In this document: piece by piece, positions 1-64,000 of the stretch
Layout of the letters: each line of letters starts with the position of its first letter
Position numbering within the stretch: the first letter of the stretch is position 1
NCBI GenBank assembly: GCA_933228675.1
Contig: OW121741.1
Location: forward strand, 119,457,564-119,521,563
Direction of reading: 5' to 3'
Length of the DNA stretch: 64,000 nucleotides
Source: Stomorhina lunata
Lineage: Eukaryota; Arthropoda; Insecta; Diptera; Rhiniidae
Position numbers and translations under genes: made by a program
The notes under the pieces: generated by a model
The model's database searches: none
Told to the model about the DNA's origin: nothing
What the model saw: the letters and a program-made list of their open reading frames with translations, nothing else

Positions 1-1117
1 TTTTGATAAAAAAATTTTCTATAGAAAAATTTTTTATAAAAAATTTTCCATAGAATTTTTTCTATAAAAAACTTTTGTAAGAATTTTCTATAGAAAAATT
101 TTTTAATAAAAAAATTTTTTTGATTAAAAATTTTCTATTGAAAAATTTTGTATAGAAAAATTTTTTATAGATAAAAAAATTTCCTCTAGAAAAAATGTTG
201 ATAAAAATTTTTTTATAGAATTTTTGATAAAAAAACATATAGAAAAATTGTTGTTAAAAAAATTTTCTATAGAAAAATTTTTGATAAAAATTTTGCATAG
301 AAAAAATTTTTGATAAAAAATTTTCTATAGAAAAATTTTTGATAAAAACTTGTTTATAGAAAATTTTTTGATAAAAAATTTCCCATAGAAAAAATTTTTG
401 ATGAAAAATTTTCAATAGAAAAAAATTTTGATAAAAATATTTCCTATAAAAACATATTGGATAAAAAATTTAATATAGAAAAATTTTTGATGAAAAAATT
501 TCCAATTGAAAAAATATTTGATAAAAAAATTTTCTATAGAAAAATTTTTGATAAAAAAATTTTCTATAGAAAAATTGTAGATAAAAAAATTTCTATAGAA
601 AAATTAGTGAAAAAAAAAATTCCTATAGAAAAATTTTTGATAAAAAAATTTCCTATAAAAAAAATTTAGATTAAAAATGTTTTTATAGAAAAATTTTTGA
701 TAAAAAATTTCCTATAGAAAAGTTTTTGATAAAAAATTTTTTATACACAAATTTTTGAAAAAAAATTTTCTATAGGAAAATTTTTGATAAAAAACTTTTC
801 TATAGAAAAATTTTTAATCAAAAAATTTCCTATAGAAAAAATTTTGATAAAAAAATGTTTTATAGAAAAATTTTGATAAAAAAATTTTCTATAGAAAACT
901 TTTTGATAAAAATTTTCCATAGAAAATTCTCTATAGAAAAATTTTTGTAAGAAAATTTTCTATAAAAAAAATTTTTATAAAAAAATTTTCTATAGAAACA
1001 TTTTTGATAAAAAAAATTTTCTATAGAAAAATTTTTTAAAAAAATTTATAGAAAGATTTTTGATTAATGTTCTATAGAAAAATTTTTGAAAAAAAGTTTT
1101 CAATAGAAAAAATTTTT
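1..1117. repeat. CTATAG-type short-unit satellite array
   Basis: About 1.1 kb of imperfect tandem units of roughly 29-31 bp, each with the core TTTTCTATAGAAAAA (largely self-complementary) followed by TTTTTGATAAAAAA. Units differ by small indels and substitutions, so the array is old. It continues beyond the left edge of the window. The same unit type recurs, more homogeneous, at 33590-35290. The open frames inside (Lys/Ile/Phe/Glu-rich) are a by-product of the repeat and not genes. Confidence 0.9.
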
Positions 1118-1287
1118 TTGGTTGGGTATATTGAAGTGAACCGGACTGTAAAATTACTTAACAAAAACTAGAAAATTTTCTATAGAAGAATTTAAACACT
1201 CCAGAAAATTTTCTAATTATGTCATATGATTTAGTTGTTTGGTTGGGTATATTGAAGTGAACCGGACTGTAAAATTATTTAACAAAA
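1118..1287. repeat. 50-bp direct repeat, two copies 120 bp apart
   Basis: The segment at 1118-1167 (key words GGTTGGGTATATTGAAGTG and ACCGGACTGTAAAATTA) recurs at 1238-1287 with only minor changes. The spacer holds a short piece of the CTATAG satellite. This unique-looking sequence at the edge of the array suggests a local duplication. No function is recognised. Confidence 0.85.
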
Positions 1288-2120
1288 AATGGAGACTTTT
1301 TATAAAAAAAGAATTTAAAAGTATTTTTATTATAAACAATTTATGTTTTGTTTTATTTATTTTTAAAATGGCCTTAAGAAATTAAAAATTTTGTGTTTTT
1401 TGTTAAAATGTTTTTAAATATAAAATTTGTTTAATCATTTTTAAGCTAAATGCAAAATAGTTTTATTTAACCTTTTTTGTTATTTTATTTTTTTAATTGT
1501 TTTGCAATATAAAGTTTTGTTTTTTTTATGTAAATTTAATTTATTTTATTTTTGTTTCCTTAAATTAAAATAAAAAAACTTTGGCAAATCTATTAAATTT
1601 TACGATATGTTTTTGTTAATAATTTAAGACTTTTCTTTTTTTATGTAATTTATTTTTAATTTTTTTCTTTTCATTTTTTTTGTGATTTGTCTAACCTAGT
1701 TTTAGTATTAATATTTTTTGTTACTTTAAAAAGTATGAAGATTTATAACACAATAGAGACAAAACATTTTTAGAAGTGTTTAGTTTTTGATTTTTTAATT
1801 GTTATACATATTTTTCTTTGTGTTTTTAATTTATGTTAAGAAAATACTATAATACATCATTTGTAAAGGAAATTTGTTGAGAATTGAGATAAGAAATTTT
1901 GATATTTCTAAAATTTTTAAAAGAAAAAGCAAGTGGCGAATTAAGAGCTTTTGAAAGCTTTAAGTTATTATATATGTTTTTACTACATATTATAATTCGA
2001 GATAAAAGTTTGATTTGCGATAATAGAAATGTATACCAAAAATTTTAAAAAAGATCCTAAAGAAATTTACCAGTAGAATTTCATTAATATATTTATTCTG
2101 AAATAAAGCTACCTTAAGGT
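1288..2120. other. AT-rich stretch without recognised feature
   Basis: I see only homopolymer-rich T/A sequence with scattered TTTT runs. No open frame of coding character, no repeat structure and no RNA-like fold was recognised. Confidence 0.6.
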
Positions 2121-2122
2121 AC

Positions 2123-2273
2123 GGTCACATAGATTAAACATTTAATCGCAATTATCAAATATTTGATACTCGTAGTCTGACCACAAAATATTTTTGAGGT
2201 TCAAACTAGAAACATGTTGATTTGAAGAAAACAAAATCATTTGCCAGCAAATAAAAATTTTCCTAATGTGACC
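2123..2273. mobile_element. Short inverted-repeat element with GGTCACAT ends
   Basis: The sequence begins GGTCACAT (2123-2130) and ends ATGTGACC (2266-2273), an 8-bp perfect inverted terminus on a 151-bp non-coding segment. A further TGTGACC occurs at 3400-3406, next to sequence resembling the inner part of this element (TTTGATCAAATATTT). The whole 2123-3406 stretch may therefore be one larger element that later received the TTAA-flanked insertion at 2321. No clear target duplication was found, so the class is open. Confidence 0.4.
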
Positions 2274-2320
2274 ATGCAAGAGCAAATATTTGATTAAATT
2301 TTGATCAAATAATTATTTAA

Positions 2321-3156
2321 CCTTCATCTGCTCTTTGCGTAGAAAACTACTCAAACGCTACACAATTTCTCTGTTTTTTTTTGGAAGTGCTAGCTTTATG
2401 TTAACAAAATTTATTGACTTTGTAACTAACAAGACTTTGCATAATTTAAGGCATTTTTTACTCCAAAATTTTCTATTTTATGGACTGGATCAAAAAAGTT
2501 ACGTTGTCTACCCTTGCGTAGTTTTCTACGCATATGGGAAAAAACATACGTTTTTGGTGGGAATTTTTGCTGTCATGGTTCTTTTTTGTCAATAATTGTG
2601 ATTTTAACACATGGAAAAGTTCTTTTTGGTTATTATTTTTACACCATTTACAAGCAAAAATAAAAAGAAAATGAAGAAGAATTAGAGCCAGAATCTTCTT
2701 AATCTAGTAAAGTGATATATCTGTTGGTTATATAAAAGGTTCTTGCTACCTTTTTACCCTTCAAACCTTCAAAATATTAGGTTTCCAACTTTACTTCTGT
2801 CGTTTTTTCCCGAAATTCGAGGCTTTATTATAGGGTGCTGTCCATCGCTGACCACTACTATATCCCAGTATAAGCTTATGCTAACAAAATCAATACCAAC
2901 GTATTGTTTTGAACTAAGTTCATGACAATGGGTAATGGTTTTTCCTCATATAGTCTTTCTCGGAGGAAAGCTAATTTAAGACTTCGAAATGCAAAAAAAA
3001 AGTTTTTTCGTATACCAAATAAACATACATTACTTTTTCTAACTGTTTTCTCCTAGAGTTTTTAAAATGTTGTACCAAAAACTATTAATAATATTGCATG
3101 AGTAGAAAACTACGCAAAGGTAGACAACGTGATTTTTTCTTAGGAGCAGATGAAGG
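2321..3156. mobile_element. piggyBac-like non-autonomous element (MITE), 836 bp
   Basis: The element is bounded by TTAA on both sides (2317-2320 and 3157-3160) and has 13-bp terminal inverted repeats, CCTTCATCTGCTC at the left and GAGCAGATGAAGG at the right. A TTAA target with 13-bp ends is the signature of the piggyBac superfamily. Subterminal palindromic motifs built on GCGTAG-AAAA-CTAC occur near 2336, 2517 and 3101, plausible transposase-binding sites. No transposase is present, so it would depend on a helper copy. The reading frames inside are not coding. Confidence 0.8.
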
Positions 3157-3234
3157 TTAATCTTACAAAATTTTTGTAACATCAAACAGGGGCAAATAAC
3201 AGCTGAGCATGTGTATTGTTCACTATTCAAACAG

Positions 3235-3322
3235 AAACAACAACATCAAATATGAGAAACAACAACATCAAATTTGAGAAACAACAACATCAAATTTGAG
3301 AAACAACAACATCAAATATGAG
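3235..3322. repeat. 22-bp tandem repeat, four copies
   Basis: Four consecutive units of AAACAACAACATCAAATTTGAG type, differing only at an A/T position. It is a small minisatellite just right of the piggyBac-like element, within the GGTCACA-bordered sequence. Confidence 0.9.
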
Positions 3323-3552
3323 AAACAAATTGCTAGTTACACAATTTTGTTTTGAAAAAATTTGATCAAATATTTTTTGGGAAAATATTTAATCTTCAGT
3401 GTGACCATAAATAAAACCTGTTTTTGTTTATACTTTGAACGTATTTTTTCTGTATTTTATAAAATAAAAATCGTCAAATAAATGTGCAAGTCTGACCACA
3501 AATTTTTTATTATATTGTTTTGAAAATAAAAAATTTAAGCGAAAGCTTAATA

Positions 3553-3862
3553 AAAACAAGTAAGAAAGCGCTATAGTCGGTCAAGCCGACCATACGATAC
3601 CCTTCAGCAATTCCGGGAAGTAGGACCTATGGGAGGTACCATAAATAATGGACCGATTTTGACCAATTTCAATAGCCATGGTCCCATTATCATCAAATTA
3701 TCTTTAGAATTGCGACCTGTAGTTTGATTACAAGGTTTACATGGGGGTCCAGCCAGACGGACGGACGGACGGACATCGCTAAATCGATACAGAAAGTGAT
3801 TCTAAGTCAATTGGTATACTAAAAGGTGGGTCTAAGACAAATATTTCTATGCGTTACAAACA
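3553..3862 (-). mobile_element. DINE-1/INE-1-like (Helitron-derived) element, internally deleted
   Basis: The segment starts with ACAAGTAAGAAAGCGCTATAG and the hairpin GTCGG-TCAAG-CCGAC (3575-3591). It carries GATACCCTTCA, a GGAC-type tetranucleotide run (GACGGACGGACGGAC near 3755) and the conserved TAAATCGATACAGAAAGTGATTCTAAG block. The tetranucleotide run and TATACCCTT ends are hallmarks of dipteran DINE-1/INE-1 elements. Compared with the copies at 31020 and 42607 (opposite orientation), the sequence between the terminal GATACCCTTCA and GGGAAGTAGGACC is missing, and the left end is degraded. Confidence 0.8.
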
Positions 3863-4678
3863 TCAGAAGTGAAGAGTATTTTAAAGGTTATCCTTTTTGT
3901 GAGCAACATTTTTACCTAAAAAGTTTTTATTAAAACAAATTGTTACAAAAACATGAATTTTGTTTCCACGGAAACTCTTCCTTATTAAGTTGTATATAAA
4001 GCCTTTTTTAAGGTTTATATACTTTTTAATTTTCCTAACTTATCTAATCTGTACAAAAAGCTTATCTCCCTGAAGATTCAGTGTTTTTAAAGAAATAGCT
4101 TTTTAACAAAGAAATATTTTTTTTTGTTTCAAAAGCTTCAAAAGTTTTTTGATTATATAAGTTATCAAACAATCTTTATTTTTTCGTAAAAGCTAATATA
4201 CGGAGTGACTTTATTTAAAAAATTTTTACTGAAAAAATGTAAATTTATAAAAATGAAGCTTATTTTATGAAAATTAATTTGTTTATAATTATTTTTTCCT
4301 CCATTGCTTTAAATCTCTCTTGTAATCTGTTAAAAATTAAAGCTTTATATGAGAAGAAATGCTGTTAAGCCTTAATATCGATAATATATTTGTCTTTTAG
4401 AAAGTTACTAAAATTTGAATTACTAAAAATTTATTGTGGGTTACAGAAAATATTTGTCTATTTTATTATTATGACTTAAAGTTTTGAAAACACCCGCTTT
4501 TTACATTTTCTGCTAGTTTTAGTTGATTTATTTAAATTAAGTATTTATTAGAATGAATTACGCATATACAAAATTGGAGCTTTTTTAACAAGCAGAAAAG
4601 CTTTTTGTAATAAAATTTTTGTATGAAAAATTCCTCAAAATTTTAAAATAAAAACACACCGTATGAAATAACTTAATA
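3863..4678. other. AT-rich stretch without recognised feature
   Basis: No coding frame, tandem repeat or RNA signature was recognised between the DINE-1 fragment and the LINE. The sequence is T/A-rich with short homopolymers. Confidence 0.5.
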
Positions 4679-6266
4679 ATGGCCTATGATTACAAGCTTT
4701 TAAGGTATGGGGGTAGTTTTGGCTTTATTCAAGCAGAGATGATGGGTGCTGCCATAAAACGGAGACCAAACAAAAAGTCGAGTGGGATTGACGGTATCCC
4801 GGACGTAGTTCTTAAAAAAACTCGAAAATAAACTTGGCGTTTTATGGCAGTTCAATCACTGCATTAATATCGGCTACTTTCCACGTAATTGGAAAAAAGC
4901 TATCATAGTGCCAATTCCAAAGCCAAAAACTGACCCCAAGTTATGTAGTAATTACAGGCCAATTTCACTTTTATCTTCCTTTGGGAAACTTTTAGAATTC
5001 TTTATTCTTAGTCAAATAAATGACAGGATCGATGAGGGGAATGTTCTTGCTGAATCTCAATTTGGATTCAAGCGTCACTCAACCTCACATGCACTGACAG
5101 TCTTTGCTGATTATGTAGCTAGGGGTCTCAATAAGAGATACCCTACTATCGCAGTGAGCTTAGACTTTGCCAAAGCTTTTGAAACAGCCTGGCAAAATGG
5201 AATCATATACAAGATGATAAATCTTGGATTTGATAGACGTCTTTGCATGTTTGTGTCGAACTTTTTGAGTGAAAGAAAGTTCAGTGTTAGGGTGGGTGAC
5301 TGTCGCTCTGATGAAAAATTGGTATCTGCTGGAGTTCCTCAGGGGTCTCTTCTCGGTCCTGTTTTACACAATATTCTGGTACATGATATTCCAAAGCCAC
5401 CAGAGGGTGATCTTCTTTTAACTTATGCGGATGATATACTTATTGCTTCCTCAGGTAAACGGGCAAGAAACATTAATTCAAAAGTTAATACGAATCTTTC
5501 GAAATTGGCGGAATTCTTTAATAAGTGGAAGTTAGGCCTAAATATTAAAAAATCGACTGCCATTATTATTAAGGGCAGGAGAAAATATCTTTATCCAAAT
5601 AGTAGGAAGTTCATTCCATTCGTCAGGGTTGGTAATGAACTTATTACTGTTTCGGATAGGATAAAATATTTGGGCGTAATCTTCCATGAAAATTTTGAAT
5701 TTTTCGGCCATATCAATTATGTATTACAGCGCACAAAACGCACTTTTGCCATCTATCGAGGCATTCTTGGTAGACAAGGTTGCTTGGATAGGAAAGTAGG
5801 TCTGCTACTCTATAGACAGGTTATCAGTCCCCTCATGTCTTATGCCTTTTCAGTTTGGTTCAGAATCTCTTCTGCTCAGATGGAAAGACTTAGGATATGG
5901 GAGAGGAAAATCTTGGTAGCTTGTTTGTAATTAAAACGCAAACAAGGACCTGACGAAATATACCGTAGACCATCTAATAGGTCAGTTTATGCGGGGATCA
6001 ATTTTGATCGTATCGATGGTTACATGATTAGATCGGGCTTGGAATTTCTTGACAAGGCATGTTCTCTCGAGAACGGTCTTGTCCAGGAATGTTTTGGCCC
6101 TTCTGTTGATGTTGATTCCATCCATCTAATTCAGTATATGTCTCCGATAGACCTTCTAACGCTAAGAGATGCTAATCTTCTATACCAGGGTGCGAACCTG
6201 ATGTTCTATCACCCTAGGATCAGAACATTAAACATCACGAACACAGTATACAACACTACTCAATAG
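4679..6266 (+). pseudogene. Broken LINE ORF2: reverse transcriptase fragment
   Basis: The frame opens with a segment containing KKSSGIDGIPDVVLKKT (4775-4822), typical of the region just before LINE RT. A run of seven A at 4814-4820 shifts the frame, and reading resumes in the frame that includes 4908. Recognisable RT blocks follow: SNYRPISLLSSFGKLLE, motif A SLDFAKAFETAW, motif B GVPQGSLLGPVL, motif C YADD, and the YLGV block. Motif A keeps the first Asp. An in-frame TAA at 5928-5930 splits off the C-terminal part (to 6266), which otherwise stays in frame. So there is one frameshift and one stop. It would have copied element RNA by target-primed reverse transcription. Confidence 0.85.
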
Positions 6267-6627
6267 GGTATTTTTGTAACTTATTCTCCCCTCTTCATCT
6301 TTTGTAAATACTTTTCCTTCTATCCTTTCTCTATTGTATATATTTTTAATTTAATCTTAAGCTATTTTTAAGTAATTATAAGTATAGATATAATTTAATT
6401 TTAATAGTATCCTTTTTTCCATATTTGAGGAACTTTAAATAATATAATATTCAAATAAATTTTGTATTACACGTAACTTAATTAGTTATTGTGCCATGTA
6501 ACTGTAAAAATGTCTTAGTCCTAGAAAAATACAAATGTATGCAGGGAAATATAATTAGTATTAAAATAGTATTAGAAAAAGATGTATAAAAAATAAATTT
6601 ATGGAAATAAAAAGTTGAACTTGAACC
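4679..6627 (+). mobile_element. 5'-truncated jockey-like non-LTR retrotransposon
   Basis: The element comprises the 3' part of a LINE ORF2 (reverse transcriptase and C-terminal region) followed by about 360 bp of AT-rich 3' UTR with AATAAA near the end (6591) and the tail GTTGAACTTGAACC. There is no endonuclease domain, consistent with 5' truncation during target-primed integration. RT motif order and wording fit the jockey/F/X-element group of insects. Family assignment beyond that is inference. Coding breaks make it a dead copy. Confidence 0.8.
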
Positions 6628-6632
6628 TTTAA

Positions 6633-6790
6633 AGGTCATGACCGAACATTTTTAGAATTTCATGCTCCTTCGATCCTGTGAGCATATTCTTAAATTTCAA
6701 AGGCCAAGCTTTTGAAGATTTTCTTCTTCTTGGTCCTTCCGTTGTTTCGGATACCTCATCTACGAGTTCCCTCTGGATCATTTTCGAACA
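6633..6790 (-). mobile_element. 3' relic of a second LINE family (minus strand)
   Basis: Read on the minus strand this resembles the sequence at 27470-27640: both carry a GRPK/RWKDQVEE-like coding remnant, then a LGL...QDR-like segment, then GAATTCTAAAA and ATGTTCGG. Such a basic RGRP..RW..DQVE tail followed by an AQDR motif is common at the C-terminus of insect non-LTR retrotransposon proteins. The copy is short and full of frame breaks. It abuts the end of the jockey-like element. Confidence 0.5.
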
Positions 6791-7857
6791 ACATGTTTAA
6801 TGCTTTTTACTATAACGATTTCATCCTATGGTTCATTAGATATCGATATTCATTATTGAAGCAAATTATCCCAAAATTTTGTTCGTAGAATATTAATTTC
6901 AAAAACACCAGAAATAGCTTCATCCTCTGCCTTAAGTGTCGTTTTGTAATGCTCCTATTGTATAAAAGCTTTATTTTTTTAAATATTTTAAAGTCGTGCA
7001 ACTGTTTATACTTATAAGAGCTCTTTTTAGGCTAACCAATACCACATAACTGATCTAAACTTTAACAGGTAACAGAGATATATTATCATTGTATGGGATC
7101 TCTATACCCTCCTTTTTGTTTAAAACTTAGTAAACAAAGACATACATAAAAATAAAGCCTTTAACTCTTAAATTGCCATATTCTTTAAAGTTATACATAT
7201 TATATAAAAGCTTTCCCAAAATCTCTTCAAATTTCCTTATAACCCCTGCCTAATTTTTTTTTTAATTTTAAAAATCCATATTTATTTATCAGACTACCTA
7301 AAATTTAATTACATTACTAATAGATTTTGACTTTACCTAAAAGACTAATAAGATGTAGAGACAAAATCGACCATTTTACGAGCATATTTTCTTATGTTTC
7401 TTATGTTTGATGATTTTTGATTCACACACATTCAATTACGCTTAAAATTACAACATATTTTATTAAAAAAAAGAAACAATAGTTTTCTTTTATTTCTCTT
7501 ATTTGTGTTAAATTTATTAATTAATATGGCTTTTTCGTTAATAATATTTAAAACTCTTAAGATTTAACAAGGACTATGTACATTTGTTTTGTTTTTTCAA
7601 TATTTTTAAAACGAATTTTGGAGTAAAAAAACTTTAAAATTAAATTTAAAAATTAGTTTTGTTGTTTTTTTTTAATTTTTTTTTGGTATTTTTTGATTTT
7701 TTTCTTTGAAACTTAAATAAGATTTTTATAAGGAACTAAAAAACTAAAGTATTTACTTTTTATGGAAAAAAATCTTTCTTTTCTTTCATAAAAAAATTAT
7801 AGCTGTATAATAAATGGAAAGAATGATAGAACCAAGAAAATCTATTTAATTAAATAG
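6791..7857. other. AT-rich 3' flank / possible 3' UTR of the beat gene
   Basis: This lies immediately downstream (minus strand) of the beat stop codon. It probably contains the 3' UTR, but the polyadenylation site cannot be fixed because reverse-strand AATAAA-like words are frequent in the AT-rich sequence. No other gene or repeat is recognised. Confidence 0.4.
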
Positions 7858-8637
7858 CTACCTTGATTTTAAACTCTTTATGCTGGGCTTTGTCGATGAC
7901 GACGACAGCGACAAGGAAGAGGAGGAGCAGGATAACAACGAAGACGAACAAGATAATAATGTTAAGGACGAATTTGCTGCTGATGCTACTGGTGTTGTTG
8001 TTACTGATGATGCTTTAAAGGAAACGGAAGTTTGTGTTTGTACACATATTGACGGAATTTGTATTTCTATTGGCAGACTTGTCATTTCCTTATTACAAAA
8101 CTTCATACTTTTATCATGATGATGACTCCTTTGGCATTCCTTATCTTCATGTTGTTTGTCCGATAAACTCTTTTCATTTACAGATTTTCTATTTTCACCA
8201 TCTTTGCTTTTAATCTGAGTCGTTCTATCATTTTGATTGCATTTCTTTGGTCTTAACATTTTTTCTTCCATTGTCCGTTTGTTAAATGATGAAGTCGTTG
8301 ATGATTGTTCTTTGGCAATTGCTAATATATTGCTTAGGAAAAATTGCTCTAAACAACCTGTTGTTGTTAGAAAAGCCATTGCTATCAATAATATGATTGT
8401 GATGGGCTTTATACTGACCGATGTATCCGTTTTATTGGCTGCATTTGGTTCAATGAAAAACGATAAAATTTTTGTAACAAAACTTTCCCGCAATGACATA
8501 CCTTGAACGGGATCAGCACGCGAATTACTGGCATAGACAGTCTCACGTGACTCTAGGACGGGTGCCTTTTGTGGCCGATCGCCTTCGACGGATTCTTCAT
8601 TGCTGCGCCAGTAGAAAGTGGACAAAGAGGCGACACA
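7858..8637 (-). CDS. beat-family gene, last coding exon (second Ig end, linker, hydrophobic segment, Ser-rich tail)
   Basis: The acceptor is CTTCTAG|TGTGTCGCC at 8638/8637, and the exon opens in phase 0 with CVASLSTFYWRSNEE. The Cys (residue 205 of the visible 463) closes the disulfide of the second Ig domain. A conserved-looking linker EGDRPQKAPVLESRETVYAS follows, then a hydrophobic segment ITIILLIAMAFLTTTG (residues about 283-299, extending to about 309). That segment could be a membrane span or part of a lipid-anchor signal. The rest is a charged, His/Lys-rich region and a low-complexity Ser-rich end (about residues 425-463), closing with SIKSLKSR and TAG at 7860-7858. Beat proteins are neuronal Ig-superfamily ligands/receptors (partners in the Side family) in axon guidance and synaptic matching. 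The plus-strand acidic frame inside is its antisense shadow. Confidence 0.85.
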   Translation of the reverse strand, partial: CVASLSTFYWRSNEESVEGDRPQKAPVLESRETVYASNSRADPVQGMSLRESFVTKILSFFIEPNAANKTDTSVSIKPITIILLIAMAFLTTTGCLEQFFLSNILAIAKEQSSTTSSFNKRTMEEKMLRPKKCNQNDRTTQIKSKDGENRKSVNEKSLSDKQHEDKECQRSHHHDKSMKFCNKEMTSLPIEIQIPSICVQTQTSVSFKASSVTTTPVASAANSSLTLLSCSSSLLSCSSSSLSLSSSSTKPSIKSLKSR

Positions 8638-8699
8638 CTAGAAGTATAAGAGCAATAAAAAAAAAACAAAATCAATCAAAATTTAATTAAATAAAAAAA

Positions 8700-10795
8700 A
8701 ATTTTGAAAAACTTCTATAAAATTTCCTATAAACATAAGAAATTTTCTTTAAAATTTCCTATAAAAACAGGAACTTTTTGAAACTTTTGAAAAGTTTCCT
8801 ATAAAAATAAGAAATTTTAGAAAATTTTTCTTTAAAAATAAGATATTTTTTAAAAATTTTCTATAAACATAAGAAATTTTTGAAAATTTTTCTATAAAAA
8901 TAAGAAATGAAATTTAAAAAAAAAAGTTTTTTAAAAATTTCCTTTAACAAGGAGAAATTTTTGAAGAAATACCTATAAAAATAAGAAATTTTTAAAAAAT
9001 TTCCTATAAAAATAAGACATTTTTGAAAAATTTTTTATAAAAAAAATAAATTTTTAAAAATTTACTTAAAAAAAATACATTTTTGAAAAATTTCCTATAA
9101 AAATAAGAAATTTTTTAAAAATTTCCTATGAAAATAAGACAATTTTCAACACTTAGATAAAAATAAGATATTTTTGAAAAATTTCCTAAAAAAAATAAGA
9201 AATGTTTAAAAAATTTTTGAAAATTTATCAAAAATTTCCTATAAAAATGAAAAATTTTTGAAAAATTTCCTATTAAAGTAAGAAATTTTTGAAAAATTTT
9301 CTACAAAAATATGAAATTTTTGAAAAATTTTCTACAAAATTAAAAAATTTTTGAAAAATTTTCTATAAAAAATAAATATTTAAAAAAATTCCTACAAAAA
9401 TAAAAAATTTTTGAAAAAAATCCTATTAAAATAAGAATTTTTTGAAAAAATTCCTATAAAAATAAGAAATGTTTGAAAAATTTCCTATAAAAATAAGAAA
9501 ATTTTGAACAATTTCCTATAAAAATAAGAAATTTTTGACAAATTTCCTATAAAAGTAAGAAATCTTTGAAAATTTTCATATAAAAAAGAAATGTTTGAAC
9601 AGTTTCCTTTAAAATTAGAAATTTTTGAAAAATATCCTATAAAAAAAGAAATTTTTAAAAAATTTACTTTAAAAAAATACATTTTTGAAAAATTTCCTAT
9701 AAAAATAAGAAATTTTTGAAAAATTTCTTATGAAAATACGAAAATTTTCAAAACTTAAATTAAAATAAGATATTTTTGAAAAATTTCCTAAAAAAAATAA
9801 GAAATGTTTAAAAAATTTTTGAAAATTTTTAAAAATTTCTATAAAAAATAAATATTTAAAAAAATTCATACAAAAATAAGAAATTTTTTAAAAAAATCCT
9901 AGAGAAATTAGAATTTTTTGAAAAATTTCCTATAAAAATAAGAAATAATTGAAAAATATCTTATAAAAATAATAAATTTTTGACAAATTTTCAAAACAGT
10001 TCCTATAAAAGTAAGAAATCTTTGAAAAATTTCGTATAAAATAGAAATCTTTGAACATTTTCCTTTAAAATTAGAAATTTTTGAAAAATATCCTATACAA
10101 ATAAGAAATTTTTGATAATGTTCGTATAAAATTAAGAAACTTTTAAAAATTTTGTTATAAAAATAAGAAATTTTTGAAAATTTTCGTAAAAATAAATTTT
10201 TTTTTTAAAATTTCCTATAAAAATAAGAATTTTTTGAAAAATTTCCTTTAAAAATAAGAAATTTTTGAAAAATTTTCTATAAAAATAAGAAATTTTTGAA
10301 AAATTTTCTATAAAAATAAGAAATTTTGAAAAATTTCTTATAAAAAAAAAGAAATTTTTGAAAAATTTCCTATAAAAATTAGAAATTTTTGAAAAAAATC
10401 CTATAAAAATAAGACATTTTTTTTTAAATTTCCTATAAAAATAAAACATTTTTTTTAATTTCCTATAAAAATAAGAAATTTTTTAAAAATTTCCTATAAA
10501 AATAAGAAATTTTCCTATAAAGATGCGAATTTTTTGAAAAATTTCCCATAAAAAGTAAGAAATTTTTGAAAAATGTCCTATAAAAATAAGAAACTTTTGA
10601 AAATGTTCCTTTAAATAAATAAATTTTTGAAAAATTTTCCTATTGAAATAAGAAATTTTTGAAACATTTCCTATAAATATAAGAATTATTTAAAAATTTC
10701 CTATAAAAATAAAAAACTTTTGAAAAATTTCCTATATAAATTAAAAATTTTTTAAAAATTTCCTATAAAAATAAGGAACTTTTGAAAAAATTATA
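8700..10795. repeat. 31-bp satellite array, orientation F, filling the last beat intron
   Basis: About 2.1 kb of degenerate units with the words AAATTTTTGAAAAATTTCC and TATAAAAATAAG on the plus strand (called orientation F here). It occupies almost the whole 2173-bp intron between exons at 10811 and 8637, running to about 15 bp from the 5' splice site. Copies vary in length from about 28 to 33 bp. Minus-strand Phe/Lys/Ile-rich open frames here are repeat artefacts. Confidence 0.93.
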
Positions 10796-10810
10796 AAATA
10801 TCTAACTTAC

Positions 10811-11076
10811 CTTCAATTTCATATCACCATTACGAAAATGATGTTGTTCGACACGAAACTGTAAACCCAGGACTGATGTCTCCAGACCTTCACGGCCCGA
10901 TATAACTGTGTCATATTTTCTGAGTGTATGGGGCTCGGCTGCTTCGCCATTTACGAACCATGACAACTGGACGGCAGGTTTTGATCGTCCAGCGGTGCAG
11001 TTGATACGTACCCAATCACCAATTTGATAACGTGGACGACCACCACTGATCTTAGGAGGCCCTTGATCGGGAAGTG
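10811..11076 (-). CDS. beat-family gene, exon encoding most of the second Ig domain
   Basis: The exon is flanked by acceptor TTTTTAG|CACTTCCC (11077/11076) and donor AAATTGAAG|GTAAGT (10811/10810). With the T carried from the previous exon it reads SLPDQGPPKISGGRPRYQ and continues through RINCTAGRSKPAVQLSWFVNG to DMKLK. The Cys in INCTAG and the Trp in LSWFVNG are the Ig-fold core residues. The partner Cys is the first codon of the next exon, which supports the splice. Length is 266 nt, entering in phase 1 and leaving in phase 0. The PRYQIGDWVRINCTAGRSKPA-type wording is characteristic of the Drosophila Beat family, as I recall it. Which beat paralogue this is cannot be settled without alignment. 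Confidence 0.9.
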
Positions 11077-11754
11077 CTAAAAATAGAATAACGAAAATGG
11101 TAAAACCGAAATACAATATAAATTTTTTATTTGTTTTAATATCTTTTTAAGCCACTTGATATTTTATGTAAAAGTTTTGATGTTTTTATTTTAAAGCTTT
11201 GCATACATATTCAAAATTTGTAATATTTGTTCGATTGCAAACAAAGTTTGTTTAGGTATTAACTAAAGCCATCGATGGAACAAAATTTACTTCATATATC
11301 AACACTTCAAATTTAAATAGATTTTTCTATACAGATTCGTAATTGCTTTTGGTCTGATTGATTTACAAAGACAAGTTTTGAAATGGTTTACGGTGAGTAA
11401 ACAATTTTTATATGTAAAACTCTTTAGCTTTGGCAAAAGCCCTGTAGGAACTAAATGCAAGTGAAATTCTGTTGTTTCGTCTTCTAAATAAATCTGCTTT
11501 AGCTTTTTCGAACCAGATCTAAATTTCACGATCTGGTTCGAAAAAGCTAAACCAAATTACATGCGGTCTTTTAAAGAATAAATTTTCTATATTTTTGTTA
11601 AAAAATTTCTATTCATTGCTAAAATTTTCAACTGGTGATTCATTTTTTTTTTTTGTTAAAAGTAAAAAAGTAAATAGACCATTTACACCTGTTAGGAACT
11701 ATTATCAATATATTAAACAGTACAAAATTTTACTATTTTTAAAGAACTTTTTTT
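11077..11754. other. Intronic sequence with hairpin, otherwise featureless
   Basis: This is the start of the 4050-bp intron between beat exons, read along the plus strand. Apart from the inverted repeat at 11498-11551 no gene, RNA or mobile element is recognised. Confidence 0.5.
11498..11551. repeat. Perfect 22-bp inverted repeat (hairpin) in beat intron
   Basis: TTTAGCTTTTTCGAACCAGA (plus TC) at 11498-11519 is exactly reverse-complementary to 11530-11551, with a 10-nt loop (11520-11529). The stem is not composed of the surrounding satellite words and has a mixed base composition, so it is unlikely to be chance. It could be a foldback-element remnant, a cruciform, or a short RNA stem in the intron. 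The stem is too short for a typical animal pre-miRNA hairpin. Confidence 0.9.
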
Positions 11755-14375
11755 TTAAAAATTTCTTTTTATAGGAAATTTTTCAAAAGTTATCTTTACA
11801 GGCAATCTTTCAAAAATTTTAAATTTTTATAGGAAATTTTAAAAATTTTTTTTTTTACCTGAAAAATTTCAAAAATTTCTTATTTTTATAAAAAATTTTC
11901 AAAAAATTCTTTTTGATAGAATTTTTTCAAATTTTTCTTCTTTTTTGAAAAATTTCTTATTTTTATAAAAAATTTTTCAAAAATTTTATATTTTTATAGA
12001 AATTTCCAATTTTTATAGCAAAATTTTAAAAAATTTCTTATTTTTATAGAACATTTTTAAAAAATTTCTAATTTTTATAGGAAATTTTTTAAAAATGCCT
12101 TATTTTATTGCAAATTTTTCAAAAACTTATTATTTTTTATAGAAAATTTTTCAAAATTTTTATATTTTTATATGAAGTTTTTCAAAAACTGCTTATTTCT
12201 TTTTTAACTCAGAAAAATTTCAAAAGTTTCTTATTTTGGAAATTTTTCAAAAATTTTTTATTTTTATAGGAATTTTTTTAAAAATTTCTTATTTTTACAG
12301 TAAATTTTTCAAAAATTTCATGTTTTTGCAGGAAATTGTTCAAAACTTTCTTATTTTTATAGGAAATTTTTAAAAAATTTCTTATTTTTATAGGAAATTT
12401 TTCAAAAATTTCTTATTTTTATAGGAAATTTTTCAAAAATTTCTTATTTTTATAGGAAATTTTTCAAAAATTTCTTATTTTTATAGAAAATTTTTCAAAA
12501 ATTTCTTTTTTTTATAGGAAATTTTTCAAAAATTTCTTATTTTTATAGGAAATTTTTCAAAAATTTCTTATTTTTGTAGGAAATTTTTCAAAAATTTCTT
12601 ATTTTTATAGGAAATTTTTCAAAAATTTCTTATTTTTGTAGGAAATTTTTCAAAAATTTCTTATTTTTATAGGAAATTTTTCAAAAATTTCTTATTTTTA
12701 TAGGAAATTTTTCAAAAATTTCTTATTTTTATAGGAAATTTTTCAAAAATTTCTTATTTTTATAGGAAATTTTTTAAAAATTTCTTATTTTTATAGGAAA
12801 TTTTTCAAAAATTTCTTATTTTTATAGGAAATTTTTCAAAAATTTCTTATTTTTATAGGAAATTTTTCAAAAATTTCTTATTTTTATAGGAAATTTTTCA
12901 AAAATTTCTTATTTTTATAGGAAGTTTTTAAAAAATTTCTTATTTTTATAGGAAATTTTTCAAAAATTTCTTATTTTTATAGGAAATTTTTCAAAAATTT
13001 CTTATTTTTATAGGAAATTTTTCAAAAATTTCTTATTTTTATAGGAAATTTTTCAAAAATTTCTTATTTTTATAGGAAATTTTTCAAAAATTTCTTATCT
13101 TTATAGGAAATTTTTCAAAAATTTCTTTTTTTTAGAGGAAATTTTTCAAAAATTTCTTATTTTTATAGGAAATTTTTCAAAAATTTCTTATTTTTATAGG
13201 AAATTTTTCAAAAATTTCTTATTTTTATAGGAAATTTTTCAAAAATTTCTTATTTTTATAGGAAATTTTTCAAAAATTTCTTAGTTTTATAGGAAATTTT
13301 TCTAAAATTTCTTATTTTTATAGGAAATTTTTCTAAAATTTCTTATTTTTATAGGAAAATTTTCAAAAAGTTCTCAATTTTACATAACATTTTTAAAAAA
13401 TTTCTTTAATTTTTTTTTTCTATTTCTATTGGACATTTTTGAAAATTTCTTATTTTTTTTTAGGAAATTTTCAAAGACTTCTCATTTAAAAAAAAAATAT
13501 GCAAAAATTTTGTTTTATAAAAAATTTTTCAAAGTTTCTCATTTTTATAGAAAATTTTTAAAAAACTTCATTTTTTTAAAAATTTCTTATTTTTATTGAA
13601 AACTTAAATTTTTTTTTATTTTTATAGGAACATTTTTCAAAATATCTTATTTTTATAGAAAATTTTTCAAATATTTCTTATTTTTATAGAAAATTTTTTA
13701 AAAATGTTTTATATTTATAGGAAATTTTTCAAAAATTTCTTATTTTTATGGGAAATTTTTCAGAAATTTCTTATTGTATAGAAAATTTTTAAAAAATTCT
13801 TATTTTTTTAGGAATTTTTAAAAAATTCTTATATTTTAGGAATTTTTTTTAAAAATTCTTATTTTTTTTATGAAATTTTCCAATATATTTTTTTTATTTT
13901 ATAGGAAATTTTTCAAAAAATTTTTGTTTTATTAGAAATTTTTCAAAAATTTCTTATTTTATCATATTTTTTTTAAATTTCTTATTTTTTAGAAAATTTT
14001 TCAAAAATTTCTTTTTTTTTTGAATAAATTTCTGATTATTGTAGAAAATTTTTCAAAAAAATTTTATTTTATTAGAAATTTTTCAAAAATTTCTTATTTT
14101 ATCAGAAATTTTTTTAAAATTTCTTATTTTATAGAAAATTTTTCAAAAATTTCTTTTTTTTGAAGAAATTTCATATTATTGTAGGAAATTTTTCAAAATT
14201 TTTTTATCTTTATTATGTTTAAAAAATTTCTTATTTAATATGATCTTATTTATATAAAAATTTTTTCAAAAATTAATTTTTTTTCGAAATTTTTCAGAAA
14301 TATTTTATTTGTTAGGAAATTTTTAGAAAATACGAAATTTAATAGAAATAGAAAAATTTCCTTTTCCGTAAAAAG
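11755..14375. repeat. 31-bp satellite array, orientation R, with homogenised core
   Basis: This array is built from the same 31-bp unit as at 8700-10795 but in reverse orientation (AAATTTTTCAAAAATTT then CTTATTTTTATAGG). Units at about 12340-13330 are nearly identical, with dozens of copies in exact 31-bp register. Both flanks decay into divergent copies of irregular length. That is the pattern expected when unequal exchange or slippage homogenises the centre. It lies in the intron between beat exons 11076 and 15127. Confidence 0.95.
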
Positions 14376-15126
14376 TTTTTTATTATTTTTTTACCCTGTA
14401 CTGTTTTCAAAAACAATAATCCCCCGAATTTTTTGACTAAAATTCACTTTGACACAAACGAATTTACCCAACTTTTTAGTTTTATTACATTTTCATTTTG
14501 CTTCACTTTTTTTTTTTTTTTTTGTTCTATTTTGGCCAACAAACTTTGTAAAATAGACAGACGTTAGTGCTAAACTAATAAAACCCTAGAAAAAATAAAA
14601 TGAAAATCCTTAAAAAGTTTTAGACCAAAAAAATAACAAACATTTGTTCAATGCAGTTTTTTTTTCAGTTTATACACAAATGAATAGATTTTTCAGGCTG
14701 TGGAGCATTTAAGTTTTTTTTTCGTGAACAATATGTGATGCATTAACAATTATTAAAACTGGCAAAATTTTTAACAAATTGTGTACTCTAGTTGGAGCCC
14801 GAGTCTACTCTATGCGCTTGAAAGTTTGTATTGGATTAAATCTAAAAATTGTATTTTTAACAATTTTGTTTTTCAGTAAAATTTGAGTTTTATAAAATTT
14901 TCATAAAAACTCAGTTTTTTATAGTTTATAGCTCTTTTCCCGTCAGTGTTCATTCAGCTGACACCCAATAAATATCAATCAAATTTAGTTTGGATTTATG
15001 TTTGAATATGAATTTTTCCTTTTTTCATCTTAATTTTACTTCACAGCTAAACAATTTGTTGTTATTTTTGTTTTTCTGTGTAGTTTTTAAATTTAATAAA
15101 ATGTAACAGAAATTGTCAATACTTAC
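14376..15126. other. Intronic sequence without recognised feature
   Basis: Unique-looking AT-rich intron sequence between the R array and the next beat exon. It contains the 5' splice site GTAAGT (15126-15121, minus strand) at its right edge. No gene or repeat is recognised. Confidence 0.5.
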
Positions 15127-15262
15127 ATACAACCACCATGTCACCGTGTTCGGTAACAGTTTGAAATGATGGCGCTTCACCCGATACTTCACAACGAAAA
15201 CGCCCAGCAGATTGTAAATTGACTTCACGTAACGTTACAATGGCATCACTTGAATTATGAAC
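15127..15262 (-). CDS. beat-family gene, exon completing the first Ig domain
   Basis: The acceptor is GAATTTTTAG|GTTCATAATTC (15263/15262) and the donor is GGTTGTAT|GTAAGT (15127/15126). The 136-nt exon enters in phase 0 and ends with one nucleotide of a split codon. It reads VHNSSDAIVTLREVNLQSAG, then RFRCEVSGEAPSF, then QTVTEHGDMVVV. The RFRCEVSG Cys pairs with the Cys in the preceding exon (QLECLYD) and the preceding LQSAG resembles the Ig Y/F-x-C strand region. NSS is a potential N-glycosylation site. A longer minus-strand open frame overlaps here in another frame and is not the real product. Confidence 0.9.
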
Positions 15263-15479
15263 CTAAAAATTCAAAGAAAATAGAAAAAGGGGTTTAAATA
15301 AATATGGCAAAAAATAAAATGGATTTGCAATTTTTTTGTCGTTTCAATAATTTATGAGTTATTTATGGAAAATTGTTTCGAAACCAGGAGTTAGAGTGGG
15401 TTTTATAAAGTGCGTTGAAGAATATTTTAAAATGGTTTGGGGTGAATAAAATTAAAAAAAGCGACTTATAAAAACTAGA

Positions 15480-18345
15480 CATTTTTTAAAATCTTAAAAA
15501 AACCAAAGGTTTTTTTTAAATGTTCTATAAAAACTAGAAAGTTTTTAAAATTTTTCTATAAAAATAAGCAATTTAAAAAAAATCCTTTCAAAATAACAAA
15601 TTTTTAAAAAATTTCATATAAAAATTTGAAATTTTTGAAAAATTTTTGAGAAATTTTTTTAAATACTTCCTATAAAAAATAGATATTTTGGAAAAATTTG
15701 CTATTAAAATAAGAAGTTTTTGAAAAATTTTCTATAAAAATAAAAAAATTTTTGAAAAATTAAAATAAGAATTTATTGAGAACTTTCTCCTAAAAATAAA
15801 AACTATTTAAATTTTTTTTTTATAAAAATAAGACATTTTTGAAAAATCCCAATAAAATAAGAAATTTTTGAAAAAATTTCTATAAAAATAAGAAATTTTT
15901 GAAAAATTTCCTAAGAACAAGAGATTTTTGGAAAATTCCCTTATAAATAAGAAACTAAAAAAAGATTTCTTATAAAAAAATATCTTTTGACAAATTTTTT
16001 ATCAAAATAAGAAATTTTTGAAAAATTTCTATAAAAGAGAAATTTTTGAAAATTTTCTAATAAAATTAAGAAAATTTTCAAACTTTCTACAAAAATAAGA
16101 AATTTTTCAAAAATTTTTTATTAAAATAAGAAATTTTCTATAAAAATAAGAAATTTCAACAAAGTTTCCTATAAAAATAAGAAACTTTTGAAAATGTTCC
16201 TAAAAAATAAGAAATTTTTGAAAAATTTCCAATAAAAATAAAAAAATTTAAAAATTTTTTTTTATAAAAATAAGAAATTTTCGAAAAATTTACTCTAAAA
16301 ATAAGGAATTTTAAAAAGTTTCCTATAAAAATAAGAAAACTTAAAAACTTTCTTTAAAAATAAGAAATTTTTGAAAAGTTTCCTATAAAAATAAGAAATT
16401 TTTGAAAAATTTCTTCACAAATTAAGAAAATTTTGAAAAATTTGCTTTACATATAAGGAATTTTTGAAAAATTTCCTGTAAAAATAAGAAATTTTTGAAA
16501 AATTTCCTGTAAAAAAAATAATTTTTTAATAATTTCTTGTAAAAATATGGACATGTTTTAAAAATTTCCTATAAAAATACTTTCGTATTTCTTATAAAAA
16601 TTATAAATTTTTAAAAATTTTCTATAAAAATAAACTTTTTTTGAAATATTTCCTATAAGAATAAAAAAAACGGAAATTTTTTTGTAAAAATAAGAAATTT
16701 TTAAAAAATTTCTTATAAAAATAAGAAATTTTTTAAAAATTTGCTATAAAGAAAGGAAATTTTTGAAAAAAAAATCCTTTAAATATAAGAAATTTTTGAA
16801 AAAATTCCTATTGAAATAAGAAAATTTAAAATTTTTTCTATAATAATCAGAAATTTTTGAATAATTTCCTTTAAAATAAGAAAGTTTTGAAGAATTTCTT
16901 ATAAAAATTAGAAATTTTTAAAAAATTTCCTATGAAAAAAAAGATGTTTGAAAAAGTACTTATAAAAATATTGAAAAAGTACCTATAAAAATACAATAAA
17001 AATAAAAAATTTTGGAAAAAAAGAAATTCTTGAAAAATTTCCTACAAAAATAATAAATTTTTAAAAAATAAATAAAAAATAAGAATTTTTTTTTAAATTT
17101 CCTATAAAATAAAAAATTTTTAAAAATTTTCTCCAAAATTAAGATTTTTTTTCCATTTTCATGGAAAAAAATTTTGGAAAAATTTCCTATAAAAAAAGAA
17201 ATTCTGGAAAAATTTCCTATAAAAATAATAAATCTTTAAAAAATAAATAAATAAATAAAAAGAAATTTTTGAAAAATTTCCTATAAAATATTTTTTTTTT
17301 TTAAATTTTCTCTAAAATTAAGAATTTTTCAAAAATTTCCTATAAAATTAAGATATTTTTGAAAAATTACAAAAAAAAAATGTATCTTTTTAAAAAATTT
17401 CCTATAAAAATTAGAAAATTTTGAAAAATATCTTATACAATTAAAAACCATTTGAAAAATTTTCTATAAAAATATGAAATTTTTTAAAAAATTTTTAAAA
17501 AACTAAGAAAATTTTCTATAAAAATGAAAAATTTTTAAAAGTAGAAAATTTGAAAAAATTCCAATATAAAAATAGAAAATTTTTAAAAAATTTCCTATAG
17601 AATAGGAAATTTTTGAAAAATTTCCTTATAAAAATAAAAAATTTTTGAAAAAATTCCTAAAAAAAATGTGAAATTTTTGAAAAATTTTCGATTAAAATAT
17701 TTTTGAAAATTTTCCTAAAAAATTAAGTAATTTTTGAAAAATTTCATGTAAAAATAAGAAATTTTTTAAAAATTTCCTACAAAAATAGGATATTTTTGAA
17801 AAATTTTGAAAAATAGGAAAGTTTTGAAAAATTTCCTATAAAAATTGGAAATTTTTGAAAAATTTTCATACAAAAATAAAAAAATTTTAAAAAATTTCCT
17901 ATAAAAGTACGAAATTTTTTAAAAATTTCTATTAAATACTATTGACTATTTTTTCATTAAAATAGTAAATTTTTGAGAAATTTCCTATAAAAACTAGAAA
18001 TTTTTGAAAAGTTTCCTATAGAAAAGAAATTTTTGAAAAATTTCCTATTAAAATGTAAGAAACTTTTTGAAAATTTCTATAAAAAATAAGAAATTTTTAA
18101 AAAATTTTCTATGCAATTTTTGAAAACTTACCTAAAAAATGTTATTATAAAAAAAAAAATAGAAAAATTTAGAAATTAAGAAATTTTTGAAAAATTTTCT
18201 AAAACAAATAAGAAATTTTGGAGAAATTACTTCTCAAAATAATAAAATTTTGAAAAATTTGCTTAAAAAATAAGGAATTTTTGAAAAATTTCCTGTAAAA
18301 AAAAGAAATTTTTGAAAAATTTCCTGTAAAAATAGGACACAAAAA
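15480..18345. repeat. 31-bp satellite array, orientation F
   Basis: About 2.9 kb of degenerate units in the same orientation as 8700-10795. Copies are more diverged and interrupted by small deletions and other A/T words. It lies in the 10.7-kb intron between beat exons 15262 and 25952, starting about 220 bp from the exon. Confidence 0.92.
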
Positions 18346-18460
18346 TATTTAATATAGGACATTTGGTTTTGTTTACCAATTTATCGACTTAATTTGTATA
18401 GTCTTCTCAATAGATCATTTTTAGCTTGCCCCTTATTATTTTATGGCCAACAGTAACTAC

Positions 18461-18562
18461 TAGTGATGGGATACTATCGATGGTATTATCGATATTATCG
18501 ATGGTTCACCAACTATCGGAAATATCGATAGCTAAATAAACTATCGATTGCGATAGTTAAAA
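18461..18562. promoter_or_regulatory. Left subterminal cluster of TATCGAT motifs in the hAT element
   Basis: About seven TATCG/CGATA words occur within 100 bp of the left end, including TATCGATAT and TATCGATAG. In hAT elements such subterminal repeats commonly bind the transposase. In flies, TATCGATA is also the DREF recognition element, and clusters of CGATA are bound by BEAF-32. Both roles are inference from motif identity. Confidence 0.6.
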
Positions 18563-18705
18563 AAAATAATTGCTCGACAACACTTTTTCTTTTCAATGTA
18601 TGGCAACCTTTTTTAGCTGCTTAATTCGGGACTTCCCAAATAAAATCAACTCTTAATTAAATTATGAATATAAATTTTGTTTGCGGCCCTTATATAAAGT
18701 GAAAA

Positions 18706-20499
18706 ATGACAACAATATCTTCAAAATCTAAGGTCTGGAGTTTTTTTACAAGAAGTGCTGATGGAAAACCAATTGCAAAATGCAATATTTGTAAAAAAGA
18801 ATACAAGACATCTGGAAATACTTCTAATCTTATGGATCATATGCAAAGAAAACACAAGTCCGAGTGGGATAGAGAAGTTCCACAATCTTCAACGTCAGGT
18901 CAAAAACAATTGGAAACATATTTCATAGCGGAAGAAACGTCTTACGACATAAATAGCTCCAGACAGAAATTACTTTTGCGAAAACTAACATCATTCATTG
19001 CAAGGGACTTCCAGCCTTTTAGTGTTGTAGAAGATGCTGGATTTAAGGAATTTGTGAATGCATTGGACAGCAAATTTATAATTCCATCTCGTAGACAAAT
19101 AAATGATGTTCTTTTGCCAAATTTGTATGAAGATGCCAAAAAGAAGTTAATAAATATATTGAAAAATGTAGACGAATGTGCGTTAACTACAGATACGTGG
19201 ACATCATCTAACACAGAAGGATATATTACTGTAACATGTCATTTTAGAAATTACTACACTGATAAACTTGAAGCTGCAGTTATTTCCACAGAAAAGATTG
19301 AGGGTAGGCACACTGCTGAAAATTTGAAAAATACACTAAACGAGATTATTACAAGATGGGATTTACAAAACAAAGTATCCATTATTGTCACAGACAATGC
19401 TGCAAATATTGTTGCAGCTGTAAATTTACTCAAAATAGACCATATGCCGTGCTTTGCCCATACAATCAATTTGGTTGTAAAAGATGCTTTGTCAACAAAT
19501 AATGAGTTAAAGGCTTTGATAAAACGTGTCAAAGATATAGTAACTTTTTTCAAATCCAGTACAATCGCAAGTGACAAATTACGAAGTTTGCAAAGTGAAA
19601 AAAACGAACCAGAATTGCGGCTTATTCAGTCAGTAAGTACAAGATGGAATAGTGAAATGGCAATGATAAGAAGATTTTTAACACTAAGAGAGATGCTTAC
19701 AATTATTATTATATCATTAAAGAACGGACCGTCTCCTGCAATTGTTATCACATCAAATGAATCCGATATTTTATCTGAAATTGTTGATATATTGGAGCCC
19801 TTTGAAGATGTAACAACAGAAGTTTCTGGGGACCAATATGTAACTGTGTCTTTGGTTATACCATTAATTCATGGTATCTTTTTAAAACTACAAAATTTGA
19901 CTGGTACAATTAAAACACTTATTGGAAAACAAGTATTAGCAGAAATACAAGAATCCATTACTAAAAGGCTATTTCCCTATGAGAAGCGAACAGCTGCTAT
20001 TGTAGCTACAATTGTTGACCCTCGTTTTAAAAAAGCTTTCAGAACATCGGAAATTTTCAATAACGCACAAAAATATTTAATTAATGAAATCGAGCATGAA
20101 ATCGATCGTTCTGTTTCGGAGTCAGATTTCGGAGATTTACAAAATGAGACACTAGAAGTGCAAAAACGTTGTCGAAGTAGCCGTTTGCTTTCTTTTGTAC
20201 AAAACCAACAAGCGCCTAAAACTTCCACTGATGTTTCTACAATTGTACGGCAATACATTGAGATGCCGATAAAAAACCGGTCTTGTAACCCAATTTCTTT
20301 TTGGGTTGAAAATAAAACTATTTTTAAATCTTTGTCAAATGTTGCACTAAAATACCTCATTGTTCCTGCCACTTCCGTACCTTCCGAAAGAAGTTTTTCA
20401 GCTGCCGGTGAAATACTCAACGATAGACGCAGTCGTCTTAAGCCCAATAAAGTTGATATGCTTGTGTTCCTCCAAAAAAATCAATTCCTTCTTGATTAG
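18706..20499 (+). CDS. hAT transposase, BED zinc finger and hATC dimerisation domain, 597 aa
   Basis: Catalyses cut-and-paste transposition of its element in the nucleus. The N-terminal BED-type zinc finger has C26-x2-C29 and H45-x4-H50 (KCNICKKEYK ... LMDHMQRKH). The DDE/RNase H-like core shows D163 in ALTTDTWTS and D230 in IIVTDNAANIV, then CFAHTINLVVKDAL and STRWNSE, both standard hAT blocks. The C-terminal hATC region reads PATSVPSERSFSAAGEIL (residues 554-571), whose E561 is a candidate for the third acidic residue. The length is normal for an Ac/ZBED-type hAT and there is no frameshift or stop. The ATG at 18706 is preceded by GTGAAAA, with 245 bp to the left end. AATAAA at 20618-20623 lies downstream, inside the element. 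Assignment to a named hAT family would need alignment. Confidence 0.95.
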   Translation: MTTISSKSKVWSFFTRSADGKPIAKCNICKKEYKTSGNTSNLMDHMQRKHKSEWDREVPQSSTSGQKQLETYFIAEETSYDINSSRQKLLLRKLTSFIARDFQPFSVVEDAGFKEFVNALDSKFIIPSRRQINDVLLPNLYEDAKKKLINILKNVDECALTTDTWTSSNTEGYITVTCHFRNYYTDKLEAAVISTEKIEGRHTAENLKNTLNEIITRWDLQNKVSIIVTDNAANIVAAVNLLKIDHMPCFAHTINLVVKDALSTNNELKALIKRVKDIVTFFKSSTIASDKLRSLQSEKNEPELRLIQSVSTRWNSEMAMIRRFLTLREMLTIIIISLKNGPSPAIVITSNESDILSEIVDILEPFEDVTTEVSGDQYVTVSLVIPLIHGIFLKLQNLTGTIKTLIGKQVLAEIQESITKRLFPYEKRTAAIVATIVDPRFKKAFRTSEIFNNAQKYLINEIEHEIDRSVSESDFGDLQNETLEVQKRCRSSRLLSFVQNQQAPKTSTDVSTIVRQYIEMPIKNRSCNPISFWVENKTIFKSLSNVALKYLIVPATSVPSERSFSAAGEILNDRRSRLKPNKVDMLVFLQKNQFLLD

Positions 20500-20669
20500 G
20501 ACTTTTTTTGTATGGGATTTCCTATTTAATTTTATTATTTATTTTTTTATTTATACATGAATACACATCTTAAGTTATTTAATGAATTGTCAAACGTTTA
20601 GTCAATGTATATTTCATAATAAAATCGTAATTCAGCTCCTATGATAAACTTTTTGTTTACTTTTGATTT

Positions 20670-20757
20670 AAGCCGATAGTATCGATAGTATCGATATTTT
20701 TTTTTAGACTATCGATTAATATCGATGGCGTAGACTATCGATAGTTTCCCATCACTA
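20670..20757. promoter_or_regulatory. Right subterminal cluster of TATCGAT motifs in the hAT element
   Basis: At least six TATCG/CGATA words (for example TATCGATAGTATCGATA and ACTATCGATAG) precede the right terminus. They mirror the left cluster and support a transposase-binding role. The right-end repeats extend further inward than the matching terminal repeat itself. Confidence 0.6.
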
Positions 20758-20765
20758 GTAACTAC

Positions 20766-21106
20766 CCTTTAATGTAGTTTTTATTAAGTTTACTATTGAA
20801 AAGGATTTACCTGGAAAAATGAATTCCTGTTTACTTTCTTTATTCTTTATGTCCATAAATCTTTTTCAATATTTGCTTAACAATTTCACATCAAATCGAT
20901 TAAGTTTAAACAATATCCGGTAGTTAACAAAAAATACACGGAACAAACATTAGAAGCACTTTTACTGCTAGAAAATTCTTATAGGACCCTTTTGGTTTTG
21001 AAGCAAAAAAATGAAAAAATGAGCAGCTAAACTGAAAAGTATGTTTGTACTTAAATACAGGTAACTACTAGACTACTAGAATAGATACATAGATATTTTT
21101 TAAATG
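20766..21106. other. Intron sequence without recognised feature
   Basis: AT-rich unique-looking sequence between the hAT target duplication and a DINE-1 relic. No gene or repeat is seen. Confidence 0.5.
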
Positions 21107-21506
21107 TAGTAAGAAAGTACTATGGCAGGGCAATATGGACTATATGATATCCTACAACACTAAGACTATGAGGGCATTTAATAATCTCAATTCCGGGAAA
21201 TAGGTACATCTGGTGGTTACAAAGCGATTTAGACTTACTTTAAGATAAGTGTTTAAAATGGTACTAAAATATATGTTAATAATTTAAGCAATGTATCTTC
21301 AAATTTGCTATATGTTTTGCTATATCTTCAAAATTTAAACATTTACCTTGTGAACTATCTTAGGAAGGACCACTAACCAGCAAATAGATCAACTATTGAT
21401 TTTAATTGTATAGATACATTTTGGAGCTAGATGCCAATATTTATTGATGTTACAAACATTAGCATGAATTTATAATACCAATTTTACCTATGGTGGTGTA
21501 GGGTAC
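21107..21506 (-). mobile_element. Diverged DINE-1/INE-1-like element
   Basis: It begins AGTAAGAAAGTACTATGG and ends CTATGGTGGTGTAGGGTAC, the diverged counterparts of the ends of the copies at 31020 and 42607 read in reverse. Internal words AATTCCGGGAAATAGG and TTACAAACATTAGCATGAATTTATAATACC match the same positions. The middle is strongly diverged and the tetranucleotide tract is absent. It is an old copy in the large beat intron. Confidence 0.65.
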
Positions 21507-22850
21507 AAAAAGCTCTATTTTATGCAGCCAATTGTACCAGGAGGTACTTACTGAATATAAACAAGGAACATGATGTTTTAGGAGCAAGAAAGGTTGCACT
21601 TGAACCAACCAACCAACCAGCCAACCAACGAACCATTCAAATATGTTGGCTGTTAAACTAGTAGCCAACTATTTTAAACGATAATGTTTTATCTAAAGTT
21701 AAACATCATGATACAATGTAGAAAAAAAATGAACACGGCTAAAGGTTTCGACTATGGGAAATAGAAAAGAGCAGCAGAAGTTTTGAAAACATGAGAAATT
21801 AACCCACTAGAGAAGGGTAAAATAAATCGCAATAAAAGAAATTCTATTACCGTGACCAATCTTCAGTTTCTCAACTCTATTTGAGTTAACTTTAGATTTT
21901 TCATTCCTTCAAAAGTAATTTGTTCCATTAGTTTTGTTTTGACTAAACAAATATTTTTCAATTTACATGAATTAAGATTTATTTCGCCAAACATTGACTT
22001 ATTTTGAAAAGCCTTTAGTCTCCTTCCATACTGGGTTAATTCCCACTCTGCAATATTACTAGCTCCAGCAGCAGTAATATCGCAAAAAATTTAAATTTAT
22101 TGCTTTAAACTTTTTATTTTTTGCCTTCCTTTAGCCAACAAGAGGTGATAGAGCCGATATATCCAGATTACCTAGTCAAATATACCCAACACATATGCCG
22201 ACAAACACATAAGCATATATATATATTTTTTTTTTTTTTGGTATGACTAACACATATCCACGCTTCCTCTTCTCAGCTCCTGTTATGTTTCTAAGTATTA
22301 CTTATGGATAGCGAAACTACTTTAGCACTTTGGCAGTTAAACAAGTTAAACATTTTTTCCAATATTGCCAAGAGTGTGTGTATTTTAACTGAATATTACC
22401 ATGGCTATATCCTGTTAGTGCGGACGAGTGAAATGAAATGTAAAAAAACGGCTGCTTGTCTTTGAAATATAGCAGTGAACTTTGCTACGGAAGGACTTTG
22501 GCTCATGTTTTCTAAATATACTAAAATTTACTTTGAGAACTGAATTTGGCTGCCAGTTTTCTGCAATATTTTACTTTAGAAACACGTATTCTAAAAGAGT
22601 TTTAGGAAGAGTAGGGATAAATGGAAAAGGTAAAAAAATAGACAAATTCAAGTCAAGCCTTTTACTTCAAAACCATCCATAGCAAACTATTTACCCAAGT
22701 ACTAAAATTGTATTGCATTAAAAAGTACATACGTTTGGTCTTTTGACAGGAGGACAGTGGAAATGAATAAAAGGAAAATAAAGAAATGAATAAAAGAAAA
22801 ATAGAAAAATCAAAAATTAATTATAAAGAAATATCTATAAATTCATCTCC
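21507..22850. other. Intron sequence, no gene recognised
   Basis: Mixed unique sequence with a short CCAACCAACCA tract near 21605 and a T-run at 22228. Open frames here (up to 69 codons) show no recognisable domain. I see no repeat family or RNA gene. Confidence 0.45.
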
Positions 22851-22854
22851 ATAC

Positions 22855-25775
22855 TAATTTTTTAACAAAAATTTTGGAAATTTTTCAAAAATTTCTCAAA
22901 TAGGAAATTTTTCAAAAATTTCATATTTTAAAACAGAAAATTTTTTTAAAGCTCAAGTTTTTTTTTTAATGTTATTTATTTAATAAGAAGTTTTTTAAAA
23001 ATTTGTTATTTTTTTTACAAGAAATTTTTTAAGAATTTCTTACTTTTTTACAGGAAATTTTTTAAAAGTTTCTTATGTTTCAATAAGAAATTTTTTAAAA
23101 ATTTCATATTTTTTCTTTAGAAATTTTTCAAAAATTTCTTATTTTTTAATAGAAAATTTTAAAAAAATTTCTTAGTTTTTGGTAGAAAATTTCTGAAAAA
23201 ATTTCTTATTTTTTAATAGGAAATTTTTCAAAAATTTCTTATATTTTAATAGAAATTTTTTCAAAAAATTTCTAAATTTTTCAAAAATTTCCTATTTTTT
23301 AATAGGAAATTTTTCAAAAATTTCCTATTTTTATATAGGAAATTTTTTAAAAATTTCCTATTTTTAAATAGGAAATTTTTCAATAATTTCCTCTTTTTAA
23401 ATAGGAAATTTTTCAAAAAGTATTTTTTTATAATAAAAAACTTGTCAAAAATTTCCTACTTTTTAATAGGAAATTTTTTAAAAATTTCTTTTTTTTTAAT
23501 AGGAAATTTTTCAAAAATATCTTATTTTTAATTTTTTTCAAACTGTCTTATTTTTTAATAGGAAATTTTTGAAAAATTTTCTATTTTTTAATGGGTAATT
23601 TTTGAAAAATTTCCTATTTTTTAATAGGAAATTTTTGAAAAATTTCCTATTTTTTTATAAGAAATTTTTTCTAAAACTTCCTATTTTTTAACAGAAAATT
23701 TTTCAAAAATTTCTTATTTTTATAGGAAATTTTTCAAAAATTTCTTATTTTTATAGGAAATTTTTCAAAAATTTCTTATTTTTATAGGAAATTTTTCAAA
23801 AATTTCTTATTTTTATAGGAAATTTTTCAAAAATTTCTTATTTTTATAGGAAATTTTTCAAAAATTTCTTATTTTTATAAGATTTTTTTTTTTTAATTTA
23901 ACAAAATTTGTTATTTTTATAGGAAATTTTTGCAAAATTTCTTTTTTTTTTATAGAAAATTTTTCAAAAACTTCATATTTTTATAAGAAAATTTTTTTAA
24001 AATTTCATATTTTATAGGGAATTTTTTTTATTTTTTTTCCTTTTATAGAAAATTTTTCAAAATTTTCTTATTTTTATAGGAATTTTTTTTTTAAATTTCT
24101 TATTTTTATAAGAAACTTTTTAAAAATTTATTAGTTTTACAGGAAATTTTTCAAAATTTTCTTATTATTATAGGAAACTTTTCAAAAATTTCCTATTTTT
24201 AACAGGAAATTTTTCAAAAATTTCGTATTTTTATAGGAAATTTTTCAAAAATTTCTTATTCTTATAAGAAATTTTTCAAAAATTTCTTATTCTTATAAGA
24301 AATTTTTCAAAAATTTCTTATTCTTATAAGAAATTTTTAAAAAATTTCTTATTCTTATAAGAAATTTTTCAAAAATTTCTTATTTTTATAAGAAACTTTT
24401 CAAAAATTTCTTATTTTTACAGGAAATTTTTAAAAAATTTCTTATTTTTATAGCAAACTTTTCAAAAATTTCTTACTTTATAGGAAATTTTTCAAAATTT
24501 TTTTATTTTTATAGAAAATTTTCCAAAAATTTCTTTTTTTTTATAGGAATGTTTTCAAAATTTCTTATTTTTATAGGAAACTTTTCAAAAATTTCTTATT
24601 TTATAGGAAATTTTTCAAAAATGTCTTACATTTTTTTAAATTTAAAATTTTTGTACGATATTTTTTTTAATTTTTCTTTTTGTAAAAAAATTTTCAAAGT
24701 TTCTTATTTTAATAGGAAATTTTTCAAAAATATTTGATTATTTTTTTAATTTTATATTTCTATACGAAATTTTTCTAAAATTTCTTCTTTTTATAGGAAA
24801 TTTTTCGAAAAATTCTTATTTTGATAGGAAATTTTTCAAAAATTTCTTATTATTATAGGATTTTTTTAAAATGTCTCATTTTGATAGGAAATTTCACAAA
24901 AATTACTTATTTGTATAGGATTTCTTATTTTTCTGGGAAAATTTTCAAAATTTTATTAATTGTATAGGAAATTTTTCAAAAATTTATTGTTTTTATATGA
25001 AATTTTTCAAATATTTCTCACTTTTATAAGAAATTTTTGAAAAATTTCCTATTTTTATAAAAATTTGTTGGTAATTTTTTTTTTAAATTTCATGTGTTTA
25101 TAGGAATTTGTTTTAATTTCTTCTTTTTATAGGAAGTTTTAAAAACAATTCTTATTTTATAGGAAATTTTTCAAAATATTCTTATTTTTATGGATAATTT
25201 TTAAAAATTTTTTTATTTTTATAGGAAATTTTTCGAAAATGTCTTATTTCTCTAAAAAAATTTATTGAAGGTTTTTATTTTCATAGAAAATATTTGAAAA
25301 ATTTTTTATTTTTATAGGAATTTTTTCAAAAATGTATTATTATTTTAAAAATTTTTATTATTATTTTCAAAAATTTATTTATTAAATTAAGAAATTTTTC
25401 AAAAAATTTATTATATTTATTTTTGAAAATTTTTTTATTTATATAAAATTTTCGAAAATTTTCCTTTTTTTATTGCAAGTCGTTCAAAAACATGTTATTT
25501 TTATAGGAATTGTTAAAAATTCTAATTGTTACAGGAAATTTTTCAAAAATAGTATTTTTTACAGGAAATTTAAAAAAAAAATTGATATTTTTTAGGAAAA
25601 TTTTTAAAAGAAATTTTTAAAAAATTTCTCAATTTTTTTAAAGAAAAATTTCCAAAAAATTCTTATAATTTTTTTGAATTTTTGAAAAATTTCTGATTTT
25701 TATGAAAGGAAATTTTTTTATTTTTATGGGAAATATTTAATTTTTTTTTATTTTTATATAAAAACTTAGAAATTT
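22855..25775. repeat. 31-bp satellite array, orientation R
   Basis: About 2.9 kb in the same orientation as 11755-14375 (AAATTTTTCAAAAATTT words). Two sub-blocks are homogeneous: 23690-23880 with the TTTTTATAGG variant, and 24230-24400 where the linker becomes CTTATTCTTATAAG. The array ends about 175 bp before the next beat exon. Within the same intron it faces the F array at 15480-18345. Confidence 0.93.
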
Positions 25776-25951
25776 TTCACCTCTATCTTATATCATTTGT
25801 GCGCCACTGTTTCCCATTTATATTTCTGCGCCTTTGAAATTCTATTGCATTTGAGCTATTTTTTTATTTTAACATACATCCGAGCCATGAGCTTGAACTC
25901 AAGTGTGCGAATAAGAGAATGTGTGAAAAATAGGAAATCGCTTCTACTTAC

Positions 25952-26160
25952 ATCAACTGAAACACCTGGTAGGAGAAAGGTCTGTGCTGGCGGCATATCC
26001 CTGGGTACATATCGATAAAATTCATTGCCATCCTTGTACCATTTCACCGAATACAATGCTTCGCCATCCAAATCGTAAAGGCATTCCAATTGTGCTGTTG
26101 AACCCTTAATAACGTAATTTGGTATACGAACTTCGACCAAACGCAGACTCTGAGAAAAAT
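25952..26160 (-). CDS. beat-family gene, exon encoding the start of the first Ig domain
   Basis: The acceptor is TTTACAG|ATTTTTCTCAG (26161/26160) and the donor is TCAGTTGAT|GTAAGT (25952/25951). After a split codon the exon reads FSQSLRLVEVRIPNYVIKG, then STAQLECLYDLDGEALYSV, KWYKDGNEFYRYVPRDMPP and AQTFLLPGVSVD. LEC is the B-strand Cys and KWYKDGNEFYRY is the Ig core Trp region. RVPxYVxxG...LECxYDLEG...YSVKWYKDxxEFYRYxP is the characteristic opening of Drosophila Beat proteins (family knowledge). Length is 209 nt, in at phase 1 and out at phase 0. The N-terminal signal peptide must come from an exon further up (higher coordinates) that I could not identify. Confidence 0.92.
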
Positions 26161-27880
26161 CTGTAAATGAAATTGAAAAAGAAAAGAAAAATAGATTTTT
26201 TTTTAGTTAACATTTACAACATTAAAACGATAAAGATAAATAGGGGTTTTGTGGATAAGAGGAGATAAATTTGTTTTTAACTAAAATTCTTTTTTTGGAG
26301 TTTGAAAAAAAGCGAACGAAAAAAATTGGAAGTAGTTAAAAAAAGGTAATGTATCTTTTTTATGTAGTTACTTTGTAAGAGTTTTTTGTCCCTAATAGCC
26401 ACATTAGATAAGTAGTGGTCAGTATTTGGTTTCAGTTTTACTCTTTTTTGGCGGTCCAAAGTTTAAAGTGGCTGCTTTTCATCGTTGCATGTTGCTCATT
26501 TACTTACATGATTTTTGCTGCTCTACTATCTATCGGCTAGATTTTAATTTACTTTACTTTAGTTATTTTCTTTCAACAGTTTTTGTTGGTTTATTTCGCA
26601 CATTTTCAGTTGTTAAGAGAATCATTTAATTTAATTAGCATCAATGATTATAAAGTGGCTTAACTATTAATACGTTGTGTAAGTTTTCGAGGAGAAAGGA
26701 TAGGGTTACAAATGGGAGATGGTTGTGAAACTTGGGTACTTGGCTTTCAATGGCCTTCCATTTAGTGCGTAAATGTTGTAGTTTGATTTCAAGTGAAAAT
26801 GTTGGTTTTGGCTTATACTAAGTGGTATAAACAAGCTGATATACACATTTACTTAAATAGCTTTTGGTTTAAGGAAATACTTAGTTTTGGCATATAATCC
26901 CTTTTGGTAGTGGCAAGTACTCTGGTAACTGGTTACCTTGTAATGACTACAACATACCCTCCGAATAACTAATAAGTTATTACAGAAGTACTTATTTGTA
27001 ATTAAGATGGTAATTTAAACTGAATGGCCCAGGTTCAAATCCCACCAAGACCAACAATTTTTTTTTTTTTTTTTCATTTTTTTTTTTATTAAGAGTAGTT
27101 TTAAATAATTTTTGAATTTTAAGAACTTAAATATTACCTTCTGTAAATAAAATTTGGAAAACTAACTCACGGTAATGAAAAAATACCATCATGAGTCAAT
27201 TTTGATTATGTAGTAGATGTTGGATACCAAACACGGTTCTGATTGATCTTAACTTGGTAAGCCCAACTTATTTGCTGTGGATACTAACCTCCTCGTGGTA
27301 TCACCCGGGGAACTAGTTTAATACTTCTTAATGCAGTAAGCTAACATGTACCAAGAGTTGTCCCATAAAATCGATAAAAAATGGGTTCGGACGACGGGCT
27401 AGTAACCCTCTCTTGAAAAAAAAAACAATTACTATGAAGAGGATAAAATTAGAAAAAAAATGTCCCACCACCTAATGTTAGAAGAGGACGTCCGAAACAT
27501 CGATGGAAAGACCAAGTAGAGGAAACTTTTTCAAAGCTTGGCCTATAAATGGGAATATTCGCACAAGATCGAAGTCCATAGAATTCTAAAATATGTTCGG
27601 ACTTTCACCTTAACAGGTTGTAACTATAGGCCATTTAAGTAAGTAAGAGTCAATGTTATATAAAAACTTATACAAAAAGGAAGATTTAAATTGTTTAAGT
27701 CTTAAAACAATTTAAATCTTCTTTAAATCTACAATTACTTACAAAAAATCGTATAGAAATATTTTTCCAAAAAATACAACAAAGCAAAAAAAGCAGGGAA
27801 AAACAAAGTTATTGTCACATGATTTTGGATCTAAAAATAAAAATTGTATATATTAATTATAAGCTGTTCAGTTTTCAACA
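26161..27880. other. Upstream intron sequence with LINE and tRNA-like debris
   Basis: It contains a T-arm/B-box-like word GGTTCAAATCCC at about 27032-27043 followed by a long T run (possible Pol III-derived relic). The LINE tail at 27470-27655 is listed separately. An inverted repeat GAAGATTTAAATTGTTT / AAACAATTTAAATCTTC-like lies at about 27681-27722. No exon could be identified. Confidence 0.4.
27470..27655 (+). mobile_element. 3' tail of a LINE, same family as 6633-6790
   Basis: It carries a coding remnant RRGRPKHRWKDQVEE (27480-27525), then LGL and AQDRS-like segments with frame breaks. GAATTCTAAAATATGTTCGG follows, and a short AAGT repeat (TTTAAGTAAGTAAG) at the end. The opposite-strand copy at 6633-6790 matches over the same words. 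The RGRP..RW protein tail and simple-repeat terminus fit a non-LTR retrotransposon. The clade is not determined. Confidence 0.55.
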
Positions 27881-27954
27881 TATGAAGTAGCTCAGTGGTA
27901 GAGTCTCCGCCTAGCAGTCGTAAGGGTCTGGGTTCATGCCCCCATGGGGTCATA
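27881..27954 (+). tRNA. tRNA-Ala(AGC)-like sequence, probable pseudogene or SINE head
   Basis: It has an A-box/D-arm GCTCAGTGGTAGAGT and a B-box-like GGTTCATGCCC at the expected spacing. The first five bases TATGA can pair with the last five, TCATA. The D stem forms (GCTC/GAGT). The anticodon loop reads CTAGCAG, giving anticodon AGC. The anticodon stem has only about 3 of 5 pairs and the T stem about 3 of 5. A short T run (TTTT at 27962) could end Pol III transcription. The imperfect stems make a functional tRNA unlikely. Confidence 0.45.
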
Positions 27955-28190
27955 AAAAAAATTTTGTATTTCGTTTTTTTAAATAAAACAACAACAAAAA
28001 CGTTTTTTTGTTGTTGTTTTCCAATTGCTTACCCAAGTCATTACTTTTCTGCAATTGGTAAGTACTTGCCTCCAATGACATCTCCATGTTAATGTAATGA
28101 CTTAAACAGTGAATGAGTAAGTAGTTCGTGTTCAATAGTTTAGCTGTTTAACTCATTATTTGGTAATGAAAAGTTTTGCTGGGAAGATTT
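27955..28190. other. Spacer with A-rich/GTT-rich inverted segment
   Basis: An AACAACAACAAAAACG segment followed by TTTTTTTGTTGTTGTTTT forms a simple-sequence palindrome at about 27987-28020. No gene is recognised. Confidence 0.5.
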
Positions 28191-28194
28191 AAAA

Positions 28195-30570
28195 AAATAT
28201 GAAAATAATAAATTTGTAAAAAAAATCCTATAAAAATATCCTATAAATTTTTTTAAATTTTTTATATTAATAAGAAATTTTTTTAACTTTCCTATAAAAA
28301 TAATTTTTTCTTTTAATTTCCTATTAAAATAGGGAACTTTTAAAAAATTTCATATAAAAATAAGAAATTTTTGATGAATTTCTAATTAAAATAAGAAATT
28401 TTTGAAAAATTCAATATAAAAATAAAAAAAAATTTTTAGAAATTTCCTATAAAAATAACATTTTTTTTGAAAAATATCCAACAAAAATAAGAAATTTGTA
28501 AAAAAATTTCCTACAAAAATAAGAAATGTTTAAAACGTGATTTTAATAAAAATACGAAATTATTGAAAATTTTCTATAAGGAAAATTTTTAAACAATTTC
28601 CTATAAGAATGATAAATTATCCAAAAGCTTCATATAAAAACAAGAAATCATCAAAAATTTCCTATAAGAAAAGTTTTCCACATAAAAATGAGAAATTTTT
28701 AAACAATTTTTTATATAATAAGAAATTTTTAAAAATTTTCCTATTAAAATAAAGACCTGTAAAACTAAGAAATTTTTAAAAAATTTCCGACAAAAATTAG
28801 GAATTTTTTTAAATTTTCTTATAAAAAATAAATTTTTAAAAAATTTCCTATAAAAATGAGAATTTTTTTTTTAATTTCTTATAGAAATAAGAAATTTTTA
28901 AAAAATTTCTCATAAAAATAAAAAAATATTTAATAATTTTTTATAAACATAAGAAATTTGTAAAAATTTTTCTATAAAACTAAGTAGTTTTTGAAAAATT
29001 TCCTATGAAAATAAGAAATTTTTGGAAAATTTCCAAAAAAAAAATTTAGAATTTTTGAATAAGAATTTTTTTTAAATTTCCTATTAAAAAAAAAAGAAAA
29101 TTGAAAAATTTGCTATAAAAATGATTAATATAAATATTTCTTTTATAATTTTTTCTAAAACATTTAATATAACAAATATTCAAAAATTTCCTATAAAATA
29201 AAAAATTTGCGAAAAATTTCCTATAAAAATAAGAAATTTTTAAAAATTTTCCTATAAAAAAATTAAAAAAACTACTATTAAAATCAATTTTCCTATAAAA
29301 ATTAAGACATTTGAAAAATTTCCTATAACAAAAACAAATTTTTAAAAATTTCCTAAAAATATAAATAATAAATTTCCATTAAAACTAAGAAATTTTTGAA
29401 AAATTTCCCATAAAAATAAGAAAATTTTATAAAAATTCTAATAAAAATAAAAAAAAATTATTTTACAATTTCCTATTAGAATAATTATATTTGAATAATT
29501 TCCTATAAAAAAAAACATTTTAAAACAAATTCCTAAGAATTTATGACATTTTTGAAAAATTTCCTATAAAATTAAGAATCTTTTAAAAAATTTCAATAAA
29601 ACTATGAAATTTTATGAAAAATTTACTATGAAATTAAGAAATTTTTAAAAAAATGTTCTTTAAAGATAAAAAATTTCTTAACAATTTCCTAAAACAATAA
29701 TAAACTTTCCTATAAAAATAGAAAAATTTTTGAAAAATTTCTTATAAAAATAAAAAATGTTTAAAAAATATCCTATAAACATAAGAAATTTTTGAAAAAA
29801 TTCCTATAAAAATATGACATTTTTGAAAAATTTCCTAAAAAAAGGAGGTTTTTGAAAATTTTCTTATAAAAATAAGTAATTTTTGAAAAATTTCCTATAA
29901 AAATAAGAAATTTTTTAAAAATTTTCTATACAAATAAGAAATTTTTGGAAAATTTCATATAAAAATAAGAAATTTTTGAAAAAATTTAATATAAATATAA
30001 GAAATTTTTGATAAATTTCCTTTAGAAATAAGATATTTTTTCAAAAACTTCCCATAAAAATAAGATTTTTTTAAAAAACTTTTATAAAAATTAGAAATTT
30101 TTGAAAAATTTAATATGAAGATAAAAAATTTTTGATAAATTTCCTATAAAAATAAGATTTCTTTTCAAAAATTTCCCATAAAAATAAGTTTTAAAAAATT
30201 TTCTTATAAAAATAAGAAATTTTTGAAAAATGATATAAAAAATTTTCGATTCATATAAAATATTTTTCAAAATTAAGAAATTTTTTTTATAAAATTAAGA
30301 AATTTTTAAAATTTTACTATAAAATTAAGTTTTTTTTAATATCCTATAAAAATGAAACAAATTTTTAAACTTTCCTGTAAAAATTAGAAATTTTTGAAAA
30401 ATTTTCTTAAAAAAAATTTTTGAAAAAATTTGTATAAAAATAAGAAATTTTTGAAAATTTTGTATAAAAATAATAAATTATTGAAAATTTTTCTATAAAA
30501 ATATGAAATTTTGAAAAATTTCATATAAAAATAAGAAAGTTTTAAAAAATTTCCTATTAAGTTAAGAAAT
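28195..30570. repeat. 31-bp satellite array, orientation F
   Basis: About 2.4 kb of degenerate units with CCTATAAAAATAAGAAATTT and TTGAAAAATT words, same orientation as 8700 and 15480. It lies on the far side of the beat exon at 25952-26160 from the R array. Indels are frequent and no homogenised core is seen. Confidence 0.92.
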
Positions 30571-30584
30571 CAAAAATTTAATAA

Positions 30585-31019
30585 AATTTCCCTTATTTTG
30601 CAATTTTTTTTAGTTTTTCCAAACTTTTTCAAAATTTGGAAATTGATCTTAAATTATTGATATTTGAAATTTTACTCAAATTTTTAAATTTTATAGAGAT
30701 ACAGTTAATTCTTAAAGCTTATTACATTTTATTCAAAATTCTTGAATTTAATCAAAAATCTAAAGTTTTAATGATTTTCTAAATTGTATAATATGTTTGT
30801 AAAATTTCGAAATTTTACGAAATTTTCTTAAGAATTATCATTTCACTGAATTTCCTTAATTTTATAAAATTTTCTTAATATTCCTAAATTTTGTTTATAT
30901 TTGTAAATTTTGCTAAGATTTGTAACTTGTACTTGGCTTTCCAAAATTTCACTAAAATTTGTAATTTAGCTATTGCGAAATACATAGAATTTTTTAAACT
31001 TCTTAAATTTAACAATTTT
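30585..31019. repeat. Degenerate AT minisatellite (left part), interrupted by DINE-1
   Basis: Sequence built on AAATTTTAC / AATTCTTAAATTTTA-like words with roughly 16-18-bp spacing. The same words continue right of the DINE-1 insertion at 31795-32110, so the element appears to have landed within this array. Confidence 0.6.
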
Positions 31020-31794
31020 TATACCCTTCACCACCATAGGTGGAAAGGGTATTATAAGTTTGTGCTAATATATGTAACGCATATAAATATTTGTCTTAGA
31101 CCCATCTTTTAGTATATCAATAGGCTTAGAATCACTTTCTGAGTCGATTTAGCGATGTCCGTCGGTCTGGCTGGCTGACTGGAGCCCCATGTAAACCTTC
31201 TAATCAAACTACAGGTCGCAATTCTAAAGATAATTTGTTTGATAGTGGGACCATGGCTATTGAAATTCGTCAAAATCGGTCCATTATTTATGGTACCTCC
31301 CATAGGTCCCACTTCCCGTAATTGATATATTGGCCACAAAAATCTATATTTTTTCATGAAATTTAAAACAAATACTGCTTATGTAAACTAAAATCACTGT
31401 ATCGAATTTCATTGAAATCGGTCAACATTTAACCATGGCTCCCATACAAACTCTTTTCTCAAATCGCACTAAATGAGACAAAATTCACTAAAATGCTCGT
31501 AAGTCCAAAAAATAATAAGAATTGTAAGTTTATTTTTTGCATATATAATTTCTGTAACAACTGTAATCAAAATGCCAAATTTCGAGACAATCGGTTCACA
31601 TTTGACCCTAGCTCTCATATAAATCCAAATGGCTTAAACAGTTTAAAAGTATAAGTTTTGAGAAAATGTTTGTATGATGGCAAAATTTAGCAAATATTTT
31701 TCTTTTTACAGGAAAAAGAACACCTTTGACCTTAGTGGTGAAGGGTATCGTATGGTTGGGATTGACCGACTATAGCACTTTCCTACTTGTTTTT
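31020..31794 (+). mobile_element. DINE-1/INE-1-like element, near full length
   Basis: It starts TATACCCTTCACCACCA and closes with GTGGTGAAGGGTATCG (a subterminal inverted match), then GACTATAGCACTTTCCTACT and TGTTTT. The TCCGTCGGTCTGGCTGGCTG stretch around 31159 is the degenerate GTCY-type tetranucleotide tract. The CCGAGTCGATTTAGC-like block (here TGAGTCGATTTAGCGATG) precedes it, as I recall from INE-1. Elements of this type are non-coding Helitron derivatives. The minus-strand open frame here is an artefact. A truncated copy lies at 3553, a diverged one at 21107 and a sister at 42607. Confidence 0.85.
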
Positions 31795-32110
31795 TTTTAG
31801 AAATATTGAAAATTTTATATTTAATAAAAATTCTTGAACCTGACTATAATTCTTAAATTCTACCAAAATTCTGCTAAAATGCTTAAATTTTACTAGAATT
31901 CTTAAATTTTAACAAAATTCTTAAATTTTACAAAAATTTCTTAAATTTTACTAGAATTCTTAAATTTTACGAAAATTCTTAAATTTTACCGAAATTCTTA
32001 AATTTTACCGAAATTCTTAAATTTTACTTTAATTTTTTAATTTTAATGAAATTTTTAAATTTTGTTTACAGTTCTAAAATTTTACTTAAATTACAAAATT
32101 TTATATTTTG
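31795..32110. repeat. 17-bp AT minisatellite (right part)
   Basis: Near-regular units AATTCTTAAATTTTACC (variants with TAG, GAA, AAA at one end) run from about 31855 to 32060, at about 17-bp spacing. They continue the words seen left of the DINE-1 copy. Confidence 0.8.
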
Positions 32111-33459
32111 TACTTTAATTCATTAATTTAAGTACAAAAAGCTTTATAAATTTTTCTTTAAATAAATTTCAAGAATTTATATTTTTATTTATTTAAGTAA
32201 ATTTAAAAGTATTTGTTATGTAAATATTTTTATCGAAAAGAAACAGATAAAAAAAATAATTCTATTTTAAATGTACAAATTGGATACTATTTTGTATATA
32301 AATACATATGTATACATAAATGTTTGTCCTTTATAACAGACATTCTAATCATAATCAGAACTTTAGTATTTTTATTTATTTCGGAAACATGTGCATTTTC
32401 ACACCAGCCTTTAAAAGGACAAAACCTATTTTGTAACACATAAACAAATGACCTGACTAGTGTCATCATTCATGTTATTATTACAAGACGACATATGTGT
32501 AATTTGGTTATTTAATAGGACAAAAAGAAGACTCGAGGAAAAATTTGAGTAAAACCAACAAAACTTTAATTACTTCACATAATATGGGACAGAGTATAGT
32601 AAAGGTATATACAATTTCTATAAGACCTAAACAAATTTTCTCCATTTTAATGCTTGATACAGGTTTCCTATTAATATTTTTCTGTGAGTGTTGTTTATAA
32701 TCTTCAGTATGTTAGCTATGACTGGTATCTTTATTGGTATTATTTCAGTACCTTATTCCTAATAGTTCTCTACTTTACATATTTCCCCAAAAAAAATGCC
32801 TCTTTTCCTTTTTGGTTAAAGCAAATTTAAATTCATATACCGTAAAATGTTCTTTTCTTATGATTTACATACATAAGTAAGAATGACAATATGGTTTTTG
32901 CTTTAGCAAAAATTTTGATATCTTCAAGAAACACTAGCCAGACATATCGTACGAGTAGTTTAATATGTATTTTCCATATTCATTATTTTTTTGTTCTGGT
33001 TTGGCTTCTTAATTTTTGGGATATTATTTTTTTTTTTGGCATTTGTTTGCCTTTTTGTGTACAGTTTATGCTCTATGAAACAAAATAAATATTTAACAAC
33101 AACATAAATGTTAAAATATACAAAAGGACATATAAGGACATTTTACATAAATAGGTTTTCATGTGCATGTGTGTATGTAAAACATCATCTAATAAAAACA
33201 TATAAAAGGATAACATAAATATATACATGTATAAAATTAAGCTAAACATATGCAAATATCTGTCTGTGTATTTATGTTCGTATGTACCCAGTAGTTACAA
33301 ATTGAATGACCTTCTCCGATCACCCAAGTGCTCCTTTTCCAAAAGTGGTAGTAAGATATTCTAAACCAAAATTCTTACGTAAATTTTTTTTACATAGTGG
33401 AGTAATAGAGGCCTAGCTATAGAAACTACTTGAATATATCACAACTAGGCATAGGCAAC
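32111..33459. other. AT-rich sequence, no gene recognised
   Basis: Open frames of 60-76 codons occur on both strands but show no domain, no codon regularity and mutual overlap. I see no repeat family. A donor or signal-peptide exon for the beat gene was looked for and not found. Confidence 0.45.
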
Positions 33460-33539
33460 CCATACCACCAGAAGCCGAACACTTTTTGTAATTTTCGTAA
33501 ATATGACGATCATTAATGAAACTCGTGAAAATGAGTATT
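33460..33539 (+). repeat. 80-bp inverted repeat, left arm
   Basis: Starts CCATACCACCAGAAGCCGA and ends GTGAAAATGAGTATT. It is the reverse complement of 37375-37454 with about five mismatches over 80 bp. Together the two arms bracket 3.8 kb that holds two oppositely oriented CTATAG satellite blocks. It may be the terminus of a foldback-like element. Confidence 0.9.
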
Positions 33540-33589
33540 ATAATCATTTAGTTGCGATTTGGATGATAGAAAACTATTTAAGGTAAAAA

Positions 33590-35290
33590 TATTTTTCTAT
33601 AGAAATATTTTCTATAAAAATATTTTTCTCTGGAAAACTTTTCGTTAAAAATAATTTTTTATAAAAAAATTTTCGATAAAAAAAATTTTGCTATACAAAA
33701 ACTCGATATTTTTCGATAAGAATTTTTTTGTATAAAAAAATGTTTGTATAAAAATTTTTTTCTATAACAGAAAGTTTCGAAAGAAATATTTTTGTATAGA
33801 AAAATTTTCGATAAAAAAATTTTTCCAAAGAAAAATATTCGATAAAAAAATTTTTCCAAAGAAAAATATTTGATAAAAAAATCTTTCTAAAAGAAAACTT
33901 TCGATAAAAAATCTTTCTAAAACAAAATTTTTTTTCTATAGAAAAATTTTTGATAGAAATATTTTCAATAAAAAAATTTCTACAGAAAAATGTTCGATAG
34001 AAATATTTTTCTATAGAAAAATTTTCGATAAAAAAATTTTTCTATAGAAAAATTTTCGATAAAAAAATTTTTCTATAGAAAAATTTTCGATAAAAAAATT
34101 TTTCTATAGAAAAATTTTCGATAAAAAAATTTTTCTATAGAAAAATTTTCGATAAAAAAATTTTTCTATAGAAAAATTTTCAATAAAAAAATTTTTCCAT
34201 AGAAAAATTTTCGATTAACAAATTTTTCTATAGAAAAATTTTCGATAAAATAATTTTTCTATAGAAAAATTTTCGATAAAATAATTTTTCTATAGAAAAA
34301 TTTTCGATAAAAAATTTTTTTTAAAAAAATTTTTTGCTGTAGAAAAATTTTCGATAGAAATATTTTGCTATAGATAAATTTTTCGATAGAAATATTATAC
34401 TTTAAACTGAAACTGCTGGGTATTTATTTACGTGTAAAATTTCTATAGAAAAATTTTCGATAAAAAAATTTTTCTATAGAAAAATTTTCGATAAAAAAAT
34501 TTTTCTATAGAAAAATTTTCGATAAAAAAATTTTTCTATAGAAAAATTTTCAATAAAAAAATTTTTCTATAGAAAAATTTTCGATAAAAAAATGTTTCTA
34601 TAGAAAAATTTTCGATAAAAAAATGTTTCTATAGAAAAATTTTCGATAAAAAAATGTTTCTATAGAAAAATTTTCGATAAAAAAATGTTTCTATAGAAAA
34701 ATTTTCGATAAAAAAATGTTTCTATAGAAAAATTTTCGATAAAAAAATGTTTCTATAGAAAAATTTTCGATAAAAAAATTTATCTATAGAAAAATTTTCG
34801 ATAAAAAAATTTTTCTATAGAAATATTTTCGATAAAAAATTTTTCTATAGAAAAATTTTCGATAAAAAAATTTTTCTATAGAAAAATTTTCGATAGAAAA
34901 AATTTTGGTTAAACAAATTTTTCTAGTTTTAAATTTTTCTATAGAAAAATTTTCAATAAAAAATTGTTCTATAAAAAAATTTTCGATAAAAGATTTTTCT
35001 ATAGAAAAATTTTCGATAAAAAAATTTTACTATAGAAAAATTTTCGATAACAAAATTTTTCTATAGAAAAATTTTCGATAAAAAAATTTTTCTATAGAAA
35101 AATTTTCGATAAAAAAATTTTTCTATAGAAAAATTTTCGATAAAAAAATTTTTCTATAGAAAAATTTTCGATAAAAAAAAGTTTTCCATAAAAAAAATTT
35201 TCTATAGAAAAATTTTCGATAAAAAAATTTTTTTAAAGACAAATTTTCGATAGAAATATTTTGCTATAGATAAATTTTTCGATAGAAATA
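33590..35290. repeat. CTATAG satellite array, 31-bp unit
   Basis: Units are in exact 31-bp register over long stretches and consist of TTTTTCTATAGAAAAA (a perfect 16-bp palindrome) followed by TTTTCGATAAAAAAA. Variant ATGTTTCTATAG blocks of six units (about 34580-34760) show local amplification. A non-satellite tail (TTTAAACTGAAACTGCTGGG) occurs twice, at about 34402 and 35299, marking a segmental duplication of roughly 0.9 kb. Confidence 0.95.
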
Positions 35291-36340
35291 TTATACTTTA
35301 AACTGAAACTGCTGGGTATTTAATTGCGTGTAAAATTCAGTATGTAGGTAAAATCGTATGTATATATACTAGCAGATTCTGTTGATTACCATGACTATAT
35401 TGTGTACTGGTTCTGATTATGTTGAACATTCTTTAGTGAATGAAATGGGTAAGTAGTTAAATCCAACTAAAACTTAATTTTATACCTAAGCACACGCATC
35501 TAAAAGTCATAGAGATTTGTAGATATTATATGTAAAACCCTGGGTGTAGAATTTGACTTAAGTGCATTTAAAAAAAAAAATAACCTTGAAAGCTTTGAAA
35601 ACCCTGTTGTATCGCATAGTCAAAATTTAAGATTTTCTTCAAGATCTCTTTTAGTTTAAAAGTTATAATAATTAAAACCTAGTAATTTTATATAAAAATT
35701 CTACTACTATTTTATACTTTTCAAAATCTATAAAAATTATTAGGGATATTTCACAGGCTAAACGTCGCTATGAATGTATTGTTTGTGTTCTTGTTTTATT
35801 AAGTAGCAACATTTATATGCAACTAAATTTGTTCCAGGATAAGAGTTTACATATAACATATGTATTTGTATTTACACAGATATTTGTTTTAAATACATAC
35901 ATATATATGTATTGTATGTATGTAATTTTGTCTAATGATACTAATATCATGTACATGTCATTGACAAGATTATTATTTGCATAATATTGACCAATAAATG
36001 TTATAAAATTCTTTGTCTGTATGTGTTGACCATAAAGAAAGTGTACGTGTATTTATTTACACAAAACGTAAATGTATAAGAGTATTCATTATTATACTTC
36101 TGTATTAAAGGGCTGCTTAAAATTACTTGGAAATTCAAGTGTATTTGAGGTTATGAATGAATTTTACACTAAATGTTCTAAATTAAAGGGTTTAGGTGAT
36201 GACACATATGTATAAATTGTGTAGTGATGAAACTAGAAAAAAAGTTGCAAACCAATTTTCTCTACAGAAAATGCACTTAAATATTTCTTTCAAAACCTGA
36301 AAAATAAGTCTCTGATTTCTTAATGTTTTCAGAAGATAGA
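35291..36340. other. Spacer between two satellite blocks
   Basis: AT-rich unique-looking sequence with short TATGTATG-type runs near 35890-35925. No gene or RNA is recognised. Confidence 0.5.
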
Positions 36341-36344
36341 ATAG

Positions 36345-36820
36345 TTTTTATCGAAATTTTTTCTATAGAAAATTTTTTATCAAAAATTTTTCGATGGAAA
36401 ATTTTTTATCAAAAATTTTCTATAGAAAATTTTCTATCAAAAATTTTTCTATAGAAAATTTTTTATCAAAAATTTTTCTATAGAAAATTTTTTATCAAAA
36501 ATTTTTCTATAGAAAATTTTTTATCAAAAATTTTTCTATAGAAATTTTTTTATCAAAAATGTTTCTATAGAAATTTTTTTTTATCAAAAACTAGAGAATT
36601 TTGCTATCAAAAAATTGTCTACAGAAAATTATTTCTATTCAAAATTTTTCTACAGAAAAATATTTGTATCGAAAATTTTTCTATAGGAAAATATTTTCAT
36701 CGAAAATTTTTCATTAAAAAAATTTTTATTAAAAATTTTTCAATAGAAAATTTTTTGGTAGAAAAATATTTTTTTGGAAAAATTATTTTTCACAAAAAAA
36801 TATTTTTTTTATCAAAAATG
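36345..36820. repeat. CTATAG satellite block, inverted relative to 33590-35290
   Basis: Units of about 29-30 bp with TTTTTCTATAGAAAATTTTT followed by TATCAAAAA. The TATC rather than GATA linker shows that the block runs opposite to the one at 33590. It decays rightward into irregular copies. Confidence 0.85.
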
Positions 36821-37102
36821 TGGGAAGTGAAGGAAGATGAAAACTGAAAATTGTTTGTGTTTTGTTCAGTCGATGATCTACGCTTTTACTTATGGTTTAT
36901 GAACATAATTCTGAAAGGTTTTGTTTGTAAATTAAGTAATATTGCGAGGTTTTCGATCTGTCTAAATTGGGGATAATCCTTCTGAAGAGACGGTCTAACC
37001 AACCATGGTTTCTCCGCAAACAATTTTTGGCTTTTTAGCAATAAATTGGTCTGTTACATTAATAAATAAATGTAACAGATTTGGGATCAAATGCGAATAG
37101 TC
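36820..37102 (-). repeat. Dispersed repeat X, left copy
   Basis: The sequence from TGGGAAGTGAAGGAAGATGA to CAAATGCGAATA is the reverse complement of 46378-46681, with scattered substitutions and a small indel. It contains the palindrome CTGTTACATT / AATGTAACAG around an AAT-rich loop. It is flanked on one side by CTATAG satellite, as is the other copy. The family is not recognised. Confidence 0.8.
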
Positions 37103-37374
37103 ATTATTTAAAAAAAAAAAATTTTATTAAAAATGTTTGTATCGAAAATATCTAAAAATCTAAAATTGTTTAATATCATTATTTATTTCTGCTTCGGAAA
37201 ATGTTTTCAATTTGGTTATATTTATTTCATTTTTCGTGACCTCTCGAACCATGTGTTTTGTTGCTAAAAATTGGATTTTAAATTTTGTTACTTGTATATT
37301 TTGTTTTTGTATTTTCTTTAACAAAGGGGCGCCAACCGACTTTGCTTACATCCCAGTCCTAACTTAATTCTTTT
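37103..37374. other. AT-rich spacer
   Basis: Sequence between repeat X and the right arm of the 80-bp inverted repeat. It includes a GC-richer GGGGCGCCAACCGAC word near 37327. No gene is recognised. Confidence 0.4.
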
Positions 37375-37454
37375 AATACTCATTTTCACGAGTTTCATTA
37401 ATGATCGTGATATTTACGGAAATTACAAGAAGTCATCGGCTTCTGGTGGTATGG
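37375..37454 (-). repeat. 80-bp inverted repeat, right arm
   Basis: Reverse complement of 33460-33539 (about 75 of 80 positions). Similarity may extend weakly outward (AGGCRTA words on both outer flanks). No clear target-site duplication was found outside the arms. Confidence 0.9.
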
Positions 37455-37865
37455 ACTGTTTACGCCTGGTAATGTAGTGTTGTCAGGTATGGAGGAACAA
37501 ACGCATCTCCTGCACTCATGAAAGTAAATATGGAGACCTTCGCTCGGCTGATCTCATCACTTTTCAAGCATTTCAAATTCGCTTCACTCCATACACAGAT
37601 TGAAATTTGGTCCAAGTGGTGACCAACAGGTTTTTCATATTACTAAAGGGCAAATTTTGCTATTATCTACAAAATAACACTTAGAGCTGGAAGTATATAG
37701 ATCTTAGAATAATAAAAATATTTGTTTAGGATGGAGCCCGAGGTACCTTTGAATTAATTTTGAACTCGTTGGACATCTATAGCAATTCTTTATAGTGAGA
37801 TCTTTGGAGAAGTTCGACGTAAACCAAGAAACGTGATTTTCAAAACAGTTTTTTGAGCAAACAAG
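37455..37865. other. Unique-looking sequence without recognised gene
   Basis: A less AT-rich stretch with no long open frame and no family that I recognise. It separates the inverted-repeat structure from the next satellite. Confidence 0.4.
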
Positions 37866-37869
37866 CAAA

Positions 37870-38345
37870 CTATTTTTATAGGAAATTTTTTAAAAATTTA
37901 CTATTTTTATAGGAAATTTTTTAAAAATTTACTATTTTTATAGGAAATTTTTTAAAATTTTATTATTTTTATAGGAATTTTTCTAAAAATTTACTATTTT
38001 TATAGGAAATTTGTTAAAAATTTACTATTTTTATAGGAAATTTTTTAAAAATTTACATTTTTTATAGGAAATTTTTTAAAAATTTACTATTTTTATAGGA
38101 AATTTTTTAAAAATTTACTATTTTTATAGGAAATTTTTTTAAAATTTACTATTTTTATAGGAAATGTCTTAAAAATTTACTATTTTTATAGGAAATTTTT
38201 TAAAAATTTACTATTTTTATAGGAAATTTTTTAAAAATTTACTATTTTTATAGGAAATTTTTTAAAAATTTACTATTTTTATAGGAAAATTTTTAAAAAT
38301 TTACTATTTTTATAGGATTTTTTTAAAAATTTATTATTTTTATAT
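37870..38345. repeat. 31-bp satellite array, orientation R (ACTATT variant)
   Basis: About 15 highly regular 31-bp units with TATAGGAAATTTTTTAAAAA and TTTACTATTTTT. They differ from the main R unit by TTAAAAA for TCAAAAA and by ACTA for CTTA. High uniformity suggests a young expansion of a variant unit. Confidence 0.93.
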
Positions 38346-39104
38346 ATATAGTTTATGGGGTTTAAAGTCCATCGAAGAAATTTTGTAAGGATATGTTTAT
38401 TGGAAATTGTGTATAAAATTTTTTTTTAAATTTTAAAATGTTTACAATAACAAAAATTATTTAACTGATTGAAGAAAGAGAGATTTTAGAGAAAATAAGT
38501 GAATTATAAAGTGCAGGCAAAAAACAAGTAAAAGTTATTTAAATAGGCCATAGCAACTTTAAAAAATCCATAAAAAATTTCGAAAAATTATATAAAAACA
38601 ACTAATTTCAACCAAATTTCGATTTCTAAACAATTAAGCATATTCATTATGTATAAGAAAACTATTTTTCGCATTTGAAAAATAGTTTTGAAAAAAATAT
38701 TTTTCGACCGATTTAATAAGAATATGAAAATATACTTTTAAAATATATCAAAATGGGTCTTAAACGAAAGATATTTTCATAAAAGTGTCAAAAATATTAT
38801 AAACCTCAAAAACGTGGTGAACATTTTTTATAAAATTGTCATTTTTTTAAAAGAACTCGGATTTTTAAAAACTTTTTAAGTGAAAACAATTTTCTATATC
38901 ATAAAAGAAAAATTTGTAGCACTAAATAAAAGAATTATACAAAATAAATGACTTTTTCCAATAAAAAAGGAAATTTTTTAGAAATTTATTTTACAACCGA
39001 TTTAATAAGAATAGGTACAATGTATAGCAAAAGGGATCTTAAGTGAAATATATTTTCATAGAGAAGCCAAATAAGACATACATTTTTCAAAATATAGTAT
39101 AGTA
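38346..39104. other. AT-rich spacer between two R blocks
   Basis: No gene recognised. It contains two short similar passages (TTTAATAAGAATA near 38711 and 39001), suggesting an internal duplication. Confidence 0.4.
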
Positions 39105-39640
39105 AATTTTTAAAAAATTTACTATTTTTATGGGAAATTTTTTAAAAATTTACTATTTTTATAGGAAATTTTTTAAAAATTTACTATTTTTATAGGAAAT
39201 TTTTTAAAAATATACAATTTTTATAGGATTTTTTTTTAAAAATTTACTATTTTCACAGGAAATTTTTTGAAAACTTAATAGTTTTATAGGTTTTTTGTTT
39301 TAATTTATTTTTTTTTTATAGAAAATTTTTTAAAAATATACTATTTTTATATAAAATTTTTCAAAATTTTGCTATTTTTATATGAGTTTTACAAAAATAT
39401 ACTATTTTTATATAATTTTTTTTTATTGAAAATTTTTGAAAAATTTACTATATTTATATGAAATTTTTTAAACATTTGCTATTTTTATATGAAATTTTCT
39501 ATTTTTATAGAAAATTTTTCAAAATTTTACTATCTGTTTTAGGATTTTTTTTAATTTACTATAAAAAAAAATTTTCAAAAATTTGTTATTTTTATAACAA
39601 ATTTTTCAAAAATTTACCTACTACCGTTATAAGAATTTTT
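39105..39640. repeat. 31-bp satellite array, orientation R, decaying
   Basis: It starts with four near-perfect ACTATT-variant units identical to those at 37870 and then degenerates to the right. The open frame at 39458-39802 is mostly this repeat read through and is not a gene. Confidence 0.88.
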
Positions 39641-40230
39641 CAAAAACAGAATTCTTTTTTGAAAATATTTATGCAAGTAATACCAATACTTTGTTATTGT
39701 CCATGTCTATTGGACTTAAAAATGCTCCAATGCAGATCTCTATCTTGTCTAACTAAATCAGCGAAGGGCACCAACACATATGAAAATTTGCGATTGTATT
39801 AGTAGCAGCAGAGAAAATTTAAAAAGCTCCGTATTGCGTTCTCGCTTCATCATTTGTGTTTCATAGCGATTGGTTGATGTTTTTTGTGAGAGTTTGTAAA
39901 AAATCTCGAGCGTAAAAGTATTTTTATGATCTTTACAATTGTTGTGTGTCGTGTATGTGTGTCAGCAGAATTTATTTGCCTATAACTAGTTATAGCAAAT
40001 AAATTTCGTGCCCATGGCTGAACTAAATATAAAAATCCAGTGCACAAAGAAGAATATAACCAAAGCTAAGAACATACTGGTAACCAAGCAAATTTATTTA
40101 AAAAATCCAGACCATTTCTATAATATAAGACACAGATACATGAACAAATATATATACATATGTTTGTCTAAGCAAGGGTATAGTTTAGCTTAAGTCCTTT
40201 TTATTTAATATTCAAATTCTCTATAGAAAA
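39641..40230. other. Unique-looking sequence with a 37-bp near-palindrome
   Basis: At 39968-40003 the sequence AATTTATTTGC-C-TATAACTAGTTATA-GCAAATAAATT is palindromic apart from one extra C. A short open frame starting at ATGGCTGAACTAAATATAAA (40014) follows, of about 58 codons with no recognisable domain. It could be the 5' remnant of a retroelement, but I cannot support that. Confidence 0.4.
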
Positions 40231-40454
40231 ACATATGTACATTAGGGGTATAACCAATTTTTTGGCATAGTACCATGGGGTCAATCATGTCCTAGTAACC
40301 ACGAAAATCATAATCTTTTGTAATTTTTCTCAAAAAAGTTCACGCACCAATTGGTTTTTCTAAACAGGTGTATAAAAAATTATTTTAAAATTTATTTATT
40401 ATATTTTAAATTACAAAAAATTACAAAGTATGTAAATACATAGATACATATATA

Positions 40455-41718
40455 TCGTCGCCCCGGAGTTATCTTCACGTAAGTGCAAAAATTTTTTTTT
40501 TGGGAAATTGAACTTAAAGATTTGACATTAGTTGCAGAAGAATTTACTCGAAAAATGTGTTCCAATATTTTTATCAGTTGTAGTCCATGAAGTTCTTAAT
40601 CAAATCGGTTAAAAATATTCAAGGCCATGGAAGAATATTTCCGAGTTATTGGCATTTTTGTCTCTAAAGAAATTTTCACAATTTGCCGTAAAGGACACAT
40701 TTTATTAAACATTTATTAATATATGTCATATACGTGAAAATGTTAGTACAAACAATTTTTTTTTTAAGTTATCTTCACGTATGTACCCACATAATATTAT
40801 GATTTTTTAAGAAAAAAAATCTAAAATCTATTATACTAAATATCAATTCATAGTTTTTCTGAGAGGAAATATACTTAAAATTTCTCCTGTTATACAAAAA
40901 CTTTGCAGTGAGATTTAAATATATAAAAAAATACTATGACTGCTCTATCCATATAAATCGAATTTTCACACGAAATACGTACCTTATCATTTCAATAATG
41001 ATTGGATAAATGCTAAGATAAAGAAGTAAGAGTTTTAAAATTATGCAGAATTAATAATATAAATTAAAAACTCTTAAATTACGTACTTAGTTCTAAGTAC
41101 TTACATCAGAAATTTTACTCTTAGGATACCTTTTAATTTTACTCTTAAGAAACCTTCCTATTCTTTTATTGTTTATCAGTCTCTTAAACTTTTAATTTTA
41201 ATTTCTTTTGTAATAAAGTGAATTCCTAAAAAAAGTCATTAATTTCTATCTAATTATATAAACAATAGAAACCCATTTCCAGAACAGTCATAAATGAAAT
41301 AAATTCAAAATTATATATTTTACAAATCTACTTTTCAATATATATTTTGCTTGCGAATACGTGAAGATAACTCAAGATTTCTAAATTGCATTTGTTCATA
41401 TATTTTGTGTTGTATCGCCTTCAAATACCAATAATTATTGTACTTACGTGAAGATAACGCAAAAATGTTGTACTTGTCAAATTTCATATGTTTTTTATTG
41501 TATATCCACAAAAATGTTACATACGTTAAGATAACGCAATAACTTTTTACGAAAGGTGGATATACAACAAAGTGCATTCATAATATCTCCGTAACTATAA
41601 AAGGTAGGCACATGGCGATCAAGTAGATCGATAGATCTAAATAAAAGATACAAGAAAATGGTCTTATCTCAATTTTTTCGATTTTGTGATATACGTGAAG
41701 ATAACTTCGGGGCGACGA
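40455..41718. mobile_element. Inner TIR element (about 1.26 kb) nested in the outer transposon
   Basis: Left end TCGTCGCCCCGGAGTTATCT, right end its reverse complement with one mismatch (CCCCGAAGTTATCT), each continuing into TCACGTA for about 27 bp of inverted repeat. Flanks allow a TA (or ATAT) target duplication. The motif GTTATCTTCACGTA is repeated inside: forward at about 40470 and 40769, reverse at about 41359, 41448, 41524 and 41693. Left-half copies are thus all forward and right-half copies all reverse. No transposase frame is convincing, so it is non-autonomous. The superfamily is uncertain. Confidence 0.85.
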
Positions 41719-41749
41719 TATGTACAGCAAAAACAGGAAAAAATATGAG

Positions 41750-42181
41750 TTAGTTATTGAACGATAAAAATTGAAGATTTAAAGTTCGAGGAGATTTACA
41801 GAAAGGATAAATATCCTGAACAACTTTAATGGCGCGCTCCGCACTGATATTGCTTCTTTGTTGGTTTCGGATTATTGAATCATCTTTTTGCCAATGCTTA
41901 ATAAAGCATTTTTTAGCAGCTTCAAATCTTGAAAGTGATTGATATAAAATTTCAAAGTTATCGTCGCGGAATCTTTGATCTGAAAACCATATGTCAAACC
42001 ATTTTCCGCAGATAAACTCGCATATTGGATACAACTCATTCCGATATTTTGGCATTAATATATAAGCTAAAATCGCTAAAATGGCTCTTGAGTTCCAACG
42101 AGCGTTACTTATTGGGGGTATGGGTTTGAAATTTATATGTGGAAATTTTTTTTGAGCTATTTTTTTACTTTGAACAAACAT
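41750..42181 (-). pseudogene. Transposase-like ORF fragment of the outer element, 143 aa
   Basis: The frame reads KFPHINFKPIPPISNARWNS and continues RAILAILAYILMPKYRNELY to the end ...TLNLQFLSFNN. It is not satellite-derived and has ordinary amino-acid composition, including ICEFICGKWFDIWFSDQRFR and a basic helix-like SRFEAAKKCFIKHW. The SNARWNSRAI wording recalls C-terminal parts of insect transposon proteins that I cannot name with certainty. It lies entirely inside the TIR-bounded outer element, which supports it being the truncated remains of its transposase. There are no long upstream coding sequences in frame. Confidence 0.55.
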
Positions 42182-42381
42182 GTTAATAATTTTTCTTAAC
42201 CCAAAAAAAAAAAATTAAAATTTTCAAAACTTCATCGCGGTTGGTGCGTGAACTTTTTTTACCTTAGCGAAAAAATAAATATACGTTTCCTTGTAGTTTT
42301 TTATGCTCTATCGGACTGTGCTATGCCAATTTTGATATTTAAAAAAATTGTTAAAAAGTTATATCCCTAATGTACATATGT

Positions 42382-42606
42382 ATATTAATAAAATATAAAC
42401 AAAGATAGTAAAGCCATTTTTAAATTACGAATATATCAATATTAATATTGAAAATATCTATAATCTTAAAAATGATTTTCATTTCAACAATAAGAAAAAC
42501 TAAAAATTTTAAAGTTAAATCTAAAATTTTAGATTGGGTAAATGAAAAAGTTCGGTTACAGATTTAGACAAAAATTAAAAATTTTTGTAAAATATAAGGA
42601 ACTTTT
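42382..42606. other. AT-rich spacer
   Basis: Short non-coding stretch between the outer transposon target duplication and the DINE-1 copy. Nothing is recognised. Confidence 0.5.
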
Positions 42607-43334
42607 TATACCCTTCACCACCAGAGGTGAAAAGGGTATTTTAAGCTTGTGCTGATGTATGTAACGCATAGAATTATTTGTTTTAGACCCACCTTTTAGT
42701 ATATCAATAGGCTTAGAATCACTTTCTGAGTCGATTTACCGATGTTAGTCCGTCCGTCTGGCTGGACGGCTGGACGGCTGGCTGACTGGACACCCATGTA
42801 AACCTTGTAATCGAACTACAGGTCGCAATTCTAAAGATAATTTGATGAAATTTGGCACTGATCATTTTTTTGATAATTCGCCAAAATCGGTTCATTATCT
42901 ATGATTAAAATAAATACTGCTAATGTAAACTAAAATCACTGTACCAAATTCCGTTGAAATTGGTCCACATTTGACTATAGCTACTATACAAACTCTTCTT
43001 TAAAAACTCGTTAAATGAGACAAAAATCATTAAAACGCTCGTAAATCTAAAGATAGTGAGAATTTTAAGTTTATTTTTTGCATACATAATTTCTGTAACA
43101 ACTGTAATTAATTTGCTAAATTTCGAGATAATCGGTCCATATTTGACTCTATCTCTCATATAAGTCCAAATAGCGGAAACAGCTTAAATATATAAGTTTT
43201 GAGCAAACGTATGTATGATGGCAAAATTTTGCAAATATTTGTCTTTATTTAGTAAAAATACCACCTTTGACCTCAGTGGTGAAGGGTATCGTATGGTCGG
43301 GCTTGACTGACTATAGCACTTTCTTACTTGTTTT
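42607..43334 (+). mobile_element. DINE-1/INE-1-like element, near full length
   Basis: It begins TATACCCTTCACCACCAGAG and ends with AGTGGTGAAGGGTATCGTAT, GACTATAGCACTTTCTTACT and TGTTTT. The tract GTCCGTCCGTCTGGCTGGAC near 42749 is the tetranucleotide region. The sequence closely follows the copy at 31020 throughout, except for a deletion around the GGTACCTCCCATAGG segment. Both lie on the same strand. Confidence 0.85.
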
Positions 43335-43340
43335 AAACCA

Positions 43341-43659
43341 GGGGCCAAATTACCGCATTCGATATCGATCGAAAACTCTGATATTTAAGCGAATATTGTG
43401 AAGTATACTTTAGGGATGTTCAAAATTACTTCGATGCAAAAAGTTTATTGGAATTTGACATCTATTTTGACTATGTTTTAAAAATATATAGTTCAATAAA
43501 AACTCTTTGACTATTGTTAATCTTTTGGCAAATAACTTCTAAAAAATATATTAAACTGTCCATCTTTTAAATAATTTTGATTATCCTTAAGGTATGCTAT
43601 ACAAATGTTTTGAAAATAGGTAAGATTTCGATCGATATCGAATGCCGTAATTTGGCCCC
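43341..43659. mobile_element. 319-bp MITE, copy 1
   Basis: Terminal inverted repeats of about 34 bp start GGGGCCAAATTACCGCATTC and continue GATATCGATCGAAA; the right end mirrors them. The interior is non-coding and partly self-complementary (ACTTTAGGGATGTTC against GATTATCCTTAAGGTATG). It sits 6 bp from the 3' end of the DINE-1 copy. The target duplication is not resolved. Confidence 0.88.
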
Positions 43660-43866
43660 AGATATTTTACTTATTGATCGAATACATTTTGCCGTTTTCG
43701 ATTGAAAGCAGAAACTAAAAATCTCGTACATCTTCGCTAAGATAACAAAGAATCAAGATATGAGGAAAATATTAAATTCATTGTTCAAATAAGTTTTCAC
43801 TAAGTAATTCGATTTTTATAAAAAAAAAATCTAAAAAACTACCTTACACTATCCTCTAATAAACCA
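43660..43866. other. Spacer between MITE copies
   Basis: About 200 bp of unique-looking AT-rich sequence. Nothing is recognised. Confidence 0.5.
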
Positions 43867-44185
43867 GGGGCCAAATTACCGCATTCGATACCGATCGAAA
43901 ACTCAGACTTTTGAGGGAATATTGCGAAGCATACTTTAGGGATGTTCAAAGTTACTTCGATGCAAAACGTTTATTGAAATTTGGTATCCATTTGGATTCG
44001 TTTTTCAAAAAATATAGTTCAATTAATACTCTTTTACTTTTGTTCATCTTTTGGCAAATAGCTTAAAAAAAATATAGTAAACTGTGCATCTTTCAAATAA
44101 TTTTGATTATCCCTAAAGTATGCTATACAAATGTTTTGAAAATATCTAAGATTTCAATCGGTATCGAATGGCGTAATTTTGCCCC
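43867..44185. mobile_element. 319-bp MITE, copy 2
   Basis: Same length, orientation and ends as copy 1 (GGGGCCAAATTACCGCATTC at left; GCGTAATTTTGCCCC at right), diverged by substitutions throughout. Both copies are preceded by AAACCA, which may be part of the target preference or of the element. Tandem position 207 bp apart suggests either target preference or a duplication that included the spacer boundary. Confidence 0.88.
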
Positions 44186-44998
44186 AGCTATATTATAGCC
44201 TGATCTAACTTTTATTACGAAAGATTTATAGACATCTACCCACAATATAAGTTTAATACAAATTTTTTCGAACTCCCAACAATAGCTACGTAAAGATAAA
44301 GAAAAGGTTTTTCATAGATATTTAAAAAATATCAATTTTAATAAAACATATTTCCCAAAGCGTCTAGAGATTATTTACTATGATAAATTATGCCAAAGTC
44401 TCAAGAGAATTGATAATAATACGTCTTTAAATAAAACTTTTTTTCACAAAATAAAATGAAAGGGAGATTATTTAAGCCTTATATTACCAAAAGGATATTC
44501 AAATAACAAACCCAAAATATTAAAAATCTTAATAAGACAAAAAACTAAAAACATGTTTCTTTTTTGTGTTTTTAAGATTTTGAAAATTAAAATGTTTATT
44601 GATCTACTCTAGTACAAAGTAGCAAAAATAACAAGAATATCTTTATCCTTATGAAACGCATATTTTATTTTCAAATGACATAATGATATAAAAATATGCC
44701 ATTAAAGTTGAAAAATTTAATATCTAATTTGTCACACATTCCTGTTGCTTAAGTGCGAATCGACCACATACGCAAGTAACAGGAAACATTAAAATCTGCA
44801 ATTTCCTAGAGTTTCCAGGCAGGAACTTCTTTAATTTATAATTATGTAACTCAGCTATAAGCCATTCAAATATCCGGGACACATCTTAAAGGACATTTTA
44901 ATGGTTTACGAAGATTAATAAAGAAAATTTAATTCATTTTACTTTAACAAAAAACATGTGTAACAACAAAATATGGGGTGGAACTGACTAAAAGTGTG
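44186..44998. other. AT-rich sequence without recognised feature
   Basis: No coding frame, tandem repeat or RNA was recognised between the MITE pair and the next satellite. Confidence 0.45.
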
Positions 44999-46345
44999 AA
45001 ACAACAAATTTTCTATTAAAAAATTTTTGTAAAACGAAAAATACAGAAATCTTAGCACAACAAAAAATTTTCAGGAGGAATTTTAGCAAAACAGACAATT
45101 TTCTACAGAAAATATTTTGTACAACAAAAATTGTCTATAGAAAATTTTTTGTAGGAAAAAAATTTTTTATTAAAATTTTTATAATTTAAAATTTTTATAA
45201 CGAAAAAATTGCTCTAAAACTTAAAATTTGTTTTAGAGAATTTGTTCAAAAACTTGTTTATGAAATTTTTTTCAAAAGCCATTTTCCAAAAAAAAAAAAA
45301 CATTTTTGAAAAAAAAAATTTTAATAGAAAAATTTTTATAAAATAACAAATAGTTAAAAAGCGAAAAAAAATTTTATGAATTTTTTAATAAAACTAAAAA
45401 TTGTCTAAACTGTTTTAAAGACGAAATTTTCTATAAATTTTTTTTATATATAATTTTTTTGTAAAACAAAAATTATCTATAGAATTTTCTTAACACATAA
45501 ACTTTTCATAAAATTTATTTTACAACGAAAAAATTTTTCTAAGACGAAAAAATTTTTTTTAGAGAATTTTTCTAAAACGACCAATTTTATACAGAAATCT
45601 TCTTTAAAAACCGAATATTTTTTTAAAGAAAAATTTCTCGAGAAAAAGTTTCAATTAAAATTTTATAAAACAAATTGTTTATATGCTACAAAATTTCTGT
45701 AAAATATAATTGAATTTTTTTTTTATAAAAACGAAAAATCTAAAAACTTTAAATTCAAAATTTTATCGTCACTCCTAAGATGACAAATAAAAAAAATATG
45801 TAGAGATTTTTTTAAATAAAAATTTTTTTCCCCAAAAATATTTTTATAATGATAAAATTGTCTTAAAAATAAGCTTTCAAGATTTTTTTCTGAAGAAATT
45901 TCTTTTTTTTTCTAAACAAAATCTTTCGAAAAATAATTTTTTATAAGAACATTTTTGAAATGTTTTTATATAAAATTTTTTTTTTGGAAATTTATATATA
46001 AAAAATTTTTGGATGTTTTTATATTAAAATATTTTTGTCCATTTTAATAAGACGAAATTTTCAAAACAAAACATAGGACATCTTTTTTAAAACAAAATTT
46101 TTGTATAGAATCATTTTTCCAAGACTAAAAATTTTCTATAAAAACATTTTCCTAAAACAAAATATTTTCTACTGACAAAAAATTTTCTACAGAAATATTA
46201 TCATTAGCGAAAAATTTTCTATAGAAACAATTTTGAAGACAAACCATTTTTTACATAAGTATTTTACTTAGAAGAAAAATTTTCTAAGGAAACATTTTTC
46301 TAAAACGAACAAATTGTTTATAGAACAAAAATTTTTATTAGAAAA
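44999..46345. repeat. Highly degenerate CTATAG satellite with ACGAAAA linker
   Basis: Units of about 32-34 bp with TTTTCTATAGAAA followed by TTTTCTAAAACGAAAAA-type linkers, strongly diverged. A short remainder of the same repeat reappears at 46735-46808 beyond repeat X. Confidence 0.75.
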
Positions 46346-46377
46346 TTTTTTTAAGTGAGTTATTTTCCAAAAAGAAG

Positions 46378-46681
46378 AGTATTCGCATTTGATCCCTAAT
46401 CTGTTACATTTATTTATTAATGTAACAGACCAATTTATTGATAAAAAGCCAAAAAATGTTTGCGGAGAAACCAAAGTCCTCGACGCGTTTCGATGGTTGG
46501 TTAAGCCATCTCTTCAGGAGGATTATCCCCAATTTAGGCAGATCGAAAACCTCGCATTATTACTATATTTACAAACACAACTTTTCAGAATTATGTTCAT
46601 AAACCATAAGTAAAAGCGTAGATCATCGACTGAACAAAAACAAACATTTTTCAGTTTTCATCTACCTTCACTTCCCACATT
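46378..46681 (+). repeat. Dispersed repeat X, right copy
   Basis: Inverted counterpart of 36820-37102. It has an extra GACGCGTTTCGATGG segment absent from the other copy. A 74-codon open frame (containing RWLVKPSLQEDYPQFRQIEN) runs through it, but the other copy does not preserve the frame clearly. A decayed TE coding fragment is possible. The function is unknown. Confidence 0.75.
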
Positions 46682-46810
46682 CTTGCTGCACAATTCTTGC
46701 ATACAATCATTTACTACAAACACATTCTTCTATGACGAAAAATTTTTAATAGAAAAATTTTCCTAAGACGACAAATGTTTTATAGAAACATTTTCCTAAG
46801 ATGAAAAATT

Positions 46811-48178
46811 AGTACCTTGGTATTAGTATAATTATTATTAAAAGTATTAGCATCAGTATCAGTATTAGTATCAGCATTATTATCAGTATTAGTATCAGTA
46901 TTAGCATCAGTATTAGTATCGGTAATAGTATCAGTATTAGTATCAGTATTAGTATCAGTATTATTATCAGTATTAATATCAGTATTAGTATTGGTATCAG
47001 TATTAGTATCAGTATTAATATCAGTATTAGCATCAGTATTAGTATCAGTATTATTATTGGTATCAGTATTATTATCAGTATTAATATCAGTATTAGTATT
47101 AGTATCAGCATTAGTGTCAGTATTAGTATCAGTATTAGTATCAGTATTAGTATCAGTATTAGTATCAGTATTAGTATCAGCATTAGTATCAGTATTAGTA
47201 TCAGCATTAGTATCAGTATTAGTATCAGTATTAGTATCAGTATTAGTATCAGATAAGTATCAGTATTAGTATCAGTAGCAGTATTAGTATCAGTACTGGT
47301 ATCAGTATTAGTATCAGTATTCTATCAGTATTATCAGTATTATCGTCGGTATTAGTATTAGTGTCATTATAAGTATCAGTATTGGAATCGGTATTAGTAT
47401 CAGTATTGGTATCAGTATTAGTATCAGTATTAGTATCTGTATTAGTATTAGTATCAGTATCAGTATTAGTATCAGTATTAGTATTAGTATTAGTATCAGT
47501 ATTAGTATCAGTATTAGTATCAGTATTAGTATCAGTATTAGTATCAGTATTAGTATCAGTATTAGTATCAGTATTAGTATCAGTATTAGTATCAGTATTA
47601 GTATCAGTATTAGTATCAGTATTAGTATCAGTATTAGTATCAGTATTAGTATCAGTATTAGTATCAGTATTAGTATCAGTACTAGTGTCAATATAAGTAT
47701 AAATATCGGTATTAGTAATACTGATACTAATACTGATACTAATACTGATACTAATACTGATACTAATACTGATACTAATACTGATACTAATACTGATACT
47801 AATACTGATACTAATACTGATACTAATACTGATACTAATACTGATACTAATACTGATACTTATACTGATACTAATACTGATACTAATAATGATACTAATA
47901 CTGATACTAATACTGATACTAATACTGATGCTAATACTGATACTAATACTGATACTAATAGTGATACTAATACTTATACTAACACTGATACTAATACTGA
48001 TACTAATACTGATGCTAATACTGATAGGTACTAATACTGGTACTAATACTGATGATAATACTGATACTAATACTGATACTAATACTGATACCAATACTGA
48101 TACTAATACTAATACTGATACTAATACTGATACTAATACTGATAATAATACTGATACTAATACTGATAATAATATTAT
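46811..48178. repeat. 12-bp AGTATTAGTATC array with an orientation switch (large inverted tandem array)
   Basis: From 46811 to about 47716 the plus strand is a tandem of AGTATTAGTATC (AGTATY hexamers). From about 47717 to 48178 it is the reverse complement, GATACTAATACT. The arms are about 905 and 460 bp. Because the unit is a multiple of three and lacks stops in most frames, several frames stay open on both strands (up to 329 codons of Ser-Ile, Val-Leu or Thr-Asn-Thr-Asp repeats). These are not genes. The central part (47500-47680) is nearly perfect. Confidence 0.95.
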
Positions 48179-49407
48179 GTGTATTAGTATAAATAAATGT
48201 TTAGCAAAAAAATGTAAATGTGTAAAAATCTCTGTCATCGTATAATATTATATGCAATTCCCCTTTCTAAAATATTTCTATTGTTATTACAAGCTTTTTA
48301 AAAACGATATTTTTCGATTTACAGATTTTATAGATTTCATCGGAACTCTATTCAAAATAAATATTTATTGCTAAAGAAATAAAATAACAATAAATATTTA
48401 TTACTTTCAATAACAGATACTAACAAAATATAAACAAAAAAGTTGTTAAAATACTGTAATGCCAAAAATTTTAAATCAATAGCATAAAATTATTAGGTTC
48501 TAGAGTGAGGTAAAAAGCAGCTAAACAGGATGTTAAATGATCATAAATAAGTACAAATAAATATTTAAACTGAAAGGTTTTATTGTTAAAATAACATGTT
48601 TAAATGAGTTTTATACATCATTTAAACTTGATATATGAATATGATTAAAAGTTTTGCGAGATACATAGTCAAATGAGTGTATGGCTGTACTTATTTGTAT
48701 AGACACCTCTGTTTATTTGAAAACTTGTGCACCAGGCGGAAAACTAAAAAATATTAAAAGTTAAATTAAGCTATGGTATCTAAAATTTAAAACTAAAGTA
48801 AATATTTTTGAAAAACTTTTCAGTCATACACATGCGAAATAGTATAAATATATCCCGTGCAAGGACACCGAAATCCAACAACATACAAGCTTACAAAAAT
48901 AATAACACATTGTTAATGTGTCTGTGGTTTTTTGAACTTCAATGAGTAACAGTTTTTGGATGCATGACTTTTTTGTTCTACCATGAACATTCATTTGTTC
49001 ATACAACATATTTTTGTGGACTTTTTACTGTCATGTGGGAGATATCACAGCCAAACAACAGCAGCAGCCATCGCATCACAAAAACGTAACCATTGTGCAA
49101 ATTTTGTTTAAGAACTTAGTAGTCAAGAGTATGAAAATAACAATTTGTTTAACAAAAACTGAAGGGAGAAAAACTGAAAATTTAACAAAACAGATACGTA
49201 TTGTGTAGAAAACAGCAGCAATTTTTATATGCAAGAATATATTTGTGTTTTGTTATATTTTTGTTTATTTTAGTTTTTTGTATTTTCTTTTTTTTTTGGA
49301 AGAAAATTACAATAATTGAGCTGGGAATTTGGGTAAGAGTTTTATATATTGTTAAAATGAGTGAGTGAATTAATAGGGGACACATAAAAATATATTTATG
49401 TATATAT
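48179..49407. other. AT-rich sequence without recognised gene
   Basis: Short open frames only. None has a recognisable domain. No repeats apart from T runs near 49287. Confidence 0.45.
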
Positions 49408-50935
49408 AAATACTCTGGTATGAAATGCAGTCTTCAGTTATCCATACCAAAAGCGAGTAGTATGGACTCAAAGATGGCCTTAGAAAAGGCCTTGTAGAAA
49501 ATTCAAAAGGCAATAATATCATTGATTTCTGATAATTACATATTATGCAAAAATATGCAAATAATTCTTACATTAGTATAAAGCCAAATGTTTGTCCTTT
49601 AAATTGAGGCCAATTATTTTAGCCTAACTTGCTCACAAAAAGTGTAATATCATATAAAATTTTAGGAAATTTTTCAATTCTTCAGATATCTATACAAAAA
49701 GAGTGAAGTATGGACTTAAAGACAGCCTTAGATATGGCCTTATAGAAAAGATTAAAAATGCAATAATATCATTAATATCTGATAATTACATATTATCCAA
49801 AAATATGCAAATAATTCTTACACTAATATAAAGCCAAATGTTTGTCCTTTAAATTGAGGCCAATTATTTTAGCCTAACTTGCACACGAAAAGTGTAATAT
49901 CATGTAATATTTTAGGATTTTTTTCAATTCTTCAGATATCTATACAAAAGGAGTAAAGTATGGGCGTAAAGGCAGCCTTAGATATGGTCTAATAAAAAAA
50001 ATTCAAAATGCAATAATATCATTAATTTCTGATAATTACATATTATGTAAAAATATGCAAATAATTCTTACACTAATATAAAGCCATAGGTTTGTCCTTT
50101 AATTTGAGGCCAATTATTTTATCCTAACTTTCACACGAAAAGTGTAATATCATATAATATTTTATGATTTTTTCAATTCTTCAGATATCTATGCAAAAAG
50201 AGTAAAGTATGGACTTAAAGATAGTCTTAGATATGGCCTAATAGAAAATTCAAAAGGCAAATTAGAAAAAAATCATGTCATTAATTTTAAACTTTTTGGG
50301 GATTATGCAAAAATATGCACATAATTCTTATACTTGAATAAAGCCAAGAGTTTAGTATATAGTGTGAGGCGAATTATTTAATCCTTGCTTGCTCACGAAA
50401 AATGTTATATCATATGAAGATTTAGGATTTTTTTTTAATTCGAAAAAAAACGATATAAAAATCGTATAAATACTCTGGTATGATATTTAAAGGAAAGATG
50501 GAATTAGAAAAGACTAACTAATTTCCAAAAACTAATTTTAAAAAATATTTAGTTTTGTCATTAATTTTGCAAAAAAATGCAAATAATTCTTATATCAACA
50601 TTAAGCCAAGAGCTAAGACTTTAATTTGAGACTAATCATTTAACTCCAACTTTCACACGAAAAATGTTATATCATATAAAAATTTAGGATATTTTTCAAT
50701 TCGCAAAAAAAAACAATATAAAAAATCATAAAAGACTAACTAATTTCCAAAAACTAATTTTAAAAACATTTATTTTTGACATTAATTTTAGATTTTTTGG
50801 GAATTTTGCAAAAATATGCAAATAATTCTTATATTAAAATAAAGACAAGAGCTAAGACTTTAATTTGAGACTTATCATTTTACCCTAACTTACACACGAA
50901 AAATGTGATACCTTACAAAAGGTAAGACAGTTTTT
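49408..50935. repeat. Tandem repeat of about 249 bp, roughly six units, decaying rightward
   Basis: The landmark GTATGG occurs at about 49460, 49708, 49958 and 50207, giving units of 248, 250 and 249 bp. Each unit has TATGCAAATAATTCTTACAC, AAAGCCAAATGTTTGTCCTT and CACACGAAAAGTGTAATATC blocks. Units beyond 50270 are shorter and more diverged but retain the TATGCAAATAATTCTTATA and CACGAAAAATGT words. The unit is longer and of different composition from the short-unit satellites, so it is an independent satellite family. Confidence 0.92.
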
Positions 50936-51875
50936 TTATTAGCAAAAAATTTAAAAAATTTAAACATATTTTCAGAAAGCAAAATAAGAAAATACTCAAA
51001 AAAGTGTCAATTCTAAATGTTTATATTCGCATGTTATTTGAGATCAATGCTCCTTGTAAAGGACTTTCATATGTCTTCAATGATTTATTTCATCTGTGAT
51101 TGTTTCAAAACTTTACGCCTGTGAATAAACCTTAGCAAAGTCCTAGAAAAATTAAAATAAACACTCCATACCATTCCACTAATATTATGTAAAATAATTT
51201 CTTTTTTTTACTATTGTCTTTTTTGCTCTCCAAAATGACAAATAAAAACGTTGACAATTTCACAGTTTAGAATTGTTCAGAAAAATATATTATCCTCGGC
51301 AACAATAAAAATAAAGCCATACAAAAACATAAAATTAAAATTTGCAAATAAAAGCGAAAAGGAGTATGTGTTGCACCTACCACCTACACAAACAAACATA
51401 AAGAAAAAAATTGCTTTATAATCAAGTTATTGAAGTGTAGATAATAAAATTTTAATTTAAACATGTTGTCAAGGTTGATGATGTAGGGATTCAGGAGGAT
51501 GCAGACATTTGCAATTGAGAGAGAGGGAGAGGAAGGAAACGGATATAAATAGAAATGACAAACATTAAATATTTGGGGTAGTCACAAGGTGTGCTATTGT
51601 TATAAAGTCATATTGTTTTAATATTTTAAACAGCTTTATGATTTACATTTCCATTTATTGTCATACAAGCAACATTACAAGTTTTGTGGTATTGCAACTT
51701 TACAACAATATGATATGACAGCACATTTTGTGAATTCTCTGATAGTGCATTTTTAATTGGAATTTGGTTAAAATAATTAAATATATTTAATGGTCTGAAA
51801 TATACAAGTATTGTTGTTTTTGAGGTCATATTTTTAAATAAAGTTATATTTAGCAACAGTGGCCTTAAAATTGAA
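50936..51875. other. AT-rich sequence without recognised gene
   Basis: Includes a purine run GAGAGAGAGGGAGAGGAAGG near 51518. No coding region or RNA is recognised. Confidence 0.45.
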
Positions 51876-51879
51876 AAAT

Positions 51880-53560
51880 TTTGATAAAAAAATTTTAAGT
51901 TTAAATTTTTGACTGAAAGTTTTCCAAAGTAACAACTTTCATAGAAAGTTTTTTAATAAAAAAATGTTCAATGTATCAAATATTTTACTATTAAAATTTT
52001 ATTGATTACCTTAATCCAAAAATTTTATAAAAACTTTTCAATGTAAAAATTTTTAATTATTCAATATAAAAATGTTACAGAAATTTTTTTTATGTAAAAA
52101 TTATATAGAAAATTTTTCAATGTAAAAACTATATAGAAAAGCTTTCAACTTAAAAATTTTACAAAAAATTTTTTAATGGAAAAATTTTAAATTGTTCAAT
52201 ATAAAATTTTTTTAGAAAAATTTTCTATGTAAAAATTTTGCAGAAAATTTTTCAATAAAAAAACTTTATGGAAAATTTTCTAAAGTTAAAATTAAAAAAA
52301 AAATCAATAAGATAAGTTTTCATTAAAAAATTTTATATGAAAGTTTATAATGTTAAAATTTTATAGAAAACTTTTTTAATAAAAAATTTTCAACATAAAA
52401 ATTTGAAAGAAAATTTGTCAATGTAAAAATTTTTCTATATAAAAATTATTTAGAAAATTTTTTGATGTAAAAATTTTATGAAAAAATTTTCAATAGAAAA
52501 ATTTTATAAAAAAAAATTTCAATGGACACATTTTGAATTGTTCAATATAAAAAATTTTTATAAAATTTTTCAATGTAAAAATAGAAATTTTTTAACAAGA
52601 AAATATATATTTTTCAATAAAAAAATTTTATAGAAAATTTTTTAATGTAAAAATTTTATAGAAACATTTTTAGTGGAAAAATTTTATAGAAAAATTTTTA
52701 ATGGAACAATTTTTCAGTAGAAAATTTGTATTGGAAAATTTATAATTTGAATATTTTATTTAAAAATTCTCTATGTAAAAATTTTTTAATATTAAATTTT
52801 TCTATGTAAAAATTTTGTAGAAAATTTTTCAATATAAAAATTTTATAGAAAATTTTTTAATATAATTTTAATATAAAAATTTTATGGAAAATTTTTCAAT
52901 GGAAAAAACCTTTTAAGAAATATTTTTGATTAAAAATTTTGAATTGTTCAATATAAAAATTTTAAATTTTATAAAAAAATTTTTTATGTGTAAAAATTTT
53001 CCATAAAAAATTTGCTATGTAAAAAGTTTTCAATATAAAAATTTTGTAGAAAATTTTTTTATGTAGAAATTTTATAGACAATTTTTCGATGCTTAAATTT
53101 TATAAAAAATTTTTAATGTAACAATTTTAAATAAGATTTTTTAATGTAAATAATTTACAGAAATTTTTTCAGTATAAAAATTTTATAGTAATTTTTTTTA
53201 GAAATTTCTTCAATGAAAAAATTAACTCAAAAAGTTTTCGTTTTAAAAATTTTAAGAAACATTATTTAGTCCAAATATTCTAAAGTAAATTTTTTTAATG
53301 TTAAAATTTTTAGAAAATTTTTTAATGTTAAAATTTAATGACAATTTTACAGTATAGAAATTTTGCGAAAAATTTTTCAATTTAAACATTTTATAGGCAA
53401 TTTTTTCTTTTACATTTTTCGATTAAAAACTTTCAGAAAAAAATATTTTTTATAAAAATTTAATTGAAATATTTCTCAAAGTAAAATTTTGAATCAAAAA
53501 GGTTTGCAGTTAAAAATTTTTGTAAAAAATATTTCAATATTAGGATTTTATAAAAAAAAA
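51880..53560. repeat. Degenerate AT satellite, AATGTAAAAATTTTATAG type
   Basis: Units of about 28-30 bp built on AATGTAAAAATTTTATAG followed by AAAATTTTTC. It is heavily diverged, with many indels. It is continuous with the next block, where the linker changes. Confidence 0.85.
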
Positions 53561-55290
53561 CCTGCCAATATACATTATTTTATAAACAATTTTCATGTAA
53601 AAAATGTTATATCGAAAATTTTTCTATAAAAAATTTTACATCGAAAATTTTTATATAAAAAAAATTACATCGAAAATTTGTATATAACAAAATTACATAA
53701 ACAAATTTTCTATTACCTAAAAAAAATATAACGTAAAAATTTTTTTTAAAAAAAGTTTTACGTCGAATATTTTTCTATAAAAAAATATTTTTATCTAAAA
53801 TTTTCCTATACAAAATTTTTTACTGAAAATTTGCATTAAAAATTTTTCGATAGAACTTTATATCAAAAACTTTGCTATAAAAAATTTTATATCAAAAATG
53901 TTTCTATAAAAATTTTGCATCGAGAGTTTTTCTATAGAAATTTGCATCGAACATTTTTCTACAAAAAATTTTTAGATAAAAATTGTATATCAAAAATTTT
54001 TCTATATCGGAAATTCTTCTACAAAAAATTTTCTTAGAAATTTTATACCAAAAACTTTTTTATAAAAACTTGGTATCGAAAATTTTTTTATGGAAATTTT
54101 ATATCGAACATTATTTTTATATAAATTTTTATCAAAAATTTTTCTATAAAAAATTTTTCATCCAAAATTTGTCAACAAAAAATTGTACATCAAAAGTTTT
54201 CTACAAAAAAATTTTGAATCGAAAATTTTTTTATACAAAATTTTACAACGAAAATTTCTCTAGAAAAAAGTTTTTATCAAAAATTTCTGTATAAAAAATT
54301 TTAGATCAAAAATTTCTTTATAAAAAATTTAACCTCGAAAATTTCTCTACAAAAAAATTTACATCAAAAATGTATTTAGAATAATGTTTACATCAAAAAT
54401 TTTTCTATAAAAAATTTTGCATCAAAAATTTTCAATAATAAATTTTGCATTGAAAACTTTTCTATAAAATAATTTTCTATCAAAAATTTTTTTATCAAAA
54501 ATGTTCATCAAAAATATTTCTTTTTAGTCGAAACATTTTTCTAAAAAAATTTTATATCGAACATTTTTTTCAAGAAATTTGTCTATTAAAGATTTTATAT
54601 CAAAAATTTTCTATAAAAAATTTTGTATTTAAAATTTTTTAAAAAAAATGTTGCATTTAAAATTTTTTATAAAAAATTTTACAACGAAAATTTCTCTATA
54701 AAAAATGTTACATCGAAAATGTTCTATAAAAGGTTTTTTTACAAAAAAATTTTTTTTATAAAAAAATTTTTTATAAAAAATTTTTCAATGAAAATTTTTC
54801 TATAAAAAAGTTTATACCAAAAATTTCTCTATTAAAAAATTTACATCAAAAATTTATGTAGAAAAATATTTTCATCAAAAATTTATGTAGAAAAATATTT
54901 ACATCAAAAATTTTTCTAAAAAAATTTTGCATAGAACATTTTTCTATAAAATAATTTTATTGTGAAAATTTTACGGCAAAAAAAATGCTCATCAAAAATG
55001 TTTCATAGATTTGTATATCGAAAACTTTTTCTATAGAAATTTTATATCGAAAATTTTTCTTTAAAAAATTTTATAACGAAAATCTTTCTTTAAAAAATTT
55101 TACATCAAAAATTTTTCTATAAAAAGTTTTACATCGAAAATTTTTCTATCCAAAAATTTTACATCGAAAATTTGTCTTTAAAAAATTTTACCCCGAAAAT
55201 TTCTCTTTAAAAATTTTTATATCAAAAATTTCTCTATTAAAAAATTAACATCAAAAATATTTGTATAAAAAATGTATATCAAAGTGTAAA
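53561..55290. repeat. Degenerate AT satellite, ACATCGAAAATTTTTCTATA type
   Basis: Units of about 29 bp with ACATCGAAAATTTTTCTATA and AAAAATTTT. They approximate the reverse complement of neighbouring arrays' words. Low-complexity Lys/Phe/Ile frames (for example 53983-54294) arise from the repeat. Confidence 0.85.
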
Positions 55291-56867
55291 GTATCTAAAA
55301 ATTCGTCTGTGTAATTTTTGTTTGCTTACTTACCAAAACCAAAAAACAACTTTACGAATATATCTAAATATTATCCTGATAAATTTCCTATAATATTCTT
55401 AGCAAATCCTCTTAAAGTTGGTAAAAAGAAATCTCCCTTTAGAATTCCTTTTAACAAATGTCTGATGACCTATGGGTTACTTAGTTACAGTTGGGGTGAC
55501 CTTTATTATGCTTGACCAACTAAATTAATGTATAATTTTGGTTACACATTTACTTAGTCTGTTTGAGTAATGGGAACACAATACATTTGACAATAATTCT
55601 TCAAGGCATTACATATCACACATAACAAATACGTCCATCTAACGAAGACATCCATCTAAATCTAAAAAACAAACATGAACCAAAAAGTTGACAGATACAT
55701 AGACAAACAGGCGGACAGACAGACATACATACAGATACCAAAGGCAAAACAGTTAAATAACACCAACAGTTAGGAAATCCTGAATGTAAAGTAAAAGTAA
55801 AGAAAAGAACTTGTGTAAATAACCAAACCACAACTAAGTAAAAATAAAATTTGTTGCCTATTTAATTTCCTTTAATTATGTGGAATAAAACTTTTATTTA
55901 AGTTTAAAATTTAAATTTCTGTTTTATTTTATTTTAGATGTTGTTGTTTTTTTTTCGAAATGAGTTTGAACATTACTCTTGAGGGTTTTCCTCGACCAAA
56001 ATGTTATTTGTTTTAGTGCGTTTTAGTTGAAAATTATTTTGTTTTAAATTTTATCGCAATAGTAATTATTTTATTTTACGCTCAATGTATTTGTTTAGTC
56101 CCATTTACCATTTTCCATTGTTATTTTGTGATGTTATAATTTAGTTTTATTTCTATTTTTTCCTGTGGTGTCCTGTGAGTTCATAAGAGTGTCAATGTGT
56201 TTGAATGACAGGACTTTATTGTGCCAAACGGTATAATAAATATTTGCTATATTTTGGTGGTTTTATGGTCATTTTGTTTATGCTCAAATCATACCACCTC
56301 CCACCCCCGTTGTAATTTAGTGGGCGCTTGTAGTTTTCCTTTTTGGTAGTTTGAGACAGAGGGTGATATATGAACCCTTGAGACTAAATTTTTAATCGAA
56401 TAGTGGGTAGTAAAAAATAGTTAAGGGGGAATTCTGGAAATTGTATTTCTTAATTCTATTAGAAATTACTGACACATTGTATGAAAAGGAAAATTTAATT
56501 AATGGACTAAATATTTTGGTATTAAGTATTGGTTTGATGTAGTCAATTTTCTTGAATTGAAAAAGTATTGATTTAGGGAAAATTTTACTTTTATTCTTGA
56601 AGAAATTTTAAATCGAAATCAATGAAAGTGAAAGAAATAAAGATCCTTGAAATTAAAGAAATTAATATTAATTTGTTCTATTGAGAATTAAATAGTACTT
56701 ATAAAGTCTTAGATAAGTATAACTTCAGGAAGATTTATTGCGAATTACTTAACGGTCCATTTAAAATGAAATGCTTAACACATGTTCTAAAATGGCAGTA
56801 ACAGGTTTTCTTATGAGAATATATTTGATAGATGGCGCTAGTGTAAACCTGTTTAGAACCAGTTTAT
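55291..56867. other. Unique-looking sequence without recognised gene
   Basis: Contains a 65-codon frame at 55318-55515 and a minus-strand frame at 55616-55831 (hydrophobic, Cys-rich). Neither has a recognisable domain. The latter overlaps an ACAGACAGACATACATACAG simple repeat near 55715. No splice-compatible beat exon was found. Confidence 0.4.
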
Positions 56868-57096
56868 CAGGTATGTGATGGAAAACGATCGTTTTCAAAT
56901 CGATCGATTTCAGATATATTTTTGAGATAATTTTCGCTTATTTTCCCAAAAAATTCAAACCAAATGAAAGATAAAATATCAGTCAAAAGGATTAAAGCCA
57001 AAATTTTATTTTTTTTGGGGAAATAACCGAAAATTAGCTAAAAAATATGTCTGAAATTGATCGATTTGAAAACGAAAAATGTCCATCACATACCTG
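56868..57096. mobile_element. 229-bp MITE with CAGGTATGTGATGG ends
   Basis: The left end, CAGGTATGTGATGGAAAACG then TTTTCAAATCGATCGATTTC, matches the reverse complement of the right end (CAGGTATGTGATGGACATTT then TTTTCAAATCGATCAATTTC). The inverted repeats span about 85 bp each with mismatches, so the element is nearly one hairpin. The interior is non-coding. TAT on both outer flanks could be a 3-bp duplication, but this is weak. Confidence 0.85.
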
Positions 57097-57129
57097 TATA
57101 TCACAAAATATTCGAAAAAAAAAATACAT

Positions 57130-58250
57130 TGGTTATCCCAACTAAAATTTTTTGGATTTTATCAATAAATTAAAAAATTTTATCAATAAATTAAAAAATT
57201 AAAAAATACATTTAAAAGTTTATTACCAAAATTTTTATAAGACAAAATTTGTTTAGAAATGTTTAAATCTGAAAATTAATAATGAAAAGTTTTTAAAAAA
57301 ATTGGTCATATATAAATTTGAATGTGAATAATTTTTTTATCAAAATAATTTCCTATGAAGATTTGAAAAACATAATAAAATCATTTTGAAATTTGATGCT
57401 TACAATTTTATTTGATAATCATTTGCTCAACAAAATTTTCTATGAAAATTTTTTCATTTCAAACTTTTCTATAAAATTTTTAAATAAAGGCATTTTCTAT
57501 AAAAACTCGAAATCAAAAAAAAATATATATATAAATTTTTACATGCAAATTATTAAATGAAAATTTTTGCCTAAAAAATTTGGTATGAAAATTTTTACAT
57601 AAAAATTTTGATACGAAAATTTTTCTATGAAAATTTTGATACGAAAATTTTTCTATGAAAATTTATACACAAAAAATTTCACTGAAAATTTGTTCATAAA
57701 AAATTTGATATGAAAATTTTTACATAAAAAATTTGACATGAAAATATTTACATAAAATAATTTGATAGTTTTTACACAAAAAATTGACTTAAAAATATTA
57801 TCCAAAAAATGTATATTTTATATTTTATTTTTTACATAAAAAATATCATATTCAAAATTCATAAAAATTAAGCATGACCATTTTTACATAAAAAATTTGA
57901 TATACAAATTTTTTCATACGGAAATGTTTACCTAAAAAATGTCATATTCAAATTTTTACATAACAAATTTTAGAGTAAAAAATTTTACATCCAAATTTTT
58001 ACATAAAAAATTTGATATAAAAATTTCTACATAAAAAATTTTATGTAAAAATTTTGTACATAAAAAATTGATAGAAAAATTTTTAAATAAAAAAATTTGA
58101 TATGAAAATTTTTACACAAAAAACTTGATAAACAAATTGTTCATAAAAAATTTGATATAAAATGTTTTACCTAAAAAATTTGATATATAAAAAATTTTTA
58201 CACTAAAAGTTTTTATAACAAAATAATTTCTTTTAACATTTGAAATTTTT
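57130..58250. repeat. AT satellite, ACATAAAAAATTTGATATGAAAA type
   Basis: About 28-bp units with TTTTTACATAAAAAATTTGA and TATGAAAA, degenerate at both ends. Confidence 0.85.
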
Positions 58251-59930
58251 TGCTTAAAAATAAAAATCTAAATGTAAAAACTTTCTATTAAAATTTTTTA
58301 GAAAATTTTTTGATGTAAACATTTTTAAAGAACATTTTTTGATGCAAAAATTTTTATAGAAAATTTTTTGATGTATAAATTTTATAAGAAAATTTTTAAT
58401 GTAAAAATTATATAAAAATTTTTATTTTTTAAAAATTTCATATGGAAATTTTTACATTAAAAATTTGATATGACGATTTTTACATCAAAACTTGTATATG
58501 AAAATTTTTACATCAAAAATTTTATATGGATATTTTTATATAAAAAATTTCATATGCAAATTTTTTGCAAGAAAAATTTGATATGAAAATTTTTGCATAA
58601 AAAATTTGATGTGCAAATTTTAACATAAAAAATTTAAAATTAAAATTTTTACATAAAAAATTTGTTACGAAAATTTTTATATAAAAAAATTTTTATAACA
58701 AAATAATTTCTTTTAAAATTTAAAATTTGTTGCTTCAAAATAAAAACCTAATGGAAAATTAAAATTTTTTTTAGAAAAATTATTGATTTTAAAATTTTTA
58801 TAGAAAATTTTTTGATGTTAAAATTTTTATTGAAATTTTTTGATGTAAAAATTTTTTTAGAAACATTTTTGAAGTAAAAATGTTTCTAGAAAATTTTTTG
58901 ATGTTAAAAAATTTATAGAAAATTTGTTGATGTAAAATTTTTCATAGAATATTCTTGATTGAAAATTTTTTATAGAAAATGTTTTGATGCTAAAAATGTT
59001 ATAGAAAATTTTTTAATGTTAACATTTTTATAGAAAAATTTTTAATGTAAAAATTTTTGTAGAAAATTTTTTGATGTAAAAAATGTTATAGAAAATTTGT
59101 TGATGCCAAAATTTTTACAGAAAAAATTTTTGATGTTAAAATACTTGTAGAAAAATTTTTGATGTTAAAATTTTTATAGAAAAATTTTTGATATTAAATT
59201 TTTTTTAGAAAAATTTTTCATGTTAAAATTTTTATAGAAAGTTTTTTGATGTAATTTTTTAATGTAAAAATTTTAATATTAAAATGTTTGAAGTAAAAAT
59301 TTTTATAGAAAAATTTTTGATGTAAAAATTTTTGTGGAAAAAGTTTTGATGTTAAAAATTTTATAGAAAATTTTTTGATGCCAAAATTTTTACAGAAAAA
59401 TTTTTGATGTTAAAATTTTTGCAGAAAAATTTTTATAGAAAAATTTTTTATGTTAAAATTTTTTTAGAAAAAATTATTAAAATGTTTGAAGTAAAAATTT
59501 TTATGGAAAAATTTTTGATGTTCAAATTTTTGTAGAAAATTTTTTGATGCCAAAATTTTTATAGAAAAATTGTTGATGTTAAAATTTTTATAGAAAAATT
59601 TTTGATGTTAAAATTTTTATAGAAAATTTTTTGATGTAATTTTTTTATTTAAAAATTTTAATATAAAAATGTTTGAAGTAAAAATTTTTATAGAAAAATT
59701 TTTGATATTAAAAATTTTCTAGAAAATTTTTTGATGTTAAAATTTTTATAGAAAAATTTTTGATGTTAAAATTTTTATAGACAAATTTTTGATGTTAAAT
59801 TTTTTAAAGACAAATTTTTGATGTTAACATTTTTCTAGAAAATTTTTTGTTGTACAAATTTTTATAGAAAATTTTTTGATGTAAAAATTGTTATTTAAAA
59901 TTTTTTGATGTTTTATAAATTTTCTGCATA
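58251..59930. repeat. AT satellite, GATGTTAAAATTTTTATAG type
   Basis: Units of about 29 bp with GATGTTAAAATTTTTATAG and AAAAATTTTT. The block at 59000-59900 contains repeated multi-unit segments (for example around AAGTAAAAATTTTTATAGAA near 59290, 59490 and 59677), suggesting higher-order duplication of about 190-200 bp. A short return of the ACATAAAAAATTTGATATG type occurs at about 58430-58690. Confidence 0.87.
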
Positions 59931-61759
59931 TAGAAATTTATTAGATTAAAAAAGTTTCTATACAAACTATATATAAAAAAAATCCTATAAAATTTCCGCT
60001 TAAAAATCTTGCCTTGACATTTTAGGATTCCAAAATTCTGCATCAAAATATTATCTTTAGAATTATACAAAGTTTATCTTTGAATATACAAATTTGTTCT
60101 CAAAAATGTTCTATTAAAATTTTGAATAAAAAACTTTTCTATGAAAATTTTTATATCAAAATTTTTTCTATGAACATTTTTTTAATTAAATAAATTTTTA
60201 TAACGAATAACATATTTACATCCAAAAAATTTCTTAGAATATTTAGCACTTATTGACCCACTGTACTAACATATGTGTGAAGTCAGTGTTAGAGATATAG
60301 TAATTTAATTTCAAAAAATCATTTCACTATTCAGCAAACAAATTCCAGAGCAAAAGCTTTTAAAATTCCTCTAAAACAACTTAAAAAGGAATTATTTATT
60401 TAAAAAGCTTCATTACTTACTCCCTTTTGTGATAATTTTCTTTAGATAATTTGCTTCCAAAAAAAGGAGCAGTTTCCCCAAAGTAAAACATTAATCTTTA
60501 TTAACTTTTCCTTTATTTGGAACATTCAATTCCTAACCAAGAGCTCTAACGGACTCTAGCAACAAATCTAACCATATCGATAATGATGTATTATTTAGTA
60601 AAAGAGGCCACCCACAAGGACAATAAACCCAGAGTATTTTAAAAACACTTAGTTTTTTAGTGCAAAATATAAAAAAAGGCAACTTACACTGATAAAAACT
60701 GAAAATGAACCTAAAAATTCTGCCACATAATTTGTAAATGTTTCAGAGTTAGATTTTTTTTGTACAATTTGTTCTCTTAATAATAGATGATTATGGTGTT
60801 TTTTTTTTTTTTTTGTATAGACAGAAAGACAATGTTCGTTCATTTGTGGGGCCTCTGTAAAAGACCGTTCATCTGTACTTCCATCTATTCTATGTTGTCA
60901 TTCGTATGTATGTCCGTCTAACTCGCTGCCTTTTCTCTATGGCTGTTTGCCTGTCTTTTGGTTAAATTATCCCTCTTAAATAGATTCTAAGTGTCAGTGT
61001 GGTTAGACCACCCAAATTGTTCAAACAATTGGTATAAATGTCCATCTATCCACAATATCCCCATGTTAATATACATATGACTGAATGTGTGTGTTTGAAA
61101 ACTAACATACAGACATATCCTTAACCAAATGAAGGTATTTATGTATATGTATTTGTTATTGTAGTTTGAATTTGTATGTGCAAAAACTACTAGATAGATA
61201 TTCGTTGTCTACTACTTAAACTACAACTAACTATTCTACAAGTTGTTAGTATTGTCATTATTATTGTTGTTGCTGTATTAGTAGTAGTAGTAGCAGTTGT
61301 TTTAGTAGTTGTTGTTTTAGTTTCAACTACTTTCGAACAATTGCCACAGTCGTTTTTACAACAGCACACTCGAATTTAAATTAATGACTTTAGGCTGTCA
61401 AAAGTTAAAGCATTTAAATTCAAATAAATTAAGTCCAGAATATGAAAATTGGTTTAAACTTTTTTCCTATTCTATATATTCCTTGTACAATACATTAAAA
61501 GTTTTACAATGGTCATTGGCAAACTTGAATGGACTTTAGAGCTGAAGTGCGAAACTAAAATTTTGTATTTTAACTATGATAAATTAGGAAAATTGTAGAA
61601 AGAGATTTGAAAATTAAATTTAAATTAAGTTTTATTTAATTATTATTAAAGCTTTTGCATATTGTAAAATTAGTTAAATGATTTTGTAAATCTTAAAAAT
61701 GTGCAAAATAAGTAAAGGAAATTTTACAATGTAAAATTTTTAATTTAAGATTTTAAATA
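59931..61759. other. AT-rich sequence with trinucleotide repeat, no gene recognised
   Basis: An imperfect GTT/GTA trinucleotide tract lies at about 61258-61325 (GTTGTTGCTGTATTAGTAGT and following). Short open frames have no recognisable domain. One minus-strand donor-like ACTTAC context near 60680 was considered for a beat signal exon, but the sequence before it is unconvincing. Confidence 0.45.
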
Positions 61760-64000
61760 TTTAATTGCTATCTATAATCTAAAATTTTTTTGGAAAAATT
61801 TTTAAGATAAAATTTTCAAAATTTTCGAGATAAAATTTAAAAAAAAAATTTTAAGGTAAAATTTTTATTAGAAAAATTGTTATATAAAAATTTTTGTAGA
61901 AACTATTCAAAGTAAAATATTTATGGAAAAATTTTCGATGTAAAATTTTAAAAGGTAAAATGTTTATAGTAAAATTTTTAAAGTAAATTTTTTATGGAAA
62001 AATTCGCAAAGTAAAATTTTTATAGAAAAATTTACAAAGTAAAATTTTTATTGAAAAAGTTTTAAAATAAAGTTTTATAAACAAATTTTCAAGATAAAAA
62101 TTTAAAGAAAATTTTTCAAAATAAAATTTTTATAGAAAAATTTTCAAATTAAAATTTTTATAGAAAAAATTCTAAAATAAAATTTTTATCGAAAAATTTT
62201 TAAAGTAACGTTTTTATAGCAAAATTTTTCAAAATAAAGCTTTTATAAAAAAATTTTCAAGGTAAAATTTTTATAGAAAAATTTTTCAATAAAAATTTAT
62301 TAAATAAAAAATTTTTATAGAAAAATTTTCAAATTTAAGTTTTATTTTATTTTCAAAGTAAAATTTTTAAACAAAAATTTTTATAGAAAAATTTTTGAAA
62401 TAAAATTTTTATAGAAAAATTTTCATAGAAAAATTTTTAAAGTAAAATTTTTACAGAAAAGTTTTGAAAATAAAATTTTTATAAAAAATTTGTATAGAAA
62501 AGTTTTTATGCAAAATTTTTAGAGAAAATGTAAAGATGTAAAAATTTTTGTAGAAAATTTTCAATGTAAATATTATTTTTTTAAATGTTTAATGTAAAAA
62601 TTTTGTAAGAAAATTTTTATAAAAAAAATTATTAATGTAAAAATTTTAATAGAAAATTTTTAATGTAAAAATTTTTATCGAAAATTTTTAATGCAAAAAT
62701 TTTCATTGAAAATTCTTTATGTAAAAATTTTAATAGAAAATATTTAACGGAAAATTTTTAATATAAAAAAATTCCTAGAAAATGTTTAATGTAAAAATTT
62801 TCAAGGAAACTTTTTAATACAAAAATTTTCATAGAAAATTTTTAATGTAAAAATTTTCATAGAAAATTTTTAGTGTAAAAATTTTCATAGAAATTTTTTA
62901 GTGTAAAAATTTTCATAGAAAATTTTTTATGTCAAAATTTTCAGAAAAAATTTTTAGTGTAAAAATTTTTATAGAAAATTCTTAGTGTAAAAATTTTCAT
63001 AGAAAATTTTTTATGTCAAAATTTTCAGAAAAAAATTTTAATGTAAAAATGTCTATAGAAAATCTTTAATGTAAAAATTTTTATAGATAATTTTTAAGGT
63101 AAAATTTTAAATGAAAAAACTTTTAAAAAATATTTTTATTGTAAACATTTTTATAAAAAACTTTTAATGCAAAAATTTTTATAGAAAATTTTTCAATGTA
63201 AAATTTTTCTAGATACATTTTCAAAGTAAAATTTTTGTAGAAAGACTTTCAAAGTAAATTTTTTATAGAAACATTTTTAAAGTAAAATTTTTTATAGAAA
63301 AATTTTTAATATAAGATGTTAATAGGAAAATATTTATAAAAAATTTTTATAGAAAATTCTTTATGTAAAATTTTCATAGAAAGTTTTTAATGTAAAATTT
63401 TTATAGAAAATTTTTAATATTAAATTTTTATAGAAAATTTTTAACGAAGAATTAACGAAAAATTTTGATGTAAAATTTTGTAAAAATTTTCATAGAAAAT
63501 TTTTTATGTCAAAATTTTCAGAAAAAATTTTTAGTGTAAAAATTTTCATAGAAAATTCTTAGTGTAAAAATTTTCATAGAAAATTTTTTATGTCAAAATT
63601 TTCAGAAAAAAATTTTAATGTAAAAATGTCTATAGAAAATTTTTAATGTAAAAATTTTTATAGATAATTTTTAAGGTAAAATTTTAAATGAAAAAACTTT
63701 TAAAAAATATTTTTATTTTAAACATTTTTATAAAAAACTTTTAATGCAAAAATTTTCAAGTAAACTTTTTAATGCAAAAATTTTTATAGAAAATTTTTAA
63801 TGTAAAAATTTTCATAGAAAATTTCTAATGTAAAAATTTTCATAGAAAATTTTTAATGTAAAAATTTTCATAGAAAATTTTTAATGTAAAATTTTTCATA
63901 GAAAATTTTTAATGTAAAAATTTTCATAGAAAATTTTTAATGTAAAAATTTTTATAAAAAAAATTTTAATGTAAAAATTTTTATAGATAATTTTTAATGT
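61760..64000. repeat. AT satellite, AATGTAAAAATTTTCATAG type, running off the right edge
   Basis: The left part (to about 62520) has AAAGTAAAATTTTTATAG units. The right part settles to 28-bp AATGTAAAAATTTTCATAG plus AAAATTTTT units, very regular at 63800-63950. A multi-unit block at about 62905-63180 is repeated at about 63483-63758 (offset 578 bp). Confidence 0.9.

Follow-up and report, generated by a model that had tools for sequence, protein, structure and literature searches.

In Drosophila, AU-rich reverse complementary matches around neuronal circRNAs are bound by ELAV according to excerpts of PMC12404201, an article that also cites studies opposing a systematic role of complementary matches, and a 105-bp intronic match is crucial for circScro(2) (PMC12060249, in excerpt). 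The locus described here resembles Drosophila circScro, laccase2 and Glut1, as portrayed in the same excerpts (PMC12404201, PMC12060249), in that AU-rich complementary introns with the capacity to form a hairpin flank an exon. However, unlike the 105-bp match of circScro(2), its complementary sequences are kilobase arrays that offer many registers and more than one rival partner, and they are known from sequence alone. The foldback-like DNA transposons FB, Galileo and Tetris likewise contain internally repetitive, inverted sequence, and Tetris has seeded satellite arrays (PMC4079207, in excerpt); here, in contrast, the array borders lack convincing common termini and the space between the putative arms contains exons. 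As in the dispersed euchromatic satellites of insects such as Tribolium, tandem arrays of a short unit are scattered and also occupy introns (PMC5844308, in excerpt), but the present unit is 31 bp long, has a 19-bp near-palindromic core and occurs in arrays that can switch orientation internally. Long inverted repeats within one transcript also recall the MLE-bound hairpin transcripts and hpRNA siRNA loci of Drosophila (PMC4710571, in excerpt), from which the locus differs in that its arms are intronic and, judged from the DNA only, deviate at 21-27% of positions.

The window, a stretch of 64,000 nt from the fly Stomorhina lunata, was scanned on both strands by wraparound alignment, and a single 31-bp family was recovered at all block sites, with scores of 70-248; among 400 Markov-resampled controls the 99th percentile was 46 and the highest score 64. 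The consensus of B1-B5 is identical, GAAATTTTTGAAAAATTTCCTATAAAAATAA, and the family, AT-rich and present as tandem units at many genomic sites, is dispersed satellite DNA. A first-pass annotation had described six blocks of one satellite in strictly alternating orientation. The scan bore out the satellite, the block positions and their orientations (Table 1), and the blocks are not internally mixed: 246 of 247 polar motifs (the 13-mer of the unit, at most two mismatches) agree with the orientation of their own array, the forward/reverse counts being 42/0, 0/51, 47/0, 0/40 and 46/0 in B1 to B5, 0/15 in B6a and 1/5 in B6b. Strict alternation holds for the first five blocks, but the "sixth" consists of two R arrays, with no scanned window at threshold in the ~0.75 kb between them. 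Because this split is counted like the 0.94-kb gap between B1 and B2, the series reads F R F R F R R. Three isolated windows outside the blocks scored 70-71. A second 31-bp family, TAAAAAAATTTTTCTATAGAAAAATTTTCGA, lies on the plus strand at 1-1.1 and 33.6-35.3 kb and on the minus strand at 36.3-36.8 kb, and we noted a foldback-like layout, at 33.46-37.45 kb, of a 31-bp satellite different from that of the blocks; as a control, the TAAAAAAATTTTTCTATAGAAAAATTTTCGA family includes many windows beyond 45 kb that could not be oriented. An exact 38-mer of the satellite had 0 and 0 matches in the prokaryotic and viral contig collections, as expected there, and a literature search found nothing on satellites in beaten path introns of Diptera.

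Table 1 Satellite arrays and exons assigned to beat-IIIc in the window (F and R refer to the plus strand).
Feature	Position	Strand	Description
Last coding exon	7858..8637	-	downstream of B1; tblastn
B1	8695..10790	+	F; U-rich in transcript
E3	10811..11076	-	266 nt; between B2 and B1; tblastn
B2	11735..14384	-	R; A-rich in transcript; near-perfect core 12339-13330
E2	15127..15262	-	136 nt; between B3 and B2; tblastn
B3	15467..18338	+	F; U-rich in transcript
B4	22860..25765	-	R; A-rich in transcript
E1	25952..26160	-	209 nt; between B5 and B4; tblastn
B5	28215..30585	+	F; U-rich in transcript
B6a	37870..38345	-	R; subfamily with three diagnostic changes
B6b	39120..39650	-	R; B6a subfamily; ~0.75 kb from B6a

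By protein similarity, the gene that hosts these arrays is fly beat-IIIc, on the minus strand. Among the best 120 of 729 matches, its Ig region reaches 94% against LOC111077886 of D. obscura and 93% against a protein of D. tropicalis that carries the name beat-IIIc, and the exons located by tblastn are ordered and in frame, with GT/AG sites and frame checked, as is appropriate for an ortholog. The three internal exons that the earlier annotation saw bracketed by opposite arrays are real, but they belong to a minus-strand gene with a fourth exon starting at 8637, and since alternation entails bracketing, the bracketing provides no independent evidence. The intron at 8638-10810 (2173 bp) is occupied by B1 over 2096 bp, or 96%. 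Two pairs of exons keep the frame, E1+E2 (345 nt) and E2+E3 (402 nt), and are flanked by the opposite arrays B5/B2 and B4/B1, respectively. No candidate for the signal-peptide exon, a short exon that has perhaps diverged too far, was found in the window by a hydrophobic-frame scan or in 264 kb by tblastn with fly proteins, and a common intron for B5 and B6 is therefore only putative. The literature search found no report of a beat-IIIc circular RNA.

We compared the orientation order with that of the neighbourhood. In the flanks (100 kb on each side), the arrays read F F R R F F F R F on one side and F R F R F F F on the other, with opposite neighbours in 4 of 8 and 4 of 6 cases, i.e. 8 of 14, or 5 of 11 once three arrays shorter than 400 bp are dropped. 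Taken alone, six strictly alternating blocks have a probability of 2/64, and at least five switches out of six among seven arrays one of 7/64; a run of at least five alternations appears in 27% of random orders of 23 arrays. Over the whole 264 kb, 14 of 22 neighbours are opposite (one-sided P 0.14), which may reflect a weak excess of opposite pairs, and five consecutive alternations recur between 39 and 155 kb, an interval that includes a gap of ~106 kb. The order F R F R F R(R) fits random expectation. Strict alternation as a signal was rejected on this 264-kb control, and the earlier contention that it is unexpected for random insertion is contradicted by the flanks and the random orders alike.

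The arrays beyond the gene are of the same kind. Of the 16 outside arrays, 11 were tested and 10 of these have the B1-B5 consensus, and opposite outside arrays have an antiparallel identity of 75-78%, like the arrays that bracket the beat exons. Sustained switches of orientation within arrays occur near -47.85, -21.75 and -19.95 kb as well as in locus L004 (four of the ten listed rows, the remaining six involving lone stray motifs); at -19.95 kb the spacing is 32 nt, as expected for a switch at the palindromic core, with a forward part of only ~185 bp. In the fly's own genome (728 Mb), satellite matches lie on contigs C1, C2, C7, C10 and C11 among the matches listed, 40 of 2538 first-look candidates having been scored. 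The sample outside the window comprised 200 kb of contiguous sequence, a blind stretch of 50 kb in which no arrays occurred, two stretches of 10 kb (orders F F and F R) and seven loci of 3.2 kb; one of these loci falls within another sampled stretch.

Opposite neighbours among B1-B5 align antiparallel over 2.2-2.9 kb, so the complementarity over kilobases proposed earlier stands in extent, but at 73-79% identity and with longest perfect runs of 53, 37, 46 and 38 nt in the four neighbouring pairs. For the exon-flanking pairs B4-B5, B2-B3 and B1-B2 the antiparallel alignments comprise 2156-2485 columns at 73-79%, and complementary segments are present in both introns beside an internal exon, as in loci of the circRNA type. 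TTTTTTT, taken here as a putative ELAV motif, is found at 11.0-11.5 per kb in B1, B3 and B5 and at 0-6.3 per kb in A-rich arrays and five array-free stretches. In MFE folds, which ignore kinetics, proteins and helicases, 12 opposite pairs gained 45-230 kcal/mol, compared with 0.4-15 for nine same-orientation pairs and 0-14 for shuffled partners (excerpts of up to 700 nt), and the predicted long pairing thus depends on orientation. Folding B2-E3-B1 gave -1830.7 kcal/mol versus -1437.2 with one block flipped, and B3-E2-B2 -1853.8 versus -1544.5, a gain of 309-394 kcal/mol across E3 (11.0 kb) and E2 (15.2 kb); for E1 (B5-B4) the values were -98.7 versus -8.4, from excerpts only. In silico, pairing across the exon beats local folding, in line with the earlier suggestion of duplexes able to loop out single exons. 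The competing partners envisaged for the block at 11.8-14.4 kb were also recovered, B2 being predicted in a 9.7-kb fold to pair 1155 bases with B1 and 902 with B3, while 1212 bases of B3 are paired within B3; after one block is flipped, internal pairing still involves 1450-1956 bases per block.

How the arrays came to lie in opposite directions could be explained by foldback-type transposons, whose repetitive terminal inverted repeats would form the F...R pairs and be opposite automatically. Foldback-like elements with internally repetitive inverted ends can seed satellites (PMC4079207, in excerpt), the different 31-bp satellite at 33.46-37.45 kb is laid out in a foldback-like manner, and the least distinguishable pairs, B1-B2 (P 0.43) and B3-B4 (P 0.11), are both F...R and cannot be told apart, as inverted pairs would be, the other eight pairs of B1-B5 being distinguishable (P 0.037 or less). 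However, these two pairs ranked lowest together in only 52 of 500 block bootstraps (chance 1/45), and the closeness of the B1-B2 units is no greater than within-block divergence predicts. Because few 31-mer variants are shared (across the 10 pairs of B1-B5, two events among common 31-mers with at least two deviations) and net divergence is 0.0001-0.0041, no block is an inverted copy of another. The corresponding 24-mers gave 36 events, which peak at B2-B3 (9) and B2-B4 (6) and not at F...R pairs. An inverted duplication or co-evolution of arms was rejected, with nothing convincing in divergence, shared words or bootstraps, and no convincing covariation or foldback signature was seen among the arrays. 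Convincing shared ends were not found in 42 same-side comparisons of the array borders (500 bp), four scores being borderline against the null maximum (B1-B2 5′ side, 38 versus 40; B3-B5 5′ side, 31 versus 31; B1-B4 3′ side, 33 versus 28; B1-B6b 3′ side, 36 versus 33); we rejected shared transposon ends on these borders, which display no convincing outer termini common to a pair of inverted repeats. Beat exons, and not element sequence alone, sit between B1/B2 and B2/B3, and isolated and same-orientation neighbours are frequent, which makes foldback arms an unlikely origin. The FB element of D. melanogaster carries 31-bp repeats within its inverted repeats; our literature search found nothing on foldback elements with 31 bp repeats. 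Inverted repeats are also a known source of folded-back-read artefacts, but an assembly artefact is nearly refuted already and deserves hardly any credence: near identity would be expected from a folded-back read, whereas opposite neighbours are 73-79% identical with almost no common private variants, and the intervening exons are ordered and in frame.

That the alternation is maintained by selection, with duplexes regulating circularisation, editing or skipping of beat exons, would suit three exons each flanked by opposite arrays, the strong predicted pairing across E3 and E2, the in-frame pairs of 345 and 402 nt within opposite arrays and the fly precedents (PMC12404201, PMC12060249, in excerpt). 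Yet the array order is ordinary for its neighbourhood, equally complementary opposite arrays exist beyond the gene and the arms show no co-variation, B1-B2 units again matching the within-block expectation, and we regard such a device as quite improbable. A more elaborate version, in which alternate arrays form mutually exclusive kilobase duplexes among which ELAV or an RNA helicase picks the neuronal exon outcome, is speculative and very improbable; in it, B2 would pick B1 or B3 and B4 would pick B5 or B3, a single exon or an in-frame pair (E1+E2, E2+E3) would be circularised or skipped, and the palindromic core of the unit would let circuits arise and rewire by in-place orientation switching. 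The arrays might act instead through sequence signals and not pairing, U-rich arrays as acceptor-like or protein sites and A-rich arrays as polyadenylation-like signals. By string counts, acceptor-like sites number 23, 18 and 8 in B1, B3 and B5 with none in A-rich arrays, and AATAAA occurs 11, 19, 2 and 2 times in B2, B4, B6a and B6b versus 0, 2 and 0 in B1, B3 and B5. However, string counts are all that speaks for such signals, orientation is equally mixed outside the gene, and the U-rich B1 begins 20 bp from the donor, which leaves no simple positional rule; we hold little hope for this reading. Considerably more weight, though less than even, goes to an absence of any effect in cells, where local folding of the core, a protein-coated U-rich strand and early splicing or unwinding would prevent long duplexes. 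The bases that stay paired within each flipped block and the self-pairing of B3 agree with this, as does the recruitment of MLE to hairpin transcripts at their site of synthesis (PMC4710571, in excerpt), but long duplexes are predicted to be favoured by hundreds of kcal/mol, and far shorter matches function in flies (PMC12060249, in excerpt). An absence of effect is compatible with chance orientation and conflicts, as regards pairing alone, with the explanation that we prefer.

That explanation, which we consider probable, is a dispersed satellite oriented by chance, with very large intronic complementary sequences as a by-product. The AT-rich 31-bp satellite would have colonised the beat-IIIc introns and their surroundings, and we infer that its placement was neutral, the orientation of each array being set by chance or by switching inside arrays, which the near-palindromic core may aid. 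In the nascent transcript, the U-rich B5, B3 and B1 would pair with the A-rich B6, B4 and B2, presumably also in cells, and such pairing would either span E1, E2 or E3 or stay inside one intron. Duplexes of the former kind would slow linear splicing and, with precedent in flies, permit some back-splicing, chiefly of E3 and E2, perhaps more strongly in neurons, in which ELAV could bind AU-rich complementary matches; pairs within an intron, such as B4-B3, would favour linear splicing in this model. By analogy, effects on circRNA formation, editing and skipping are plausible.

Arrays of this satellite change orientation even internally, and inverted layouts around exons should therefore be set against a null from the neighbourhood or the whole genome before being given a functional label. 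If the pairing holds true in cells, beat-IIIc would offer an extreme natural test of whether back-splicing in flies is driven by the length of complementary introns: satellite makes up 96% of a 2.17-kb intron, opposite arrays flank each of three exons, and arrays have to choose among partners. If no pairing takes place, the fly would tolerate kilobases of potential intronic duplex together with dozens of acceptor-like decoys.

A circular 31-bp profile, run along each strand, recovered the satellite blocks of the first-pass annotation in the same places and with one orientation each, so that its description of blocks and orientations was essentially right; the 31-bp period was also found independently by Tandem Repeats Finder, and a polar 13-mer from the unit lay in the expected orientation in 246 of its 247 matches. 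The sixth and last block does contain the satellite but is made up of two arrays, B6a and B6b. Arrays B1 to B5 have the consensus GAAATTTTTGAAAAATTTCCTATAAAAATAA in common, to which their full units have a mean identity of 0.86-0.91, and B6a/B6b differs from it at three sites (G1T, G10A, A31G). According to this consensus, the unit combines a 19-bp near-palindrome (GAAATTTTT-G-AAAAATTTC) with a 12-bp polar part, and it is therefore mainly the latter that defines orientation. B2, in which 21 of the 78 full units are exact, has a near-perfect core at 12339-13330 and decayed edges, a pattern as unequal exchange would give. The spacer between B6a and B6b holds a direct repeat (38686-38724 and 38975-39013, 85% over 39 bp).

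Features of the window (nt within it; F and R, satellite orientation on the plus strand)
Feature	Position	Strand or orientation	Remarks
B1	8695-10790	F	
B2	11735-14384	R	
B3	15467-18338	F	
B4	22860-25765	R	
B5	28215-30585	F	
B6a	37870-38345	R	37.87-38.35 kb
B6b	39120-39650	R	39.12-39.65 kb
E1	26160-25952	minus	209 nt, between B5 and B4
E2	15262-15127	minus	136 nt, between B3 and B2
E3	11076-10811	minus	266 nt, between B2 and B1
Last beat-IIIc exon	from 8637	minus	downstream of B1 in transcript
hAT transposon	18461-20757		between B3 and B4
Foldback-like layout	33460-37454		
Second 31-bp satellite, two arrays	33584-35292 and 36336-36790	mutually inverted	inside 33460-37454
Reverse transcriptase frame	4809-6266	plus	3' of beat-IIIc coding sequence
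Simple-repeat open frames	46780-48250	both	

When joined, the four exons find Beaten path Vc and Vb in PDB (E 5e-31 and 2e-30); their matches among fly proteins reach 94%, and one at 93% is named beat-IIIc. The GT/AG splice sites lie on the minus strand and give the transcript order B6b, B6a, B5, E1, B4, B3, E2, B2, E3, B1, last exon. None of the internal exons E1, E2 and E3 is by itself a multiple of three, while E1+E2 (345) and E2+E3 (402) are; a search for the signal-peptide exon of beat-IIIc, covering the window and 264 kb in all, did not find it. B1 occupies 2096 of the 2173 bp (96%) of intron 8638-10810, leaving 57 bp of non-satellite sequence at one end and 20 bp at the other; short introns of such a size are common in flies, suggesting that the array expanded within an originally short intron.

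Antiparallel alignments between neighbouring opposite blocks from B1 to B5 span most of the block length: 2156 columns at 79% for B1-B2 (longest perfect run 53 nt), 2485 at 76% for B2-B3 (37 nt), 2925 at 73% for B3-B4 (46 nt) and 2485 at 73% for B4-B5 (38 nt). Same-orientation pairs among B1, B3 and B5 also align antiparallel, as permitted by the near-palindromic core, at 64-66% over 699-1940 columns; B2-B4, likewise of one orientation, reaches 71% over 1429 columns. The predicted fold of the sense RNA B2-E3-B1 was -1830.7 kcal/mol versus -1437.2 with B2 flipped, and that of B3-E2-B2 -1853.8 versus -1544.5 with a block flipped; across the exon, 1512 bases of the first block were predicted to pair in the former and 1734 in the latter, dropping to 0 and 140 on flipping. 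When 9.7 kb from B3 to B1 were folded together, B2 was predicted to split its pairing between B1 (1155 bases) and B3 (902), and B3 to pair 1212 bases with itself; both splice sites of E2 (11/13 and 9/13 positions) and the 5' site of E3 (12/13) were mostly paired and the 3' site of E3 little (4/13). We also computed pairing energies for all 21 array pairs (excerpts of at most 700 nt), with shuffled partners and a flipped partner as controls. The predicted gain was 45-230 kcal/mol for the 12 opposite pairs, 0.4-15 for the nine same-orientation pairs and 0-14 for shuffled partners, and flipping one partner swapped the two classes. In silico, the duplex potential between opposite blocks is real and large. 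The competitors include pairs within one intron (B4-B3, -108, and B6a-B5, which probably share an intron, -76, predicted from the same excerpts), and such pairing would favour linear splicing over circles.

In the U-rich arrays of the transcript (B1, B3, B5) a unit contains the acceptor-like sequence TTTCTTATTTTTATAG/G. Sites of this type (YAG with 11 or more pyrimidines among 13) number 23 in B1, 18 in B3, 8 in B5, none in the A-rich arrays and 4 in the 10.8 kb of five array-free stretches; the four real beat-IIIc acceptors score 9-10 on the same pyrimidine count. AATAAA occurs on the sense strand 11 times in B2, 19 in B4, twice each in B6a, B6b and B3, and not in B1 or B5; these figures, like those for acceptors, are string counts and not evidence of use.

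Strict alternation had been considered unexpected for random insertion, a view that the surroundings do not support. Under fair, independent orientations, six blocks alternate with probability 2/64, and splitting the last block into its two arrays gives a probability of 7/64 for five or more switches of six; the bracketing of exons by opposite pairs follows from alternation and adds no further evidence. As a control for order we used the same satellite outside the window in the same genome (728 Mb, 104 contigs). On the left, 100 kb lying past the 3' end of the beat-IIIc coding sequence give the order F F R R F F F R F, and the right-hand 100 kb give F R F R F F F; together they have opposite neighbours in 8 of 14 cases (5 of 11 without three arrays below 400 bp). 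For all 23 arrays the figure is 14 of 22 (P 0.14), and 27% of random orders contain a run of at least five alternations. Five alternations in a row also occur between 39 and 155 kb, though across a gap of ~106 kb. Arrays in two more stretches of 10 kb were ordered F F and F R, and 50 kb chosen blind on contig C7 held no array. Among the 11 of 16 outside arrays tested, 10 have the B1-B5 consensus, and opposite pairs are complementary at 75-78%, as at beat-IIIc. Given this mixed order and equal complementarity, the arrangement at beat-IIIc cannot be distinguished, in the small sample covered, from that around it.

The blocks did not originate as inverted copies of one another, given that 31-mers with at least two consensus deviations were shared in only 2 events across the ten B1-B5 pairs and that net divergence among B1-B5 is 0.0001-0.0041. 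Only B1-B2 (P 0.43) and B3-B4 (P 0.11) cannot be told apart, as an inverted-pair model predicts; these were the two smallest values in 52 of 500 block bootstrap replicates versus a chance of 1 in 45, which we take as a weak hint of inverted pairs, not support. Direct switches within arrays were seen at four places, ~-47.85, -21.75 and -19.95 kb relative to the start of the window and at 791-864 of a satellite locus elsewhere (L004), the other six entries being single stray motifs. At -19.95 kb, 32 nt separate the last reverse from the first forward motif, the distance expected for a switch within the palindromic core, with only ~185 bp of forward array following; the remaining spacings (40, 70 and 73 nt) fit less exactly. 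This suggests that orientation may switch by template switching or inversion at the palindromic core or at short T-runs. Because an exon lies between B1 and B2 and between B2 and B3, switching within an array cannot explain these pairs, for which independent seeding is needed.

The window also holds other elements. The hAT transposon is apparently complete, with similar inverted ends, a perfect 8-bp flanking repeat (GTAACTAC) and a 598-aa open frame on the plus strand with a BED finger and a hAT dimerisation domain. In the foldback-like layout, inverted repeats of 94-106 bp (88-90%) surround the two mutually inverted arrays of the second satellite, and 36813-37109 has an inverted copy at 46371-46685 (88%). 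The foldback transposon Tetris has seeded satellite arrays (PMC4079207), and Galileo has internally repetitive ends (PMC3573991). The reverse transcriptase frame (RVT_1, E 7e-30) has a stop ending at 5930, and the simple-repeat frames (ISIS..., NTDTNTD...) indicate, by their presence on both strands, a short-period repeat.

In flies, ELAV binds AU-rich reverse complementary matches that flank neuronal circRNAs, according to PMC12404201, in which studies contrary to a systematic role of complementary matches are cited as well. For circScro(2), an intronic match of 105 bp is described as crucial (PMC12060249), and MLE is located at hairpin transcripts at their site of production (PMC4710571). 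The intronic matches of beat-IIIc are far larger than in these cases, and the precedents make it plausible that the arrays affect beat-IIIc splicing. The arrangement is intronic complementary sequence of a known kind, supplied here by a dispersed satellite.
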